Source of the DNA: Lonicera japonica
Taxonomy: Eukaryota > Streptophyta > Magnoliopsida > Dipsacales > Caprifoliaceae
Direction: 5' to 3'
Assembly (NCBI GenBank): GCA_021464415.1
Contig: CM038470.1
Coordinates: forward strand, 36,450,099-36,514,098
DNA length: 64,000 bases
Below the pieces are notes generated by a model, which saw only the letters and a program-made list of their open reading frames with translations, was not told where the DNA came from and did not search any database. Positions 1 through 64,000 of the stretch are shown one piece after another (positions within the stretch are counted from its first letter, which is position 1; each line of letters opens with the position of its first letter). A program made the translations under genes and the position numbers.

Positions 1-1559
1 CTCAAATTGTTTTAAACCGTGCAACCTTTAATTGTTTTCCTCGTTGGCCATCTAATGAAACACATGGGTATAACTTTCCAGAGAGTATATTTATTTTTTT
101 CTATTTACTACATTAACCGACAATATATTTGGAGGTTCGATGAGGGGTGACCGGGCGTGGGTATAATGTTACTAACAAAAATTTTGAAGGGCCCAATAAG
201 ATATATCATTTTTATACGTAAACTTTAAAAAATCTAGTAGAAGTGTTTTTTTAATATGGAATTTATAATTTCAACACTGCTCAAATTGCAATCATGAAAA
301 TCAAAATTACTCTATATAGTTAATTTTTATTATTTTAAACCATGTATGTTTTTACTGTTTTCTTCATTGGGCCATGTTATGAAACATATTGGCATCACTT
401 TTCAGAGAGTAAACAGCTATGCAACACATTGGTATAATTAGAGTGGACAATTTTTCTTTTCTTTTTACGACAAAAGATAATATATTCAGAGGTTCAATGA
501 GAGGTGAGGGCGGGAGGGGGGGAATCGAACCTTAGTGCTATGTGTGATATACCACATAGTTAACCTATATGTTTTAGGCATTTTGACCATGTAAAATCTT
601 TTATCTTATCTCTCTCTCTATATATATATTCTTTTAATCATCTTCCTCGTTTTATTTGGGATTGTTTTTTGATGGAAAGTTCCAATCCCCCAAGCCGAGG
701 CTAGTGAGCAAATTATATATATAATGCAATTCAAACACACTAAATCGTAGTTTAATTTTCTTCTTGAAACAAAAAAGACATATCAAGTTTCAAGACACTA
801 AATAAGTTGTATTTTTGTATTAGGTGGAAATTTCTTTTATACTCTTACAAATCAAACACGTCAATAGTGACATTTTCGAAATAAATAAATACTATACATT
901 TTCATCAACAAAAAGAGGAAAACTGAATACATTGATCAAATATGCCCAAACTATGGTTAATAAAATAGTGATTACTATGCCAGTGGACAAGATGCGCGCA
1001 GATAGATGTCGAAAGCACTTGAAATAAGAAGATAATAGTAAGTTTAATTTTTTTAATTTTTAATTTTTGCTTATCTGGAATGGGATTGGTGAAAAATGTT
1101 AGAATATGTGAAAAATGTACTGAGTTATGTCTTTATACTAAAATTCTAATGAAGTAAAAATTATTTTTTATCATTTAATAATAATGGAAGTTTGGCCTTT
1201 TATCTCAGCTGGTTGGTGGTCAATTTGGAAGGCTACAAACCCTTTTATTTTTTGAAAATTTGGGCCCTCCTCCCTTCTCAATTGATAATAATGCTAAGTT
1301 TGTTGCTTTCAAGCTAGATGCATAATATCTCCTCCCATCGTTTTCATTTATGCGGCCAAATCTCTCTCTTTTATTTTTTTTTTATTTTTTTATTCATACA
1401 GTTAAAGCTTGCTCTTTTCAACGTGCCATGTATAAATATTATTATTTTTTTTACCGCAGGCAGTTTAAAATATATACAAAATTGGCCATTTAATTTACCA
1501 TTTGAGCTTTCGCAATTTAGCTTTAAAACAAAAAGGAAAAAGAAGAAAATTTTAAAGTA
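1..1559. other. AT-rich intergenic sequence with a diverged duplication
   Basis: No gene is recognisable. The segment at about 9-155 recurs in diverged form at about 334-505: both contain the order TTTTAAACC, a GGCCAT-type motif, GAAACA, CAGAGAGTA, AATATATT and GGTTC(G/A)ATGAG. This suggests an old local duplication or two copies of one unknown repeat. Short open frames at 824-1027 and 1318-1590 show no domain and have AT-driven composition, so I do not call them genes. Confidence 0.5.
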
Positions 1560-1690
1560 CATGAAAGGAGAGGGGTTGGTCCAGTGGTAGGCAACTTCCA
1601 CCCTAATCTTGAGGTCAAAGATTCGACTCATAGGATGGAATGAAAAGATTTTTTTTTATTTATAAAATTAAGGAAGAGATTTGAACCCCC
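1560..1690 (+). mobile_element. Possible tRNA-derived SINE
   Basis: A tRNA-like RNA polymerase III promoter is visible. TGGTCCAGTGGTAGG near 1577 resembles an A box, and AAGATTCGACTC near 1617 resembles a B box about 40 bp later. A T-rich tail follows. Plant SINEs have this layout. No clear target-site duplication was found and no full tRNA fold can be drawn, so this stays tentative. Confidence 0.35.
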
Positions 1691-2076
1691 TTAATTTTAT
1701 ATTTTTAAAAAAAGTACATGAGGTAACTCTATTGCGTGTAATTCAAGGATGTAGGTAAGAATCTATAAGAGCCCTTATCTGTACACGTGGCACGTACCAG
1801 TTGGGAGCCCAATATGGACGGTGACGATTGAGAGGATCAGTTATTGCGATGCGTTGTCTTATAGGTATAACATTTGGTCGGGAAAAAGATTCGGCTGAAA
1901 ATTGACTACAGAAAAACCTTAAAACGAAGGCCAAAGTGGGACCCAAAAGGAAAATGAATTGTCATAATCATAGACAATTGCCACGTGTACGGATGATGCA
2001 GAAGGTTGGTTTTGTACACACAATATGACAATGTGGGTACACACATAGCGGTAACTATCCAAAAATCTACGGTTCT

Positions 2077-3141
2077 TAGGGGTGGCTACGGTTCGGTTAC
2101 CGAATCGATTTGGTCGGTTTTACAACCGAATCGACATGATCGGTTTTGTAGAATTGTAAACCGCAACCGAACCGCCAAGTTCGGTTTACTGATGTTCGGT
2201 TTTACCGAATTGTTCGGTCGGTTCGGTTGGTAAATGAATATAACCGACCAACCAAAAGATCCAAAATCCACATCAAAAACTACCAAAAACCCACAGCAAA
2301 ACCCAATTTAGAGTACACCAAAAGGTCCAAAACACACAGCAAAATCCAATCTATATCATTGAAGCAAAGTGGGTGTGGGTATGTGGCGACACCGGCTTGG
2401 CTGTGTGGCGGTGTGGCTGTGGCCTGTGAACGAAGTGGTGGATGTTGGGGTGTGGGCAACTGGGCGTGGCCGAGTGGGTGTGCGTCTGTCGCGAGATGGA
2501 GAGATGGAGAGAGTGAGAGACAGAGGACTGTGAGAGACGGAGTTGTGTGGGCGAGGGTGTGGGTCTGTGGCGAGATGGAGAGATGGAAAGAGTGAGAGAC
2601 GGAGTGGGGGATGTTAGGGTGTGGGCGACTGGGCATGGCCGAGTGGGTCTGGGTGTGGGTCTGTGGAGTCACCGGCTTGGCTCTGTGGCGGTGTGGCTGT
2701 GGCTTGTCAGTGGCTCAGTGCAACAATGGAGGAAGGAGAAGGAAGTGGGAACTGACTACTGAGGGTTTGACTGTTTGAGGGAGAAACAAATTAGGGGAAA
2801 ATGGGAACTGGGAAGTGTGGGTTTGGGTTTGGGTAAAAAAATTATTATTTACCAATGACTCATTGACATTTGATTGTAGAGTGTAAATTATAGTTGTAAA
2901 TTAGACAATTTTAATGACGCTCAGTTTATAAAAAAACTAGTGATGCTCTGTTTAAAATAAAAAAAAAGGCAATATTTGATTGTTGGTCGGTCGGTCGGTA
3001 ATAATCGAAAACATGGATAAAGGAAACCGCAACCGCAACCGAGTTAGGTCGGTAACCGATTGGTCGGTTACCAACCAAAGAATGGTCCGTCGGTCGGTTT
3101 TCGATCAGTTCACGGTTCACGGTTTGAAAATGCCACCCATA
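2077..3141. mobile_element. Non-autonomous hAT-type DNA transposon
   Basis: The termini TAGGGGTGGC (2077-2086) and GCCACCCATA (3132-3141) form a 10-bp terminal inverted repeat with one mismatch. They are flanked by 8-bp imperfect target duplications, ACGGTTCT at 2069-2076 and ACGACTCT at 3142-3149 (6 of 8 identical). Terminal GGGGTGGC and 8-bp duplications are hAT hallmarks. Both subterminal regions are packed with CCGAACCG/CGGTTCGG-like repeats (2088-2250 and 2985-3125), as expected for transposase binding sites. The interior has no transposase, so movement would need an autonomous partner. The open frames in it (for example 2227-2595) follow repeat composition and have no domain. Confidence 0.75.
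2368..2720. repeat. GT-rich internal block of the hAT element with duplicated modules
   Basis: This stretch is far richer in G than its surroundings. It contains two shuffled duplications: a module around CACCGGCTTGGCT at about 2390-2435 recurs at about 2661-2708, and a GGATGTT...GCCGAGTGGG module at about 2442-2479 recurs at about 2608-2646. A GAGATGGAGAGATGG motif also recurs at about 2490 and 2572. It may be captured sequence amplified inside the element. The source is not recognised. Confidence 0.55.
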
Positions 3142-3149
3142 ACGACTCT

Positions 3150-5120
3150 TAATGGAAAAGTTGTGTGGCGCACCAAAAAATAAATAAATTTACCATTGTC
3201 CCTTCAACTCAACCTCACAAGCCTCGCTTCGTAATGTCCTTATCAAGTTTATCGGTGGATTCTCACCGTTCGATTGGACCTTTGAGATCATGATTTAACT
3301 AGTTCTAGTTATAATTAGATTAAGCTCAAATGAGAAGATTAAACAAAACAGAGCTGTATTTTTTTAAAACCCCAGTCACCATCACTAATAGAGCTGTGTT
3401 GTACCACCATCAACTCTCATCACAAAAATCATATCCTTATACCTCGTCAAATAGAAATCATATTCTCATCATCAAATAGTAAATATCCGCATTAAATTCA
3501 AATCACATGTCAAAAAACAACTTGTCCATATAACTAAAACCACTGCCTCAAAACCAAATCACCAATTTACGGACCCAGGAAACAAAGTTTTGGTGCTATT
3601 ATTTATTTGAGAAAAAATGAAACGAGAAAACCAAAGCAAGCATTTTGTGTGTATTCCTAAGTCCTACGTAAGAGAGAAGTAAAATCTTTCGTGGATTTTT
3701 ATAAGGGAGAATTTGGCTAACGGTTTGAACCCTTTAGGCATTAGACTTTTGTACTATTTGGTACTCCATTGTTCTTCTACCTCTCCGAGTTTAAAAAATT
3801 CCTCCATTTTTTTTGTTTTGTCTTCGATAGGAATAGTCTATCAATTATGAGTAATTATATTAGGAATTACTTTTCTGATTTCCCACTGTGCAAGGGAAAT
3901 CGAGACAGAAAAAATCTGGGCTTGTTGTATCCTGGGGATGGCATGGCCAATCCGAATTGCTAGTACAAACATCAAGAAGAGCCGCGAAACGTCTTAAACA
4001 GAGCGACCTAGTTCACGACTCAACCTAGTGTTTCCTTATTGCTAATTGATTTTGGTAAAATGGTTATGCTTCTAATTATTTCAACACCAAGAAATACAAC
4101 CAACCTCGAAATCGTAAACTATCAATCCAAATCCAGCAGTAGCATTCCCATCTTTTTCATAGTCCCTCAAATGCGCTGATTTGTATAAACTTTATAATCC
4201 TTGTGTATCATTGTTTAGGGACTCCTTGAATTTTCCTACCACTGTCCCTAAATATGTTGAAGACATTTGTCTAATTAACATCGAAAGAAAAGCAAAGTTC
4301 CAAAATTATTTGGATTTTTCAACTAATATATAGCGTAGATGCATGAAAAATAGGGTTAGTATACGCGAAAAAAAATGACATTTTTTCGAAGAGTTATAAT
4401 CGCTTACTGGAAATGGGCAAAAGGTAAAGAGCCACCCCCGCAAGCACACACTATATTAAGAGGTAGAGATTCATTAGTGGCATACTCAATCAAACGGGTT
4501 ATTTTCTTCTAGACTACGGATCCAAAACTACCCCCTGTAAACCCAAACTCCATAACCCCCATTGTTGTGGGAATACCATTTAACTAGCGTAGACAGGTTT
4601 GAATAACCTTAGTTAATCCTATCGTTTTTTAATATGAATTTATATGATCTATACAAGGATCCTCATTCAAATGAAATCCAGTGGGATCCAGAGAGGCCAT
4701 CTTTTCATTCGTATGATCCTAAGTATCTAGATTTATCAAAAGTTTGAGTCTCCCTAAAGTATTCATTTTCAAACGAAATCCACATCCTTTACAAATATAC
4801 AATTTTTATTTCAAAAATCTCTTATAATTTAATATGTAACACTCCTTGCATAGACCCACAAATGTTCGTATTTGAAAGTGTAATTCTCTTAAGATCACGA
4901 TCACTTTTATAGTCAGTTTAATCCTTCTCAATATCACTTTCTATTTGAGTGTGATCCTTTTCATGATCACTTTTTGTTTTAGTGTAATTAGGCCTGGCAA
5001 TTTACAACAAGACACATAATCAACACTAATTTACCGAGTTTGGGTGAACCCTTAATAGGTGTGGGTCATAATCGGTTTGTCTTGTCGAACCCGTTTATTA
5101 AACAAGTCGATTTTGCGATC
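3150..5120. other. Intergenic sequence, nothing recognised
   Basis: About 2 kb of AT-rich sequence lies between the hAT element and the first tandem array. I see no coding domain, RNA gene or clear repeat structure. Upstream gag-pol of the element that owns the LTR at 8559-9930 would be expected in this direction, but none is recognisable. Confidence 0.4.
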
Positions 5121-5123
5121 AGA

Positions 5124-6060
5124 TGCATGTCAAAACACTGCATCGAGCTCCATCGCCCCTTTCATTCATCAATTGAATGCCAAAGCACTGTACGTGCTCA
5201 ATCGCCCCATTCATTAATTAATTACATGACAAAGCACTGCACCGAGCTCTACACTGGGATACGTCGCCCCATTTACTCATCAATTGCATGCCAAAGCACT
5301 GCACTAGACTCTATCGCCCCATTCATTCAATCATTGCATGCCAAAGCACTGTATTGGGCTCTAACGCACCATTCATTAATCGTTTGCGTGTCAAAACACC
5401 AAACAGGGCTTCATCGCCCTAATCATTCATCGTTTGTTTGTCATAACACAAAATTGGGCTCCATCGCCCTAATCATTCATCCTTTGCGTGTCAAAACACC
5501 AATCCATGCTCCATTGCCTTAATCATTCATTATTTGCGTGCCCAAACACCGAGCCGAGCTCCATTGCATTAGTCATTCATTGTTTGCGTGTCAAAGCGCC
5601 AAACCGGGCTCAATCGCTCCATCCATTCTTCATTTGCGAGTCGAAGCACCAAATCGGGCTCAATCGCCCTATCCATTCTTCGTTTGTGTGTCAAAACACC
5701 ATGCCAGGCTCCATTGCCCTAATCATTCATTGTTTATGTGCCTAAACACCAAGCCGGGATCAATTTCCTTAATCATTCATTGTTTGCGTGCCAAAGCACC
5801 AAACCGCTATCACCTATTTCATTCATCGTTTGCATGCCAAAGCACCAAACTGGGTTCTATCGCCTCACTTATTCATCATTTGTGTGCCAAAACACCAAAT
5901 TGGGCTCAATCGCTCCATTCATTCTCCATTTGCGTGTCAAAACATTAAACCGGGCTCTATTGAACCATTCATTTATCATCTTGCATGCCAAAGCACTGCA
6001 CTAAGCCCTAACGCCCCATTCACTCATCATTCTACGTGCCGAAGCACCGCACCGAGCTCC
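5124..6060. repeat. Tandem array, 50-bp period
   Basis: Units built around TTTGCGTGTCAAAACACC...GGGCTC.ATCGCCC.ATTCATTCAT recur every 50 bp. The GCGTG/GCATG core starts at 5124, 5174, 5223, 5286, 5336, 5386, 5436, 5486, 5536, 5586, 5636, 5686, 5736 and 5786, with one 13-bp insertion near 5260. Because 50 is not a multiple of three, all three frames stay open in places, which produces long but meaningless open frames such as 5040-5522 and 5788-6372. Confidence 0.9.
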
Positions 6061-6440
6061 ATCGCCCTTATTCAAGCACTTGTAGCGAGTCAGAACCGCA
6101 CAAGGCTTCATCGCCTCATTCATCATATTGCATGTCAAAGCACTGCACCGGGCTCTTTCCCCCTTATTCAAGCACTTGTTGCGAGTCAGACCCCACACAA
6201 GGCTTCATTGCCTAATTCATCATATTGTGTGTTAAAACACCGCACCGGGCTCCATTGCCCTCATTCAAACACTTGTTGTGAGTCAGACACCGCACAAGGC
6301 TTCATCACCCTTATTTATAACAACTTTTGTAGGTTATATAACCTCAACCGAGCTTCAAAGCCCCCTCTCTAACAACTTTTACAAGTTATGGAACCTCAAC
6401 CGCGCTCCAACGCCTCATTTCTAACATCTTTTGCAGGTAA
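6060..6440. repeat. Composite repeat units joining the 50-bp and 41-bp arrays
   Basis: A longer unit of about 92-103 bp appears here. TTATTCAAGCACTTGT-like starts at about 6067, 6167 and 6259 combine a 50-bp-type unit with a second module (GCGAGTCAGA.CCGCACAAGGC). From about 6301 a further variant with ACAACTTTTGTAGGTTAT-like cores repeats about every 55-60 bp. All share the GGGCTC.ATCGCC core of the flanking arrays, so the block looks like a higher-order derivative of one ancestral monomer. Confidence 0.7.
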
Positions 6441-6675
6441 TGGAGCCTCAATCGAATTCAAACGTTATACAGGGCTAAATCACCAATTGCAGCAGATGAA
6501 AGAATCAGTACTTTTCCTCGTTCTACTATGACCGACTGCGATGACAACAGCCTTGCAAGCAACAATAGCCATAAGGAGATACAGTTCGAATTGACTCTTC
6601 GAAAGCACCACAAAAGGTTGCATCACGAAGGCCCAAATTTTGCCTTTGACCTTGAAACTACACTGGGCTCAATCA

Positions 6676-7140
6676 CCAATCAACATGTCAGTCAAACACT
6701 GCAATGGGCCTATTCCCTGAACAACGTGCCAGTCAAACACTACACCGGGCTCAATCTCCGATCAACATGCCAGTCAAACACTGTACTAGGCTAAATCACC
6801 AGTCAATGTGATAGTTAGACAATGCACCAGGCTCAATCGCCAATCAACGTGCAAGTCAGACATTGCACTGGGCCAAATCATTGATCAACTTGCCAGTCAA
6901 ACACTGCATCGAGCTCAATCGCCCGTCAACATGCTTGTCAGACACTACATCGGGCTTAATCACCGATCATCGTGCAAGTCAAAAATCGCATCAAGCTCCA
7001 ACGCTCTATTTCTAACATCTTTTGTAGCCAAAATACTCTGTCAATTAACTTGACAATCAGACACTACATCGGGGCTAAATTGCCAATCAACGTGCAAGTC
7101 AGACACTACGCCAGGCTAAATCGCCAATTACACTAGGCTA
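6676..7140. repeat. Tandem array, 41-bp period
   Basis: CAACGTGCCAGTCAAACACT-like unit starts fall at 6681, 6722, 6763, 6804, 6845, 6886 and 6927, exactly 41 bp apart. The array then decays to about 7140. The core CACTGCACCGGGCTCAATCGCC is shared with the 50-bp array upstream, so the 41-bp unit is best read as a shortened version of the same monomer. The 235 bp before it (6441-6675) contain no clear unit. Confidence 0.88.
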
Positions 7141-7255
7141 AATAGACATACCTAGCCTCGAACCCTTATATTCCTGTAACATGTGACAAATCGTCGTAAG
7201 AATCAAGTACTATGCATATGTTAAGGGAATTGACTAACACTGCCTTTCAAAAAAA

Positions 7256-7625
7256 ATAACTTAAGTGTTCATGCACCGAAGAAAAGGTAAAATCATACAT
7301 GCATTTATGCTAACTTTTCCTTTTAGGGACATTTTAGTAATTTCCTACCTAAATAGTGCTCATTTGAACTAACTTTGCCTTTTAGGGGTATATTAGTATT
7401 TTTATCGTACATGTAGCCATTTTGTACTAACTTTGCCTTTCAGGGGCATTTTAGTAATTTTTTACCTAAACAATGTTCATTTGTACTAACATTGTCTTTC
7501 AGGGATATTTTAGTAGTTTTTTACTGAATAAGTAGCCATTTATACTAACATTATCTTTCAGGGTCATTTTGGTAATTTTTTACCTAGGCAGTAGCCATTC
7601 ATACTAACGCTATCTTTTAGGGAAT
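7256..7625. repeat. Tandem array, about 59-bp period
   Basis: TTT(T/C)AGGG starts lie at 7321, 7380, 7438, 7497, 7556 and 7615. Each unit runs AGGGNCATTTTAGTAATTTTTTACCTA, then a CATTTRTACTAAC and TTTGCC block. The sequence is unrelated to the two arrays upstream. Six units are visible. Confidence 0.88.
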
Positions 7626-7629
7626 CTTA

Positions 7630-8300
7630 GTCAAACCAGTCTCCTAAAAAGGTAAGGCAAACAAATCCAGTATCCCGAAGTGGCAAGACAACCCGTCTCC
7701 CAAAAGGTAAGACAAACAGACAAATCAATCAGTCTCTCAAAAAGATAAGACGAACAATCAGTCTCCCGAAAGGCAAGACAAACACTTAGTCTCTTGAAAT
7801 GCAAATCATCCAGTCTCTCGAATGGCAAGACAAACACCATTCTCCCGAAAGGCAAGACGAACAACCCGTCTCCCAAAAGTCAAGACAAACACTTAGTCTC
7901 CCGAAGAGGCAAGACATTCTATCTCCCAAAAAGATAAGACGAACACTCATTCTCCTGAACAAAAAAATCAATCAGTCTCCTGAAGAGGCATGACATTCTG
8001 TCTCTTGAAAAGGTATGACGAGCAACCAGTCTCTCAAAAGGCAAGATGAACACTTAGTCTCCCGAAATGGCAAGACGAACAACCCATCTCCCGAATGGCA
8101 AGATGAACACCAGTCTCCCGAAGTGGTAAAACGAGTCTCCCAAATTGGCAAAACAACTCATCTCCCGAAATGGCAAGACATCTATCTATTGAAATGGTAA
8201 AATCCTCTGTCTACCTAAGTGGTAAGACCTTATTTCTTTTGCCTAAGTGGCAAATCTCTTGTCTACTAAGCGGTAAGACCTCTTTACTACCTAAGTTATA
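7630..8300. repeat. Tandem array, about 28-bp period
   Basis: Short units of the form CAGTCTCCCGAAAGGCAAGACAAACACT recur with spacings of about 24-28 bp, for example GTCTC-type starts at 7761, 7789, 7813, 7840, 7868 and 7896. Units toward 8150-8300 become shorter and more diverged (GTCTACCTAAGTGGTAAGAC). Open frames on both strands here are repeat artefacts. Confidence 0.85.
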
Positions 8301-8814
8301 CGTCACTTTTATTATTGTCCTTATTATTGTATCTAGCTTGTTCTATTTACTAACTTGCCTTTTAAGGGTAATTACGTAATCTTACAACTAGTACACAATT
8401 GGCTAATGGACAAATTGACTTTTAAGAACACCCAAACAGCATTCAGTAGTTCTACTCCAGACCAACGAACAAGAGTCGCAAAATGCGAATCTCACCTAAA
8501 CTTTTATTTTCCTACACGTTGCACAGTTTTTCAAAATATGTAAATGCTAAAGGGCTTCTGTAGACACACCATTTTGCCTCCCTTAGAATATGAGGTTGAT
8601 CGCACTTTGACAAAGCAGAATCCAAGGCTGATCGCACTCCGAAGACTCAAAAGACATCGAGGATCAAGTACTAGGCTCAAATAGCACCAAGAAATGGGAT
8701 ATTCTGACTACGATGGCACCAAGAAATCACTCTTAAGCCTAAAAGTACAAATCCAAGATAAATGTGCAAAGAACATCAAAATGCCATTTGAGATTAAGCA
8801 TGGACGATTGGTCT

Positions 8815-9100
8815 TAACCGATGGACGATCGATCTTAGGTAAAATAATAGGTTTTCAGAGTGCTTTAATCAGTTGTCAGGCTACATGGATCGGTCTTCTC
8901 GTAAGACCGATCGGTTTATAGGCTCCACAGATCTGTCTTATTAACCATCGAGTTGATCCTCCAAGCAAACAGATGATTATTCAACAAAAGTAGGGCGGGA
9001 TACATGTATGACCGATCAGTCATTAGCATGGCCCGATCGGTCTTACATACCAAAGTTTAACAACCAAAGTTGGGCACATAAGGGAGAGGGCCTCTATAGA
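8815..9100 (+). promoter_or_regulatory. Palindromic ACCGATCGGT sites in LTR D U3
   Basis: ACCGATCGGT at 8906-8915, ACCGATCAGT at 9011-9020 and CCGATCGG at 9033-9040 are repeated CG-centred palindromes, with weaker copies (GATCGGTCTT, GACGATCGATC) at about 8820-8900. A TATA-like TCTATAGAG follows at about 9094. The arrangement of palindromes before a TATA box matches LTR B, but the palindrome itself differs. Confidence 0.5.
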
Positions 9101-9721
9101 GAGGTAGAGGGCAGATAGGAAGAACCCGAGATAGCCCAAAAGAATGAGAGAGCCTTGAACTGAGAGAGCTGAGCAAAAGCTTAAAAGATAAGTAGGAATT
9201 TGATCTAAAGATTGGAACACATTGTAAAATTATAGATGCGCAAGTAAAGAATCTATACTAGGTTTATAACGATGTATTCAAAATTCTTAGACTAGTTACA
9301 AATTGTAATCATTCTTTAATATCAATCGAAACAAAACACTTTGTCTTCGAAATAAAGGTATTTTGTTATTCCTGTTTAAATAAGATATTATCTATTAATT
9401 ACCTTTGCCTCCCATGTATATGTATGATTCGTAGATACTGTATATGATTGCAAACATATTGTACGCATGTAGATACACTATTATTCTTTCATTTTTGGTT
9501 TTAATCACCTTTGCATGCCTCTGTGCACCGAAGCATGAAAAAGGTATACTATTTGATGAAAGACTGATCGGTCTTTGACGTTTTTTCTAAGTTTTCCCTC
9601 GTAAATTGTGCCATTACTACTGCATGTTAATAAAGTAGTTATATATGCACCTTAGGCCACAAACAGTAGGAAACAAGATAAAATATGAAATCAAGCATGT
9701 CCATTTAGAAGCTGAAAGGGC

Positions 9722-9750
9722 GACGCGAGTGCCTAACACCTGCCCGCGTC
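9722..9750 (+). promoter_or_regulatory. Conserved U5 stem-loop, LTR D version
   Basis: GACGCG (9722-9727) pairs perfectly with CGCGTC (9745-9750) around a loop containing TGCCTAACACCT. LTR E has the same loop closed by a different stem at 49855-49885. A recognisable but partly unpaired version is in the 5' LTR of element B at 36919-36942 on the minus strand. Being in U5, it would be transcribed into the genomic RNA leader. Confidence 0.55.
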
Positions 9751-10074
9751 ATAACATAGTTCCCGAACTCAATCTGGTTTAGCAGACTGCGTTGTACCCC
9801 AAAAGGGTACAAAAACACACATTTTTCTTTTTTCAAAAAAAACATACTAGCAACTCTAAAACCTTTCAAAACTACGGGCCACGCTGAAACGGCGGTGCAG
9901 CGGGGGGGGGGTCCCGTCGGGATTCTCACACTGTAATTTTTAACATATTTAATTAACCATGTTTCGTCGACAATTCTTGACTTCCAAACGCCATTTGATG
10001 TTCTAACTAAAGTAGTATTAGTTCTTATAGAGCCCAATTCCCCTTCGAGTATTTGGATGTGTTGTGTTTATTCA

Positions 10075-11812
10075 CTTGTCTAAAGAACAACAGAACAAGT
10101 TCGAATAATGTACTTTAAAGCGTGTATTTGTGGGTTATGTGTCTAATCACAAAGGATATCGTTGCTATCATCCTCCTACACAAAAAATGTATGCGACTAA
10201 GGATGTTATGTTTCATGAAGGAGACATATACTTTCCCCAGACTAAACTTTAAGGGGAGCATTATAGTGAAGTTTAAACTCTTAATTGTGGTAATGACAAC
10301 AAAATAATTTAGGTCAAGATCTCACTGTTGACTTCAACTTTGAATTCACAACCGAATTCTACGAATTTACTACCAAATTCACCACTATCTTCAAGTTCAC
10401 CACCGAATCCACCCTCAAACTTAAGCTCACCGAGTTCAAGCTTTCCACTGCCATCACCTGACAAAAATAAGGTATTTTCTCCTAAACGTTCTAAAAAGTA
10501 ACTCCCACACTGAATAAATAGAGGTGCGCCTAAACTGACATATGATTGATTTCACTAGTAAAGATAAATACCCTATGAGTAACTATGTTTCTTATGATAG
10601 GCTATCTGAATCAAATAAGTCGTGTACAAATCAATTATTATCTATATCTATTCCTAATAATGTGCAGGAAGCAACGAGTAATCCAAAATGGAAAGTAGCG
10701 ATGAACGATGTGATGAAATCCTTAAAGAATAATGGTACATAGGTTATAGTTTAATTGCCTATAGGGAAAAAATGTGTTTGTTGCAAATGGTTATATACTG
10801 TGAAAAATAAGGCAGACAGAACCATCGAATGATTTAAAGCAAGACTAGTAGCGAAAGTTTACATCCAAAAACATGAGATCAATTATTCGAAGACATTTGC
10901 ACCAGTGGCAAAAGTTAGCATTGGGCGAGTCTTACTATCTTTGGTGGCAAATTGGGATTAGATGCTACAACAATTCGAAGTGAATAATGCATTCTTGCAT
11001 TGGAATTTGGAAGATTAGGTATATATGGAATTCTCACCTGGGTACGATGTTCTTATGGAGCATAGAAACAAAGTATGAAAATTGAAAAAGTCTTTGTATG
11101 GCTTGAAGCAGTTTCCAAGAGCTTGGTTCAGGATATTCGCTAGATTTATGAGAAGGTTCGGTTATAAACAAAGCATTTTTTACCATACGTTGCTTTTGAA
11201 GAAGTGTCATGGGAAGACCACAATCTCATTGTTTATTTTGACAAAATGGTAGTCACAAGGAATGACCCACGTGAACGAGAAGCATTGGAAAATTATTATC
11301 TCGAGAGTTCGAGATGAAAGATCTTGGTGAATTAAAGTATTTCTTAGGAATTGAGGTGTGATCCAGCTCTTCAAAGGGCATATTTCTATTTCAGAAAAAG
11401 TATTCATTGAATTTACTAAATGAGACTAAAACGTTTTCTTGCTAGCCATTAGATATACCCATGGAAATGAGTTTAAAGATAAAAGTTGAAGCTAACCAGG
11501 TGCGAGTTGATAAAGGGCATTGTCAGATATTGGTATGAAGGTTGTATACTTAGCACATACCTAGCTTGACATTTATTATGCTTTGAGTACAATTTGTCAA
11601 TTCATGCATAATCAAAGAAAGAAACATATGCAGGTAGTTATGAAGATTATCCATTATCTAAAACCAGCTCTTGGAAAAGGAATTTTTGTTTGCAAAGAAC
11701 TATGACTATTTGAAGGCTGAAGGATATACTGATGTGGATTGGGCTGGAAATGTAGGCAACAGACGATCTATATCAGGGTATTTTACATTTGTTTGGGGAG
11801 ACATCGTCAAGG
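10075..11812 (+). pseudogene. Decayed Ty1/copia pol (integrase C-terminus, RT, RNase H)
   Basis: In order: a copia integrase/RT linker with VFVGY...KGY.CYHPP (about 10115-10180) and V.FHEGD; RT from NPKWKVAM (about 10680) with TFAPVAK, SLYGLKQ (about 11095-11115) and MKDLGELKYFLGIE (about 11310-11358); and RNase H with DVDWAGN...RRSISGYF (about 11730-11785). In the normal YVDD motif the first aspartate is retained but the surroundings read YFDK. Many stops and frameshifts interrupt it. The 5' part of the element, including gag and the 5' LTR, is absent, because LTR D occupies the upstream side. The 3' end stops abruptly at 11.8 kb, inside RNase H, where it is fused to gypsy gag. Confidence 0.8.
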
Positions 11813-11922
11813 AATTCATGACTAAGTATGGGTCCAATGAAGATTTAGAAATTATACATAAGCATTTAAAAATGGCCAAGCAGGGCAAAAAAGAAAGATT
11901 TAGCGATTTTGTCACACGCTAG
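11671..11922 (+). pseudogene. In-frame copia RNase H / gypsy gag fusion
   Basis: A single 83-codon open frame starts in copia RNase H (DVDWAGN, RRSISGYF) and continues without a break into Ogre/Tat gag (KEFMTKYGSNEDLEI, FSDFVTR). The switch lies in 11795-11812, TTGGGGAGACATCGTCAA. The same bases occur in the intact gag of element B (plus-strand 35004-35026, one mismatch), where they also encode WGDIV. Copia RNase H normally reads W.GD.V here, so both parents share the stretch. It stops at a TAG where element B has tryptophan. This is a recombination scar, not a functional gene. Confidence 0.75.
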
Positions 11923-12755
11923 AGGGAAATGGCCTCCCAAATGTCCAAACGGCCCAATAAGGAAGAGCAGTTGGAAATCATACAGAAAAACTTCACCCCG
12001 GCTGTTTTAAGCTGCATGGGAAAGCATGTATTTCCACATTTTAGAGCCTTGTTGAGCATGGGATCGCAAGTAGAGGAGGAATTGGCCAAGAAAGCAGAGA
12101 TCGACACCAAGAAAGTCTCGTATACCGGGAAGAAGACGGCTACCCCAGTCGTAACCCAACGTACCCATATTAGCAGAACCCGTTTTAACAGCAACAACAA
12201 CAAACGCCTCCGAAGAATTGGCCTACACAAGGAGACTCGTCAAGCACAAAAGTCAAGAAAAGGAGGAATTTTTGCACCCTCCCCACTACTCTAGCCAAAA
12301 GTCTAGAATTACTCCGCAACGCCAGCCTAATCACCCCGCTCAATCCTCGCCCCCCACCAAACCCTATTCCTAGCATCTGGAGGATGAATGAAAATTATGC
12401 ATATCATCAAGCTGTCAGCCATAACACGTAACGTCGTTTGGTACTTCGTCACCGTTTCCAAGATCTGATCGAGACTGGAACCATTCTCACACCTGGCGGG
12501 CCCAATGTCACAAACAACCCCCCCAACCACACTCCAGCTATAGGGATTAATGCTTTGACTATGGATGAAGAAGATGGTTTTGACCCAGTGGGACTCATTC
12601 GAGATGACCCAGCTTACCCAGGGACCAATGAAAAGAAGCCACCAGCTGTGCCATTTAAGAAAACCCAAGCCGTCCCAGGCCTTAATCCAATAATCGATCA
12701 GTGGATGGCTAAGATGAACTTCCTACCCGATCAGGGCTTAAGAAAGGCCAACTAA
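11797..12755 (+). pseudogene. Element A gag (C-terminal two thirds)
   Basis: This is the capsid-like retrotransposon gag domain (MTKYGSNEDLE, FSDFVTR, EQLEIIQKNFTPAVLS, HFRALLSMGSQVEEELAKK), then a proline-rich linker, then a degenerate zinc knuckle near 12390-12470. There element B has C-X13-C around AAGHDTKSC, but A has lost the first cysteine (AYHQA). A stop near 11920 and frameshifts between 12160 and 12440 break it. Gag would form the virus-like particle, and the knuckle would bind element RNA. N-terminal gag is absent because of the copia fusion. Confidence 0.8.
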
Positions 12756-12829
12756 GGAATCTCCCAGCCACTTACAATCCAGACTAATCCCAAAAAATCT
12801 AGGATCAAATGGACCCAGGATAAGATGAA

Positions 12830-13970
12830 ACAACCATGGAAGCCCCGAGGCCCTCGAAAATCAACAGGGAAGGAGACAATCTGTATGACAGAGACCTCCC
12901 CCAAGACTTTCAGTTGGTCAAAAAAATGGATCCACTAGAAACCTCAGAAGAATCGGACCCAGCATCCCTTTGGATACAACACATCACCCGTTCGGGAAAG
13001 ATTTATCAGCCACCACCAGTAGAGATTGAGAAATATCACCCCTAAAGAGATAGGGGATGACCGAGTATTGAAACAGTTAAAGAAAACCCTGGCACACATT
13101 ACTATTTGGGGCCTCCTAGTTGCCTCCAAACCTCACAGAATTGCCTTTATCAAACTCCTGGATGTGGTAATTATATCACCAGATTCTACACCCGAATAGT
13201 TGCCAAGTATGGTTGGGTCACTTATTGTGTAAAGAAGCTTGTCATTTTCAGAAGTAGACCTGTCCCCACTGGGAAAGAAGCATAGCCTAGAGCTGAATAT
13301 TACAGTTTGGACTCAAGGAAAGATTTTGCAGCAAGTTTTGATTAATAATGGGTCAACCATAAATGTTTTCCCTCTAAAGACAACCAAGTGTTTGGGTATT
13401 AAGAATGCAGAGCTCTCTCCACCAGCCATGACAGTTAGAGCTTATGACAACACTAGAAGGGCCGTTCTGGGCTCTTTGAAATTTGATATCTTGGTTGTCC
13501 AAGGAACTTTTTGGCAAATTTTTAAATTATAGATATCCCCTCCAGTTTCAACCTTCTAGTAGGAAGAGCTTGGCTACATGATGTAGGAGCACTCCCCTCC
13601 TCTCTGCACCAAAAAATCAAATACCATTCGAATGGAAAGTAATCACCATCCAAGGAGATCCTGAAAAGACCTTGCAGATCTGGAATTACCAATCCAAGGT
13701 ATTTGTAGCCAGAGCATACAGTTGGGAGGCTTTTCTTACGAACCTCAAGTACAAACCCATACCACCCAGAGGATCGAGTATCTACCCCCTGATAATATCC
13801 CCAGTCTCAGTGCTAAGATCACGAATATGCTGAGAATGACAAGCCTTGGAATCGGTGACAAGATATGAAAGAGAAGGTTTGGGGTACCAACACACCGATG
13901 AAGACAACCAAAGATACCTAGGACAAAGGCATTGCTATCCAAGTTTTAGCTCTCTAAATGGGTTATTTGT
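12830..13970 (+). pseudogene. Element A aspartic protease region
   Basis: The retropepsin-like segment is recognised by VLINNGSTINVFPL at about 13337-13375. The family motif here is L(I/V)DNGS, so the catalytic aspartate is replaced by asparagine. FNLLVGRAWLHD (about 13540-13580) is the flap-to-second-strand region. The downstream G-patch-like segment seen in element B is barely recognisable. Several stops and frameshifts are present. The protease would cut the Gag-Pol polyprotein, but this copy cannot be active as read. Confidence 0.75.
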
Positions 13971-14599
13971 CAAAGAAGGAGAAAACTTCCCTTTTGTGGC
14001 TTCCAGGAGCCTTGGAGAAATGACGATGGAGAGAGTCTTCTGGGATAGGAAACCTTCTATTAAGAGGACCTTTACCTTAAAGAAAATGTCATACACACAT
14101 TCTCCACCAAGTTAACAATTAGGCCGACCGGATGAAAAAAGTGAAGACAAGGAAGACAAATAAGAAGAAATAATCGGAGATCTCTTTGACGACATGACCC
14201 TAGAGAATGATGAACCAAAGGATGATCCTGTGCACTTAATCCAAGACGATCCAGAATATAGGTAGAGGGGGAAAAGAGTGAAAGCGTAAGGGTGAGGGAT
14301 AGGAGAAAGGGTAAAAAAAGACTAAGGATGAGTCACTCGTAGATTTACTTTTTAAACTTGTACTTGTAAGCACTCTTATCAATGAAGAAAATTCCATGTT
14401 GTAGTATCCCGATTTTGTTGATTCTGTGATTGCCTCCATGGATATGGAAAGTCTGAACAAACACCCCGAAGGGGAGGATCAGCATATACAAAGTGAGTAG
14501 GGAGATACTCTAATGATTAATCTCGGAACCGAAGAAGAAAGGAAAGAGGTACGTATTGGGGCAAACTTAACCGAAACTGGAAGGAAAGAATTCACACAA

Positions 14600-15975
14600 A
14601 CTCTGAAAGAGTACGTGGATGTCTTTGCCTGGCCCTATGTTGATAAGCCAAGGTTGAACAACTAGATCTTCATGCATGAGATACACAACAAGCCAAAGTC
14701 CAAACCCGTTAAACAAAACCTGAGAAAACTTATGCCGGAATGGTCCTTGAAAATGAAAGAGGAAGTTATTAAACAGTTAAGTGTGGGGTTCTTATGGGTG
14801 ATCGATTACCCCTCATGGTTAGCCAACATTGTGCCTGTTCCAAAGGCAAATGAGAAAGTCCGCATGTGTGTGGATTATTGGGATCTCAACAAGGCTTGCC
14901 CGAAAGACGATTTTTCCCTACCCAACATTGATCTGATAGTGGACAATACTTCCAACCATGCCTTGAAGTCTTTCGTGGATGGTTTTGCCTGGTATAAACA
15001 GATCAAGATGCACCCAGACTACCAAGAGAAAACAGCATTCATCACACAATGGGGAACATACTGCTATATTGTCACACCATTTGGGCTGAAAAATGCTGGG
15101 GCAATGTACTAGTGGGCAGCTACAGCTATCTTCCATGACATGATCTATAATGAAATAGAGGTTTATGTAGACAATATGATCATCAAGTCAAAGGAAATAG
15201 AAGGCCATATTCCAGCCCCATGAGCCTTTTTTGATCGAGTTCTCCAATATCATATGAGACTTAATCCGCAGAAGTGTGTTTGGAGTGACCAAGGGAAAAC
15301 TACTAGGCTATGTCGTCAGTAGGAGGGGAATCGAGGTAGACCCCGCCAAAGTTAATGCTATCCAAGATATGCCCAAGCCTTGAACCGAGAAAGAAGTCTG
15401 CGGTTTTTTGGTTAATTTATAATACATTAGTAGGTTCATCTCTCAGCTCCCCTAGACTTGCGAACCCATCTTCAAACTCTTGAGGAAGTCATCACCAGGA
15501 AAATGGGACGACCAGTGCCAAGAGGCCTTCAATAAAATCAAGGACTATCTCTCCAAACCTCCAGTATTGGCCCCACCCCAAACCGGATTACCATTAATCC
15601 TATACTTAACAGTCACCGATATGGCTACAAGAGCCATGCTGGCCCAATATCTGACCGATACGATGAAGGAACATGCCATTTACTATGTTAGCAAGAAATT
15701 ATCACCATTTGAGGTAAACTACACACTGTTAGATAAGTCATGCACCGCCCTTGTCTGGGTAACTCAGAAACTATGTCACTACATGCTGGTTTTCCCAGTC
15801 ATCTTAGCATCACGAATTAATCTGCTAAAGTACCTCTTCGACAAACCGATCTTTTCAAACCGAATGGAAAAATGTTTATTCTTACTCTCCGAATTTGATA
15901 TCACTTACATGACCCAAAAGGCGGTAAAAGGCAAGATCATAGTTGATTATCTAGCCAACAATTCAATATTATGAG
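14600..15975 (+). pseudogene. Element A reverse transcriptase and RNase H
   Basis: RT motifs are clear: MCVDYWDLNKACPKDDF (about 14858-14910), FVDGFAWYKQIKMHP, TPFGLKNAGA (about 15073-15103) and a catalytic box reading YVDN instead of YVDD (about 15161-15172). The RNase H part follows (WDDQCQEAFNKIKDYL from about 15505, LILYLTVTDMATRAML, AIYYVSKKLSPFE). A stop at about 15110 and frameshifts near 15225-15290 separate the pieces. The enzyme would copy element RNA into cDNA. The altered YVDD box and stops make this copy dead. Confidence 0.85.
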
Positions 15976-16720
15976 ACATGTTAGAAGAAGCCGAGTTCCC
16001 AGATAAAGCTACCATGAATGTCGAGACCGATGAAGACTAAAAATTATACTTTGATGGGGACGCAAATCAGAATGGGAACTAGTTTCCCTAAACCAAACTC
16101 ATTCACCAGTATCCTACAACCTAGACTTCTTCTACACCAACAACATGGCTGAATATGAAGCCTGTATAGTCGAGTTAGAGATCGCACTCCAGAAGGGGAT
16201 AAAGAGAATACAAGTATATGGAGATTCGGCACTGGTGGTTCATTAGATTATGAAGGAATAGAAGATCTGAGATGAGAAGTTAGTTTCGTACCTCGCCCGA
16301 TTGGAAGATATTTCAGGGAGATTTGAACACTCAGAGTTTTACTATGTCCCCCGATCACAAAGCAGTTTTGCTGACGCACTGGTAACATTGGCGTCTATGA
16401 TCGATATCCCGAAGATGATGGAAAAAATCACCCTTACGGTAGAATGGAGATCAGGCCCGGCTCACTGCATGGCCCTCGAGATGAAAACTAAAGAGGAGGG
16501 GGACTCATCCACCTTATTTTATCATATCTGGAACCTACTGAAAAACAATCAATATCCCGAGCAGGTAGACAAGAGAACACGGGTTACGCTTAGAAGATTA
16601 GCATCAAGATTCATACCCTACGCCAGAAGACTGTACAAGAAAAATTACGACGGAACTCATATCCAATGTCTCACAGAAGAAGAATCTGTCAAAATAATGG
16701 ATCAGATACACGAGGACCCA
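15976..16720 (+). pseudogene. Element A archaeal-type RNase H (aRH)
   Basis: A second RNase H domain reads KLYFDGDANQNGN (about 16040-16080), NNMAEYEACIVELEIAL (about 16140-16190), YGDSALVVH and SQSSFADALVTLASM (about 16355-16400). An extra RNase H after the usual one is a known hallmark of the Tat/Ogre clade. Stops at 16038 and 16245 break it. Linker sequence to the integrase follows. Confidence 0.8.
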
Positions 16721-17748
16721 ACATGAGCGGCCACACGTTGGCACGCAAAATTATCAGACAATGCAACTACTGGTCGACACTACAGAATGATTGCATTAAT
16801 CATGTACGTCGTTCTCATAAATGTCAAATTTATGCTAAATTCCAGAAGCTCCCTCTGAAATAATTATACAATATGAATGCCCCCTGGCCTTTACAACCTG
16901 GGGAATCGACATCTTTGGGAAGATCTCACCCAAAGTAAGCAACCGCCACAAGTTTATACTAGTAGCCATCGATTATTTCACCAAGTGGGTGGAAATTGAA
17001 TCCTTCAAGACCCTTGACACTAGGAAGGTCTCCCAATTCATCAGACGGAACCTTATCTGTCGATATGGAGTCCCACACGAGATCATCTCGGATAATGGCA
17101 CCCACTTCGAAAGGGAGGATAATTCGGTCATGGAAGAATATGGCATCACTAGGCACAAATCTTCTCCGTATAGGCTGCAGACCAATGGGGCAATTGAGAC
17201 CGCCAATAAAAACCTAAAGAATGTACTGAGTAAGATGACCGACACTTGCCGGGACTGGCCAGAGAAATTACCTTATGCATTATGGGGGTATTGCATGACT
17301 GAGAGAGTTTCTACAAGAGCAACCCCGTTTTCTCTTACATACGAGATGGAAGCCGTCCTACCTGTTGAGTTAAAAATCCCCATTCTTAGGGCAGTGTAAG
17401 AAAACTAGATCAATGAGTTAGAATGGGTCCAGGCATGTTATACCGAGTTGGCACTACTAGATGACAAAAGATTCAAAGCCGCATATCACCATCAGGGGTA
17501 TCAGAAGAGAATCGCTCGAGCCTTCAACCAGAAAGTAAAGACTCGGGATATCAATGAGAAAGACATCGTATTAAAAGAGATCTGAGAACCAGCTAGAGAT
17601 CCGAGGGGAAAGTTTGGACAAAAGTGGACCGGGCCGTACATCGTTAAAGAAATTAATACAGGAGGAGCCGCTGTGCTCACAAACTTAGACAGATAGTTGC
17701 TACATTCACTGGTCAACTTATATCGTTTAAATAAGTATTACCAATAAA
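16721..17748 (+). pseudogene. Element A integrase
   Basis: The zinc-binding HHCC end is seen in NHVRRSHKCQIYAKF (about 16797-16845). The catalytic core has GIDIFGK (about 16900), SDNGTHFE (about 17090-17113) and NGAIETANKNL (about 17187-17220), so the D, D and E residues of the DDE triad are kept. The C-terminal part (KFGQKWTGPYIVKEI, LNKYYQ) ends in a stop at about 17746. There is no chromodomain, consistent with Tat/Ogre. Stops near 17398, 17582 and 17694 and a break near 16860 inactivate it. Sense coding ends here, and about 225 bp later begins the 3' end of the antisense gene. Confidence 0.85.
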
Positions 17749-17972
17749 TGTATAGCTAAAAACTACATAAACCTGAGCCCCAACTCAACTTATGTTTTTG
17801 AAAATTAAACGGGGAACGTAGGCAACTTGAGAAAATGACTTCATATCCGATTTAACATTATAAATGAAAGCTTTTTGTTCAAAGATCAAGCAATTTCTCA
17901 TACATTATTCAAATGGGGGTTCAGAACACCGACGGTTACAAAGAAGACTGCTAATACAAAATAGAAAAAAAC

Positions 17973-19199
17973 CTAAGCCCTAGGAGTTGGCTAGGCAGGG
18001 TCCTCAGTAGCCAAATCAATTCGAGCCTTATCAAGGATCTTGTATGCTAAGATGATGTTCTCCTCAGTAGGATCATAATCCATGAATCGGAACAACTCCA
18101 TCTAGCAAGGATCATTGATCAGTTCTTCCTCCAAAATTTGCCAACGGGAACGAATGATGTCATCCCGAAGGGGCCAGGTAATGCCAAAACGGGCATGATT
18201 AAACTATCGGATTATTCAAGCACGCCACATCCTCTCCACTAATAGAGAAACATGCAAAGTCATAAACTTAAGCTCAAAAGATATGTTATTCAGACCAAGG
18301 GGGATATCTGAGGTACGTTGAATTGTCGAAGAAGACAACCCGGGAGATAGAAAGAAGTAAACCAGAGTCCTCGGAGCCAGACATAGTTCTGATCACTCGT
18401 ACCAAACACAATCACCCTTAACTTCCACTAAAGAATGTTCCACCGAATGGTACAAAAATTCTCCTAGAACCGCGTCGTCCAAACAGAGGAAGACATAGTC
18501 AAAGCATTGAAAAGAGGCCGACGAAAGAAATGAGTAGGATTGTCCAGCTGCACTCCATTGAAACCCATGGAACGGAAGCACTCTAGTAGCCACATATAAA
18601 TAAGACGTGGACTCCCCCTGAAAAAGGTCGAGGACCTACCCCGAATAACATCCAGTCCATTCAAAGTCCCTGCAAGAACGATAGGCACTATGAACTCTCT
18701 GTTTTAGGCTTGGTATATTAAACTCATGATAGTTAGATCAACTCGAGATGAACATGTCACCAATAGCATGTCAGAAACTACGCAAATCAAGGCTATCGCC
18801 GTACGCCCTACACTATATGAGGCTTTATCCTCGTAATGATGAAAGAGCCTTAATAATAAAACCATCACAGGCCACTTGGGGAATGGATAACAAAGCAATT
18901 AGCATATCCCGGGGACCAAGGTCCTCTATAGGAATAGCCATCGGGAGACAGGTGTCGGAACACAGAAGCCAAGAGAATTCTTCGTAAGTCAAGCAGAGCT
19001 CATCTAATCCAAAGTGAAAAGGATGGTCTGGAGGACTCCAAAAAAATGAAGCACCCAACAGAAAAGAGAAATATACAGGACGAAAACCCCACACAGCTAA
19101 AGGGCTGACAGCACCAAAATTCAAGCCATTCTCGGAAGATACCAAGGCATCTTGGGCTTCAATATAGGAAAAATTAGAATTCGTGCAGTAAGAAGACAT
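17973..19199 (-). pseudogene. Element A antisense gene 2 (DUF7745-like protein)
   Basis: It starts at an ATG at 19199 (MSSYCTNSNFSYIEA) and ends at about 17973. It is homologous along its length to the copy at 27566-28807. Motifs include LNFGAVSPLAVWGFRP, FGLDELCLTYEEFSWLL, ASYSVGRTA.ALICVVSDML, IVPIVLAGTLNGLD and FFRGSPRLIYMWLLE. By eye this resembles the plant DUF7745 family often found in retroelements, whose function is unknown. Compared with the B copy, about 30 bp are lost near 18835-18845, causing a frameshift, and further stops follow. It runs toward the sense integrase and has its own promoter just upstream. Confidence 0.6.
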
Positions 19200-19239
19200 G
19201 TGTGAAATAAAATATAGGTGTGGAAATGAAGGAAGGAAG

Positions 19240-19330
19240 ATGGGCGTATTTATAACAAAAAATTGGTCCCTGTACCTATTTGTCGCACGACAAACCTAGA
19301 TCCCGGGAGAATTGTCGCGCGACAATCCCC
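19240..19330 (-). promoter_or_regulatory. Element A antisense gene 2 promoter with palindromes
   Basis: On the minus strand a TATA box TATAAATA (19247-19254) precedes the gene 2 start at 19199. Upstream lie TGTCGCACGACA (19281-19292) and the perfect palindrome TGTCGCGCGACA (19313-19324). The gap from TATA to the nearest palindrome is 26 bp, against 27 bp at the element B copy. The conserved spacing supports a real promoter element. Confidence 0.7.
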
Positions 19331-19657
19331 TTTTTTCTGCCATTTTGTTCTCCTTTGAGACATTTAAAATCGTTCTTGCCAAAAGAACCACTCATGCATG
19401 CATTGTACTTATCATGTTCTTTTGCAAAAACCATAAAGAGCCTCCGTACCACATGGCATGATTCCTAAACCCTACTGGTTTTATATATATATGAATATTG
19501 ATATTATTTGTCACAAACACATAAGAGAAATATATATATATATATATCATTTAGAAAAAGGTATAAATCCAACAAAAATAGTTTTCAAAAAACTCAACAA
19601 CAAACTAACTATTAATGTTTACTGCATTTTTCCAAAGTACTAAAATATAATGCAGGA
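19331..19657. other. Spacer between antisense genes in element A
   Basis: AT-rich, with a TA microsatellite at about 19530-19550. It corresponds to 27120-27440 in element B. No gene is seen. Confidence 0.5.
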
Positions 19658-19920
19658 AAATAAACCTAATCTATCAGAGGGCGCTTCGACATGCTCTCAC
19701 TATCGCCCGACGCCTCCTTGGGTGGATGGATAGCCTGGGTAGGATCAACAGCTGGCCGCACTATCTCCAAAGAAAGAATCTCAAACGTCCAAGAAGAAGC
19801 TGAAGGCCGAACTGCTGAAGACCTTGAACACCTAGAAGGCCAAATGCTACTCCTCCAAGACTCCATTCGTGTGTGAGAAGAAGTCAGAGGGTCATCTGCC
19901 CATAGAGAGACCTCAATCGC
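19658..19920 (-). pseudogene. Element A antisense gene 1 (plant mobile domain gene), 3' end
   Basis: This is the last coding part of the gene whose upstream exon pieces lie at 38169-38813 and 41935-42440. It reads WADDPLTSSHTRMESWRSS... and ends SKRPLID then TAG at about 19669. It matches the end of the element B gene (RPDDPLTFFHARTESRRSS...SKRARID). Element B is inserted within the codons just upstream, so its split halves are 18.2 kb apart. Confidence 0.65.
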
Positions 19921-21264
19921 TGTGAGAATCCGCAAATGCGACCCCCGGGTCTCGTCCCCATTCGTTTGGGCGTCTGAAATGTCGGAATGGATTCTGTCGT
20001 TCCATTTGCTGGAGTATTTTGATAATTCATATCACATATCCCTATGTTCTATTTCTAGATGCTTTTACTGACAGTCTACTACTTTCTAAGTGAAAACCCT
20101 AATTTTAGGAAAACGGGGAAAGGGATAAAAACCTTTGTGTTCCGAGATCCAATGTTTTTATTATTTTGAAAGATGTAAATACAAGTGATGAAAGTTGTAT
20201 TTTGAGAGAGAGAGTTTCCCGTATTATTTTCTCAGATAATGACGATTTTCTCGTATTGTGATTACTTTTGTAAAAGTTCGGATCTTGTATCGAGACTAAT
20301 TTAATATGGAATTAGAACTCTTTAGGGGAGTTTCATCAGACACGTCGCAGTCTAAAAAGACAGGATATGTTGATGTTAATTCCTAGATAAGTCTTATCAG
20401 TCCGGGTTTTGAAAACAGGATTTTGTCCGGATGATAATATACTTATTCTTCTAATTTTGCAAATGATTTTACCAGGGTCTTTTGTTTTAAAAACAGCAGA
20501 CTACTTTGTAACTTGGCAATAAGTTTATTCAAATAAAACGTGGACTGAATAACAGAAGTAAAAACAAGTACACAGATGTATAATTTAAATACTAGAAGAG
20601 ATTTTCTTTACCTTCACGATGAGAATAACAATAAGAAAGAAAATATAATATGGCAGAGAAATCTCCGACGATAATGATCTTTTCCATCTTCAGATATTTT
20701 CGAGAATTCGATTCCAGAGACGGGACACGTCGAGTGTCGTGAATAGATCCGATAATTCTTTAGAAATAAGACGATAATAGAGAATGCTTGATGAAAGACT
20801 AGAAAATCAGATTTTAAGCTTAGAATTCTTCAATCCCAAGTTGCCCTCCTGAACCCTTGGGGGTGTTGGCCTATTTATACTGCTCGGGGAAGATTGTCGC
20901 ACGACATATCCCCAGAAAGGGCAAGTGTCGCGCGACATAGTGTACAATGTCGTGCAACAAACGGCTGAAGTGATGTTTCTGACAGACTGATTTGTCAGAG
21001 AGTGGATGGTCTGGTGTCAGGAGGGATTGTCACGCGACATAGTGGGATTGTCACGCGACATATCAGTGATTGTCGCGCGACATATCAGTGATTGTCGCGC
21101 GACAATGTGATATGTCGTGCGACAATCTCTCTTAAAAATAGGTTTGTTGGCCAACAAAATCTTTCGGGGTAGTTTCGGGTGCTCGGGTGGGTCCCGGACC
21201 CAAAAATAGTAGTTTCCGAAGGTCGTTTGGGTTCTTGCGGGGGTCACGGATCGGGGTGTCTACA
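19921..21264 (-). repeat. Element B 3' LTR
   Basis: 1344 bp. It matches the 5' LTR (36625-38168) throughout, apart from a 231-bp deletion with GATGC at its edges (20058-20062 here; 36762-36766 and 36993-36997 in the 5' LTR). The lost block holds the U5 stem-loop and GTGTTAAGCACC segment. The minus-strand TATA box TATAAATA is at 20872-20879. Confidence 0.9.
20872..21124 (-). promoter_or_regulatory. Element B 3' LTR promoter: TATA box and eight TGTCGCGCGACA-type palindromes
   Basis: Palindromes or one- to two-base variants lie at 20895-20906, 20926-20937, 20948-20959, 21028-21039, 21049-21060, 21071-21082, 21093-21104 and 21113-21124. The nearest is 15 bp upstream of TATAAATA (minus strand). 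Copies in the two distal clusters are spaced 20-22 bp, about two helical turns. They lie in U3, upstream of transcription start, so they act most plausibly as DNA sites. Confidence 0.8.
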
Positions 21265-21482
21265 GACCCTCTCGACTCAAGCTCCTTGCTTGCAAGGAAT
21301 TGAGGCGACTGGAAGAGACCATGATCCATGGCTCCCGCAAGACTCTAAGGAAGTGTGTGTTATGCGAAAAGTGTTCGTGATCGCCTCCGGAGAGGGCTTG
21401 TGTTTGGTTTTGCCTCCGGAGAGGGCTTTTGTTACCTCATTGCCTCTTTCGAGGGCTTTTATTTGCTCCACTCGCCTCAGAT

Positions 21483-21890
21483 GGGAGGACTACCATTGAT
21501 CCACTTTGCGCCTCAAGTGGGAGGACTACCATTGTTCCACTGTGCCTCTCTGGGAGGGCTTCGCCTCAGGTGGGAGGACTACCATTGCTACACTGTGCCT
21601 CTCTGGGAGGGCTTCGCCTCATGTGGGAGGACTACCATTGTTACACTGTGCCTCTCTGGGAGGGCTTCGCCTCAGGTGGGAGGACTACCATTGCTCCACT
21701 GTGCCTCTCTGGGAGGGCTTCGCCTCAGGTGGGAGGACTACCATTGTTACACTGTGCCTCTCTGGGAGGGCTTCGCCTCAGGTGGGAGGACTACCATTGC
21801 TCCGCTGTGCCTCTCTAGGAGGGCTTCGCCTCAGGTGGGAGGACTACCATTGCTCCACTGTGCTTCTCTGGGAGGGCTTTTGATCTGTAA
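21483..21890. repeat. Tandem array, 53-bp period, next to element B 3' LTR
   Basis: GGGAGGACTACCATTG starts at 21519, 21572, 21625, 21678, 21731, 21784 and 21837, exactly 53 bp apart, with a partial unit at 21483. Each unit is GGGAGGACTACCATTG(C/T)TCCACTGTGCCTCTCTGGGAGGGCTTCGCCTCAGGT-like. Degenerate GCCTC(C/T)GG.GAGGGCTT motifs extend the array on both sides (21380-21450 and 21905-21985). In sense direction it lies just before the 3' LTR. Open frames across it are repeat artefacts. Confidence 0.92.
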
Positions 21891-21989
21891 GAAGAAAGAA
21901 AATTGCCTCTGGGAGGGCTTTCGTGAGTAATTTTGCCTCTGGCGAGGGCTTGTGTTTGTGATTTGCCTCTGGTGAGGGCTTGTGTTGTA

Positions 21990-22780
21990 CTCTAGTGAAT
22001 TTAATCGTTATCTCTCTCAGACTGCTAGAGTGAGAGAGAGAGAGGGAGATTTTCGTGAGGGTGAAAAGAGCTTCTCGAGGTTTGATGTCCATTTTCCTGT
22101 ATCTTTCGGAACTTTTACTCTCATGTTTTCTCCTAGGGAAGATACTTCTCTCAGAAGGCAGTTTCCGAATTTCTCTTGCTCTCCGCAGAGTGATGGTCTG
22201 AGGTTTTTTCCAAATCATCTCTTCTGTATCGTGCTGAAAAGAAAATTTGTTTGAAAGTTCAATCTCTAATCTCTGTTCTCTTCTTATTTTTCTCTTTTGG
22301 TGGGCCCACATCGTATTCTGTTTTTCGATGCCCTTATTTCTCCCTCTTTTTGGGAAAGACTTTTCCTGGCCTTCTCTGTTTTTGACCAGGAGTCTTTTTA
22401 TCCTTTTCTTGCGATCAGGAGCCTTACTCACCCAAAGCGAAGTCCTGAGCCGATTATGGCCTAGCTGTCACTTTTGGTGTGGCTCTCCCTTTCACTCTGC
22501 ATTTCTGTTTCTCTTGCTCGCTTTGGAAATTCATGCGGGTTCTTTCTCTTTTCTGCTCTTTCAATTTTTTTCTATTCTCGTCTTATTTTGATATTCTGCT
22601 TTTTCTCCTTGATGGTCACGGTCCTTCCGTGAGATCAGAGATTACTTTAACTGTTTGTATTTTGTTCTCGCTTTTTCAGAGAGATGATTTTGGAAGTCCT
22701 CCTTGAATTTTCATCCTGGGTGTGCAGTTTTTAGCAATTTTTTCGAAAACTGCTTCTCAGAAGTACCCCTGCAGGAGATA
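21990..22780. other. Spacer between 53-bp array and antisense gene 1 promoter
   Basis: CT-rich on the plus strand, with GA-rich simple sequence near 22025-22050. No protein domain is seen in the open frames at 22247-22591 or 21844-22431 (minus), which overlap on both strands. Confidence 0.4.
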
Positions 22781-22816
22781 AAATGAGACAAAGGTCAAAA
22801 AAATCAGGGGAGGGGG

Positions 22817-22910
22817 GTGATTGTCGCGCGACACTTCGGTGTCTGGCTCTTTGTCACGCGACAATATGGCCATTTGTCGCGCGACAATCCTCTTCACTAT
22901 ATAAGTCCCT
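22817..22910 (+). promoter_or_regulatory. Element B antisense gene 1 promoter with palindromes
   Basis: TGTCGCGCGACA at 22822-22833, TGTCACGCGACA at 22852-22863 and TGTCGCGCGACA at 22875-22886 are followed 11 bp later by CTATATAAG (22897-22905). A CT-rich leader and an ATG at 23041 follow. This is a complete plant-type core promoter on the strand opposite gag-pol. Confidence 0.75.
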
Positions 22911-23040
22911 TGCTGAGCTCATTCCACCTCATTCTCTCCTTTATCTTTCTCTCTCTAGCTCTCCTTCTCTCTTCTCTCAAGCACGGGAGCCCTGCCACTT
23001 TTCTGACTTTCCGATTTTCTTATACTCCATTTACACTCAG

Positions 23041-26000
23041 ATGGATCCTGCACATCCCGATCGACTCAAGGGTGACCAGGAGGAGGTCACCTTTACCGAT
23101 GCTCAGGGCGTTCTCTGGTGTAGCCCTCATCACGATGACTGGGAGGACCTTGATCGGTACGGCGAGGATGGGGTGGACCGCGGTCGGGCAGTGGTCTACC
23201 GAGACTTTACTCGGGCTGCTCCGGTCCCGGACGTTCCGTGGCTCTTGATGGAGCCTGTCTCTCACGAGATCCGTCGACGATCTCTGGTATGTCTTCTTTT
23301 CATGTTTTTATCTGTTCTATTATTTCTGTCGTTTCCTGCATGTATTTTGAATAATGTTAGTATGCATGTTTGCCTAAAAATAACGTCCGATTTTTAGCGA
23401 ACACATACTTTTACCTGTGATACCTCTTAGGTTTTGGGAATTTACATAATTTACCCTTATTACCCTATATCTCTCATAATTACACCAAAGTACCCTCAGG
23501 TTTGGAAAATTACATACTTTACCCTTACAGCCCTATATCTCTCATAATTACACCAAAGTACCCTCAAGTTTGGAAAATTACCTAATTTACCCTTATAGCC
23601 CTATATCTCTCATAATTACACCAAAGTACCCTCAGGTTTGGAAAATTACATAATTTACCCCTATAACCCTATATCTCTCATAATTACACCAAAGTACCCT
23701 TAGGTTTAGAAAATTACATAATTTACCCCTATAACCCCATATCTCTCATAATTACACCAGAGTATCCTCAGGTTTGAAAAATTACATAATTTACCCCTAT
23801 AACCCAATATCTCTCATAATTACACCAAAGTACACTCAAGTTTTGGAAAATTACATAATTTACCCATATAACCCAATATCTCTCATAATTACACCAAAGT
23901 ACCCTCACGTTTGGAAAATTACATAATTTACCCTTATAACCCTATATCTCTCATAATTACACCAAAGTACCCTCAGGTTTGGAAAATTGCATAATTTACC
24001 CCTATAACCCAATATCTCTCATAATTACACCAAAGTACCCTCAGGTTTTGGAAAATTACATAATTTACCCCTATAACCCAATATCTCTCATAATTACACC
24101 AAAGTACCCTCAGGTTTGGAAAATTACATAATATACCCTTATAACCCTATATCTCTCATAATTACACCAAAGTACCCTCAGGTTTGGAAAATTGCATAAT
24201 TTACCCCTATAACCTAATATCTTTCATAATTACACCAAAGTACCCTCAAGTTTTAGAAAATTACATAATTTACCCCTATAACCCAATATCTCTCATAATT
24301 ACACCAAAGTACCCTCATGTTTGGAAAATTACATAGTTTACCCCTATAACCCTATATCTTTCATAATTACACCAAAGTACCCTCAAGTTTGGAAAATTGC
24401 ATATTTTACCCCTATAACCCAATATCTCTCATAATTACACCAAAGTACCCTCAGGTTTTGGAAAATATCATAATTTACCCCTATAACCCCATATCTCTCA
24501 TAATTACACCAAAGTACCCTCATAATCATGTACTTGTTCTTTTTGTCTATAGTGGGTTGGCCGTGGTTGGGGCTCCCCCAACACCATTTTCTTAGAGTGG
24601 CGACAGGCACCGGCTCCTGTTTAGGAGTTGCTCTCTGCGACTCCTTTTGGTTCTTTCTTCGATGCCCTCCCGGAGCGGGTGTCTAGAGCAGCTGTGTTGG
24701 TGTCAGCTCTAGCCTGTCACTGGTGGGACACCACTCATACCTTTCACTGGAGCTGGGGGGAGATGACGATGACCCCCTTCGACTTATTTGCTTTGACCGA
24801 GATTCCTTCAGGGGGTCCCTATACAGATCGACGTCCCCTTGCGTCTGACAGCAGAGGGCATTGTTGGTGCACTAGGATGGTTCCCGGAGCGACGGAGCTC
24901 CGGTGATACGATTCCTCGGGCTGTCTTGGTTACGCGGCTAGCCACAAAGAGAGCTCGATTAGTTGCTTCGGGGGTGCCGATGACCCATCAGGAGGCGCGC
25001 CAGTATGCCCGCGTCTTTCTTTTACTGACGCTCCATGATCTGTTTGAGGCCCGTGGGGGGGGACATGGCCCATCTCTGGTGGCTGCCCTATCTCCGGGAT
25101 TTCAGCCTCATGTTCAACTATGATTGGGGCAGTTTTATTCTTGCCGTCCTCTATGATGCTATGGACCAGGTTTCTCGCCACTTAGCCCTGAACCTTAAGG
25201 GCTTTTCTTTGCTGTGGGAGGTATATACTTTTGTTTCCTTATCTTTTTTCCAGTCCTTTACTTTTTATTTTGTTGATTGTTGCTGATATTCTTTATGTTT
25301 CTTCTTCAGAGTTGGTTTGTGGCGTATACTCGTTTGGGTCGCGCCCAGGTAGATCTCCTGGTTGAGAACGAGGATCAGTTTCCCTTCCTCCGCCAATTCA
25401 TTGCGGGGAACTACAGGGCTCCCTATGTATACCGGACTTGGGAGACCGGAGCTGCTACTGTCCATGACCTGCTAGAGGAGCAGGTAAATATCTTAGTATT
25501 CTTTCTTTTCAATAAATAAAATAGAATATAAATAACTGAAATAAAATTTTGTTCTATTTGTAAATTGAGTGGGTCCCCTGGGGTGATTTGGGTCTCCATT
25601 TCGGATATGACCGTGCTCTGACCGCCTCGAGGACCAGGCGTCTGATTAGGGATAAGTACGGCCTTCTTTTCTACTTGGGCGAGAGAGTTATTCGCCAGTA
25701 CACACCGGCCCAGTGGCCCCGAGTTCCATTATTTCCACCGGTTCTTATGAGGCGGACAGGTGAGATCGAACCGGTGACGGTGCAGGCCTTGGTTGATGGG
25801 CTTGGCTTTTAGACGTTCACTGAGGAGGGAGACTACGCTGCTTTCGCCGCCCGTTACTTGATGAGGGAGCCGAAGGGGACTCGGGGACGGGTCTTCTATG
25901 AGAGATATCGGGCATTGGGAGGCGATCCCCATTATATACGAGGACAGACCCACCTAGCTAGGATGGTTCCGGGTCACCTGCCACCTGTCCCTGATCAGAG

Positions 26001-27110
26001 GGACAACATTTTGGATTTCGAGGATGAGGACCCCGAGGGGAAGAGGGACATTCCTGCTGCTTCCTAGGGTGGTGATAGATTAGGGGGTGAGGGAGGTAAT
26101 ACGACGGCAGCTCCGGAGCAGCCGCCTCAGACGACACCCATGGAGGAGCAACGCGCTGAGGGCTTTGAGTTTCCTACCGGTCCTTCTTTGTCTCCGGAGG
26201 TCCTTTTCGATGCTGCCGAGGCTGCTGAGGGGAGAGAAGGATTTTCCGAGCGGTCCTGGGAGCAGATTATGAGCAGTTTGAGCGGACCCCTCCTGCTGCG
26301 GCGACTACTCCTTCTAGTGGGGTCCCGCCTTTGAGAGCGACGGCTATGGTGGATCCTCCAGGTGTCCGTACCTACACTACACTGACCCCTCTTTCCGTCG
26401 ACTGCTATGGGCCCTCCAGCCCGATCACCAGGTCTTGGCGACTCATCTTCTCGCCCTCTTTTGTTCCCTATTCGCGAGGAGGGAGGGTCCACTTTCGCTG
26501 ATGTTCCGGCGGGGTCGTCCATTCCTTGGGTAGATCTACCTCCACTTCCCAGAGATATCTCTTATGTCGGTGCCGGTTTATGTCGATACACTGTCCCGGA
26601 GTATCCTCTTCCTGAGGATGTTTTTGACTACTTGGGTGGTCGCCCTGGTGATGAGGTACTTACTTCAACTTCTCTTGATACTTTTATATCTTTATTTATT
26701 TATTTTTACTATGCTGATTCTCTTATCTTATGTCTTTTACAGCGGGTGAGTGTACGGGTGGCGGATCTGCGGGCTTGGCACGCCCAGTATCTTTATAGCT
26801 GAAACCTGCTCTAGTACGTCGGTCGAGACCCTCCAGCATACATGCGTGACTATCAGAGGGCTATTGATGTTTTTTTACGGCCAGATGACCCCCTAACTTT
26901 TTTTCATGCCCGGACAGAGTCTCGGAGGAGTAGTAGTCAGACCTCCAGGCATTCTCGGTCCTCGGTGATCTGTCCTAGGGCACCGGTCCAGTCTATGGGG
27001 CCCTCTCAGGCAGCAGTTCCTTCTTATCCAGATGTCCCAGCCGTCGATCCTACTCCGGAGAAGGGTTCGAGCAATAGTGGGAGCGTGTCGAAACGCGCCC
27101 GGATAGATTA
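23041..27110 (+). pseudogene. Element B antisense gene 1: spliced plant mobile domain (PMD) gene
   Basis: Likely exons by GT-AG signs and open frame: 23041-23286, 24554-25220, 25310-25483, 25570-26655 and 26743 to about 27105. PMD motifs: THTFHWSWGEMTMTPFDL (about 24734-24787), RVFLLLTLHDLF and WWLPYLRDFSLMFNYDWGS, then ILAVLYDAMD (about 25010-25170). This resembles the aminotransferase-like PMD family known from plant MAIN/MAIL-type proteins and from transposons. Its biochemical role is unsettled, with nuclear and silencing-related functions reported for host relatives. Damage: a frameshift near 24835, another in a G run near 25055, and stops at about 25810 and 26066. The last part is low-complexity, ending SKRARID. 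The start is chosen because ATG 23041 opens the frame leading to the first splice donor. Confidence 0.7.
23400..24535. repeat. 68-bp satellite inside intron 1 of antisense gene 1
   Basis: ATATCTCTCATAATTACACC starts at 23467, 23535, 23603 and onward to 24491 at 68-bp steps, about 16 units. Units differ by few substitutions (for example CCTCAGG versus CCTCAAG) and single-base length changes. The array fills nearly the whole 1.27-kb intron between the donor at 23287 and the acceptor at about 24553. Confidence 0.93.
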
Positions 27111-27439
27111 TCTTTTTTTGCATTTAGTTAGTTCAGACAGATATGTAGTTTTTATTTTTAGACACGTTTTTAGGCAAAATTTTAGTTTTGAAAACTGTTC
27201 TTTCATTAGATTTATGAAAATCTTTATTTGTGTCTAATGATATACTATTATTCTCTGTTTGTGGAAGATAATATATATATACATATATATGAGTCAGTGT
27301 TCTAGGAGCCATACCTTATAGCGTAGTGACACGTAGGATTCCTGTAAAAGAACAAAGTGAGAACAAGAATGCATCTAGAAGTAATTCTTTTGGCAAGAAT
27401 GACCCTTACGTGTAAGGAAAACAAAATAGGGTAACCCTA

Positions 27440-27530
27440 AATGGGATTGTCGCGCGACAATCCCTCCTGGGCATGGGTTTGTCGCACGACAAAAAGGCAC
27501 AGGACCCTCATTTTTTGCTATAAATACTCC
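27440..27530 (+). promoter_or_regulatory. Element B antisense gene 2 promoter with palindromes
   Basis: TGTCGCGCGACA (27448-27459) and TGTCGCACGACA (27480-27491) are followed after 27 bp by TATAAATA (27519-27526), and the ATG lies at 27566. Order and spacing match the element A copy at 19247-19324. The 200 bp before it (27240-27440) are AT-rich with a TA tract and no gene. Confidence 0.75.
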
Positions 27531-27565
27531 CATCTTCTTTCCTTCATCCCCACACCTTCAAAAAA

Positions 27566-28807
27566 ATGTTTTCTTATCGCACAAATTCTGATTTCTTTTA
27601 TGTTAAAGCCCGAGATGCTCTGATATCTTCTGAAAACGGCTTGAATTTTGGTGCATTTAGTCCTTTAGCGGGTTGGTGCCATCGTCCTGTAGATTTTTCC
27701 TTTCTGTTAGGCGCTTTGTATTTCTAGAGCCCTGCGGATCATCTCTTTCGTTTTGGGCTTGATGAGCTTTGTCCGACCTATGAGGAGTTTTTCTGGCTGT
27801 TATGTTCTGATGTTCGTCTCCCGATGGCAGTTTCCATAGAAGAAATTGGTCCCCGAGACATGCTGATTGCTCTATTAGCCATTCCCCAGGCGGCCTGTGA
27901 TGGTTTTATTACCGACAGACTCCTTGACCTCCATAAAATGGTGAGGTTTTTTCATCGTTACGAAGAGAGAGCCTCTTATAGTGTGGGGCGTACTGCGGCG
28001 GCCTTGATCTGTCTTGTTTCTGATATGTTACTGGTGACGGGTTCTTCCCGTGTTGATCCGACTATTCTGAGTTTGATCTACCATGCTAGAAATGGGGAGT
28101 CCATAGTGCCCATCGTTCTTGCCGAGACTCTGAATGGTCTTGACGATATTCAAAGGGGGGCTTCACCTTTCTTCAGGGGGAGTCCATGCTTGCTATACAT
28201 GTGGCTGTTGGAGCGTTTTTGATCGGTGGGTTTCAACGGGGTTCGGCTCGACAATCCGATATATTTTTTCCATCGTCCTCTCTTCGGTACTTTGACCATG
28301 TCTTCCTCTGATTGGACGGTGTGGTTTTCGGAGAACTTTTGGGCTATCCGGTGGAAGTTGAGGGCGATGGTGCTTAGTACAGGGGGTCAGAACTACGTTC
28401 GGCTCCGCGGGCTCTGGTTTACCTCCTTTTTTCTCCCAGGACGTCTTCTTCGGAAGTTTAACGTTCCTCAATAGATTCCCCTTGGTCTAAACAACTTCTC
28501 CTCTGAGTCCAAATTTGTGACCCCGCATGTTTCTTTATCGGTAGAGAGGATGTGGCGTGCTCGACTAACTCGTCAGTTCAACTATGCTCGTTTTGGTATT
28601 ACCTGGCCCCTCCAGGCTGACATTATCCGCTCTTGCTGGCAACCTCTGGAAGGGGAGCTGATTGATGACCCTTTTTAAATGGAGTGGTTCCGATTCATGG
28701 ATACTGGGGCCACTGATGATAGCATTGTCTTTGCGTATCAGATTCTGGACGAGGCTCGCATTGATTTGGCTATTGAGGACTCAGTGTGGCCAACCCCTAG
28801 GGATTAG
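27566..28807 (+). pseudogene. Element B antisense gene 2 (DUF7745-like protein)
   Basis: One frame of 413 codons runs from ATG 27566 to TAG 28805-28807 with no frameshift, interrupted by four stops: codon 54 (27725), near codon 218, near codon 302 (about 28471) and 28676. At the first two stops the element A copy reads W and R, so TGG to TAG and CGA to TGA changes explain them. Motifs: SSENGLNFGAFSPLAGW, FGLDELCPTYEEFFWLL, GPRDMLIALLAIPQAACDGF, YSVGRTAAALICLVSDML, IVPIVLAETLNGLDD and FRGSPCLLYMWLLE. The pattern fits the DUF7745-type plant transposon-associated family, function unknown. No introns are evident, unlike gene 1. Confidence 0.6.
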
Positions 28808-29025
28808 TTTCTTCTTTGTATGCTGTATCTCCTTTGTAACTTTGGTGTTCTGAACCACCTTAATAATATACGAGGGACTGTTTGTGGGAAATAAATTTCT
28901 TTACAATGTTTAAACCGGGCCTGAAGTCACTTCTCAGGTTGTCTACGTTCCCCTTTTTGACTTCCAAAACACGAATTTTGAGTTGGGGCTCAGGTTTACG
29001 TAGTTCTTATCTATACTTGTTATGC
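28808..29025. other. Convergent spacer between antisense gene 2 and integrase in element B
   Basis: About 218 bp separate the ends of the two convergent coding regions. The sequence contains GGCTCAGGTTTACGTAGTT, which matches the inverted equivalent in element A near 17770. AATAATA-like polyadenylation candidates exist on the plus strand near 28862. Confidence 0.4.
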
Positions 29026-30110
29026 CTATTGGTAATATTTCTTTAGTCGGTCAATGTTGACTGGTGAATGCAGTGACTGTCCGTCTATATCAGTGAGTAT
29101 AGCGGCACCCCCCGTATTGATTTCTTTGACGATGTACGGCCATGTCCACTTCTGTCCAAACTTTCCTCTTGGGTCTCTGGCTGGCTCTCGAATTTCTTTC
29201 AATACGATGTCGTTCTCATTGACACCCCGAGTCTTCACTTTCTGGTTAAATGCTCGAGTGATTCTCTTCTGATACCCTTGGTGGTGGTATGCGGCTTTCA
29301 ATCTCTTCTCATCCAGTAGGGCTAGCTCGTTATAACGTGCCTGGACCCACTCCAGTTCATTGACTTGTTTTTCTAGCATTACTCTGAGAGAGGGGACCTC
29401 TAACTCAACAGGGAGGACTGTTTCCATCCCGTATGTAAGAGAAAACGGGGTTGCCCCGGTGGAGACCCTCTCGGTGGTGCGGTATCCCCACAATGCATAT
29501 GGTAATTTCTCTGGCCAGTCCCGGCAGGTGTCGGTCATTTTGCTTAGGATATTTTTCAGATTCTTGTTGGCAGCCTTAACTGCCCCATTGGTTTGCGGTC
29601 TATATGGCGACGATCTATGCCGGGTAATACCGTACTCCTCCATGACAGAATTAGCCTCTCATTCGAAGTGAGTGCCGTTGTCCGAGATGATCTCGTGTGG
29701 GACCCCATACCGACAGATGATATTTCATCTGATGAATCGGGCAACTTTTCTGGCGTGAAGGGTTTGGAAAGACTCGGCTTCTACCTATTTGGTGAAGTAG
29801 TCGATGGCCACTAGTATGAATTCGTGACCGTTGCTGGCTTTGGGTGAAATCTTTCCAATGATGTCAATGCCCCAAGTCGCGAAAGGCCAGGGAGCAGTCA
29901 TGTTGTACAGCTCTTTTGGTGGAAGTTTCTGAGATTTAGCATAGATTTGGCACTTGTGGCAACGGCGTACGTGATTAACGCAGTCGTTTTGCAGGGTAGA
30001 CCATTAATAACCTTGTATGATGATTTTGCGGGTAAGTGTATGGCCGCTCATGTGAGGTCCACAATCGCCACCATGTATCTGATCCATCACTTTGACAGAC
30101 TCTTCTTCAG
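29026..30110 (-). pseudogene. Element B integrase
   Basis: The zinc-binding part (NHVRRCHKCQIYAKSQKLP, about 29925-29985), then GIDIIGK, SDNGTHFE and the conserved block MEEYGITRHRSSPYRPQTNG. The family's catalytic glutamate position reads lysine here (NGAVKAANK at 29563-29589), whereas element A reads NGAIETANK. A single GAG to AAG change explains it. The C-terminal domain (KFGQKWTWPYIVKEI) ends DRLKKYYQ at 29026. Stops at about 29660, 29730 and 29790 break the core. There is no chromodomain. This protein would insert element cDNA into the genome but is inactive as read. Confidence 0.85.
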
Positions 30111-30117
30111 TGATACA

Positions 30118-30831
30118 TTAGAGATGGATCCCGTCGTAGTTCCTCTTATATAGCCTGCCGACACAAAGTATGAACCCTGATGCTAATCTCCTGAGTGTGA
30201 CCTGCGTTCTTTTGTTTGTTTTCTCGGGATACTGGTGATTTTTCAACAGGTTCCAGATATCATAAAACCAAGTGGTTGAGTCCCCTTCCTCTTCATTCTC
30301 TATCTCAAGGGCCATGTAGTGGGCTGGTCCTGATTTCTTTTGCACTGTAAGAGTTATTTCTTCCATCCCCTCCGGGATATCGATCATATATGCCAGAGTT
30401 GCCAGTGCGTCAGCAAAACTGTTCTGTGACCTGGGGACATAGTAAAACTCCGCATGCTCATACCTTCCTGTGACATCCTCTAGTCGGGCGAGGTAGGGAA
30501 CTAATTTCTCATCTCCGATCTTCCATTCCTTCAAAACTTGGTGGACCACTAGTGCTAAATCTCCGTATACCTGTTTTCTCTTTATACCCCTTTGAAGCGC
30601 GATCTCTAATCTGATTATACAGGCTTCATACTCGGCCATGTTGTTGGTGCAAAAGAAGTTCAAACGATATGATACCAGGGAGTGAGTTTGGTCTGGAGAG
30701 ACTAACAGGATGCCTATCCCGTTTTCGTTTCGGTTGGCGGCCCCGTCAAAGTACAATTTCCAGTCTTCATCGATCTCGACATTCATGATAGTTTCGTCCA
30801 AGAATTCGGCTTCTTCTAGCATGTCCCCCAA
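30118..30831 (-). pseudogene. Element B archaeal-type RNase H (aRH)
   Basis: A 237-codon open frame reads DWKLYFDGAANRNENGIGI, TNNMAEYEACIIRLEIAL, YGDLALVVHQVL and SQNSFADALATLAYM. The first acidic residue (FDG) and the E in AEYEA are kept. YGDSxL is usual at the third acidic position and here reads YGDLAL, with the D kept. The domain is a Tat/Ogre hallmark. Confidence 0.85.
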
Positions 30832-30882
30832 TATCGGAGTGTGGGCTAGGTAATCAGCTATGATCTTGCCTTTGACTGCCTT

Positions 30883-32403
30883 TTAGGTTACGTAGGTGAT
30901 GTCGAATTCAGAGAGCAAGAATAACCATTTTGCCATACGGTTCGAGAGAGCTGGTTTCTCGAAGAGGTATTTCAATGGATCAATTCGTGATGCCAGGATG
31001 ACCGGGAAAGCCAGCATGTAGTGTCGCAATTTCTGTGTTACCCAGACGAGAGCGGTGCACGATTTCTCCAAATGGCGTGTAGTTTATCTCGAATGGGGAT
31101 AGTTTCTTGCTGATGTAATAGATGGCCTGTTCTTTTCGTGTATCGGTCAGATGTTGGGCTAGCATGGCTCCTACTGCTGAATCGATGACGGTCAAATATA
31201 GAATTAGTGGCAGTCCGGTCTGTGGTGGGGCTAACACTGGGGGTTTAGAGAGGTAATCTTTTATTCTATCAAAAGCTTCTTGGCACTGATCGTCCCATTC
31301 TCCTGGTGAAGACTTCCTCGGGAGTTTGAAGATGGGTTCGCAAGTTTGAGTAAGCTGAGAGATGAACCTGCTGATGTACTGCAAATTACCCAAAAATCCT
31401 CGGACTTTTTTCTCGGTACGAGGCTCGAGCATGTCTTAGATAGCTCGGACTTTGGCAGGGTCTACCTCGATTCCCTTTTTACTGACGACATATCCTAGGA
31501 GTTTTCCTTTGGTTACCCCGAATACACATTTCTGCGGATTGAGTCTCATCTGATACTGGCGGAGCCGGTCAAAGAAGGCTCGTAAGGCTGGTACATGGCC
31601 TTCCCTCTCTTTCGATTTGATTATCATGTCGTCCACATACACTTCTACTTCTTTGTGAATCATGTCATGAAAGATAGCTGTTGCTGCCCTCTGATATGTT
31701 GCCCCAGCGTTCTTCAGCCCGAAGGCATAACAGTGTAGCAGTATGTTCCCCATGGCGTGATGAATGCAGTTTTCTCTTGGTGATCCGGGTGCATCTTGAT
31801 CTGATTATACCCGGCGAAATCGTCCACGAATGATTTCAAGGCATGGTTAGCGGTATTATCTACTATTAGATCAATGTTGGGTAATGGGAAATCGTCTTTC
31901 GGGCAAGCTTTATTGAGATCTCGGTAATCTACGCACATGCGGACTTTCCTATTTGCTTTTGGGACGGGTACAATGTTGGCTAACCATGAAGGGTACTCGA
32001 TTACCCGTAAGAACCCCACACTTAGTTGTTTCATCACATCTTCTTTTACTTTCAGGGACCATTCTGGCGTAAGTTTCCTCAACTTATGTTTGATGGGCCT
32101 AAATTTCGGCTTGGTGTGTATCTCGTGCATGACTATCTGACTGTTCAAACCCGGCATATCTGAATAGGACCAGGCGAAGATATCCACATACTCATTCAGA
32201 GTTTGTGTGAATTCCTCTCTTTCTGTCTCACTTAGACTTGCCCCAATACGGACCTCTTTTCTTTCCTTTTCGGTCCCGAGGTTAATTACGAGAGTGTCTC
32301 CTTCCTCGCTCTGTATACGCTGCTCTTCCTGTTCAGGGTGTTCATTCAGTCTTTCTAAACCCATATAAGCAATTACAGAATTAAAATCAACAAGATAACG
32401 CAA
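30883..32403 (-). pseudogene. Element B reverse transcriptase and RNase H
   Basis: RT: PEWSLKVKEDVMKQL, VPVPKANRKVRMCVDYRDL, NKACPKDDFPLPNIDL, GYNQIKMHPDHQEKTAF, FGLKNAGATYQRA and an intact YVDD box (VYVDDMIIKSKE, about 31620-31655). RNase H: RTEKKVRGFLGNLQYISRF, WDDQCQEAFDRI, AIYYISKKLSPFEINY. A frameshift near 31730 splits the RT, a stop near 31435 separates RT from RNase H, and another frameshift lies near 31070. This copy is better preserved than element A's RT, fitting a younger insertion. Confidence 0.87.
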
Positions 32404-32901
32404 AACAGAGTTTTATTCATTGATAATAGTGCTTACAGGTATAAGTTTAAAAAGCGAATCTAGGAGTGACTCCTCCCTAGCCTTACCCTCATTCTTATCT
32501 CCCACCCTTACAATTTCACTCTTTCCCCCTTTCTTTGGTAATTGGATCAGCGTATATCAAGTGTACAGGGTTGTCTCTTGGCTTGTCATCCCATAGAGCC
32601 ATGATGTCGAAGAGATCTCCGCTCATTTCTTCCTCTTCATCCTCCTTGTCTGCATTTTCTTCTTTCGGCCTGATCGTCAATTTGGTAGAGAAACTGTGTA
32701 TAACGTTTTCCTTGATATAAAGGTCCTCTTCATAGAAGATTTCCCATCCTGGAAGGTTCTCTCCGTCGTTGTTTCTCCAAGGCTCTTGAAAGCCGCAAAA
32801 GGGGAAATCCTCTCCTTCCTTGACAAAAAACCCATTCAGAGAGCTAAAACTCGGATACTGATGCCCCGACCCCTTTTCTCCTGGTTGTCTTCTCCGGTGT
32901 G
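32404..32901 (-). pseudogene. Element B linker between protease and RT
   Basis: An acidic linker (KEENADKEDEEEEMSGDLFD, DNPVHLIYADP) matches the equivalent in element A at about 14140-14280. Stops and frameshifts are present, and no catalytic domain is recognised. Confidence 0.55.
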
Positions 32902-33933
32902 CTAGTACCCCAACCCTTCTCTTTCATGCCTCGTTACTGGTTCTAAGGCCTGAAGTAATCCTAGTTGTCCCATTCCCAGACTGGCTCCAGGTAAGTATTT
33001 CATCTTTCTCAGCATATTTGTGACTTTGGTGCTGAGACCGGGGATATTATCAGGGGGCAGATACTCGATTCTCTGGGTGGTGAGAGCTTGTACTTGAGGC
33101 TCGTAAGAAAATCCTCCCAACTGTATGCTCTGGCTCCTGATGCCCAAAACAGGTAATTCCAGATCTGCCAAGGTTCTCTCCGGATCTCCTTGGATGGTGA
33201 TTATATTCCCTTCGAACGGTATCTTGATCTTCTGGTGTAAGGAGGAGGGGAGTGCTCCTATGTCGTGTAGCCATGCTCTTCCCAACAAGAGGTTAAAACT
33301 TGAAGGAATGTCTATGATTTGAAAATCGACCGGAAAGTTTCCTAGAGCGACCATGAGATCTAGTTTTAGGGAACCCAGAACGGCCCTTCTGGTGTTGTCA
33401 TAGGCTCTAACGGTCACAACTGACGGGGAAAGTTCTGAGTCTAAGATACCCAGACATCTGGCGGTCTTCAAGGGGCAGACGTTTATGGTTGACCCGTTGT
33501 CGATGAGGACTTGCAGCAGGATTTTCCCTCGGGTCCGGACAGTGATATGGAGGGCTAGGCTGTGTTTTCTTCCCAATGGAGATAAGTCTTTATCTGAAAA
33601 TGACAGACTTCTTTGGACTGTAAGTGACTCGATCATGTTTGGCAGTTGCTCTGGTGTGGAATCTGGTGATATGACGGCCTCGTCTAGAAGTTTGATGAAG
33701 GCGATCCTGTAAAGTTTGTAGGCAACCAAGAGGCCCCAAATGGTGATGTGTGCCTGAGTTTTCTTCAATTGTTTCAGTACTCGATCTTCTCCTATTTCCT
33801 TAGGAGGTGGTGATTTCTCGGCATCCACTGGTGGTGGCTGGTATACCCTCCCTGAACGGGTGATTTGTTGTATCCAAAGTGATGATGGGTCTAATCCTTC
33901 TGAGGTTTTGATGACTCTGGCTCTGCCGACCAA
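32902..33933 (-). pseudogene. Element B aspartic protease with G-patch-like tail
   Basis: The 343-codon open frame is the longest in the element. The protease motif LIDNGSTINVCPL (about 33478-33516) keeps the aspartate lost in element A, and FNLLLGRAWLHD follows. Near the end, MLRKMKYLPGASLGMG (about 32965-33012) has the spacing of glycines seen in G-patch domains, which are reported in Ogre-type elements after the protease. It is preceded by SLWIQQITRSGRVYQPPP, also present in element A. The frame ends at a stop after EREGLGY. Confidence 0.8.
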
Positions 33934-34100
33934 CTAAAAATCCCGGGGGAGGTTTCTGTCATACAGATTGTCTCCTTAGGGGGGCCTCATGGTTTCCACG
34001 GCTGTTTCTTCTTCTCCTCGGTCCATCATATCCTAGATTTTTCGGGATTGGTTTTGATTGTAAGTGGCTTTGAGATCCCCTGATTTGCCTTTCCTAAACC

Positions 34101-35907
34101 TTACCCGGGTAGGAAGTTCATTTTAGCCATCCATTGGTCGATTATCGGATTAAGGCCTGGCGCCACTTGAGCTTTTGCTGGCAGTACAACGGGTGCCTTG
34201 CAGGCTGGGGCATCTCGAATGAGTCCTACGGGGTCAAAGCCTTCTTCATCAGTGGTCAAGGCGTTAATTCCCGCAGGTGGATCGTGGTTAGGAAGGGGAT
34301 TGTTGGTAACATTGGGCTTGCCGAGTGCGGGAATGGTTCCGGCTTCAATGAGGTCCTGGATGCGATGGCGAAGAGCCAAGCAACTTTTCGTGTCATGGCC
34401 CGCTGCTTGATAGTATGCACAATTCTCATTCATTCTCCAGGTGCTAGGAATAGGGTTTGGTGGGGGGCGCGGGTTGAGTGGAGTGATTAGTCTGGCCTTT
34501 CGGAGTAGTTCCAGGCTTTTGACCAGGGTAGTGGGGAGGGTGCAGAAGTTTCTCCTCCTCTTAGCCTCGGTGCTCGAAGGGTCTCCTTGTGCAGGCTAAC
34601 TCATCTGAGGGGCTTGTTGTGACTGTTGAAATGGATTTTGTTGGAAGGGGTATGAGCTTAGTTGGTTTACAGCTGGAGTGGCCGTCTTTTTCCCTGTGTA
34701 TAAGGCTTTCTTAGTATCGGTTTCTGCTTTCTTGGCCAATTCTTCCTCTACTTGCGACCCCATACTCAACAGGGCTCTGAAGTGTGGGAATACATGCTTT
34801 CCCATGCAACTCAGTACAGCTGGGGTGAAATTCTTCTGTATGATCTCCAACTGCTCATCTTCATCAGGTCTCTTGGACATTTGGGAGGCCATCTCTCTCC
34901 AGCGTGTGACGAAATCGCTGAAGCTTTCCTTCTCGCCTTGCTTGGCCATTTCCAGGTGTTTACGGGTAATTTCCAAATCCTCATTGGACCCGTATTTGGT
35001 CATGAATTCCTTGACGATATCTCCCCAAGTTTTTGTGTGGTGTCTCTCTAAATCGAAAAAACCATCTCAGGGCAGCCCCCGTGAGAGTCATATGAAAGGC
35101 CTGAGCTAGCTCCGGCTCTCCACAGCCGGACACTTACATGGATCTGATGTAGGATTGAAGATGGGTTTTGGGGGGTATGGTCCCTGTAAATTTGGTGATG
35201 GAAGGGAGTTTGAATCCCTGGGGTAATCTTGCTTCTGGGTAGAGGGAAAAGGCATCCATATCCGTAATCTCGTCTGCCCCTTTTATCAGAGAAATTCCTC
35301 TTTGCAGAACCTTCATCTGCTCTTTCAGTTTCTTCATTTCTTCACTCTCTCTTGACACCTCATCGGGCTGTTCCCGAGCTATAACCGATTCTGCATACAC
35401 TGCCCGAAGTTAATTGATGTCTGGGTATTCATTAGGAGGCGCAACTGGGGCTGGTAGTGGAATAGCTCTTGCGGGGGCTTGTGGCCATGGTTGGTATTGG
35501 GGATCGAGGCCTTGCTGAGGTTGGGGCCAGATGATGGGTGGCTCTTGTTGTTGGTAAGTGGGGCCTGAATTCGGGGCCCATTGGTTCTGATTGTTGGGAT
35601 CGGTATGAACGGGACCGGCCACGACAGGGCCCGTTTGGGGTAGATTGGTTCCTTGAACTGGGGGAAGTACTTGTGAAGACTGCCCTTGATCTCAATTCGG
35701 TGGTAGCCGTTCAAATCCCGGTGGTGCAGCCCGTCCAGCTGACAACTCTTCTACTCGAACTCTGGTATTCTGTTGCTCGTTTGTGAGACTTGCTAGATTC
35801 ATGCTGGCGGTCATCAGTAAACGATGCATTTCGGCTAGAGTTGGCTGCGGTGCAGACGCCTCGGCTAGGCTTTGATCTGTCTCTTGATTCTCGCGTCCAT
35901 CGGCCAT
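34101..35907 (-). pseudogene. Element B gag
   Basis: Chosen start: ATG at 35907 (MADGRENQETDQSLAEA), the first after the leader that opens the conserved frame. Order: a helical N-terminal part (EMHRLLMTASMNLASL), a Pro/Gln-rich linker with QPWPQAPARAIPLPAPV, the capsid-like gag domain (FVTRWREMASQMSKRPDED, IQKNFTPAVLSCMGKHVF) and a zinc knuckle-like CAYYQAAGHDTKSC (about 34390-34431). A stop near 35693 and others near 35413, 35131 and 34600, plus a short frameshift, interrupt it. Gag would assemble particles and bind RNA. It shares WGDIVKEF with the chimeric junction at 11.8 kb. Confidence 0.83.
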
Positions 35908-36605
35908 TTCAAGTGTGCTTGGTCTTACTAGTCTTCCGGTATGATCTCGACCGGCCCAACCTTCCAGTCTGTCATCGTATTTACGGTTGTAGACGAAACC
36001 ACGTGGCAAAGATGAAGGAAGACTATAATGCGACTCGATTTTTGCCAAAAGAACCACTAAAAATTGTCGAGGAAAGACTCGGATTTTAAAAAGGTATTGT
36101 AAAGTATGCCGTAAGGTGGTACATCCCCTACGGCTGTTTGACAAGTGCTTTAGCTGACTCAATCTTATATGCAACGCAGGTGTACAAATGGTTAAGGCTT
36201 CAGGCTCCCTCCTATTTGGCAAGACCTTGCGATATACCCTAGGGGTGGGTACGTGCAAGAGCCTTTTGATATACTTCCCGGGTACATGAGTGTTCTTGTC
36301 ACTCGATATACCTCGGGGGCGTACTTGGCCAAGGAGAGTGGAAGTAAATGCTTTCGGTTTATGTTGGCCCAAGCAAGCCAACTCCCTACTCACTTATAAT
36401 ACTTCTGAGGGTTTATGTTGGCCTAAGAAAGTGCGTGTAAAGTTCGAAAGGTTGATTTCACAAATATCATTATCTTTATTACATATTTTTTGAAAAACTC
36501 CCATTTTTTTTTAAAAAAAGGTTTCTTCTCAATCAATTAACATAAGTAGGGAAAGCAGAAAAAGAGATAAACAAAAGTCCACATATAAGAGTCTAGTTCT
36601 CTAAG
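35908..36605 (-). other. Element B 5' leader between PBS and gag
   Basis: About 700 bp of untranslated leader. An open frame extends upstream of the gag ATG to 36393 with no known domain. GGGTTTATGTTGGCC-like and GGTATATCG-like short motifs recur. Confidence 0.5.
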
Positions 36606-36623
36606 TCCCCAGCAGAGTCGCCA
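36606..36623 (-). other. Primer binding site of element B
   Basis: The minus strand reads TGGCGACTCTGCTGGGGA, one base after the 5' LTR end (36625). It is complementary to a tRNA 3' end, and Ogre-type elements are described as using a tRNA-Arg primer with this kind of sequence. It confirms orientation and the LTR boundary. Confidence 0.85.
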
Positions 36624-36624
36624 C

Positions 36625-38168
36625 TATGAAAATCCGCAAATGCGACCCTCGGATCTCGTCCTCGTTCGTTTGGGCGTCTGAAACGTCGAAACAGATTTTG
36701 TCGTTCCATTTGCTGGAGTATTTTGATAATTCATATCATATATCCCTATGTTCTATTTATAGATGCAAAGGGGTTCATTTAGAGTCTCCAGTACATTTAA
36801 CGAGAAAACGGACAAAAAGGACCGTGTAAGAGGAAAGGCTATAGACAAGCCTTTCTTTACACTTTTGTCTATGAAACCAGGATTCTATAGGGTTCGGAAA
36901 CTATATTACGGTTTGGGAAGGTGTTAAGCACCCATTCCGCCCTTTCGGTCTCTAGTGGTCTTTTATATGTTTATTCTATGTTGAAAAACTTGGATGCTTT
37001 TACTAACAGTCTACTACTTTCTAAGTGAAAATCCTAATTTTGGAAAAACGAGGAAAGGGATAAAAACCTTTGTGTTCTGAGATCCAATGTTTTTATTATT
37101 TTGAAAGATGTAAATACAAGTGATGAAAGTTGTTGTATTTTGAGAGAGAGAGTTTCCTGTATTATTTCCTCGGATAATGACGATTTTTTCGTATTGTGAT
37201 TACTTTTGTAAAAGTTCGAATCTTGTATCGAGACTAATTTAATATGTAATTAGAACTCTTGAGGGGAGCTTCATCAGACACGTCGTAGTCTAAAAAGACA
37301 CGATATGTTGATGTTAATTCCTAGATAAGTCTTATCAGTCCGGGTTTTGAAACAGGATTTTGTCCAGATGATAATATACTTATTCTTCTAATTTTGCAAA
37401 TGATTTTACCAGGGTCTTTTGTTTTGAAAACAGCAGACTACTTTGTAACTTGGCAATAAGTTTATTCAAATAAAACGTGGACTGAATAACAGAAGTAAAA
37501 CAGGTACACAGATATATAATTTAAATACTAGAAGAGATTTTCTTTACCTTCCCGACGAGAATAATAATAAGAAAGAAAATATAATACGGCAGAGAGATCT
37601 TCGGCAATAAAGATCTTTTCCTTCTTCAGATGTTTCCGAGAATTCGATTTCAGAGACGGGACACATCGAGTGTCGTGAATAGATCCGATAATTCTTTAAA
37701 AATAAGACGATAATAGAGAATGCTTGATGAAAGACTAGAAAATCATATTTTAAGCTTAGAATTCTTCAATCCCAAGTTGCCCTCCTGAACCCTTGGGGGT
37801 GTTGGCCTATTTATACTGCTCGGGGAAGATTGTCGTGCGACATAGTGTACAATGTCATGCGACAAACGGCTGAAGTGATGTTTCTGACAGACTGATTTGT
37901 TAGAGAGTGGATGGTCTGGTGTCAGGAGGGATTGTCGCGCGACATAGTGGGATTGTCGCGCGACAAAGTGGGATTGTCGCGCGACATATCAGTGATTGTC
38001 GCGCGACAATGTGATATGTCGTGCGACAATCTCTCTTAAAAATAGGTTTGTTGGCCAACAAAATCTTTCGGGGTAGTTTCGGGTGCTCGGGTGGGTCCCG
38101 AACCAAAAAATAGTAGTTTTCGAAGGTCGTTAGGGTTCTTGCAGGGGTCATAGATCGGGGTGTCTACA
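36625..38168 (-). repeat. Element B 5' LTR
   Basis: 1544 bp. TATA box TATAAATA on the minus strand at 37808-37815. It keeps the 231-bp U5 segment missing from the 3' LTR, including the stem-loop region at 36919-36942. Compared with the 3' LTR it lacks about 31 bp between two palindromes near 37842, so the palindromes seem to have recombined. Confidence 0.9.
37808..38028 (-). promoter_or_regulatory. Element B 5' LTR promoter: TATA box and seven palindromes
   Basis: TGTCGCGCGACA or close variants at 37831-37842, 37853-37864, 37933-37944, 37954-37965, 37975-37986, 37997-38008 and 38017-38028. The nearest is 15 bp from TATAAATA, the same gap as in the 3' LTR and LTR C. The distal five are spaced 20-22 bp. 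Confidence 0.8.
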
Positions 38169-38813
38169 ATCGTCCTCTAGTAATCTTGCATGTACACCAT
38201 AGTATCCCGACCTACAAACTGAAGAAAGTTCCAACTGTAGAGATATTGGGCATGTAAAGCTCGCAGATCTGCTGCACGTACGCTCACCAGCTACGAAAGA
38301 CATAAGAACAAAGGATTAGCACAATTAATAAACAAATATGGAGAAGCATCGTTAGAAGGAAGAAAGAAAGTTTATACCTTGTCACCTGTACATCCACCCA
38401 AATAACTGAAGGTGTCATCTGGAAGAGGATACTTCGGCACCATGTATCTGTGTAGACCAGTAGCAACAAAGGAGATATCCCGGGGTAATAACAAAAGGTC
38501 AACTACAGGAACGAACGAACCAGCGGGGGCTGCATCGGAGGTAAACCCACCCTCCTCACGGATCTGGAACAGAAGAGACCTAGAAGATGAAACACCAACT
38601 CCTAGAGATCGGGCCGTAGGGCCCCTAACAGTCGGCGGTAGCGGGGTAAGAATAGCATATGTCCGAAAGTCTAGGGGTCCAGCAACAGCAGTCTCTCTCA
38701 AAGGCGGGACCCCACTAGAAGTAGTGGCCGCCACAGCAGGAAGGGTCCGCCTAAACTACTCGTAATTAGCTCCAAAGTCCTCAAGCTCCCAGGACCTCTC
38801 TGAGAAGCCAGTA
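38169..38813 (-). pseudogene. Element A antisense gene 1, exon 5 start and part of exon 4
   Basis: Homologous to 26230-26850 of element B. It keeps an intron (about 38293-38379, with GT-AG borders on the minus strand at GGTGACAAG/GTATAA and TTTCGTAG/CTGGTGAG) at the same position as in B. Exon text includes RYMVPKYPLPDDTFSYLGG and SLLFQIREEGGFTSD. It joins 19920 across the B insertion and 41935 across the Cassandra insertion. Confidence 0.65.
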
Positions 38814-38970
38814 TGTGATGCCCTACGAGTGATGGAGCACTCCCTTAGGAGGAGGAAATGTAGCTCAAAGGGGCCATCCCACATCGGAAGATGGGGGATC
38901 CTTGGAGACCCATATAAGTAAGAAATGGTCGCTAATTAAGTACAAGGCCTTTTGGGGGCTCTCTGGCTTC

Positions 38971-39050
38971 GGATCCTATAAGAACTCAGAAATTAAGCGA
39001 GTCGATAGCTAGAGAAATCCCAGGATGGGTGACCCCCCTAAGAAGTTGGT
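38971..39050 (+). promoter_or_regulatory. 5S rRNA-like segment in the Cassandra LTR
   Basis: It contains A-box-like AAATTAAGCGAG and C-box AGGATGGGTGACC of a 5S internal promoter. The 5' half of 5S is not recognisable, so this is not a 5S rRNA gene. It could in principle support RNA polymerase III transcription. Confidence 0.7.
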
Positions 39051-39133
39051 CGTGAGCTCCCAGAAACAAATCCGTGAGGGTAGTAGATAACCTAGCCCTG
39101 AGGGGTTACAGGTCGCACTCGCCCAAAGCGGAC

Positions 39134-41891
39134 TGTAACACCCCCGCCTTAATCTACAGGACAACACCCGTAATTAAGACCTGGAGTGCTACTAACCCAT
39201 CTTAGTTTGACTAAAATGGGTATATATGAAAACACATAAAGAAATTTAAACAGTAAATGTCACACAAGTCAATCATGTAAGCTAGAAGAGAATAGTGCTG
39301 TACAAAATCATGCATACATGTAACCAATATACAAAACCAAACTAAGCAGGTGCAAGTCAATAGATAACACTTCGGGCTAGCCGTGGCTTCCCGAGATAAC
39401 ATATTCATAAGCAAAATAAAACTGTATTAAAGCCATCTATTTCGTTCCCGAACCTGTAGTCCCGTTACCATCGTTCGCCCCCTGTGTACCTGTAATTGTA
39501 AATAAAACACGGGGTGAGCTATTTGCTCAGTAGGGGTATACAGGGCATATGATCAAAGACTAGTTTATAAACATATTTTTTAGACCATATTTAGTTCAAT
39601 AATATCAACAAGAACCATATTCATCAAGTGACTATGCATGAACGTGCTAATGCAGGTTACTTCCCGTGTCAACCGATTACCGTAAATTAGAAAGCCTGAG
39701 CTGTGGACATACTCCATTGCCATCGAGATATCAAATCATCAAGTTGATACCCTGGGATCAATTGTCCCGATCCCATATGAATATAAAGAACAACAGCCCT
39801 GGGATCAATCACCCCGATCCCATAAAAACACAGATAACCACAAAACCATGGTGCCTTGCCAATTTGCCTAGGTTCCCGGGCTCCACACCGGTGGCTTATA
39901 GGCGGCCAAACATTGCTCCCCCAGGGGTTTAGGGCTTTTCAACCCAAGGGCACCGGGCCCTGCCTATTTTCCCATCCCGGCAAGCACCAAATAGATGCAC
40001 AATCCCTTCACCATCGAAGGGCCATAGTAGAATCATATCCGGATCCATATCAGGATCATATCACATCCAGAACGATACAATAATCATAAGAAGCTCCCGG
40101 CATAATAATAAGAGATATACGCCTATACAATAGGCCATAAGAATGATCCGAGCTTGCTGAAGGATCTCCAAGATTCTGGTTGACACAAACGTGATGCATA
40201 ATATGTATAGCATGCTATTTAGCAAACACATGAAGCAATCTATGCCATATATCCTTTAACAAGTCTCGTTAGATATCCCTTGATGTGTATAAAACATTAA
40301 CAAAACCATTTCATCACAAATAACATCCATACATCGAAGGGATATCTCGTATAGTTCAATTAACACACTACACCAGATATAATTGGCATATTTTGCTTCA
40401 ATACATGTATTCGTGCCATTTAACAAGCATTTGAAGTAATATATATACCACATACACTTCAATAAGTCTAAACCTTTAACCCATGGTGTGTACAAATCAT
40501 TAACAATTCATTTCCATCAACTCATAATAGTCAAGCATCCATGGGATTCTTCATTGAATTTAACAATACAAGAATGTCAAGTGTAAGTGGCATCTATCAC
40601 CTCAAATCTCGTATTTAAATCTCTATAAGTCATGAAACGTGCATATATGCAAACGAAAGGAACACTCGAACAATCGTTGCCATACATACTTGAAGAAAAA
40701 CCTCAATTTATATTCCATGGTGTATGCTTTTAATAATACTTCCATTTTTATCAACATATAGTAGCTATACCAACATGGAATATGTCATATGATTTCAAAT
40801 TCACCTAGTTCTAAGTGTGTATGGCATATATGGCATCACATCATAACCTTTAAAGCTATCTAAACCATGAAGCATATGTTCAATACCCATATTGTAATAT
40901 TCAAGTCAAATATAACCCAATTGGAATGATTATCCCAAATTTTAAACCATAGTATCGAGTTTTGAAAAGATATAAACCCCTACCTCGAGTGGATAGGCCG
41001 AAAGGATGAAGGAAATATGATAGTCCAAGCTTTACTTTGATGAAATCCCAAAGATTCCAAGGTTGATGGTGATGAATAGTGTAGAGAGATAGGATTTAAA
41101 GCTTAAATCTTGAATCGGGAGCGATGTTTGTGTAGGAATCTCTTCAAAGACTCTCTCCTATGAGCTCCCTTCCCTCTCTAGAGTTTTCTAGAGAGTTGCC
41201 ACGAAAAAGGGATGAAAATGAGTGAAAACGAGCTTAAAAACGAGCTTAAGTCGGTGGTGAATAGTGCCTGGCGGACCGGTATGCAAAATACCCAATACTG
41301 GTCCGCGGGGGTCAATTTTCCCAAAAATTTGGTGCCGGACCGGTATGCCAAAAATGCTATACCGGTCCGCGCTTTAATTTTTGGGCCCTGGAGCACTGTT
41401 TTTGTTTTGGCCATAACTTTTCGCTCGGAACTCCGATTGAGGCGTTCTTTATGTCCACGGAAAGGTATTTCAAAGATCTACAACTTCTTAGTTGGAAGTT
41501 TTCCAAAATTATGGACCAATAATTCCCAGAAATTCATCGAAGACAGCGCTCTGCCAAAGCGCTACCGAATAACCAGAATTTTGTAATGGGCCTACTTTGT
41601 GCCCTGTTTTGACCCACGAGGAGTGTGAATTGGACTTCGGCCAAAACATGAAAGTTGTATAATGATACAAATTCTAGTCACCTACGTGAACGGAATCTCA
41701 TTTTGATAAATAGAGAAGAAATTACGATAGCTCAAAGACAGTGAGAAATAACAAATCGCGAAGGCCTAAAATTTCCCTTTTTACCAACCGAAATAGATTC
41801 GAACCACCCGAATCACCAAATGATCACTCACATGAGTATAAATAGGATAATATAATTCAATTTAAACAAATTTATAGTACGGGGTATTACA
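39134..41891. mobile_element. Tekay/Del-like solo LTR 1
   Basis: TGTAACACCCC...GGGGTATTACA, 2758 bp, flanked by perfect 5-bp duplications CGGAC (39129-39133 and 41892-41896). There is no internal coding sequence. Blocks match the other long LTRs here (43923-46290 and 47519-59094), such as GGCCAAAACATGAAAGTTGTA near 41640 and ACCACCCGAATCAC near 41795. Inserted into the Cassandra LTR. Confidence 0.82.
41271..41370. repeat. Paired inverted repeats in solo LTR 1
   Basis: Unit 1: GCGGACCGGTAT (41271-41282) with ATACTGGTCCGC (41295-41306), 11 of 12 paired. Unit 2: GGACCGGTAT (41337-41346) with ATACCGGTCC (41359-41368), perfect. Both arms centre on the palindrome ACCGGT. Confidence 0.8.
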
Positions 41892-41934
41892 CGGACAATA
41901 TCGTACTGAGGTGGGATCGGGTCGTTACACAGTA

Positions 41935-42440
41935 CCTCGTCTCTCCGCGGCCTTAGCCTCGTCAAAGATAACCCCCAAAGATATCGAAGGGCCCGTAGGA
42001 AACTGCTATCGTCCTTAGCCTCCACAAACGTAGACCGAGGTGGATGCTCAGGAACTGCTGTCATCCCACCTCCCTCACCACCCTCGAGTCTGTCACCACC
42101 ATCACCCTCTGCAGCAACAGGAACACTCCTCTCTCACTTAGGATCCTCATCATCAGAATTAGGGATGTTGTCCTTCTAGTTGGGGACATGTGGCAAATGT
42201 CCCGGGACCATCTTAGAAAGATGAGACTGCCCTCGTATATAGTTGGGATCACCGCTCAACGCCTAGTATCGTTCATAGAAGACCCAGTCTCGAGTGCCCT
42301 TCCACTTTCTTATCAAGTATCAGGCCACAAAGAGGGCATAGTCACCCTCCTCGACAAAGGTCTAAAAATCAAGCCCATCCACTAATTCAATCTTGCCTAT
42401 CTGCTTCATCAAAACCGGTGGAAACGACGAAACCCAAGGC
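41935..42440 (-). pseudogene. Element A antisense gene 1, part of exon 4
   Basis: Homologous to about 25735-26230 of element B: the minus strand reads through CCACCGGTT..ATGA, TTTTAGAC.TT and GTCTTCTATGA.CGATA. At the TTT-TAG position both A and B carry the same stop, which suggests the stop predates both copies or that the frame shifts there. The sequence ends near 42440 at LTR C, so exons 1-3 are absent. Confidence 0.6.
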
Positions 42441-43922
42441 CACCTACCCCCGGGTCTCGTTTCCTGGGTTTTGGGCGTCTGAAATGTCAAAAAGGATTCT
42501 GCCATTCCCTTTGCTTCTATAGGATTGGTGTTTCCTATTATCTATTTCTAAATGCAAAAGGGTTCGTTTCAGAGTCGCCAGTACGTTTTACGAGAAAACA
42601 AACAAAAAGGGGTTGTGTAAGAGGAAATGCTACAGATAAGCCTTTATTTACACATTTGTCTACGGAATCAGGATTCTATAAGGTTCGGGAACTATGTTAC
42701 GGTTTGGTTTCGGTCTCTAGTGGTCTTATTTGTTTATTCTATGCTAAAAAACTTGAATGCTTTTACTAATAGTCTACTATTTCCTGAATAAGAAATCCTA
42801 ATTTTGGGAAACGGGAAAAGGGATAAAACCTTTGTATTCTGCGATCCGATCATTTTGCTTTCGAAAATGTAGTATAAATGAAAAAATTAATGTTTATGTA
42901 TTTTTAAAAGAGGTCTTCTGGCATTGTTTTCTCAGATAACGATGCCAGTTTTCTCGTGTTGATTACTTTAGAAAAGTTTGGATCTTATCGGAACTAATTC
43001 AATATGGAATTTGAACTTGTTGAGGGAAGCTTTATCGGGTATATCACAGTCTATGGGGAAGACAAGTCCTGGCCGACATTAATTCCTAAGTAAGTTTTAT
43101 TGATCTGGGTTTTGAAAACCTAGTTTTGTCTGAAAGATAATGTACTTACTTTATCTGGTTTTAAAAATGATTTTGTCAGGGTTTTTGGTTTAGAAAACGG
43201 TAGACTATTTGTAACTTGACAATAAGTTTATTCAAATAAAATGCGGACGAAAAAATAAAAATAAAACAAGTACACATATATATAACTTTAAATACTAGAA
43301 GACTTTCTTTACCTTCCCGATGAGGAATATAATAATAAGAGAGAAAATATAATACGGCAAAGGAACCTTCGGCGATAATAAGCTTTTCTCCCTTGAATAT
43401 TTCTGAGAGTTCGATCCCAAAAGTGAGACACGTCGAGAATAGTTTCGACAATTCTTCAGAAATTAGACGATCATAGAATATAGTTGATGAAAGATCATAA
43501 AATCAAATAGAAAGCTTAGAATTCTTAGATCCTAAGTCGCTTCCTTAAACCCTTGGGGGTGTTGGCCTATTTATAGTGCTGGGGAAGGATTGTCGCGCGA
43601 CATTTTTCTAGAAAAGGCAAGTGTCACGCGACACTAGTCCAAATGTCACACGACAAACGGCTGAAGTGACCATTTTGACAAACTGATTTGTCAAAAAGTT
43701 GTTGGTCTGTGTTTGGGGAACTTGCCGCGCGATATAAGGGAGATTTTCATGCGACACACTGGTTTGTCGCGCGATAATCCCCCTTATAAACAGGTTTGTT
43801 TGGCAAACAAACCCTTTCGGGGCAGTTTTGGGTGCTCGAGTGGGGCCCAAACTCCAAAAAGAACTGTGCTTTCTTGATAGTCGTTAAGGTTCTTGCGGGG
43901 GTCACTAATTGGGATGTCTACA
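42441..43922 (-). mobile_element. Element B-type LTR 'C', lacking its last about 20 bp
   Basis: It matches the element B LTRs along its length (CCCCCGGGTCTCG, GGGCGTCTGAAATGTC, ATGCAAAAGGGTTC, GAGAGAAAATATAATACGGC) and ends on the plus strand ...GATGTCTACA (43922), so its orientation is minus. The terminal TGTGAGAATCCGC of its left end is absent. TATA box at 43568-43575. It sits head-to-tail wrong for element A's own 3' LTR. Confidence 0.8.
43568..43776 (-). promoter_or_regulatory. LTR C promoter: TATA box and six palindromes
   Basis: Copies at 43591-43602 (perfect), 43622-43633, 43644-43655, 43723-43734, 43745-43756 and 43765-43776; the last four carry one to three changes. The gap to TATAAATA is 15 bp, as in both element B LTRs. 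Confidence 0.75.
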
Positions 43923-46290
43923 ATAATAAACATGGTTCCATCTCTCATGAAGGACCCTTTACTCGATAATGGCTTAGAAGCATTCTACGACGCTGCGTCA
44001 TCCCCCTTCCCTTTACCCAGAAAAACCTGTAAAAGAAACTGTTTGGAAAATAGGTGGGTTGAGTCAAACTGACTCAGTGGGAGTTATATAGTAAATTTAT
44101 TATGAAAATAAGATACAAAAATCCTTTATAGCAGCTTTAAAATAAACTATTCAAACATATGTCTAATAGGTATAGAAAAACCTCCTTTCATTTTGTTAAA
44201 ATACTTATAAAATCCATGGATAATGTATAACTTATACTAAGTAAAATTAATGGCACAATTAATCGTACATTCATCTCACATTATAAATCTCAATCCGAAA
44301 TCCCGTAATTTCCCGTAACTATCCAAGCGTTGCAAGGTCTGCATTTCATGGCCTTTCACCCACGCAGCAACATGGCCTCCAGTTACTTTCCATGCACGGT
44401 TTTTGGTCTTTCACCCAAGGGCGATCTGTCCCAACTTAAGGTCCCAATCTTTAGAGACCAACCCAGGGCCATCATGAACTAGTGCCAACATATGATCTAA
44501 ATAGCATATACACCGGCTCATTTATGAAGGAATTGTTCCATGTGTAAATTGTTTACATGTTCTTATAATACAACTTTTTCGTAACCAATAGGGGAAGTTT
44601 TGTTTCAACAATTTAGACTAGTATCACAATCCGTAGGCAAGCATTTTATAATTTAGAATCCACCCCATGAACCCTTAAAGTCGACTTTCAACAACATAGT
44701 AAAGTTTTACTAGCAAATATAGGGTTCCAAGTTGGTTTTATACAAGTCAAGAGAATAGTGTAATTTCTTGTCAAAATATGCATTTTAATATATATGTGTG
44801 TGTATGCTATTCGAACCATCAATTTAGAGATCAAAGCAAAATATCAATATATACTCAAAAAACCCTTTTTATTTAGAGGGCTAGGTTTTTATATGAAATA
44901 GTGTTCCATATACTTAGCTTCCATATATAACATGGTTATATATACATATTATCAATAATGTAATCCAAAGGGGAAGGCCTTTCATAAGTTGTTCCTTATA
45001 AATAATAAATCTTTTAATATGTGTCTTAACTATAACTCCACTACTTGGACACCTATATGTGTTTATAAATCTAATGTCAAGAATTAAGAACAAACAAATG
45101 AGGTTTATACGTAAACCAAGTGGATAGTTAAAATCTCAAGTCGAATCATATAATATGAGTCATATTAAACCTATTTAAATCGTCAATTTTAAGAATAAGG
45201 CACATCTCTAACATTTTCCCCAAAAACCCCTTTTTGTAAAAGTTAGGAAAATGAGGTCCAAGAGGGTTTTTGTGTAAACCTGCCCATTCATTACAATTTC
45301 TAGTTGAAACATGTATTCATAATTATATTTAGTTAGTCCATATCAATCATCAATTTCGATATTGAAGCTCAATCCCATCAGAAGCCCTAAATCCCATTTA
45401 AACAATCTAGGTTTTTGTATAACATGCAATAGAATTGTGATAGAACAATCAAAAGTTATAAAAAAAAATGGTTTTGATAGTAGATTTCCACCTTTTATAA
45501 GTTAAACCATTAAGTTGGAAGAGTTGAATCGAGCCGGAAACCGCTAGATCAAGAAATCCCCAAATTCGCGCTTAAAGCTTCAACAATGGAGGATAGAGAA
45601 TAAAGAAGATGAAGATGGTGAAGATGAAACTTTGATTTGGGGATGTTAATTCTTCTCTAAGACCCTCAAAGTTGAGCCCTCAAATCTCTCTCTTTCTCTA
45701 GGATGATGAGCAAATGTGGGTTGATCAAAATAGGGTTAAAGGGGAAGAAAATGGGTTAAAAGTAATCAAAAATGGTCCCATGCAAGCTGGATCGATCTAG
45801 GCTTCATTTGGATTGATCCAGGCATGAAAATAAATGTTCTGGCCTATCTAGATCGATCCAGCCTTGCTGGATCGATCTAGGTAGTAAATAAAATTTCACC
45901 CGACTTTGTGAATCCAAAATGAACCTCTAAATGGCTGAATCTTGACTCGAGACAAACACGAAAGTTGTAGAGGGGAATGAAATGAAGATGTGGCCCTAAA
46001 CAGAGATTCATTTGGACATCGAATGAAGAAGTTATGGCCTCTCAAAGTTATCCAAAAATCAACTTTTGCAAAAAGTTCAAAACACGTGATTAACTTCCTG
46101 TTTTTAATTCGGGCCACCCGAATAACGAAATAAGCATTCCTATAAACTAGATATACCTAATATGACATTCTAGAAGTGTTGGTTCAAATACGAAGGATTC
46201 GAAACCCAATATTCACTCCCTAATGGAGATTCAGCCTTAACCGGGCTTAAGAGAAAGATTTGCTAGAAAATAAGTGAACAGGGTATTACA
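43923..46290 (-). mobile_element. 3' LTR of a Tekay/Del-like element, truncated at its far end
   Basis: It ends on the plus strand at GGGTATTACA (46281-46290), followed by ATCTCCCTCCTTAAGAAATT, the reverse of a purine-rich PPT with GACGAAATTTCTTAAGGAGG, the typical 3' end of Tekay/Del chromoviruses. Compared with solo LTR 2, about 330 bp are missing at the left, where LTR C abuts. Homology landmarks: TTTGGAAAATAGG...CTCAGTGGGA (44041) and GGTCTGCATTTCATGGCC (44336). Confidence 0.75.
45786..45881. repeat. Paired inverted repeats in the truncated Tekay-like LTR
   Basis: CTAGATCGATCCAGC (45848-45862) and GCTGGATCGATCTAG (45866-45880) form a perfect 15-bp inverted repeat with a 3-base loop. A second unit, GCTGGATCGATCTAGGC (45786-45802) with GGATTGATCCAGGC (45810-45823), lies just upstream. 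The position is homologous to 41271-41370 and 58414-58500, but the sequence is unrelated. Confidence 0.85.
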
Positions 46291-47513
46291 ATCTCCCTCC
46301 TTAAGAAATTTCGTCCTCGAAATTTACATGGGAATGTCTATGACAAGAGAAATCATCAAATGACACTAGGTTTCTCTTCTTTAAGAGAACTTCCATGGTC
46401 TAGGAATAAAAACTATAATTATAGAGGATTGGTTAGTATCCTATTTTCTTTAAAAAAAAGAACAATGGGTGGACTCCTCGGCACACACACGGCCTTTTAA
46501 GTACGATCCTGAAGCAATTTTTCAAGTATATAAAGAATGTCAAGCAATTAAGGTGCAAGTTTTAAAACATCTAACAAACATTCATATAACATTCCAAACC
46601 AAACGTAATTGACTCTCAACGCACACTTCATATGTCATGGTGTTCACTTCACCAAGAATATACTTCACGGGTGGTTTCCTAGATTGGATAGGGTGTAACT
46701 CTCTTTCGCAGCGCTAGATGGTCGGTAATTCGCCTTATCCACAAGAGTCGAGGGAAATGAAGGGGTTATTGGTATTCAACCATAAGGACAGTGTCTTGAG
46801 TATCGAATTTGCCCTTCGGTTTACACTGTACTCTTTCTATGTGGTGAAACAAACGATTAAGAATTCAAGCAAGAGAGTCATAAGAGAGAAAAATAGAAAA
46901 ACTACACTAATTACTAACTAGGTTTCGTAAACTTAGTGAGGTCAACCTTTATGGTTTACTTAGACTAATTTGGTTTACTTAAGATACAGGACGCTTATTT
47001 AGTTACAACCATAATCAAGGTTCACCATTTCTTATAGAACTAGCCAGATTTGAAATGATGGAAATGATTTATCAAGAATTCATAGGAATGATATGACTAC
47101 TCTAAGTTCACAATTTCCCTTATAAGATCATGTATACGAGCATGTGTTCCTTATGAATTCGACCAATGCGGCATTATAGAATTATCTAGTCGAAATCTCG
47201 CGGTTCTGGTCATATGCTAAAGAGAAGGATATAGTTTGTAACTGCGCTAAATAGAAAAAGTAATTTGGTTTTCACCTGTAAGGTAGGGTACACAGTATCA
47301 AGAATTAGAACGTAAAGATGTTGGCTGCTTCATTGTGGTTCTATCATTTCCTTAGTATGTATCCCTTAAAAAGAATAGGAAACCAAACAATAGAAGGTCA
47401 TAATTCTACCAACTACCCTCAGATAAAGTCAATGCACAATCGCTAACTCAAGGGATCAATCAATGGTCATGTTGATTACACACAAAAGAAATTTTAAGCC
47501 GAATCTATTGGCT
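46291..47513 (-). mobile_element. Internal remnant of the Tekay-like element, 3' side
   Basis: Begins with the PPT (46291-46305). In the minus direction the integrase C-terminus and chromodomain should lie here, but I cannot recognise either; the sequence is heavily decayed. It continues at 59100 after solo LTR 2. Confidence 0.5.
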
Positions 47514-49085
47514 CATTATGTGATGCCCCAAATCCCGTTCTGAGATTTTCACCTCCGAGACCCGGTTAATCACGGTACCGTACGTGACGGCGAGAATAAA
47601 TTAAAACAATTTAAACAATATCTAAAATATGTCTTGTATAAAACCATGCTTAAAAAAAATTGGCGTGTGAGGTCTATAAGTTTACCAATCCAAAACCTGT
47701 ATACAAATAAATAAATTCTTACTCCACATTCACATAAAAATGTCCATCGGGACGGAATCACAATATATATATATCAAGATAAAACAATGTAACATAAGCT
47801 TTACATTGTTCATATCTCAAATAGAATACAAGTTCCATCATATAACCGCGTAAATGTATAAAATACAATGATCAAGAGTCATCCAAGGACAACTACAATT
47901 GTGTAGGTCAATTAGAGGTCACTAGACTCCACACACGCGCCATCCCTGAAGATATACCTACAAGACTGGTTTGGAAAATGGGAGTAAGCCAAACACGGGC
48001 TCAGTGGGAACTATAAAGTTTGTATATAAAATATATATTGGAAATGATATGTGCAAGTGTAATAAAGAAAGTAGTTTCTCTTGGTGATGAATAACAGTTT
48101 ATAAGATGCATGCTGATGCTTTCATATCCCCGAAATCTCATAAGATATAACTTAATTAAAAATACAATAGAAAGTCCACTAATAACATAAAATAGTTATA
48201 AACTTCATGTGTACAGTAAAAGAAGTATCGTTAAGACACAAATAATCTTTAGTAAGAAAGTATACATATAAGATTGTTGGCTAGTTCATACGACATGGCT
48301 ATCGTTTAAAAGACATCTCGCAACTAGTCAAGTGTACTACCAGGTCTGCATTTCGTGGCCTTTCACCCACGCGGCAGCAGGGCCTCCCGTTAGTTTTCGT
48401 GCACAGTTTCGGGTCTTGTACCCAGGGGCACTATGTCCCAACTTCTGGCCCCAATCTTTAGAGACCAAACCTGGGATGGATCATGAACTAGCGTAACAAT
48501 ATGTTTATACATCGAGGCACCTCAGCCACGCATCAACTCGTAAGATATACAGTGGTGCAAAATAGAACAACATAATATGTCAAATAAAAACCCATCAACT
48601 AGCCAACTAGGATAAACGAGATGGGATGCTATAATCGTATAAAAATCATAATTATAACTTATAAAAGTAGGGAGTACCAACACTACACCAAATTTGGCAA
48701 AATGTTACTGAAATGCGCGGAGGCTTTGTCACGGACCGGAGCCATGACAGGTATTTGTCTCGGTTACACACCGAACCAAAATAGAAAAGTCACTTTTTTT
48801 TAATATGTAGCTTTTAATCAGTAGATTTGGCAAGGTTTCAAACCGAAACAATTGGTACATGTGAACACCCCAATCCACGACTCTCGTGTGAACCTAACAA
48901 GCATCTTGCATTAAGTGTTGAGTCATCATGCATATAGAAGACCGTTAGGAAAAACTCCATTTTCAGCCGCGGTGGGAGTTTGATATAAACTTTGTTGCCT
49001 CTTCGCTTACTAGGACGGGGATCGACCTGCCCGGTCAGGTCGCGGGGTGCAGGGCAGCGCCCCGTTAGAAATTTTGTTATTTTGA

Positions 49086-49260
49086 TGAGCCAGCCGCACG
49101 CCACCAACCGTACGGCTACCTGCCAGCCGTACGGATGGCCACCAGCCGCACGCCCCTTCACAGCCCCCTGTCGCACTCCCCAGCCGCACGCCCTGCGGCT
49201 ACCCCCTGTCGCACGCCCTAGCCTCACGCCCTGCGGCTACCCCCTACGGTTGGCCTCTTT
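49086..49260 (+). promoter_or_regulatory. Repeated CCGTACGG-type sites upstream of the LTR E TATA box
   Basis: CCGTACGG at 49108-49115 and 49127-49134, with about six degenerate relatives (AGCCGCACGCC, CCTGCGGCT, GTCGCACGCC) to 49250. The TATA box follows at 49287. GC content is strikingly higher than in surrounding sequence. Confidence 0.55.
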
Positions 49261-49854
49261 TGGAGCGTTTTTGGCGAGATTTTTGCTATAAATAGGACCC
49301 TTGGGCTCTCATTTTAGGGGCATCAACACTCAATAGTGTTTTCAGCAAGTAGAAACTCTGTCAAAATTATTAGAGAGTCATTTTAGAGGAATTCTAAGAA
49401 TCTAGAGAGAGAAAGTTCTAGAGAGAGAAAGGAGCAATCAAGGCAAGGTTCTTATTTCTTCTTCAAGCACATCAGGTACGTCTTTCTGCCGCTCTACTAA
49501 TTTCGATACTGCATTTAAATATTGTTTTTAATTCAGAAAATTAGATAACTTGCAAAGAAGTTCATTGCTTTCAAAATAAATCCTTTCTAAATTTTACAAG
49601 AAAACTAAAATTCGTTTTGACACGTCTTCAAAACAAACAAAAATACAAAAATAGTTTCCGAAAGAATGGAACTACGAGACTCTGATTTCATTCTACGAAT
49701 GAATACGTAGGCGCTCGCAAAGCTTGAGTCTGATTTCAAAATATTGTTTTAAACTAAATTTATCCGGAAAAGACTATTCTGAAAACTATTCAAACTACTT
49801 GCAAGATACCTAAAATAGGAATTAGATACATGATCCATTAAGAGACCGAAAGGG

Positions 49855-49885
49855 CGAATTGGGTGCCTAACACCTTCCCAATTCG
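49855..49885 (+). promoter_or_regulatory. Conserved U5 stem-loop, LTR E version
   Basis: CGAATTGGG (49855-49863) pairs perfectly with CCCAATTCG (49877-49885) around the loop TGCCTAACACCTT. The loop is the same as in LTR D; the stem is entirely different. Confidence 0.65.
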
Positions 49886-50102
49886 TAACGTAGTTCCCGA
49901 ACCCTAGCAAAGTAAATTTTCAATATAAATCTCTGGTTTTAAACGTATGAAAGATAGTTCGTTTTCGAATTATCCTTCGTACGATCTTTTGTTTGTTTTC
50001 TAGTAAAACAAACTGGCGACTCTATAAAACCATTTTCCTTCAAAACCGAGAATGAGGACGCTCTTCTTCTCTCGGGTCGCGGGTCCAGATTCTCACAGTA
50101 CA

Positions 50103-51220
50103 CAAAGATGTCTTCGGGCTAAACCGAAACAAAGTGAAAATTGGTGTCACTTTAATCGAGCGGGATAGATATTGCACTCTCCCTCTCTTACTTTTCACCA
50201 TTCCTCTTTGAGATTTTCAAGCCCTCTCTCAACCCTTACAAACTCCATTGAGAAGCTCCACCAAATCTCAACCCTCACAAAACCCCCCATTGTTATACAC
50301 CTTCACAAAGCTCCATCTCACTCTAATCGGCCCTCTCTCACTGGTTAGGGCTTCGCTACTCTCCGCTACCAATCAGCCCTCTCTCTCACTGGTTTAAGTT
50401 TCACCATTGTTAAGGGTTTCTGCCATTCCCACGTACGGCTCTTTTGGGTAAGATTTTTTATTTTGTTAAGGTTTTTTCATCTCAATGAGTTTGGGAGAGA
50501 AAAGAGGTTTAATTTCCCTAAGTTTTTCCACAGTGTTTGAACTTGCATATTCTAGATTGTGTTATTTTTTTCATTTATAACTTTTTTCGAAGTAAAAGTG
50601 ATAATTTTTAATACTGAATACAGTAAAAATTTTAGGAAAAATCTAATATGTTTATTTGCTTTCATTCAACAATTACAACTTATAAGGAATAAGATATAAA
50701 AAAGAGAGAACTGACAGTGTTTATTTTTTCAAACTTACATTTGCTATGTTGTGTCGTTTTTATTTATTTATACTTATTTTGGTTTCTTGTAGATTTTGGC
50801 TTAAGATTGCTGAAGAAACGGTACACCTATCATATTTTGTATATTACATTCTTAGATGGTATCAATCACAATGGTCGAAGGTAGAAAAAGTGGAGACTGC
50901 TACTTCAAAAGAGGTTACGGATGCTTCAGTTGTTAAATAGTTTATGCTTCATATTAATTTTATGTTTATATTATTTTTGTTCATTGTTATCTTAGTAGTG
51001 AGGAGTTTCTTTTGATATTTATAGGATGCCAAAAAGGACATCGAGAATGTACTCATCTTGTTGGGGGATTAGCTATATCGGATGGACTATATGGACTTAA
51101 TACAGGTATATATATATTATTTTTTTAAATACATCTAATTTTGTTTAATACTTGTGTTAATTGTTTGGAGCCCCTAATTTTAAACTTTAATTCCAGATGG
51201 TTGCTGAGTAGTCTATGGTG
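50103..51220. other. CACTA element 1 interior, unrecognised
   Basis: A CT-rich segment (50160-50450) followed by AT-rich sequence. A small spliced-looking open piece at 50746-50940 ends in a stop and has no domain I recognise. It may be a captured exon. Confidence 0.4.
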
Positions 51221-51224
51221 GATT

Positions 51225-53760
51225 TGATAACATTGTTATTTTAATAGAAGCTCACTAATGTGGCTTATATAAAAACTGTTTTAGGATTATTTTAGCATTG
51301 TTTGTACACTGTTTTTATACTTCTTTTCCATAAGGTTTGATTAATATACATAAAGACATAAAATTTCTCAAACGAACCGTAGACGAGATTCATTCTACCT
51401 ATGAATTATTTAGGTACGAAAAAATTGTCGCTCAAAGTATGATCCGCTAAAGGAATATTTATAGACAAATATATGCATGTAAACGACTTTTAGTCCATTT
51501 GAACGTAGCGAGATTGTGTGTCTTTAACAATTCTCCAGTACTAACAGTTTAGATCAAAGGGAACCTGAGGTAAATGAAAGGAAAAAGATAAGGCTCGTTT
51601 AGTTTAGATATATGCAAGAGAGGAATTTATTCTTTTTACTCTATTCTTTTATTTTCTTTCTTTTTAATATTAAAAAGATTGAAAGAGAAATGAATTTTTT
51701 TTAAATTTAATATTAATTTAATTTTACTTTATTAATAATATGACTTGGGAATGAGTTTTCTCTCAATTTATCCAATGAACTTTAACCAAATTTAAGTGTT
51801 GAATCTATATATATACATGAAAAAATCTTTGTCAAAAATTTCATTTAATAAAGCCTCTTATAATAAACAAAAAACTGCACTTTGTTGTGCAACTATCACA
51901 CATAATTAGTGCGCATTTATCTCATAACACCTCTCTCTCTCTCTCTCATACTTTATTATTTATCTTCTATCTAGTTTTGGCTGAATTCTTGATTCTTTTT
52001 TTTTTTTTGCATATGTAATTCTTTTGGAGAAAAGTTCCTTTTTTGACTGTTTTGTATATGTAATTGTTTTGATGCTCAATTTTGCTTTTCTCTTTCTCTC
52101 TATCTCTTCTTCAGAATAGGTGTAAACTTATTTATTTTTATAGAAAAAAGGATTCGATTTTGAGGCTTCTTTTACCGCAACATCTACACTGTTTTGAGGC
52201 TTATTTTGCCATTAAATGTACACTTTTAGGGAGTGCTTTTTGGGACTTTTTTTGGGGACCGTCGTGCTATTCTTTTTCCTGTTATTAAAAGCATTTATAT
52301 TTTTCTTATTTATATTGTATGACCTTAATGTGTATCAATGTTCATGATAATATATTTTGCGTTTGAGTTAGTTCATGATAGTGTATAGAAGTTCTTGATA
52401 ATAGATTTAGCGTAGACTAATGTGGCTTCTATAAAAACTATTTTAGGATTATTTTACCATTGATTGTACTCTGTTTTTATACTTCTTCTCCCATTGATTG
52501 TACATTGTTTTGAGGCTTCTTTTACTCATCTACACTGTTTTGAGGCTTATTTTGCCATTGAATGTACACTTTTGGGGATTGTTTTTGGGGATCATCGTGC
52601 TGTTCTTTTTCCTAGTTCTGGGGACTTTTTTGGGGTTTTCTTCCACTTTTGGGGACTGTTTTGTGCACTCTTTATTTTCCGCTTTTGGGGAGTTTTTTTT
52701 GGGGGGGGGGCATTGGCTTCTTTCTTGTTAGAGCACTTATTTTGTAGCTGCTACCATTTGCATTGTGGCCTCGTTCTAGTCACCAAGTTCAAGCATTGTT
52801 ATAAATTAATTTTCAGGTACGAACCAGTGTAGTATGTATACTAATCTATTATTAAAAGCATTTATATTTTTTCTTATTTATATTGTATGACCTTAATGTG
52901 TATCAATGTTCATGATAATAGATTTTGCGTTTGAGCTAGTTCATGATAGTGTATGGAAGTTCTTGATAATAGATTTAGCGTAGATTAATATCGCTTCTAT
53001 AAAAACTGTTTTAGGATTATTTTAGCATTGATTTTACAATGTTTTTATACTTCTTTTCCATTTATTGTACATTGTTTTGAGGATTCTTTTACCGCAACAT
53101 CTACACTATTTTAAGGCTTATTTTGCCATTGAATGTACACTTTTGGGGACTGTTTTTCAGGCCTGTTTTTGGGGACTGCCATGCTGTTCTTTTTCTTAGT
53201 TTTGGGACTAATTTGGGGGTTTTTTCCACTTTTGCGGATTGTTTTGTGCTCTCTTTTTTTTCCACTTTTGGGGACTAATTGTTTTTTTTGGGGAACATTG
53301 GCTTCTTTCTTGTTAGAGCACTTATTTTGTGCTTTTCTTTTGTAGCTACTACCATTTGCATTGTGGGCCTCGTTCTAGTCACCAAGTTCAAGTATCTCTC
53401 TTATGTAACCAAGTTTAAGCATTGTCATCAATTAATTTCCAGGTACGAAAAAGTGTAGTATGTATACTAATCTATTATTAAAAGTATTTATATTTTTTCT
53501 TATTTATATTGTATGACCTTAATGTGTATCAATGTTCATGATAATAGATTTTGCGTTTAAGCTAGTTCATGATAGCGTATGGAAGTTCTTAATAATAGAT
53601 TTAGCGTAGACTAATGTGGCTTTTATAAAAACTGTTTTAGGATTATTTTAGAATTGATTTTACACTGTTTTTATACTTCTTTTCCATTTATTGTACATTG
53701 TTTTGAGGCTTCTTTTACAGCAACATCTACACTGTTTTGAGGCTTGTTTTGTCATGGTTG
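51225..53760. repeat. Large tandem duplication (about 570-620 bp units) in CACTA element 1
   Basis: The landmark CATTTATATTTTTTCTTATT starts near 52290, 52860 and 53480, followed each time by GACCTTAATGTGTATCAATG, TAGATTTAGCGTAGA and ACACTGTTTTGAGGCTT. A partial unit lies at 51255-51340. Units differ by indels in T- and G-rich tracts such as the G run near 52696. Weak open frames within it share composition only. Confidence 0.82.
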
Positions 53761-54438
53761 TCCTACGCTTCCATACGAAGTTAAAGTTAATGTTATAAAA
53801 GTGTTTCTGGGTATGGGAGATGAGCCAATATGGAAAGGCAATCAAGAGGGAGTTGATACTTAAGCTGAATCTGAAGGAGGATTTTTGGTGTGGCCTAAAT
53901 ATCTTATGGAAGAGGTTCTGGGGGAGAATCGGGTGGTATTAACTGATCTTTTTTGATAATTAATAGTTATAAGTACATTTTCTATATGCAAGCTTCTCTT
54001 TTTATTAATATTGTTTGTCTCTATTTGATAAGTAATGATGTTTGTTTCTCTAACAAAAAAATAATTGCATAAAAAGGCCCCAACATTTTTAACTTCGCCA
54101 ATGCAAAGAACCATTTCTTGCATTGCCTGTCCTAAGCCCGGATAAAGGAGGAAGGAAAAGTTAAAAATATGAATGAATCAATGCTATACATTTTTCTTAC
54201 ATACTTAAGTGGTGGTTAAATTGAGAGGTTCCTTTATATTTTGCAAGCAAAAACTAGCAGCATCTGCAACTCTTTCAATGGTTAGCATGAAGCATGTGAT
54301 CAATTTGGGTAATATAATTATAATTTGATGATTTACACATTATTTTGTGCATAGTCTGTTTACTTAAATTTCATGTTAATATAAATTTTGTTTTAAATTT
54401 CATGTTAACTATAATTTTATTTTATGATTGTTGTGTAG

Positions 54439-54661
54439 TTGAAGAGGTATTTGATGATGTTATTGTGGCCACTGGTCATTCTCAACCTAGATTTCTTGTC
54501 ATTAAAGGTCTCTATCTCTCTCCCTCTCTCAATAAATACACATGTTACGGAAGTGGTTTTAATTTAATTTGATATGTTGATTGAGGAATGGATATGTGGA
54601 GTGGAAAACAACCGCAGTCCTTAGTCACGTTTATAGAGTTCCAGAGCCATTTTGAAATGAG
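54439..54661 (+). pseudogene. Captured flavin-containing monooxygenase-like exons
   Basis: Exon 54439-54507 reads EEVFDDVIVATGHSQPRF, and exon 54586-54661 reads YVEWKTTAVLSHVYRVPEPF. Both have flanking AG/GT splice signs. The ATGH and H.YR.PEPF motifs match the plant FMO family (YUCCA or S-oxygenation type), in which the ATG.Y/H motif lies before the second nucleotide-binding site. A stop follows PEPF. The FAD and NADP binding glycine motifs are not found nearby, so only a fragment was captured. Reading by eye; an unrelated FAD protein is possible. Confidence 0.55.
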
Positions 54662-56682
54662 GTAATTAATATGATTTTTTATTTTCAAAAATATAAGGCA
54701 ATTATATATATAAGCTATTCATGTAAAAAATACGTATGTATTGATGTATCAAAGGGCTTATCCAAATCATTTCAAAACATGATAGGCCTTGAAGCCTTAT
54801 CCGAGAAGAATTTATTGCATGGCTGGAAATGAGTAGTCGTTTGATGAAGAATCGAAATATATTTGGTTGTGGTGCTCGGTATTGCTATGTGTTCTTGGTT
54901 CAGCTGTGTACTCAATTGGAAGGTAATTTTGAATATGCTGTGTGATTTTATGTGGTATTCAGTGGTGTTGCTGTGTGTAATTTTGATATGTGCTTTTGTT
55001 TTGGTAGTGCTATGGTTCCGTGGCTGAGAATACTCAGTTGTGGATGGTTCTCAAAGACCTAGTATGTGTGTATTTGTATATGCTTTTTGGAAGCTTTTTC
55101 TCCTTCGAATTTTGGCTCCATTTCACTAGTTTTGTGTGGATAATTTCTTCAAATTGGGTATTATCATTCAAAACTTTTCTTGATATGTTTTTATTGTTTA
55201 ATACTTGAAATCTATGTTATTGCTGTGCTTAAATCTGTGAGTATTAGTTTCCATTTCTGAATAGCTATTGGCATCATTGTGTGTGGTTTTGGAGGACTAC
55301 ACTTGAACACTTGTGAAAATCTGTTTTTGTTTGGTTAAGTACAGTTGTGAAAATTTGTTTTTATAAATTGAGTCTAATTTGTTGATTTTGGATATGAAAT
55401 TTCTATTTGTTCTTTTGAGAAAAAATCTGTTCATATGTGATGTGTTTTTGTTAATTACTTGTCAGAAAGGGGTCGAGAACGGCAGATATGTTGAAACTTC
55501 AAACATTGACAAGGATAGGTTATATATATTGGGTGTTCAAATATTTACTATTTTCTAGTAAAACTTCATTATTATCCACGGTTAGAAGGTTTTCAATTAA
55601 AATAAAAGTTCTTTTTAGGATAATTGTGCCTTTGGTTTGGGACTCTCTGTTCAATATTAAAATCTCAAGGGCTATGTGCAATCGTATGGGTTTTTGACCT
55701 AACCCAACTTTGATGATCCATTTTTCCTCTACCGAAGTGGGTCTAGATTAAAAATTTTAAAAACTGGAATTGGTTGGGAATTAGTCATGTAAATATACAC
55801 CATGTGACTTGACACAACTTGAATATAATTTTTTTTAAAACCTTTAACATACTCCATAAAATATAGTGGGTTAGGACAGGCTTAGACTTGGCCTCATGAT
55901 TCAAACAAGAAATTGGGCAAGTTGGATTTTCTTTAAAATAAATCTGCTTAAGGTCAGTTTCAGGTTTGAGTTCAGCCGGTTATATTTTTAAACTAGTTAA
56001 ATTCTTGTTTGGACAAATTCTCCCCAAACCCGTCCTAATATATGTCATCCTTGAACCTGCTAACTATAAGGTCTATTTTTTTATTTTTTTTAAGCAAAAG
56101 GAGGCAGGAGCCCCTAGAAATTTTATTAAAGAACAAGAGAAAGGAAAAAGCTGCATTTTTGGAATTCACAAAAAACATATCAAGAAAAGTTTGTAATTTT
56201 ATTCATTTCGCCTTGTCACATGTTAACATGTCAGTATTATTATATACATGCTTTGAAATCTAACCAAGTATTTGGTCTCTCTCTCTCTAGGTACGTACGT
56301 ATATGAGTTAAATGCATAGAATTACTCTCTTGACTATTTTGGGAACATATTGGGTTATAGATAAATAGGTTTAACTAGGTTGATTTTTATCTGGTGATGA
56401 TAAAATTAAGGTCGGGGGGTTTATATTTGTGCAGGTATTCATATTCATTACCATTTGTTGATACCAACGGACTAGTAAAAATGGATGATGGTACGTAGAG
56501 TGGGAGCCTTGTATGAGCACACTTTCCCTCCCATCACTTTCTCATTCTCTCTCCTTTGTTGGCATCCCTAGTAAGGTAAATAGTATGTTATTTTAAATAA
56601 CTAGAAGATATTGAATATATACATATATATATATATATATATCGTTAATTTGAGAAATTTAATTTACTTACTTACTTACTTG

Positions 56683-56713
<31 letters not shown>

Positions 56714-57130
56714 TTAATTAGATCATACCATTCGCTTTCTACGAGACGCAAGCAAGATGGATAGCTCAACTATAATCAGGGAAAAGAAGATTGCCGTCAT
56801 ACGATGAAATGATGCAGTCGGTCAAGGGTTAATAGCATAGCGATATATCTCGACGTGCATGAATGCTATATATGTCTTAATCTCTTGCTGCCTTAAAGTG
56901 GGAGTTAATATCTCTTGATCATGTAACTCAGTATGTGTGGATTATTGGTAGCTGAGTTGATTAGTTTGAAAAATCTTGTATTTCTTTTTAGCATTGGGAT
57001 TGGAATTATAGATTTTGATTATATATATTGTTTGGAATTATAGATATTGATTATATATTTTAGTATTTCCATTTGGTTTTGGGGATTAGAATTGCAGGTA
57101 TATATTACAGGAATTTTGGATATTCCACCA
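54662..57130. other. CACTA element 1 interior, right part
   Basis: AT-rich. Possible further exon fragments occur, such as 55010-55060 ending at GT and a piece near 55466, without a recognised family. TA and TTAC microsatellites lie at 56620-56715. No transposase. Confidence 0.4.
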
Positions 57131-57159
57131 TTAATTTTATTTATTTTTTAAATTCCACT

Positions 57160-57584
57160 AAACAATTGTCACGGTCTAAAACTGTGACAATTACGATAAA
57201 ATATATCTCATTTACAAACCGAGACAAATGATAAAAAAAAGAGATATTTTAGGATTTTTTATGGTTTTTAAAAAATTAAAGTCTCGATTACAAACTGAGA
57301 TATATGTAACTCTTGACTCAGTTTCAAACCGAGCCAATATTATATATTGTCTCCGTTCAAAACCGACACATTATTTTAGGATTGTCTCAGTTTTAAACCG
57401 TCATGTTGTTATCCATTTATGGTGCATCATATTGCTCTAACTAACCGTGACAATTACATATTGTCACGGTTCAAAACCGACACATAGAAGGTTGTCACTG
57501 GTCAAAACGTTACGAATTTAAACCGAGACAATATTGAATTGTCACGGTTTTGAGCCGTGACAATTCGGGTATTTTGGTGTAGTG
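57160..57584. repeat. Subterminal repeats of CACTA element 1
   Basis: GTCACGGTT, AAACCGAGAC and GTCTCGGTT-like motifs occur about ten times in both orientations; the last 45 bp include TTGTCACGGTTTTGAGCCGT. Such arrays bind the TNPA-type protein in En/Spm elements. Confidence 0.7.
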
Positions 57585-58413
57585 CAAGCTGTTTATGTAA
57601 TTGAATCAAATATGCATCCGGTGCATCTATATATACATAGCTTGTATATGTTTCAAACCACAAAATTATGTAAATCATACAATAATATTATCGTTGTACT
57701 TAAACTCGGTTAGCCAAGTCCATTAACTAATGTCTCTTTTAGAAATCTCATATGTTTATGAAACCAATCGTGGAATCTCATGTTCATTACTATAACTCAG
57801 CTCCAAGTTGTATATTAACGTTACTTACAACTTTTTGAGTTTCATATGAACTTCCCCACATAATTTTCACATACGTTCGGAATTAAAAGTACAGTAAAAG
57901 TCTGCACAGCATAGTTATGGACTGGCTAGTATTTCATAAATTCTATAAATAATCAACCAATAGTTCAAGTACAACGAGATTCAAAGCGAAGTTAGTTAGA
58001 TTCAACCAATAATCAACCAAATTCTACAAATAATCAACCAATAATCAACCAAATTTGGTTAGATTCAAAGCGAATAATGTCTAATAACTTGAAAAGAAGT
58101 TTGTATACTAGTGCTCCCACCTTTCTAGGGTTAATCCCCTGAAGATTGAGTGATGGACTGAGTGATTATACCAAGAACCGAAACCCTAGCTAGCCCTTTG
58201 AGCTCCAATGGAGGTGTGAGATAAATAAGATGATGAATAGTGTAGAAATTGCCCCAAATCTTGTATGGGGATGAATAACCCTCAAGAATCCCTCACTATC
58301 TCTCTCTAGAACTCTCTTGAGGTGTGTGGAAGGTTTATGCTCGAAAATGGTTGAGTTAGGTTAGTAAAGTGTGAGAAAAACGAGCCAAAAGTAGTCAAAA
58401 TATGCCTACTCTA

Positions 58414-58500
58414 ATGAGTAAGATCAATCCTACTCAGGGCAAAAAGTGCACTAGTCTGTTTTCTCAACAAAATCTGATGAGTAAGATCAATCTTACTACG
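58414..58500. repeat. Paired inverted repeats in solo LTR 2
   Basis: GAGTAAGAT-CA-ATCCTACTC (58416-58435, 8 of 9 paired) and GTAAGAT-CA-ATCTTAC (58481-58496, perfect). Each is followed by GGGCA(A/G)AAAG. It is at the homologous position to 41271-41370 and 45786-45881 but has a different sequence. Confidence 0.75.
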
Positions 58501-59099
58501 GGCAGAAAGTTAACTATTGGTATTTTGGTCATAACTACCTATTCCGAAGTCGGATTTGGGTGATCCACATATCGACGGAAAGCTAATTAAAATATATACA
58601 ACTTTTTTCAATGAAGCTTCCCCAAATTATAGCTAAATAATTCCCAGAACTTTGTGGAAGGCAGCAGTCTGCCATGATACTACCGAAAGAACATATTTAA
58701 CGACTGACTTACTACACACGCCGTTTTGACCAACGGGGAGTCCGAATTGTCTTTCGGTCAAAACATGCAAGTTGTAGAATGGTATGAAACCTAGACATAA
58801 AAGTAAATTGGGACTTAATCAAATAAGGGACAAAAAAGTTACGGAGCTCCAAAGTTAACTAAAATAAAGAAATCGTGTAGGGTGAAAGCACGCGATCAAC
58901 GTCTCGATTTCAATTCGAACCACCCGAATCACGAAAAGATTCCTCCCACAAACTCAATAGACCAAATATGATATGCTAGAAGTTTCAAATTGACTAAGAT
59001 GGGCTCAGAATAAAATTTCAAGCCTTAACGGAGATTAAGCCTCCACCGGACTTAATGGAAGGATTAACTCGAAAATTAAATAAAGGGTGTTACACATTA

Positions 59100-60614
59100 A
59101 CTGAAGAGCTGAATCAAACTTAGATTTTAGCAAGTAATGCTCTTCCCCTATGCACCTTGATAAATTTTTCCTTAGCTGGACGGAAAGGAAATTATAACCA
59201 AAATGGGTATGGAGCTTGCTTCCTATCATCGAGTGGAATAAGACAGATGCACGTCTCGCCTATGATCAACCTATTATATGGATCGTACCAGAAAAGCTTT
59301 ACTCCTAATCTTATGAACCATGCATGCCTTAGATGTGTAAAGGGGATAACATATTAAGAAGATTCATGTTTACTTCTAGTCCGAGCTCCAAGTGTTCGGA
59401 CACGCCATGAAATTTCGGTCATTCTCATCAGCATCCAGATTCGAATATGAGGACCTTAATGGTTTTGCAAAAATAAGAACGTGCACAAGAATGGGATACC
59501 TCATTATCTAGAGCAATTTCCACAGGTTTGGTTTCATTACTTCTCAGCATTCACCGAAATAGGACCATTCGTTTAATGCCCTTTATTTAGACTACAATAT
59601 GGTCACTCATGTACTACCATTCCAATGATCATGAGTATAATAATATGTAAGGTTCATAAATATGGCTGGTACCTCAGTTAGCCCAAATGGCATAACCAAT
59701 AATTCGAAATGACTATAACGGATATGAAATGTCGTTTTGAGATGTTTATCTCACAGATGCACTATTGATGATAATTTTATCGTAATTCAATCTTAGAAAA
59801 GGAATGAGCACTCTAAAACTGATCAAGTCGGTTATCTATGCATGAAAGAGATACTTATCTTTGATCATAACTCGATTGAGTTGACGATAATCAACATAGG
59901 GATGGCTGGGTCTTGAGCTTGTTAAGCTCTACTGGAGTCAAACGATAGGGTACTATATCGACTCGAGTAAACATTACTATCTGGAGATCTCCCTTTAACA
60001 ATGAGAGATTCTAACTCCTTCATGTTCAATCCTAAACTTACAGCATACATAATAAACCTAAGAAAACGAAACATACCCACATTAAGTAAAACCTTAATAT
60101 AAACTCTATGAGATAAAACTACCTTCCATCATCGTATAGTTCTCCTGACTCGCTGTCGAAGTTGAATTTAAAACTCAGCCACCTTTGCTTCCCTAGCCTT
60201 GCGGCTAACTTAGGCGATAAGTAAAGTGATGTTATTGGGCTTGGAAACTCTTTTGACACTGGCTCTTAATTGGAGTCAGATCCTTGTGCATTGATCAAGA
60301 TAAACGGCATCAAAGGCTTACTTGACCGATCGTTCTTGTCACTCCCATCTTACTCATGCTCACCAGTTCTGGCTCATCTCTCTTTTCCCATCGAGGTTTG
60401 GACTATTCTTACTACAATGGTCCCGATTCTCACAATGGGATTTCTTAGTACGTGGCCCACCATCGCCACCACTAATAGTGTTGTTTCTTTTAGAGGATTC
60501 TGAACTTAAATAGAATTTATTCCTTTCATGTACCTACTTCCACAATCGTTTCTCCTCTTCTTGCCCGCCAGTCCCATAAGATGGACAATTTGCTCAATTG
60601 TCCATCAAGCTTAA
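59100..60614 (-). pseudogene. Tekay-like pol remnant (reverse transcriptase)
   Basis: Decayed gypsy RT on the minus strand: PYRLTPVELNKLKTQ (about 59925-59970), YVDYRQLNRVMIKDKYL (about 59850-59905) and [20 protein letters not shown] (about 59655-59715), in three frames. These are the usual RT blocks up to the residues before the YVDD box. The remaining sequence to 60614 should be protease and gag but is not recognisable. Confidence 0.65.
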
Positions 60615-61971
60615 TGTGACGCCCTGAATTCTGTTAGGAGGTTTAGGCCTCCAAAACCCGGTTAGTCATGGTGCCGTACACGATGGCGGGTTTAATGTAC
60701 ATGATTCGGAACTTATTTAATAGTAAATTACATGTAAAGCCTTAATTTTTTAAAAAAATTGGCATGTGGAGTTCGTAAGTTTAACAAATATGAACCTGTA
60801 AAATTATAAAATAAACCTGATTTCTATAAACTCCACATTATAAAGTCTATAATTAAGAAAATAAATCAAACAATTCTCATATCAAATAAATCCTCCAACA
60901 AGGTCCCAACTTTAATAAAAAGGCTTTACATCACATGAGAATAAAATTTAATACAGCTTTAATCATACAAAATACGCAATTCAACTAAATGTACAAAAGC
61001 TGAGTCGTCTACAAATGACTACAAGTACTCTAAGGTCATCAAAGGTGTCTATGCTTCGTATTCGTGCCATCCCAAAGAGAATTACTTGCAAAAATGGTCT
61101 AAAAATGAGAGTGAGCCAAACATGGGCTCAATGGGAACTATAAGAGTTTTATATACAAAATACATTTTAAAACCATTCATGCAATGCATCATAATGAAAG
61201 TAGTTTTGCTATTATCATGTATATATGTTTATATACCATTTTGTAACTCTTTTATAGATATAAATGCCATGAGAACCATTTCATATGAAGTGCAAGTCAA
61301 ATGCTATCCCGGCCCTAATTATATAAGAAGAATATATCATCAAAGTACAAAAGTATTACTATAACAAAATATCCTTGAGATAAGGGAAACTGTAGTAGTA
61401 AATTAAATACTCTCACGATATAAGTAAACCATTATAAGAAAATATAATCGTAGGACAAATGTAGGTACTAATCTCGTAACCGTCAATCTCATCTCACATC
61501 AGACATCTAGGATTTACTCAACTGTGCACAGCGATCGCCATCTAAGCTCCCAAGGCTAAGGTAAGCAGCCCCTAAGGCTGGGTCCTCCCGTGGACCACCT
61601 AGATGGTGTAGGGTATGCCGCCTCGCGGGGTCCCCCTACGAACCATAGAGTATGCCACTCTGAAAGCGAGATCCCTCTACACCAGGGTATGTAGCCGCCA
61701 AGGCTAAGTCAACATTGTTGACCTAAAAGTTACTAATATTGTTTTGATAATAACAATAATATTAATCATATGTAATTTAACTAAGTTGATGTTTTAAGTA
61801 ATAGCCAAACTACTTCTATCATATGTGGACAAAACTGTCAAGCCAGAACTGAGATCATTCTCCTACAAGTTTACAATTACCTTAGCCTTACATCACACAT
61901 AACAACTTGATCAAAGCATAACCACAATGGCATATCAATGGGGATAAAAAGCTCAAAGCAAGTGAAGAAAC
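60615..61971. mobile_element. Tekay/Del-like LTR 3, interrupted by CACTA element 2
   Basis: Starts TGTGACGCCCTGAATTC and matches the first half of solo LTR 2 (CCCGGTTAGTCATGGTGCCGTA, GTGAGCCAAACATGGGCTCA). Its end would lie beyond the CACTA element, outside the window. It may be the 5' LTR of the older Tekay-like element or a separate solo LTR; no convincing tRNA-Met PBS precedes it. Confidence 0.65.
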
Positions 61972-61985
61972 CACTACCTCAAAAG

Positions 61986-62480
61986 GACACTTAGGCGACG
62001 TAGATTGTACGTCGCCCAAGTGTACATAGGATACGTCGCCTAAGTTACATCTCATAAGCTATGTCGCCCTAGGTAATAGGCGACATAAACAAATACCTAC
62101 GTCGCCTAAGAAAACTCTAAGGCGACGTAAAAAATACATACGTCTCTTTTGTTGTCAGAGCATAGTTGACTTTGACTGGACTTTAGGCGACATAGTTAGA
62201 TAAGTACGTCGCCCAAGGAATAAACCTAAGCGACGTAGTTAAATTATCACGTCGCCTAAAGTCTAGTCAAAGTCAACTCTTCTCTGAACTTAGGCGACGT
62301 ATGTAACTAGTTACGTCGCCTAGGTTTATTACTTAGGCGATATAATTATTTAAGTACGTCGCCTAAAGCCATAGCAGAGTTGACTTTTGACCTGCTTTGG
62401 GCGACGTAGTTAAATTATTACGTCGCGTAGGTTTCTTACTTAGGCGACGTAATTATTTTACTTACGTCGCCTAAGTGAAT
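61986..62480. repeat. Subterminal repeats of CACTA element 2
   Basis: TTAGGCGACGTA and its inverse TACGTCGCCTAA occur about 18-20 times, arranged mostly as head-to-head pairs separated by short AT-rich loops, for example TAGGCGACGTA...TACGTCGCC at 61991-62019. AAAGTCAACTCT/AGAGTTGACTTT blocks alternate with them. The pairs could form hairpins and are likely binding sites for the element's own protein. Confidence 0.88.
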
Positions 62481-62610
62481 TAAAATATTTACATTCCTTG
62501 CCTATTTCTATGTGCACCCCACACGTGCACTTCTATACAAATAACCTGCATTACAAACCAATTTCATTCATTCAAACATCCTGCCCAATCGTTCATATTT
62601 TTCATTCATT

Positions 62611-62755
62611 AAAATATCAAAACATTCAATTATTCAAATATCTGAGCATTCAATCATTCAAATATCAAAACATTCAATTATTCAAATATCTGAGCATTCA
62701 ATCATTCAAATATCTAAGCATTCAATCATTCAAATATCTAGGCATTCAATTAAAT
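62611..62755. repeat. 24-bp tandem repeat in CACTA element 2
   Basis: ATTCAAATATCTGAGCATTCAATC-type units recur every 24 bp about six times. Because 24 is a multiple of three, one frame shows an eight-residue repeat, which is not a gene. Confidence 0.85.
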
Positions 62756-62861
62756 GTTCAAAACGTTTATAAATTATAGCAATGTCCTACAAAACTGTTT
62801 TAAAAACTTTACAATCATATAAAATTGATCAATAAGAAAATAAACCTAAAACTATCCTGCG

Positions 62862-64000
62862 TTGGAGCCATCGGATGGTGGATCCCTCATATTCATCTAC
62901 CTCACCATTTCTGCAAGCTGGGCCTGTACCCTCGCTTCGAACTCCAGTCGCTCCCTATCCCGATCCTTTCACTCCCTTTCGAGCTGCCTCTCGCGCTCCT
63001 ATCAATCCGTCTCTCCTGTTGAAGACGCTCATCCAGTTCCTTTTGATTTGCCCTAAGTCTGGTGAACTCCTCCTCAATCGCAGCATTTCGGGGCTCCGGC
63101 TGTGATGGTCCTTTCATCCTCGGTTGCCTGGCGACACCGCTGCCTAAGCCGGGAACCCTGGTCCCTCTCGAAGGACTGACCACCCTCTCCATAAGCCCGA
63201 TCTCTACATCAACAGATAGTCTCGGCGGGGCTGTGACTGAGGTTGGCGAGGTGCCATCCGATGTATCCTCGATCGGAGGCATACTCTCCATCAACGAGGC
63301 AACCGCCTCGTCGCTCGCCTGGTGAACCCGCGACTGTAAATAGAATAAATATAATTAATGAATTTCTTATTACAAATAATTAAACATAAGGATCGAATTT
63401 CTTATTACAAATAACTAGCAATAAATGTAATGAATTAATAAATAATAAACTTACCGTGCCCTCGGGATCAAATTTCTTGTACATGTCTATGTACGTCTTC
63501 GCGTGAGGAGCTTGCTTGCCTTTCTTCGTGTACTCCTTAGCCCGAGCTGCAAAAGGCCTGGCCCCTCCGCTGTGGGGCCTCTTGTTTGTCGAGGCCCGGA
63601 CCGCCTTCATTTGCTCGCTCCACCTCTACAAGATATATAAGACACAAACCGTTAGAATATTCAATTGTATTTAATTTAAGTTAGACAAAGTAATTAATTT
63701 TACCTGAAACTGGGTATCCTGCCAGTTCGCATGATAGGAAGACTTCCACTGCCTGAACCGATTGGCGGCCTTCTCGTCTATCCAGCCAGTGAGCTCCCTA
63801 CGCTGGTGATCAATATCGTAGTTCACCTACAAAGCAAAACAGCAAAGAGATACATTAGTAATTTGAAATAATAACAAACAATAACAAACAATAAAAAAAT
63901 GCAAAACTCACCGATAAAAAATCCAGCAACCTCGTCCTCTCTGTCACCGGAAGGTCATGCCACGTCGGGTGGAGCATCGGACATCGGTCTTTTATATAAG
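62862..64000 (-). CDS. CACTA element 2 gene with Transposase_24-like exons (partial)
   Basis: Spliced gene, 5' end beyond the window. Exons on the minus strand: 64000 to about 63911 (HPTWHDLPVTERTRLLDFL, then GT); about 63829-63703 (DIDHQRRELTGWIDEKAANR, RFRQWKSSYHANW); about 63627-63455 (RWSEQMKAVRASTNKRPH, TKKGKQAPHAKTYIDMYKK); about 63333 to 62862 (acidic, then a charged coiled-coil-like FTRLRANQKELDERLQQERR). Exon order and W/K/R pattern fit the Transposase_24-type (TNPA-like) proteins of plant CACTA elements, which bind subterminal repeats. Each exon is open with GT-AG borders, so this is the best-preserved coding region in the window. Confidence 0.65.

What the first reader, a model, noticed from the sequence alone, without database searches (positions are those of the whole stretch)
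19240..43776. One 12-bp palindrome, TGTCGCGCGACA, sits upstream of sense and antisense promoters of the same retroelement family
About 28 copies occur. Clusters lie in the LTR promoters (20895-21124, 37831-38028, 43591-43776), before antisense gene 1 (22822-22886) and before antisense gene 2 in both elements (19281-19324, 27448-27491). In every case a TATA box follows: 15 bp away in all three LTRs, 26-27 bp in both gene 2 copies, 11 bp in gene 1. Within arrays, spacing is often 20-22 bp. Three unrelated promoters sharing one site on both strands suggests a common DNA-binding regulator, perhaps encoded by one of the antisense genes, or a methylation-sensitive host factor. The sites are upstream of TATA, so an RNA role is less likely.
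Basis: partly seen in the sequence, partly recalled or inferred. Interest (0 to 1): 0.88.

Follow-up and report, generated by a model that had tools for sequence, protein, structure and literature searches.

The report
Shared switch site in plant retrotransposon
A jumping gene of plant type carries the same 12-letter DNA palindrome just in front of the predicted promoter of its main genes and of its two backward-reading genes, likely so that a single protein, possibly one it encodes itself, can control all three together.

Summary
TGTCGCGCGACA occurs 27 times with at most 2 mismatches, against 0.53 expected. All 27 lie in six clusters upstream of TATA boxes, at the distances claimed. The clusters sit in two nested Ty3/gypsy elements of the dual-RNase-H Tat clade (Retand-like layout) and in a third LTR. 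The sense LTR promoter and both antisense-gene promoters carry it. I found nothing else in common: masked alignments score within shuffles, and a word search of five promoters returns only this site, extended to TGTCGCGCGACAATCC. Between elements A and B (dS 1.1-1.9) the gene 2 promoter keeps both sites (22 of 24 bases) and their spacing. Both antisense genes are under purifying selection (dN/dS 0.09-0.20); gene 1 encodes a plant mobile domain (PMD), gene 2 an unnamed family. I read the palindrome as the binding site of one dimeric factor co-regulating sense and antisense promoters. The binder is not identified. An element-encoded protein, working like VANC on VANDAL transposons, is my first choice; a host transcription factor is nearly as likely. 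The Arabidopsis PMD-linked DOWN motif differs. No other family members, expression or methylation data could be reached.

The parts
19921..38168 (-). Element B: Ty3/gypsy element with both LTRs, sense strand minus, inserted in antisense gene 1 of element A; imperfect TSD ATCGC (19916-19920) / ATCGT (38169-38173)
   Evidence: self-BLAST, LTR alignment, flanks read, checked
11793..19920 (+). Element A, 5' truncated part (gag-pol plus antisense gene 2); continues at 38169-42379 with the gene 1 remnant
   Evidence: 75.7-77.5% to B, inverted; Pfam hits RT, RNase H, integrase
36625..38168 (-). 5' LTR of B; PBS-like GTGGCGACTCTGCTGGGG directly inside at 36607-36624
19921..21264 (-). 3' LTR of B (about 230 bp missing relative to the 5' LTR)
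42440..43922 (-). LTR C, about 76% identical to the B 5' LTR; inner border approximate, no PBS seen
37831..38028 (.). 7 palindromes in U3 of the B 5' LTR; TATAAATA at 37815-37808 (minus), 15 bp away
20895..21124 (.). 8 palindromes in U3 of the B 3' LTR; TATAAATA at 20879-20872 (minus), 15 bp away
43591..43776 (.). 6 palindromes (one with 3 mismatches, 43745) in U3 of LTR C; TATAAATA at 43575-43568 (minus), 15 bp away
22822..22886 (.). 3 palindromes before antisense gene 1 of B; TATATAAG at 22898-22905 (plus), 11 bp away
27448..27491 (.). 2 palindromes before antisense gene 2 of B, 32 bp apart; TATAAATA at 27519-27526 (plus), 27 bp away
19281..19324 (.). 2 palindromes before antisense gene 2 of A, 32 bp apart; TATAAATA at 19254-19247 (minus), 26 bp away
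23041..27100 (+). Antisense gene 1 of B: predicted multi-exon PMD protein gene with frame breaks in this copy; predicted intron 1 holds a 68-bp tandem repeat (23433-24522)
   Evidence: PMD hits 31.5 and 17.5 bits, colinear, each under the 34.9 cut-off; 6 of 6 relatives carry PF10536; dN/dS 0.10 and 0.20
27567..28720 (+). Antisense gene 2 of B: accessory protein of an unnamed family, broken by stops in this copy; end approximate
   Evidence: dN/dS 0.09-0.13 in three parts, frame control; 17 relatives, no precomputed Pfam domain

Best explanation
The palindrome TGTCGCGCGACA sits upstream of the predicted TATA boxes of the LTR and of both antisense accessory genes, and is likely the binding site through which one symmetric (dimeric) DNA-binding protein co-regulates the three promoters of this Tat-clade retrotransposon. 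Shown here: the site (extended form TGTCGCGCGACAATCC), its restriction within this window to six promoter clusters, its retention between diverged elements, and the coding constraint on both antisense genes. Inferred: that it is bound as DNA, mostly as an activator. Inferred with less support: that the binder is one of the element's own antisense-gene proteins (the PMD protein of gene 1, or gene 2), so that antisense expression feeds back on the sense promoter and marks the element's own copies. Through its CpGs such a circuit could also hold the promoters open against methylation, as VANC does for VANDAL transposons.
For: 27 sites against 0.53 expected, none outside the elements in this window. 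All six clusters lie upstream of TATA; 1.3% of random points in 11793-43922 are followed by TATAWAWR within 30 bp. Every word of 9 or more bases shared by the LTR, gene 1 and gene 2 promoters belongs to this site and its extension; of 2000 random window triples 23 share a 9-mer, 3 a 10-mer and 0 a 12-mer. Outside the motif the promoters are no more alike than shuffled (scores 20-21; 100 shuffles: mean 17, maxima 24-28), so a copied promoter is not detectable. A and B have dS 1.1-1.9, yet the gene 2 promoter keeps 22 of 24 motif bases and the 32-bp spacing, against 92 of 144 upstream. Motif CpGs persist (66 of 84) where the rest of the promoter is CpG-poor: masked o/e 0.29 gene 1, 0.31 and 0.43 gene 2, 0.38 C U3, though 0.72-0.78 in B U3, like the host flanks. 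Spacings cluster near whole DNA turns (P 0.013 with the array counted once). Both antisense genes are under purifying selection like gag-pol; in three tested parts only the gene's own frame and the mirror frame on the other strand show low dN/dS. Palindromic symmetry and length suit a dedicated dimer. Published VANC targets are likewise short motifs in tandem repeats of noncoding TE DNA with copy-number turnover (PMC5735166, passages); here the B 5' LTR lacks a 31-bp unit through an exchange between two sites, and C has 3 array copies against 5.
Against: No binding, expression or methylation data. No DNA-binding domain shown in gene 1 or gene 2 pieces; the AlphaFold model of a gene 2 relative is unreliable. 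PMD proteins in Arabidopsis are linked to a different promoter motif, CATGCAGTTT, whose direct binder is unknown (PMC7156037, PMC9899485, passages). In C the array sites are degenerate (4 non-CpG changes), and LTR motif conservation over the U3 background is modest (59 of 72 against 194 of 269). Only two elements and three LTRs were available; the gene 1 promoter is known from one copy. The B 3' LTR has exact 12-mers but no exact 16-mer. Host transcription factors drive several known LTRs (recalled).
Confidence: 0.45

Rival explanations
1. The palindrome is the site of a host transcription factor, possibly methylation-sensitive, that the element exploits for both sense and antisense promoters; no element protein is involved.
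For: U3 enhancer repeats bound by host factors are a usual case in plant LTR retrotransposons (recalled). Site symmetric, upstream of TATA, near-helical spacing. Three CpGs and decay by CpG transitions fit a CpG-sensitive factor.
Against: About 20 bits over 12 positions (summed, inflated by relatedness of sites) is long for a plant factor (recalled). I recall no plant factor with this site; no motif library was searched. No copy with at most 2 mismatches in the flanking DNA outside the elements of this window, which is a small sample of the host genome.
Confidence: 0.38
2. The palindromes act in RNA: in the genomic transcript the 3' LTR array and the antisense promoters form hairpins used for termination, packaging or small-RNA production.
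For: The U3 array folds far better than shuffles (z -9.9, 0 of 200 shuffles as good); the sense transcript would contain the 3' U3 and both antisense promoters.
Against: Any array of palindromes folds well. Clusters are tied to TATA boxes on both strands. Single-sided G-to-A changes in the sites have no visible partner change (my reading of the list; no covariation count was run).
Confidence: 0.07
3. Neutral spread: a short GC-rich palindrome multiplied by slippage and gene conversion and has no function.
For: The LTR array is a tandem repeat and its copy number varies, with an exchange inside two sites. In A and B 13 of 13 mismatches are CpG transitions, which CpG hypermutability alone could give.
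Against: Same site in three otherwise unrelated promoters, matching TATA distances in homologous promoters, retention in the gene 2 promoter at dS above 1, CpGs kept in mostly CpG-poor surroundings.
Confidence: 0.1

Closest known systems
VANC21/VANC6 anti-silencing proteins and their target motifs in VANDAL (MULE) transposons
   Same: Short motif in dense, partly tandem arrays in noncoding regions of the TE; array copy number turns over; TE with accessory genes of its own (PMC5735166, PMC10398659, passages)
   Different: DNA transposon; motifs YAGTATTAY and AGTTGTCC/AC, VANC21 motifs arrayed in one orientation, not palindromic; here an LTR element with a CpG palindrome near TATA boxes; no binding or demethylation shown here; homology to VANC not tested
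Retand / Grande / RIRE2 retrotransposons with antisense accessory ORFs
   Same: Antisense ORFs between pol and 3' LTR, internal tandem repeats, second RNase H between RH and integrase; Grande gene23 has its own promoter and a nuclear product (PMC7264820, PMC11963269, PMC6317226)
   Different: PMD and an unnamed protein instead of TRP28; internal region 15.4 kb against 7.4-12.9 kb in the survey; the parts of these papers that I read describe no motif shared by LTR and antisense promoters
Arabidopsis MAIN/MAIL1 PMD proteins and the DOWN promoter motif
   Same: Same protein domain as gene 1, linked to a promoter motif and to TE silencing; PMD-A clades are reported as exclusively Gypsy-encoded (PMC5418596, PMC7156037, PMC9899485, passages)
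   Different: DOWN motif is CATGCAGTTT in the MORC1 promoter, unlike this palindrome; MAIN and MAIL1 are host genes of clade PMD-C
Host-factor enhancer repeats in plant LTRs such as Tto1, Tnt1 and ONSEN (recalled)
   Same: Repeated short sites in U3 upstream of TATA
   Different: Not known, as far as I recall, to be shared with antisense accessory promoters of the same element

Membership tests
Tat clade of Ty3/gypsy (Ogre/Retand position) | Second RNase H (aRH) between RH and integrase | tested here: met
   B, minus strand, in order: RVT_1, RT_RNaseH_2, RVT_3, then integrase piece rve_3 (weak, 17.4 bits under a 26.5 cut-off); criterion from PMC6317226 (passages). That RVT_3 is the aRH is my reading
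Retand lineage | Antisense ORFs between pol and 3' LTR | tested here: met
   Gene 1 and gene 2, antisense, dN/dS 0.09-0.20
Retand lineage | TRP28 (PF04195) domain in an antisense ORF | tested here: inconclusive
   No PF04195 hit in the gene 1 and gene 2 pieces or the three gene 2 relatives scanned; pieces are short and broken
Retand lineage | RT phylogeny | not tested
   No lineage reference set of RT was used
Gypsy PMD (PMD-A) | PMD domain (PF10536) encoded by a Gypsy element | tested here: met
   Two colinear PMD pieces, 31.5 and 17.5 bits, each under the 34.9 cut-off; 6 of 6 relatives found carry PF10536. Clade A1/A2 placement not tested
VANC-type anti-silencing system | TE-specific short motif in dense arrays in noncoding DNA | tested here: met
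   Within this window only. Specificity in the whole genome could not be tested
VANC-type anti-silencing system | TE-encoded protein binds the motif and removes DNA methylation | not testable with these tools
   Needs EMSA/DAP-seq and bisulfite data
VANC-type anti-silencing system | Accessory protein homologous to VANC | not tested
   No VANC sequence was compared
MAIN/MAIL1 DOWN-motif regulation | Promoter motif CATGCAGTTT | tested here: not met
   Compared by eye with the palindrome; no similarity. The promoters were not searched for CATGCAGTTT

The most novel reading that the evidence does not exclude
A Tat-clade retrotransposon encodes, on its antisense strand, a sequence-specific regulator (PMD protein or gene 2) that recognises a private 16-bp address, TGTCGCGCGACAATCC, planted in its LTR and in its own antisense promoters: a retrotransposon counterpart of VANC self-recognition and anti-silencing, and a function for Gypsy PMD proteins.
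Probability: 0.3. Interest if true: 0.86.

Novelty: new variant of a known kind. Interest (0 to 1): 0.62.

Why it matters
Antisense accessory genes are found in all the recently active Retand elements of one survey, and their function is described as unknown (PMC11963269, PMC7264820). A single conserved site joining the sense promoter to both antisense promoters gives a concrete, testable target sequence for such proteins, and for Gypsy-encoded PMD proteins, whose host cousins act in transposon silencing. If an element protein binds it, retrotransposons would have their own self-addressed regulators like VANDAL transposons.

Tried and rejected
Rejected: (1) palindrome carried along by copying an LTR promoter into the antisense genes: masked promoters show no other similarity. 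(2) Match to the PMD-linked DOWN motif: CATGCAGTTT is different. (3) Known plant sites of E2F, ARF inverted repeats, CAMTA or DREB type: considered from memory only; spacing or core differ; no motif library was available. (4) Gene 2 as diverged PMD: profile comparison gave no support (probability 0.1% and 0.06%). (5) My first guess of DUF7745 for gene 2 found no support in Pfam.

Led nowhere: scans of viral contigs for spaced pairs (0 hits) and for the 14-mer (65 stretches, 63 with one place and 2 with two distant places; expected number not computed, loci not read); relatives of gene 2 in viral and prokaryote contigs (0 confirmed of 8 and of 3 pattern matches); U3 of the B 5' LTR against plasmids (no match); PDB sequence searches (0 hits); AlphaFold of a gene 2 relative (pLDDT 55.6), not taken to a fold search; literature for the motif: one unrelated chicken paper for the 12-mer (search listing only) and 813 papers for shorter words, 25 listed, none on plant retrotransposons by title; palindromes in plant LTRs (5 papers, listing only).

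Weak points told: the motif excess in the LTR alignment over background is small; with CpG hypermutability the absence of non-CpG changes in A and B (0 of 13) does not by itself show constraint; the helical-phase null is my own choice.
Full report
What is there. The window holds two nested Ty3/gypsy elements and a third LTR. Self-BLAST pairs 11793-19333 (element A, sense plus) with 35028-27439 (element B, sense minus) at 75.7-77.5% identity. B is bounded by LTRs 19921-21264 and 36625-38168 (1239 of 1304 aligned bases identical), has a PBS-like sequence directly inside the 5' LTR and flanks ATCGC/ATCGT. By my reading of the flanks it interrupts the last part of A's antisense gene 1. C (about 42440-43922) is a further LTR, about 76% like the B 5' LTR, in B's orientation. 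B encodes RT, RNase H, a second RNase H and integrase in that order, the order that Neumann et al. give for Ogre and Retand (PMC6317226, passages). Two antisense genes lie between pol and the 3' LTR.

The sites. TGTCGCGCGACA with at most 2 mismatches occurs 27 times, against 0.53 expected; a 28th with 3 mismatches lies inside the C array. They form six clusters: three LTR U3 regions (8, 7 and 6 sites), gene 1 of B (3), gene 2 of A and of B (2 each); 12 of 28 are exact, at least one per cluster. A TATAWAWR box follows at 15, 15, 15, 11, 26 and 27 bp; 1.3% of random points in the elements, and 2.6% in the whole window, are followed by such a box within 30 bp. Words of 9 or more bases shared by the B 5' LTR, gene 1 and B gene 2 promoters all belong to the site or its immediate extension, and so do all words of 7 or more shared by these three, LTR C and the A gene 2 promoter as far as listed; of 2000 random window triples 23 share a 9-mer, 3 a 10-mer, none a 12-mer. 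The 16-mer TGTCGCGCGACAATCC, on one strand or the other, is exact in five of the six clusters; the B 3' LTR lacks it.

Not copied promoters. With the sites masked, local alignment scores between LTR, gene 1 and gene 2 promoters (20-21) are within the range of 100 shuffles (mean 17, maxima 24-28), while LTR B against LTR C scores 123. So the site is what these promoters have in common; a shared origin is not visible.

Retention. Codon comparison of A and B over eight chosen stretches gives dS 1.1-1.9, and dN/dS 0.09, 0.11 and 0.13 for gene 2, 0.10 and 0.20 for gene 1, 0.10 RT, 0.075 integrase, 0.04 gag. A frame control on two gene 2 stretches and one gene 1 stretch gave 0.10 in the gene's own frame, 0.19-0.24 in the mirror frame on the other strand and 0.9-2.0 in the four other frames. 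At that distance the gene 2 promoter keeps both palindromes 32 bp apart, 22 of 24 bases, the two differences lying at the central CpG of one site; upstream sequence keeps 92 of 144, the stretch to TATA 39 of 54, TATA to ATG 38 of 47. The binomial chance of 22 of 24 is 0.002 at the upstream identity, 0.012 at 70% and 7.5e-8 at the identity expected for dS 1.3. In the LTR alignment (B 3' LTR against C) outer motif bases keep 32 of 36, the CpG core 27 of 36, the rest of U3 194 of 269: in the expected direction but modest.

CpG decay. Of 84 motif CpGs 66 are kept; the 18 losses are all transitions; of 168 outer positions 4 changed, all in the C array. In A and B all 13 mismatches are CpG transitions, as expected if the sites are methylated at least part of the time; this pattern alone does not prove constraint. 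But the surrounding promoter DNA, masked, has CpG o/e 0.29 (gene 1), 0.31 and 0.43 (gene 2), 0.38 (C U3) and 0.72-0.78 (B U3), against 0.75-0.77 in the host flanks (stretches of 225-283 bases), so in most promoters CpGs are kept preferentially inside the sites. The LTR R-U5 parts are also CpG-rich (0.99-1.07), without any site, which I cannot explain.

Turnover and spacing. In both B LTRs the array is a 21-22 bp tandem repeat. The B 5' LTR lacks a 31-bp unit present in the B 3' LTR and in C, the break falling inside two sites and leaving a hybrid site; C has 3 array copies against 5. Spacings 20-23 and 30-32 bp fall near two and three helical turns; the 79-80 bp link does not (mean cosine 0.57, P 0.013 with the array counted once; P 0.0009 with every array interval). 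The null, uniform spacing of 18-40 bp, is my choice.

The candidate regulators. Gene 1 is a PMD gene: colinear hits of 31.5 and 17.5 bits, each below the 34.9 cut-off because the copy is in pieces, and 6 of 6 relatives found carry PF10536. Ikeda et al. report that PMD-A clades are exclusively Gypsy-encoded and speculate on anti-silencing by captured PMDs in MULEs (PMC5418596, passages). In Arabidopsis, 25 of 26 genes commonly down in main, mail1 and pp7l backgrounds carry a DOWN motif (PMC7156037, passages), given as CATGCAGTTT for MORC1 (PMC9899485, passages): a PMD-promoter link, but another sequence. Gene 2 belongs to a family of 17 database fragments with no precomputed Pfam domain; the predicted fold of one of them is unreliable.

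Interpretation. The simplest reading is a common upstream DNA site for one dimeric factor. A dedicated, element-encoded factor fits the length and symmetry of the site, its restriction to the elements in this window, and the constraint on the antisense genes; VANC gives the precedent (PMC5735166, PMC10398659, passages). A host factor remains nearly as likely, since nothing here shows binding. RNA hairpins form readily (z -9.9), but any such array would fold, and the TATA linkage on both strands argues for DNA.

Novelty. In the parts I read of the two papers on antisense ORFs (PMC11963269 parts 1-3 of 5, PMC7264820 parts 1-2 of 3) no motif shared by LTR and antisense promoters is described. The 12-mer search of 5.39 million papers found one unrelated paper (listing). 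Subscription papers, among them the Grande gene23 and the Steinbauerova et al. papers, were not seen.

Limits. One window, two elements, three LTRs; species unknown (a plant by its elements); the own-genome search did not complete.

Noticed in passing
19921-20871, 36625-37807 and 42440-43567: LTR R-U5 segments, which hold no palindrome, have CpG o/e 0.99-1.07, while the internal regions of the same elements are at 0.2-0.8; possibly LTRs kept unmethylated in the germ line.
   Followed up: partly
23433-24522: Predicted intron 1 of antisense gene 1 consists largely of a 68-bp unit repeated 16 times, poor in CpG (o/e 0.2).
   Followed up: no
21456-21932: 53-bp tandem repeat, 7 copies at 94%, near the 3' LTR inside B; tandem arrays next to the 3' LTR are reported for Retand elements (PMC11963269).
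   Followed up: no
32905-33933 minus: Weak G-patch hit (18.9 bits, cut-off 22) at the end of this ORF of B; G-patch is reported as an extra domain in plant Gypsy elements (PMC9289625, passages).
   Followed up: no
5216-7608: Several tandem arrays with units of about 50, 97, 41 and 59 bp left of element A.
   Followed up: no
52211-53755: Three direct copies of a roughly 300-bp segment, 568 and 626 bp apart.
   Followed up: no
27567-28720; P0001-P0017: Gene 2 belongs to a protein family for which I found no Pfam or NCBIfam model, yet it is under strong purifying selection between A and B.
   Followed up: partly
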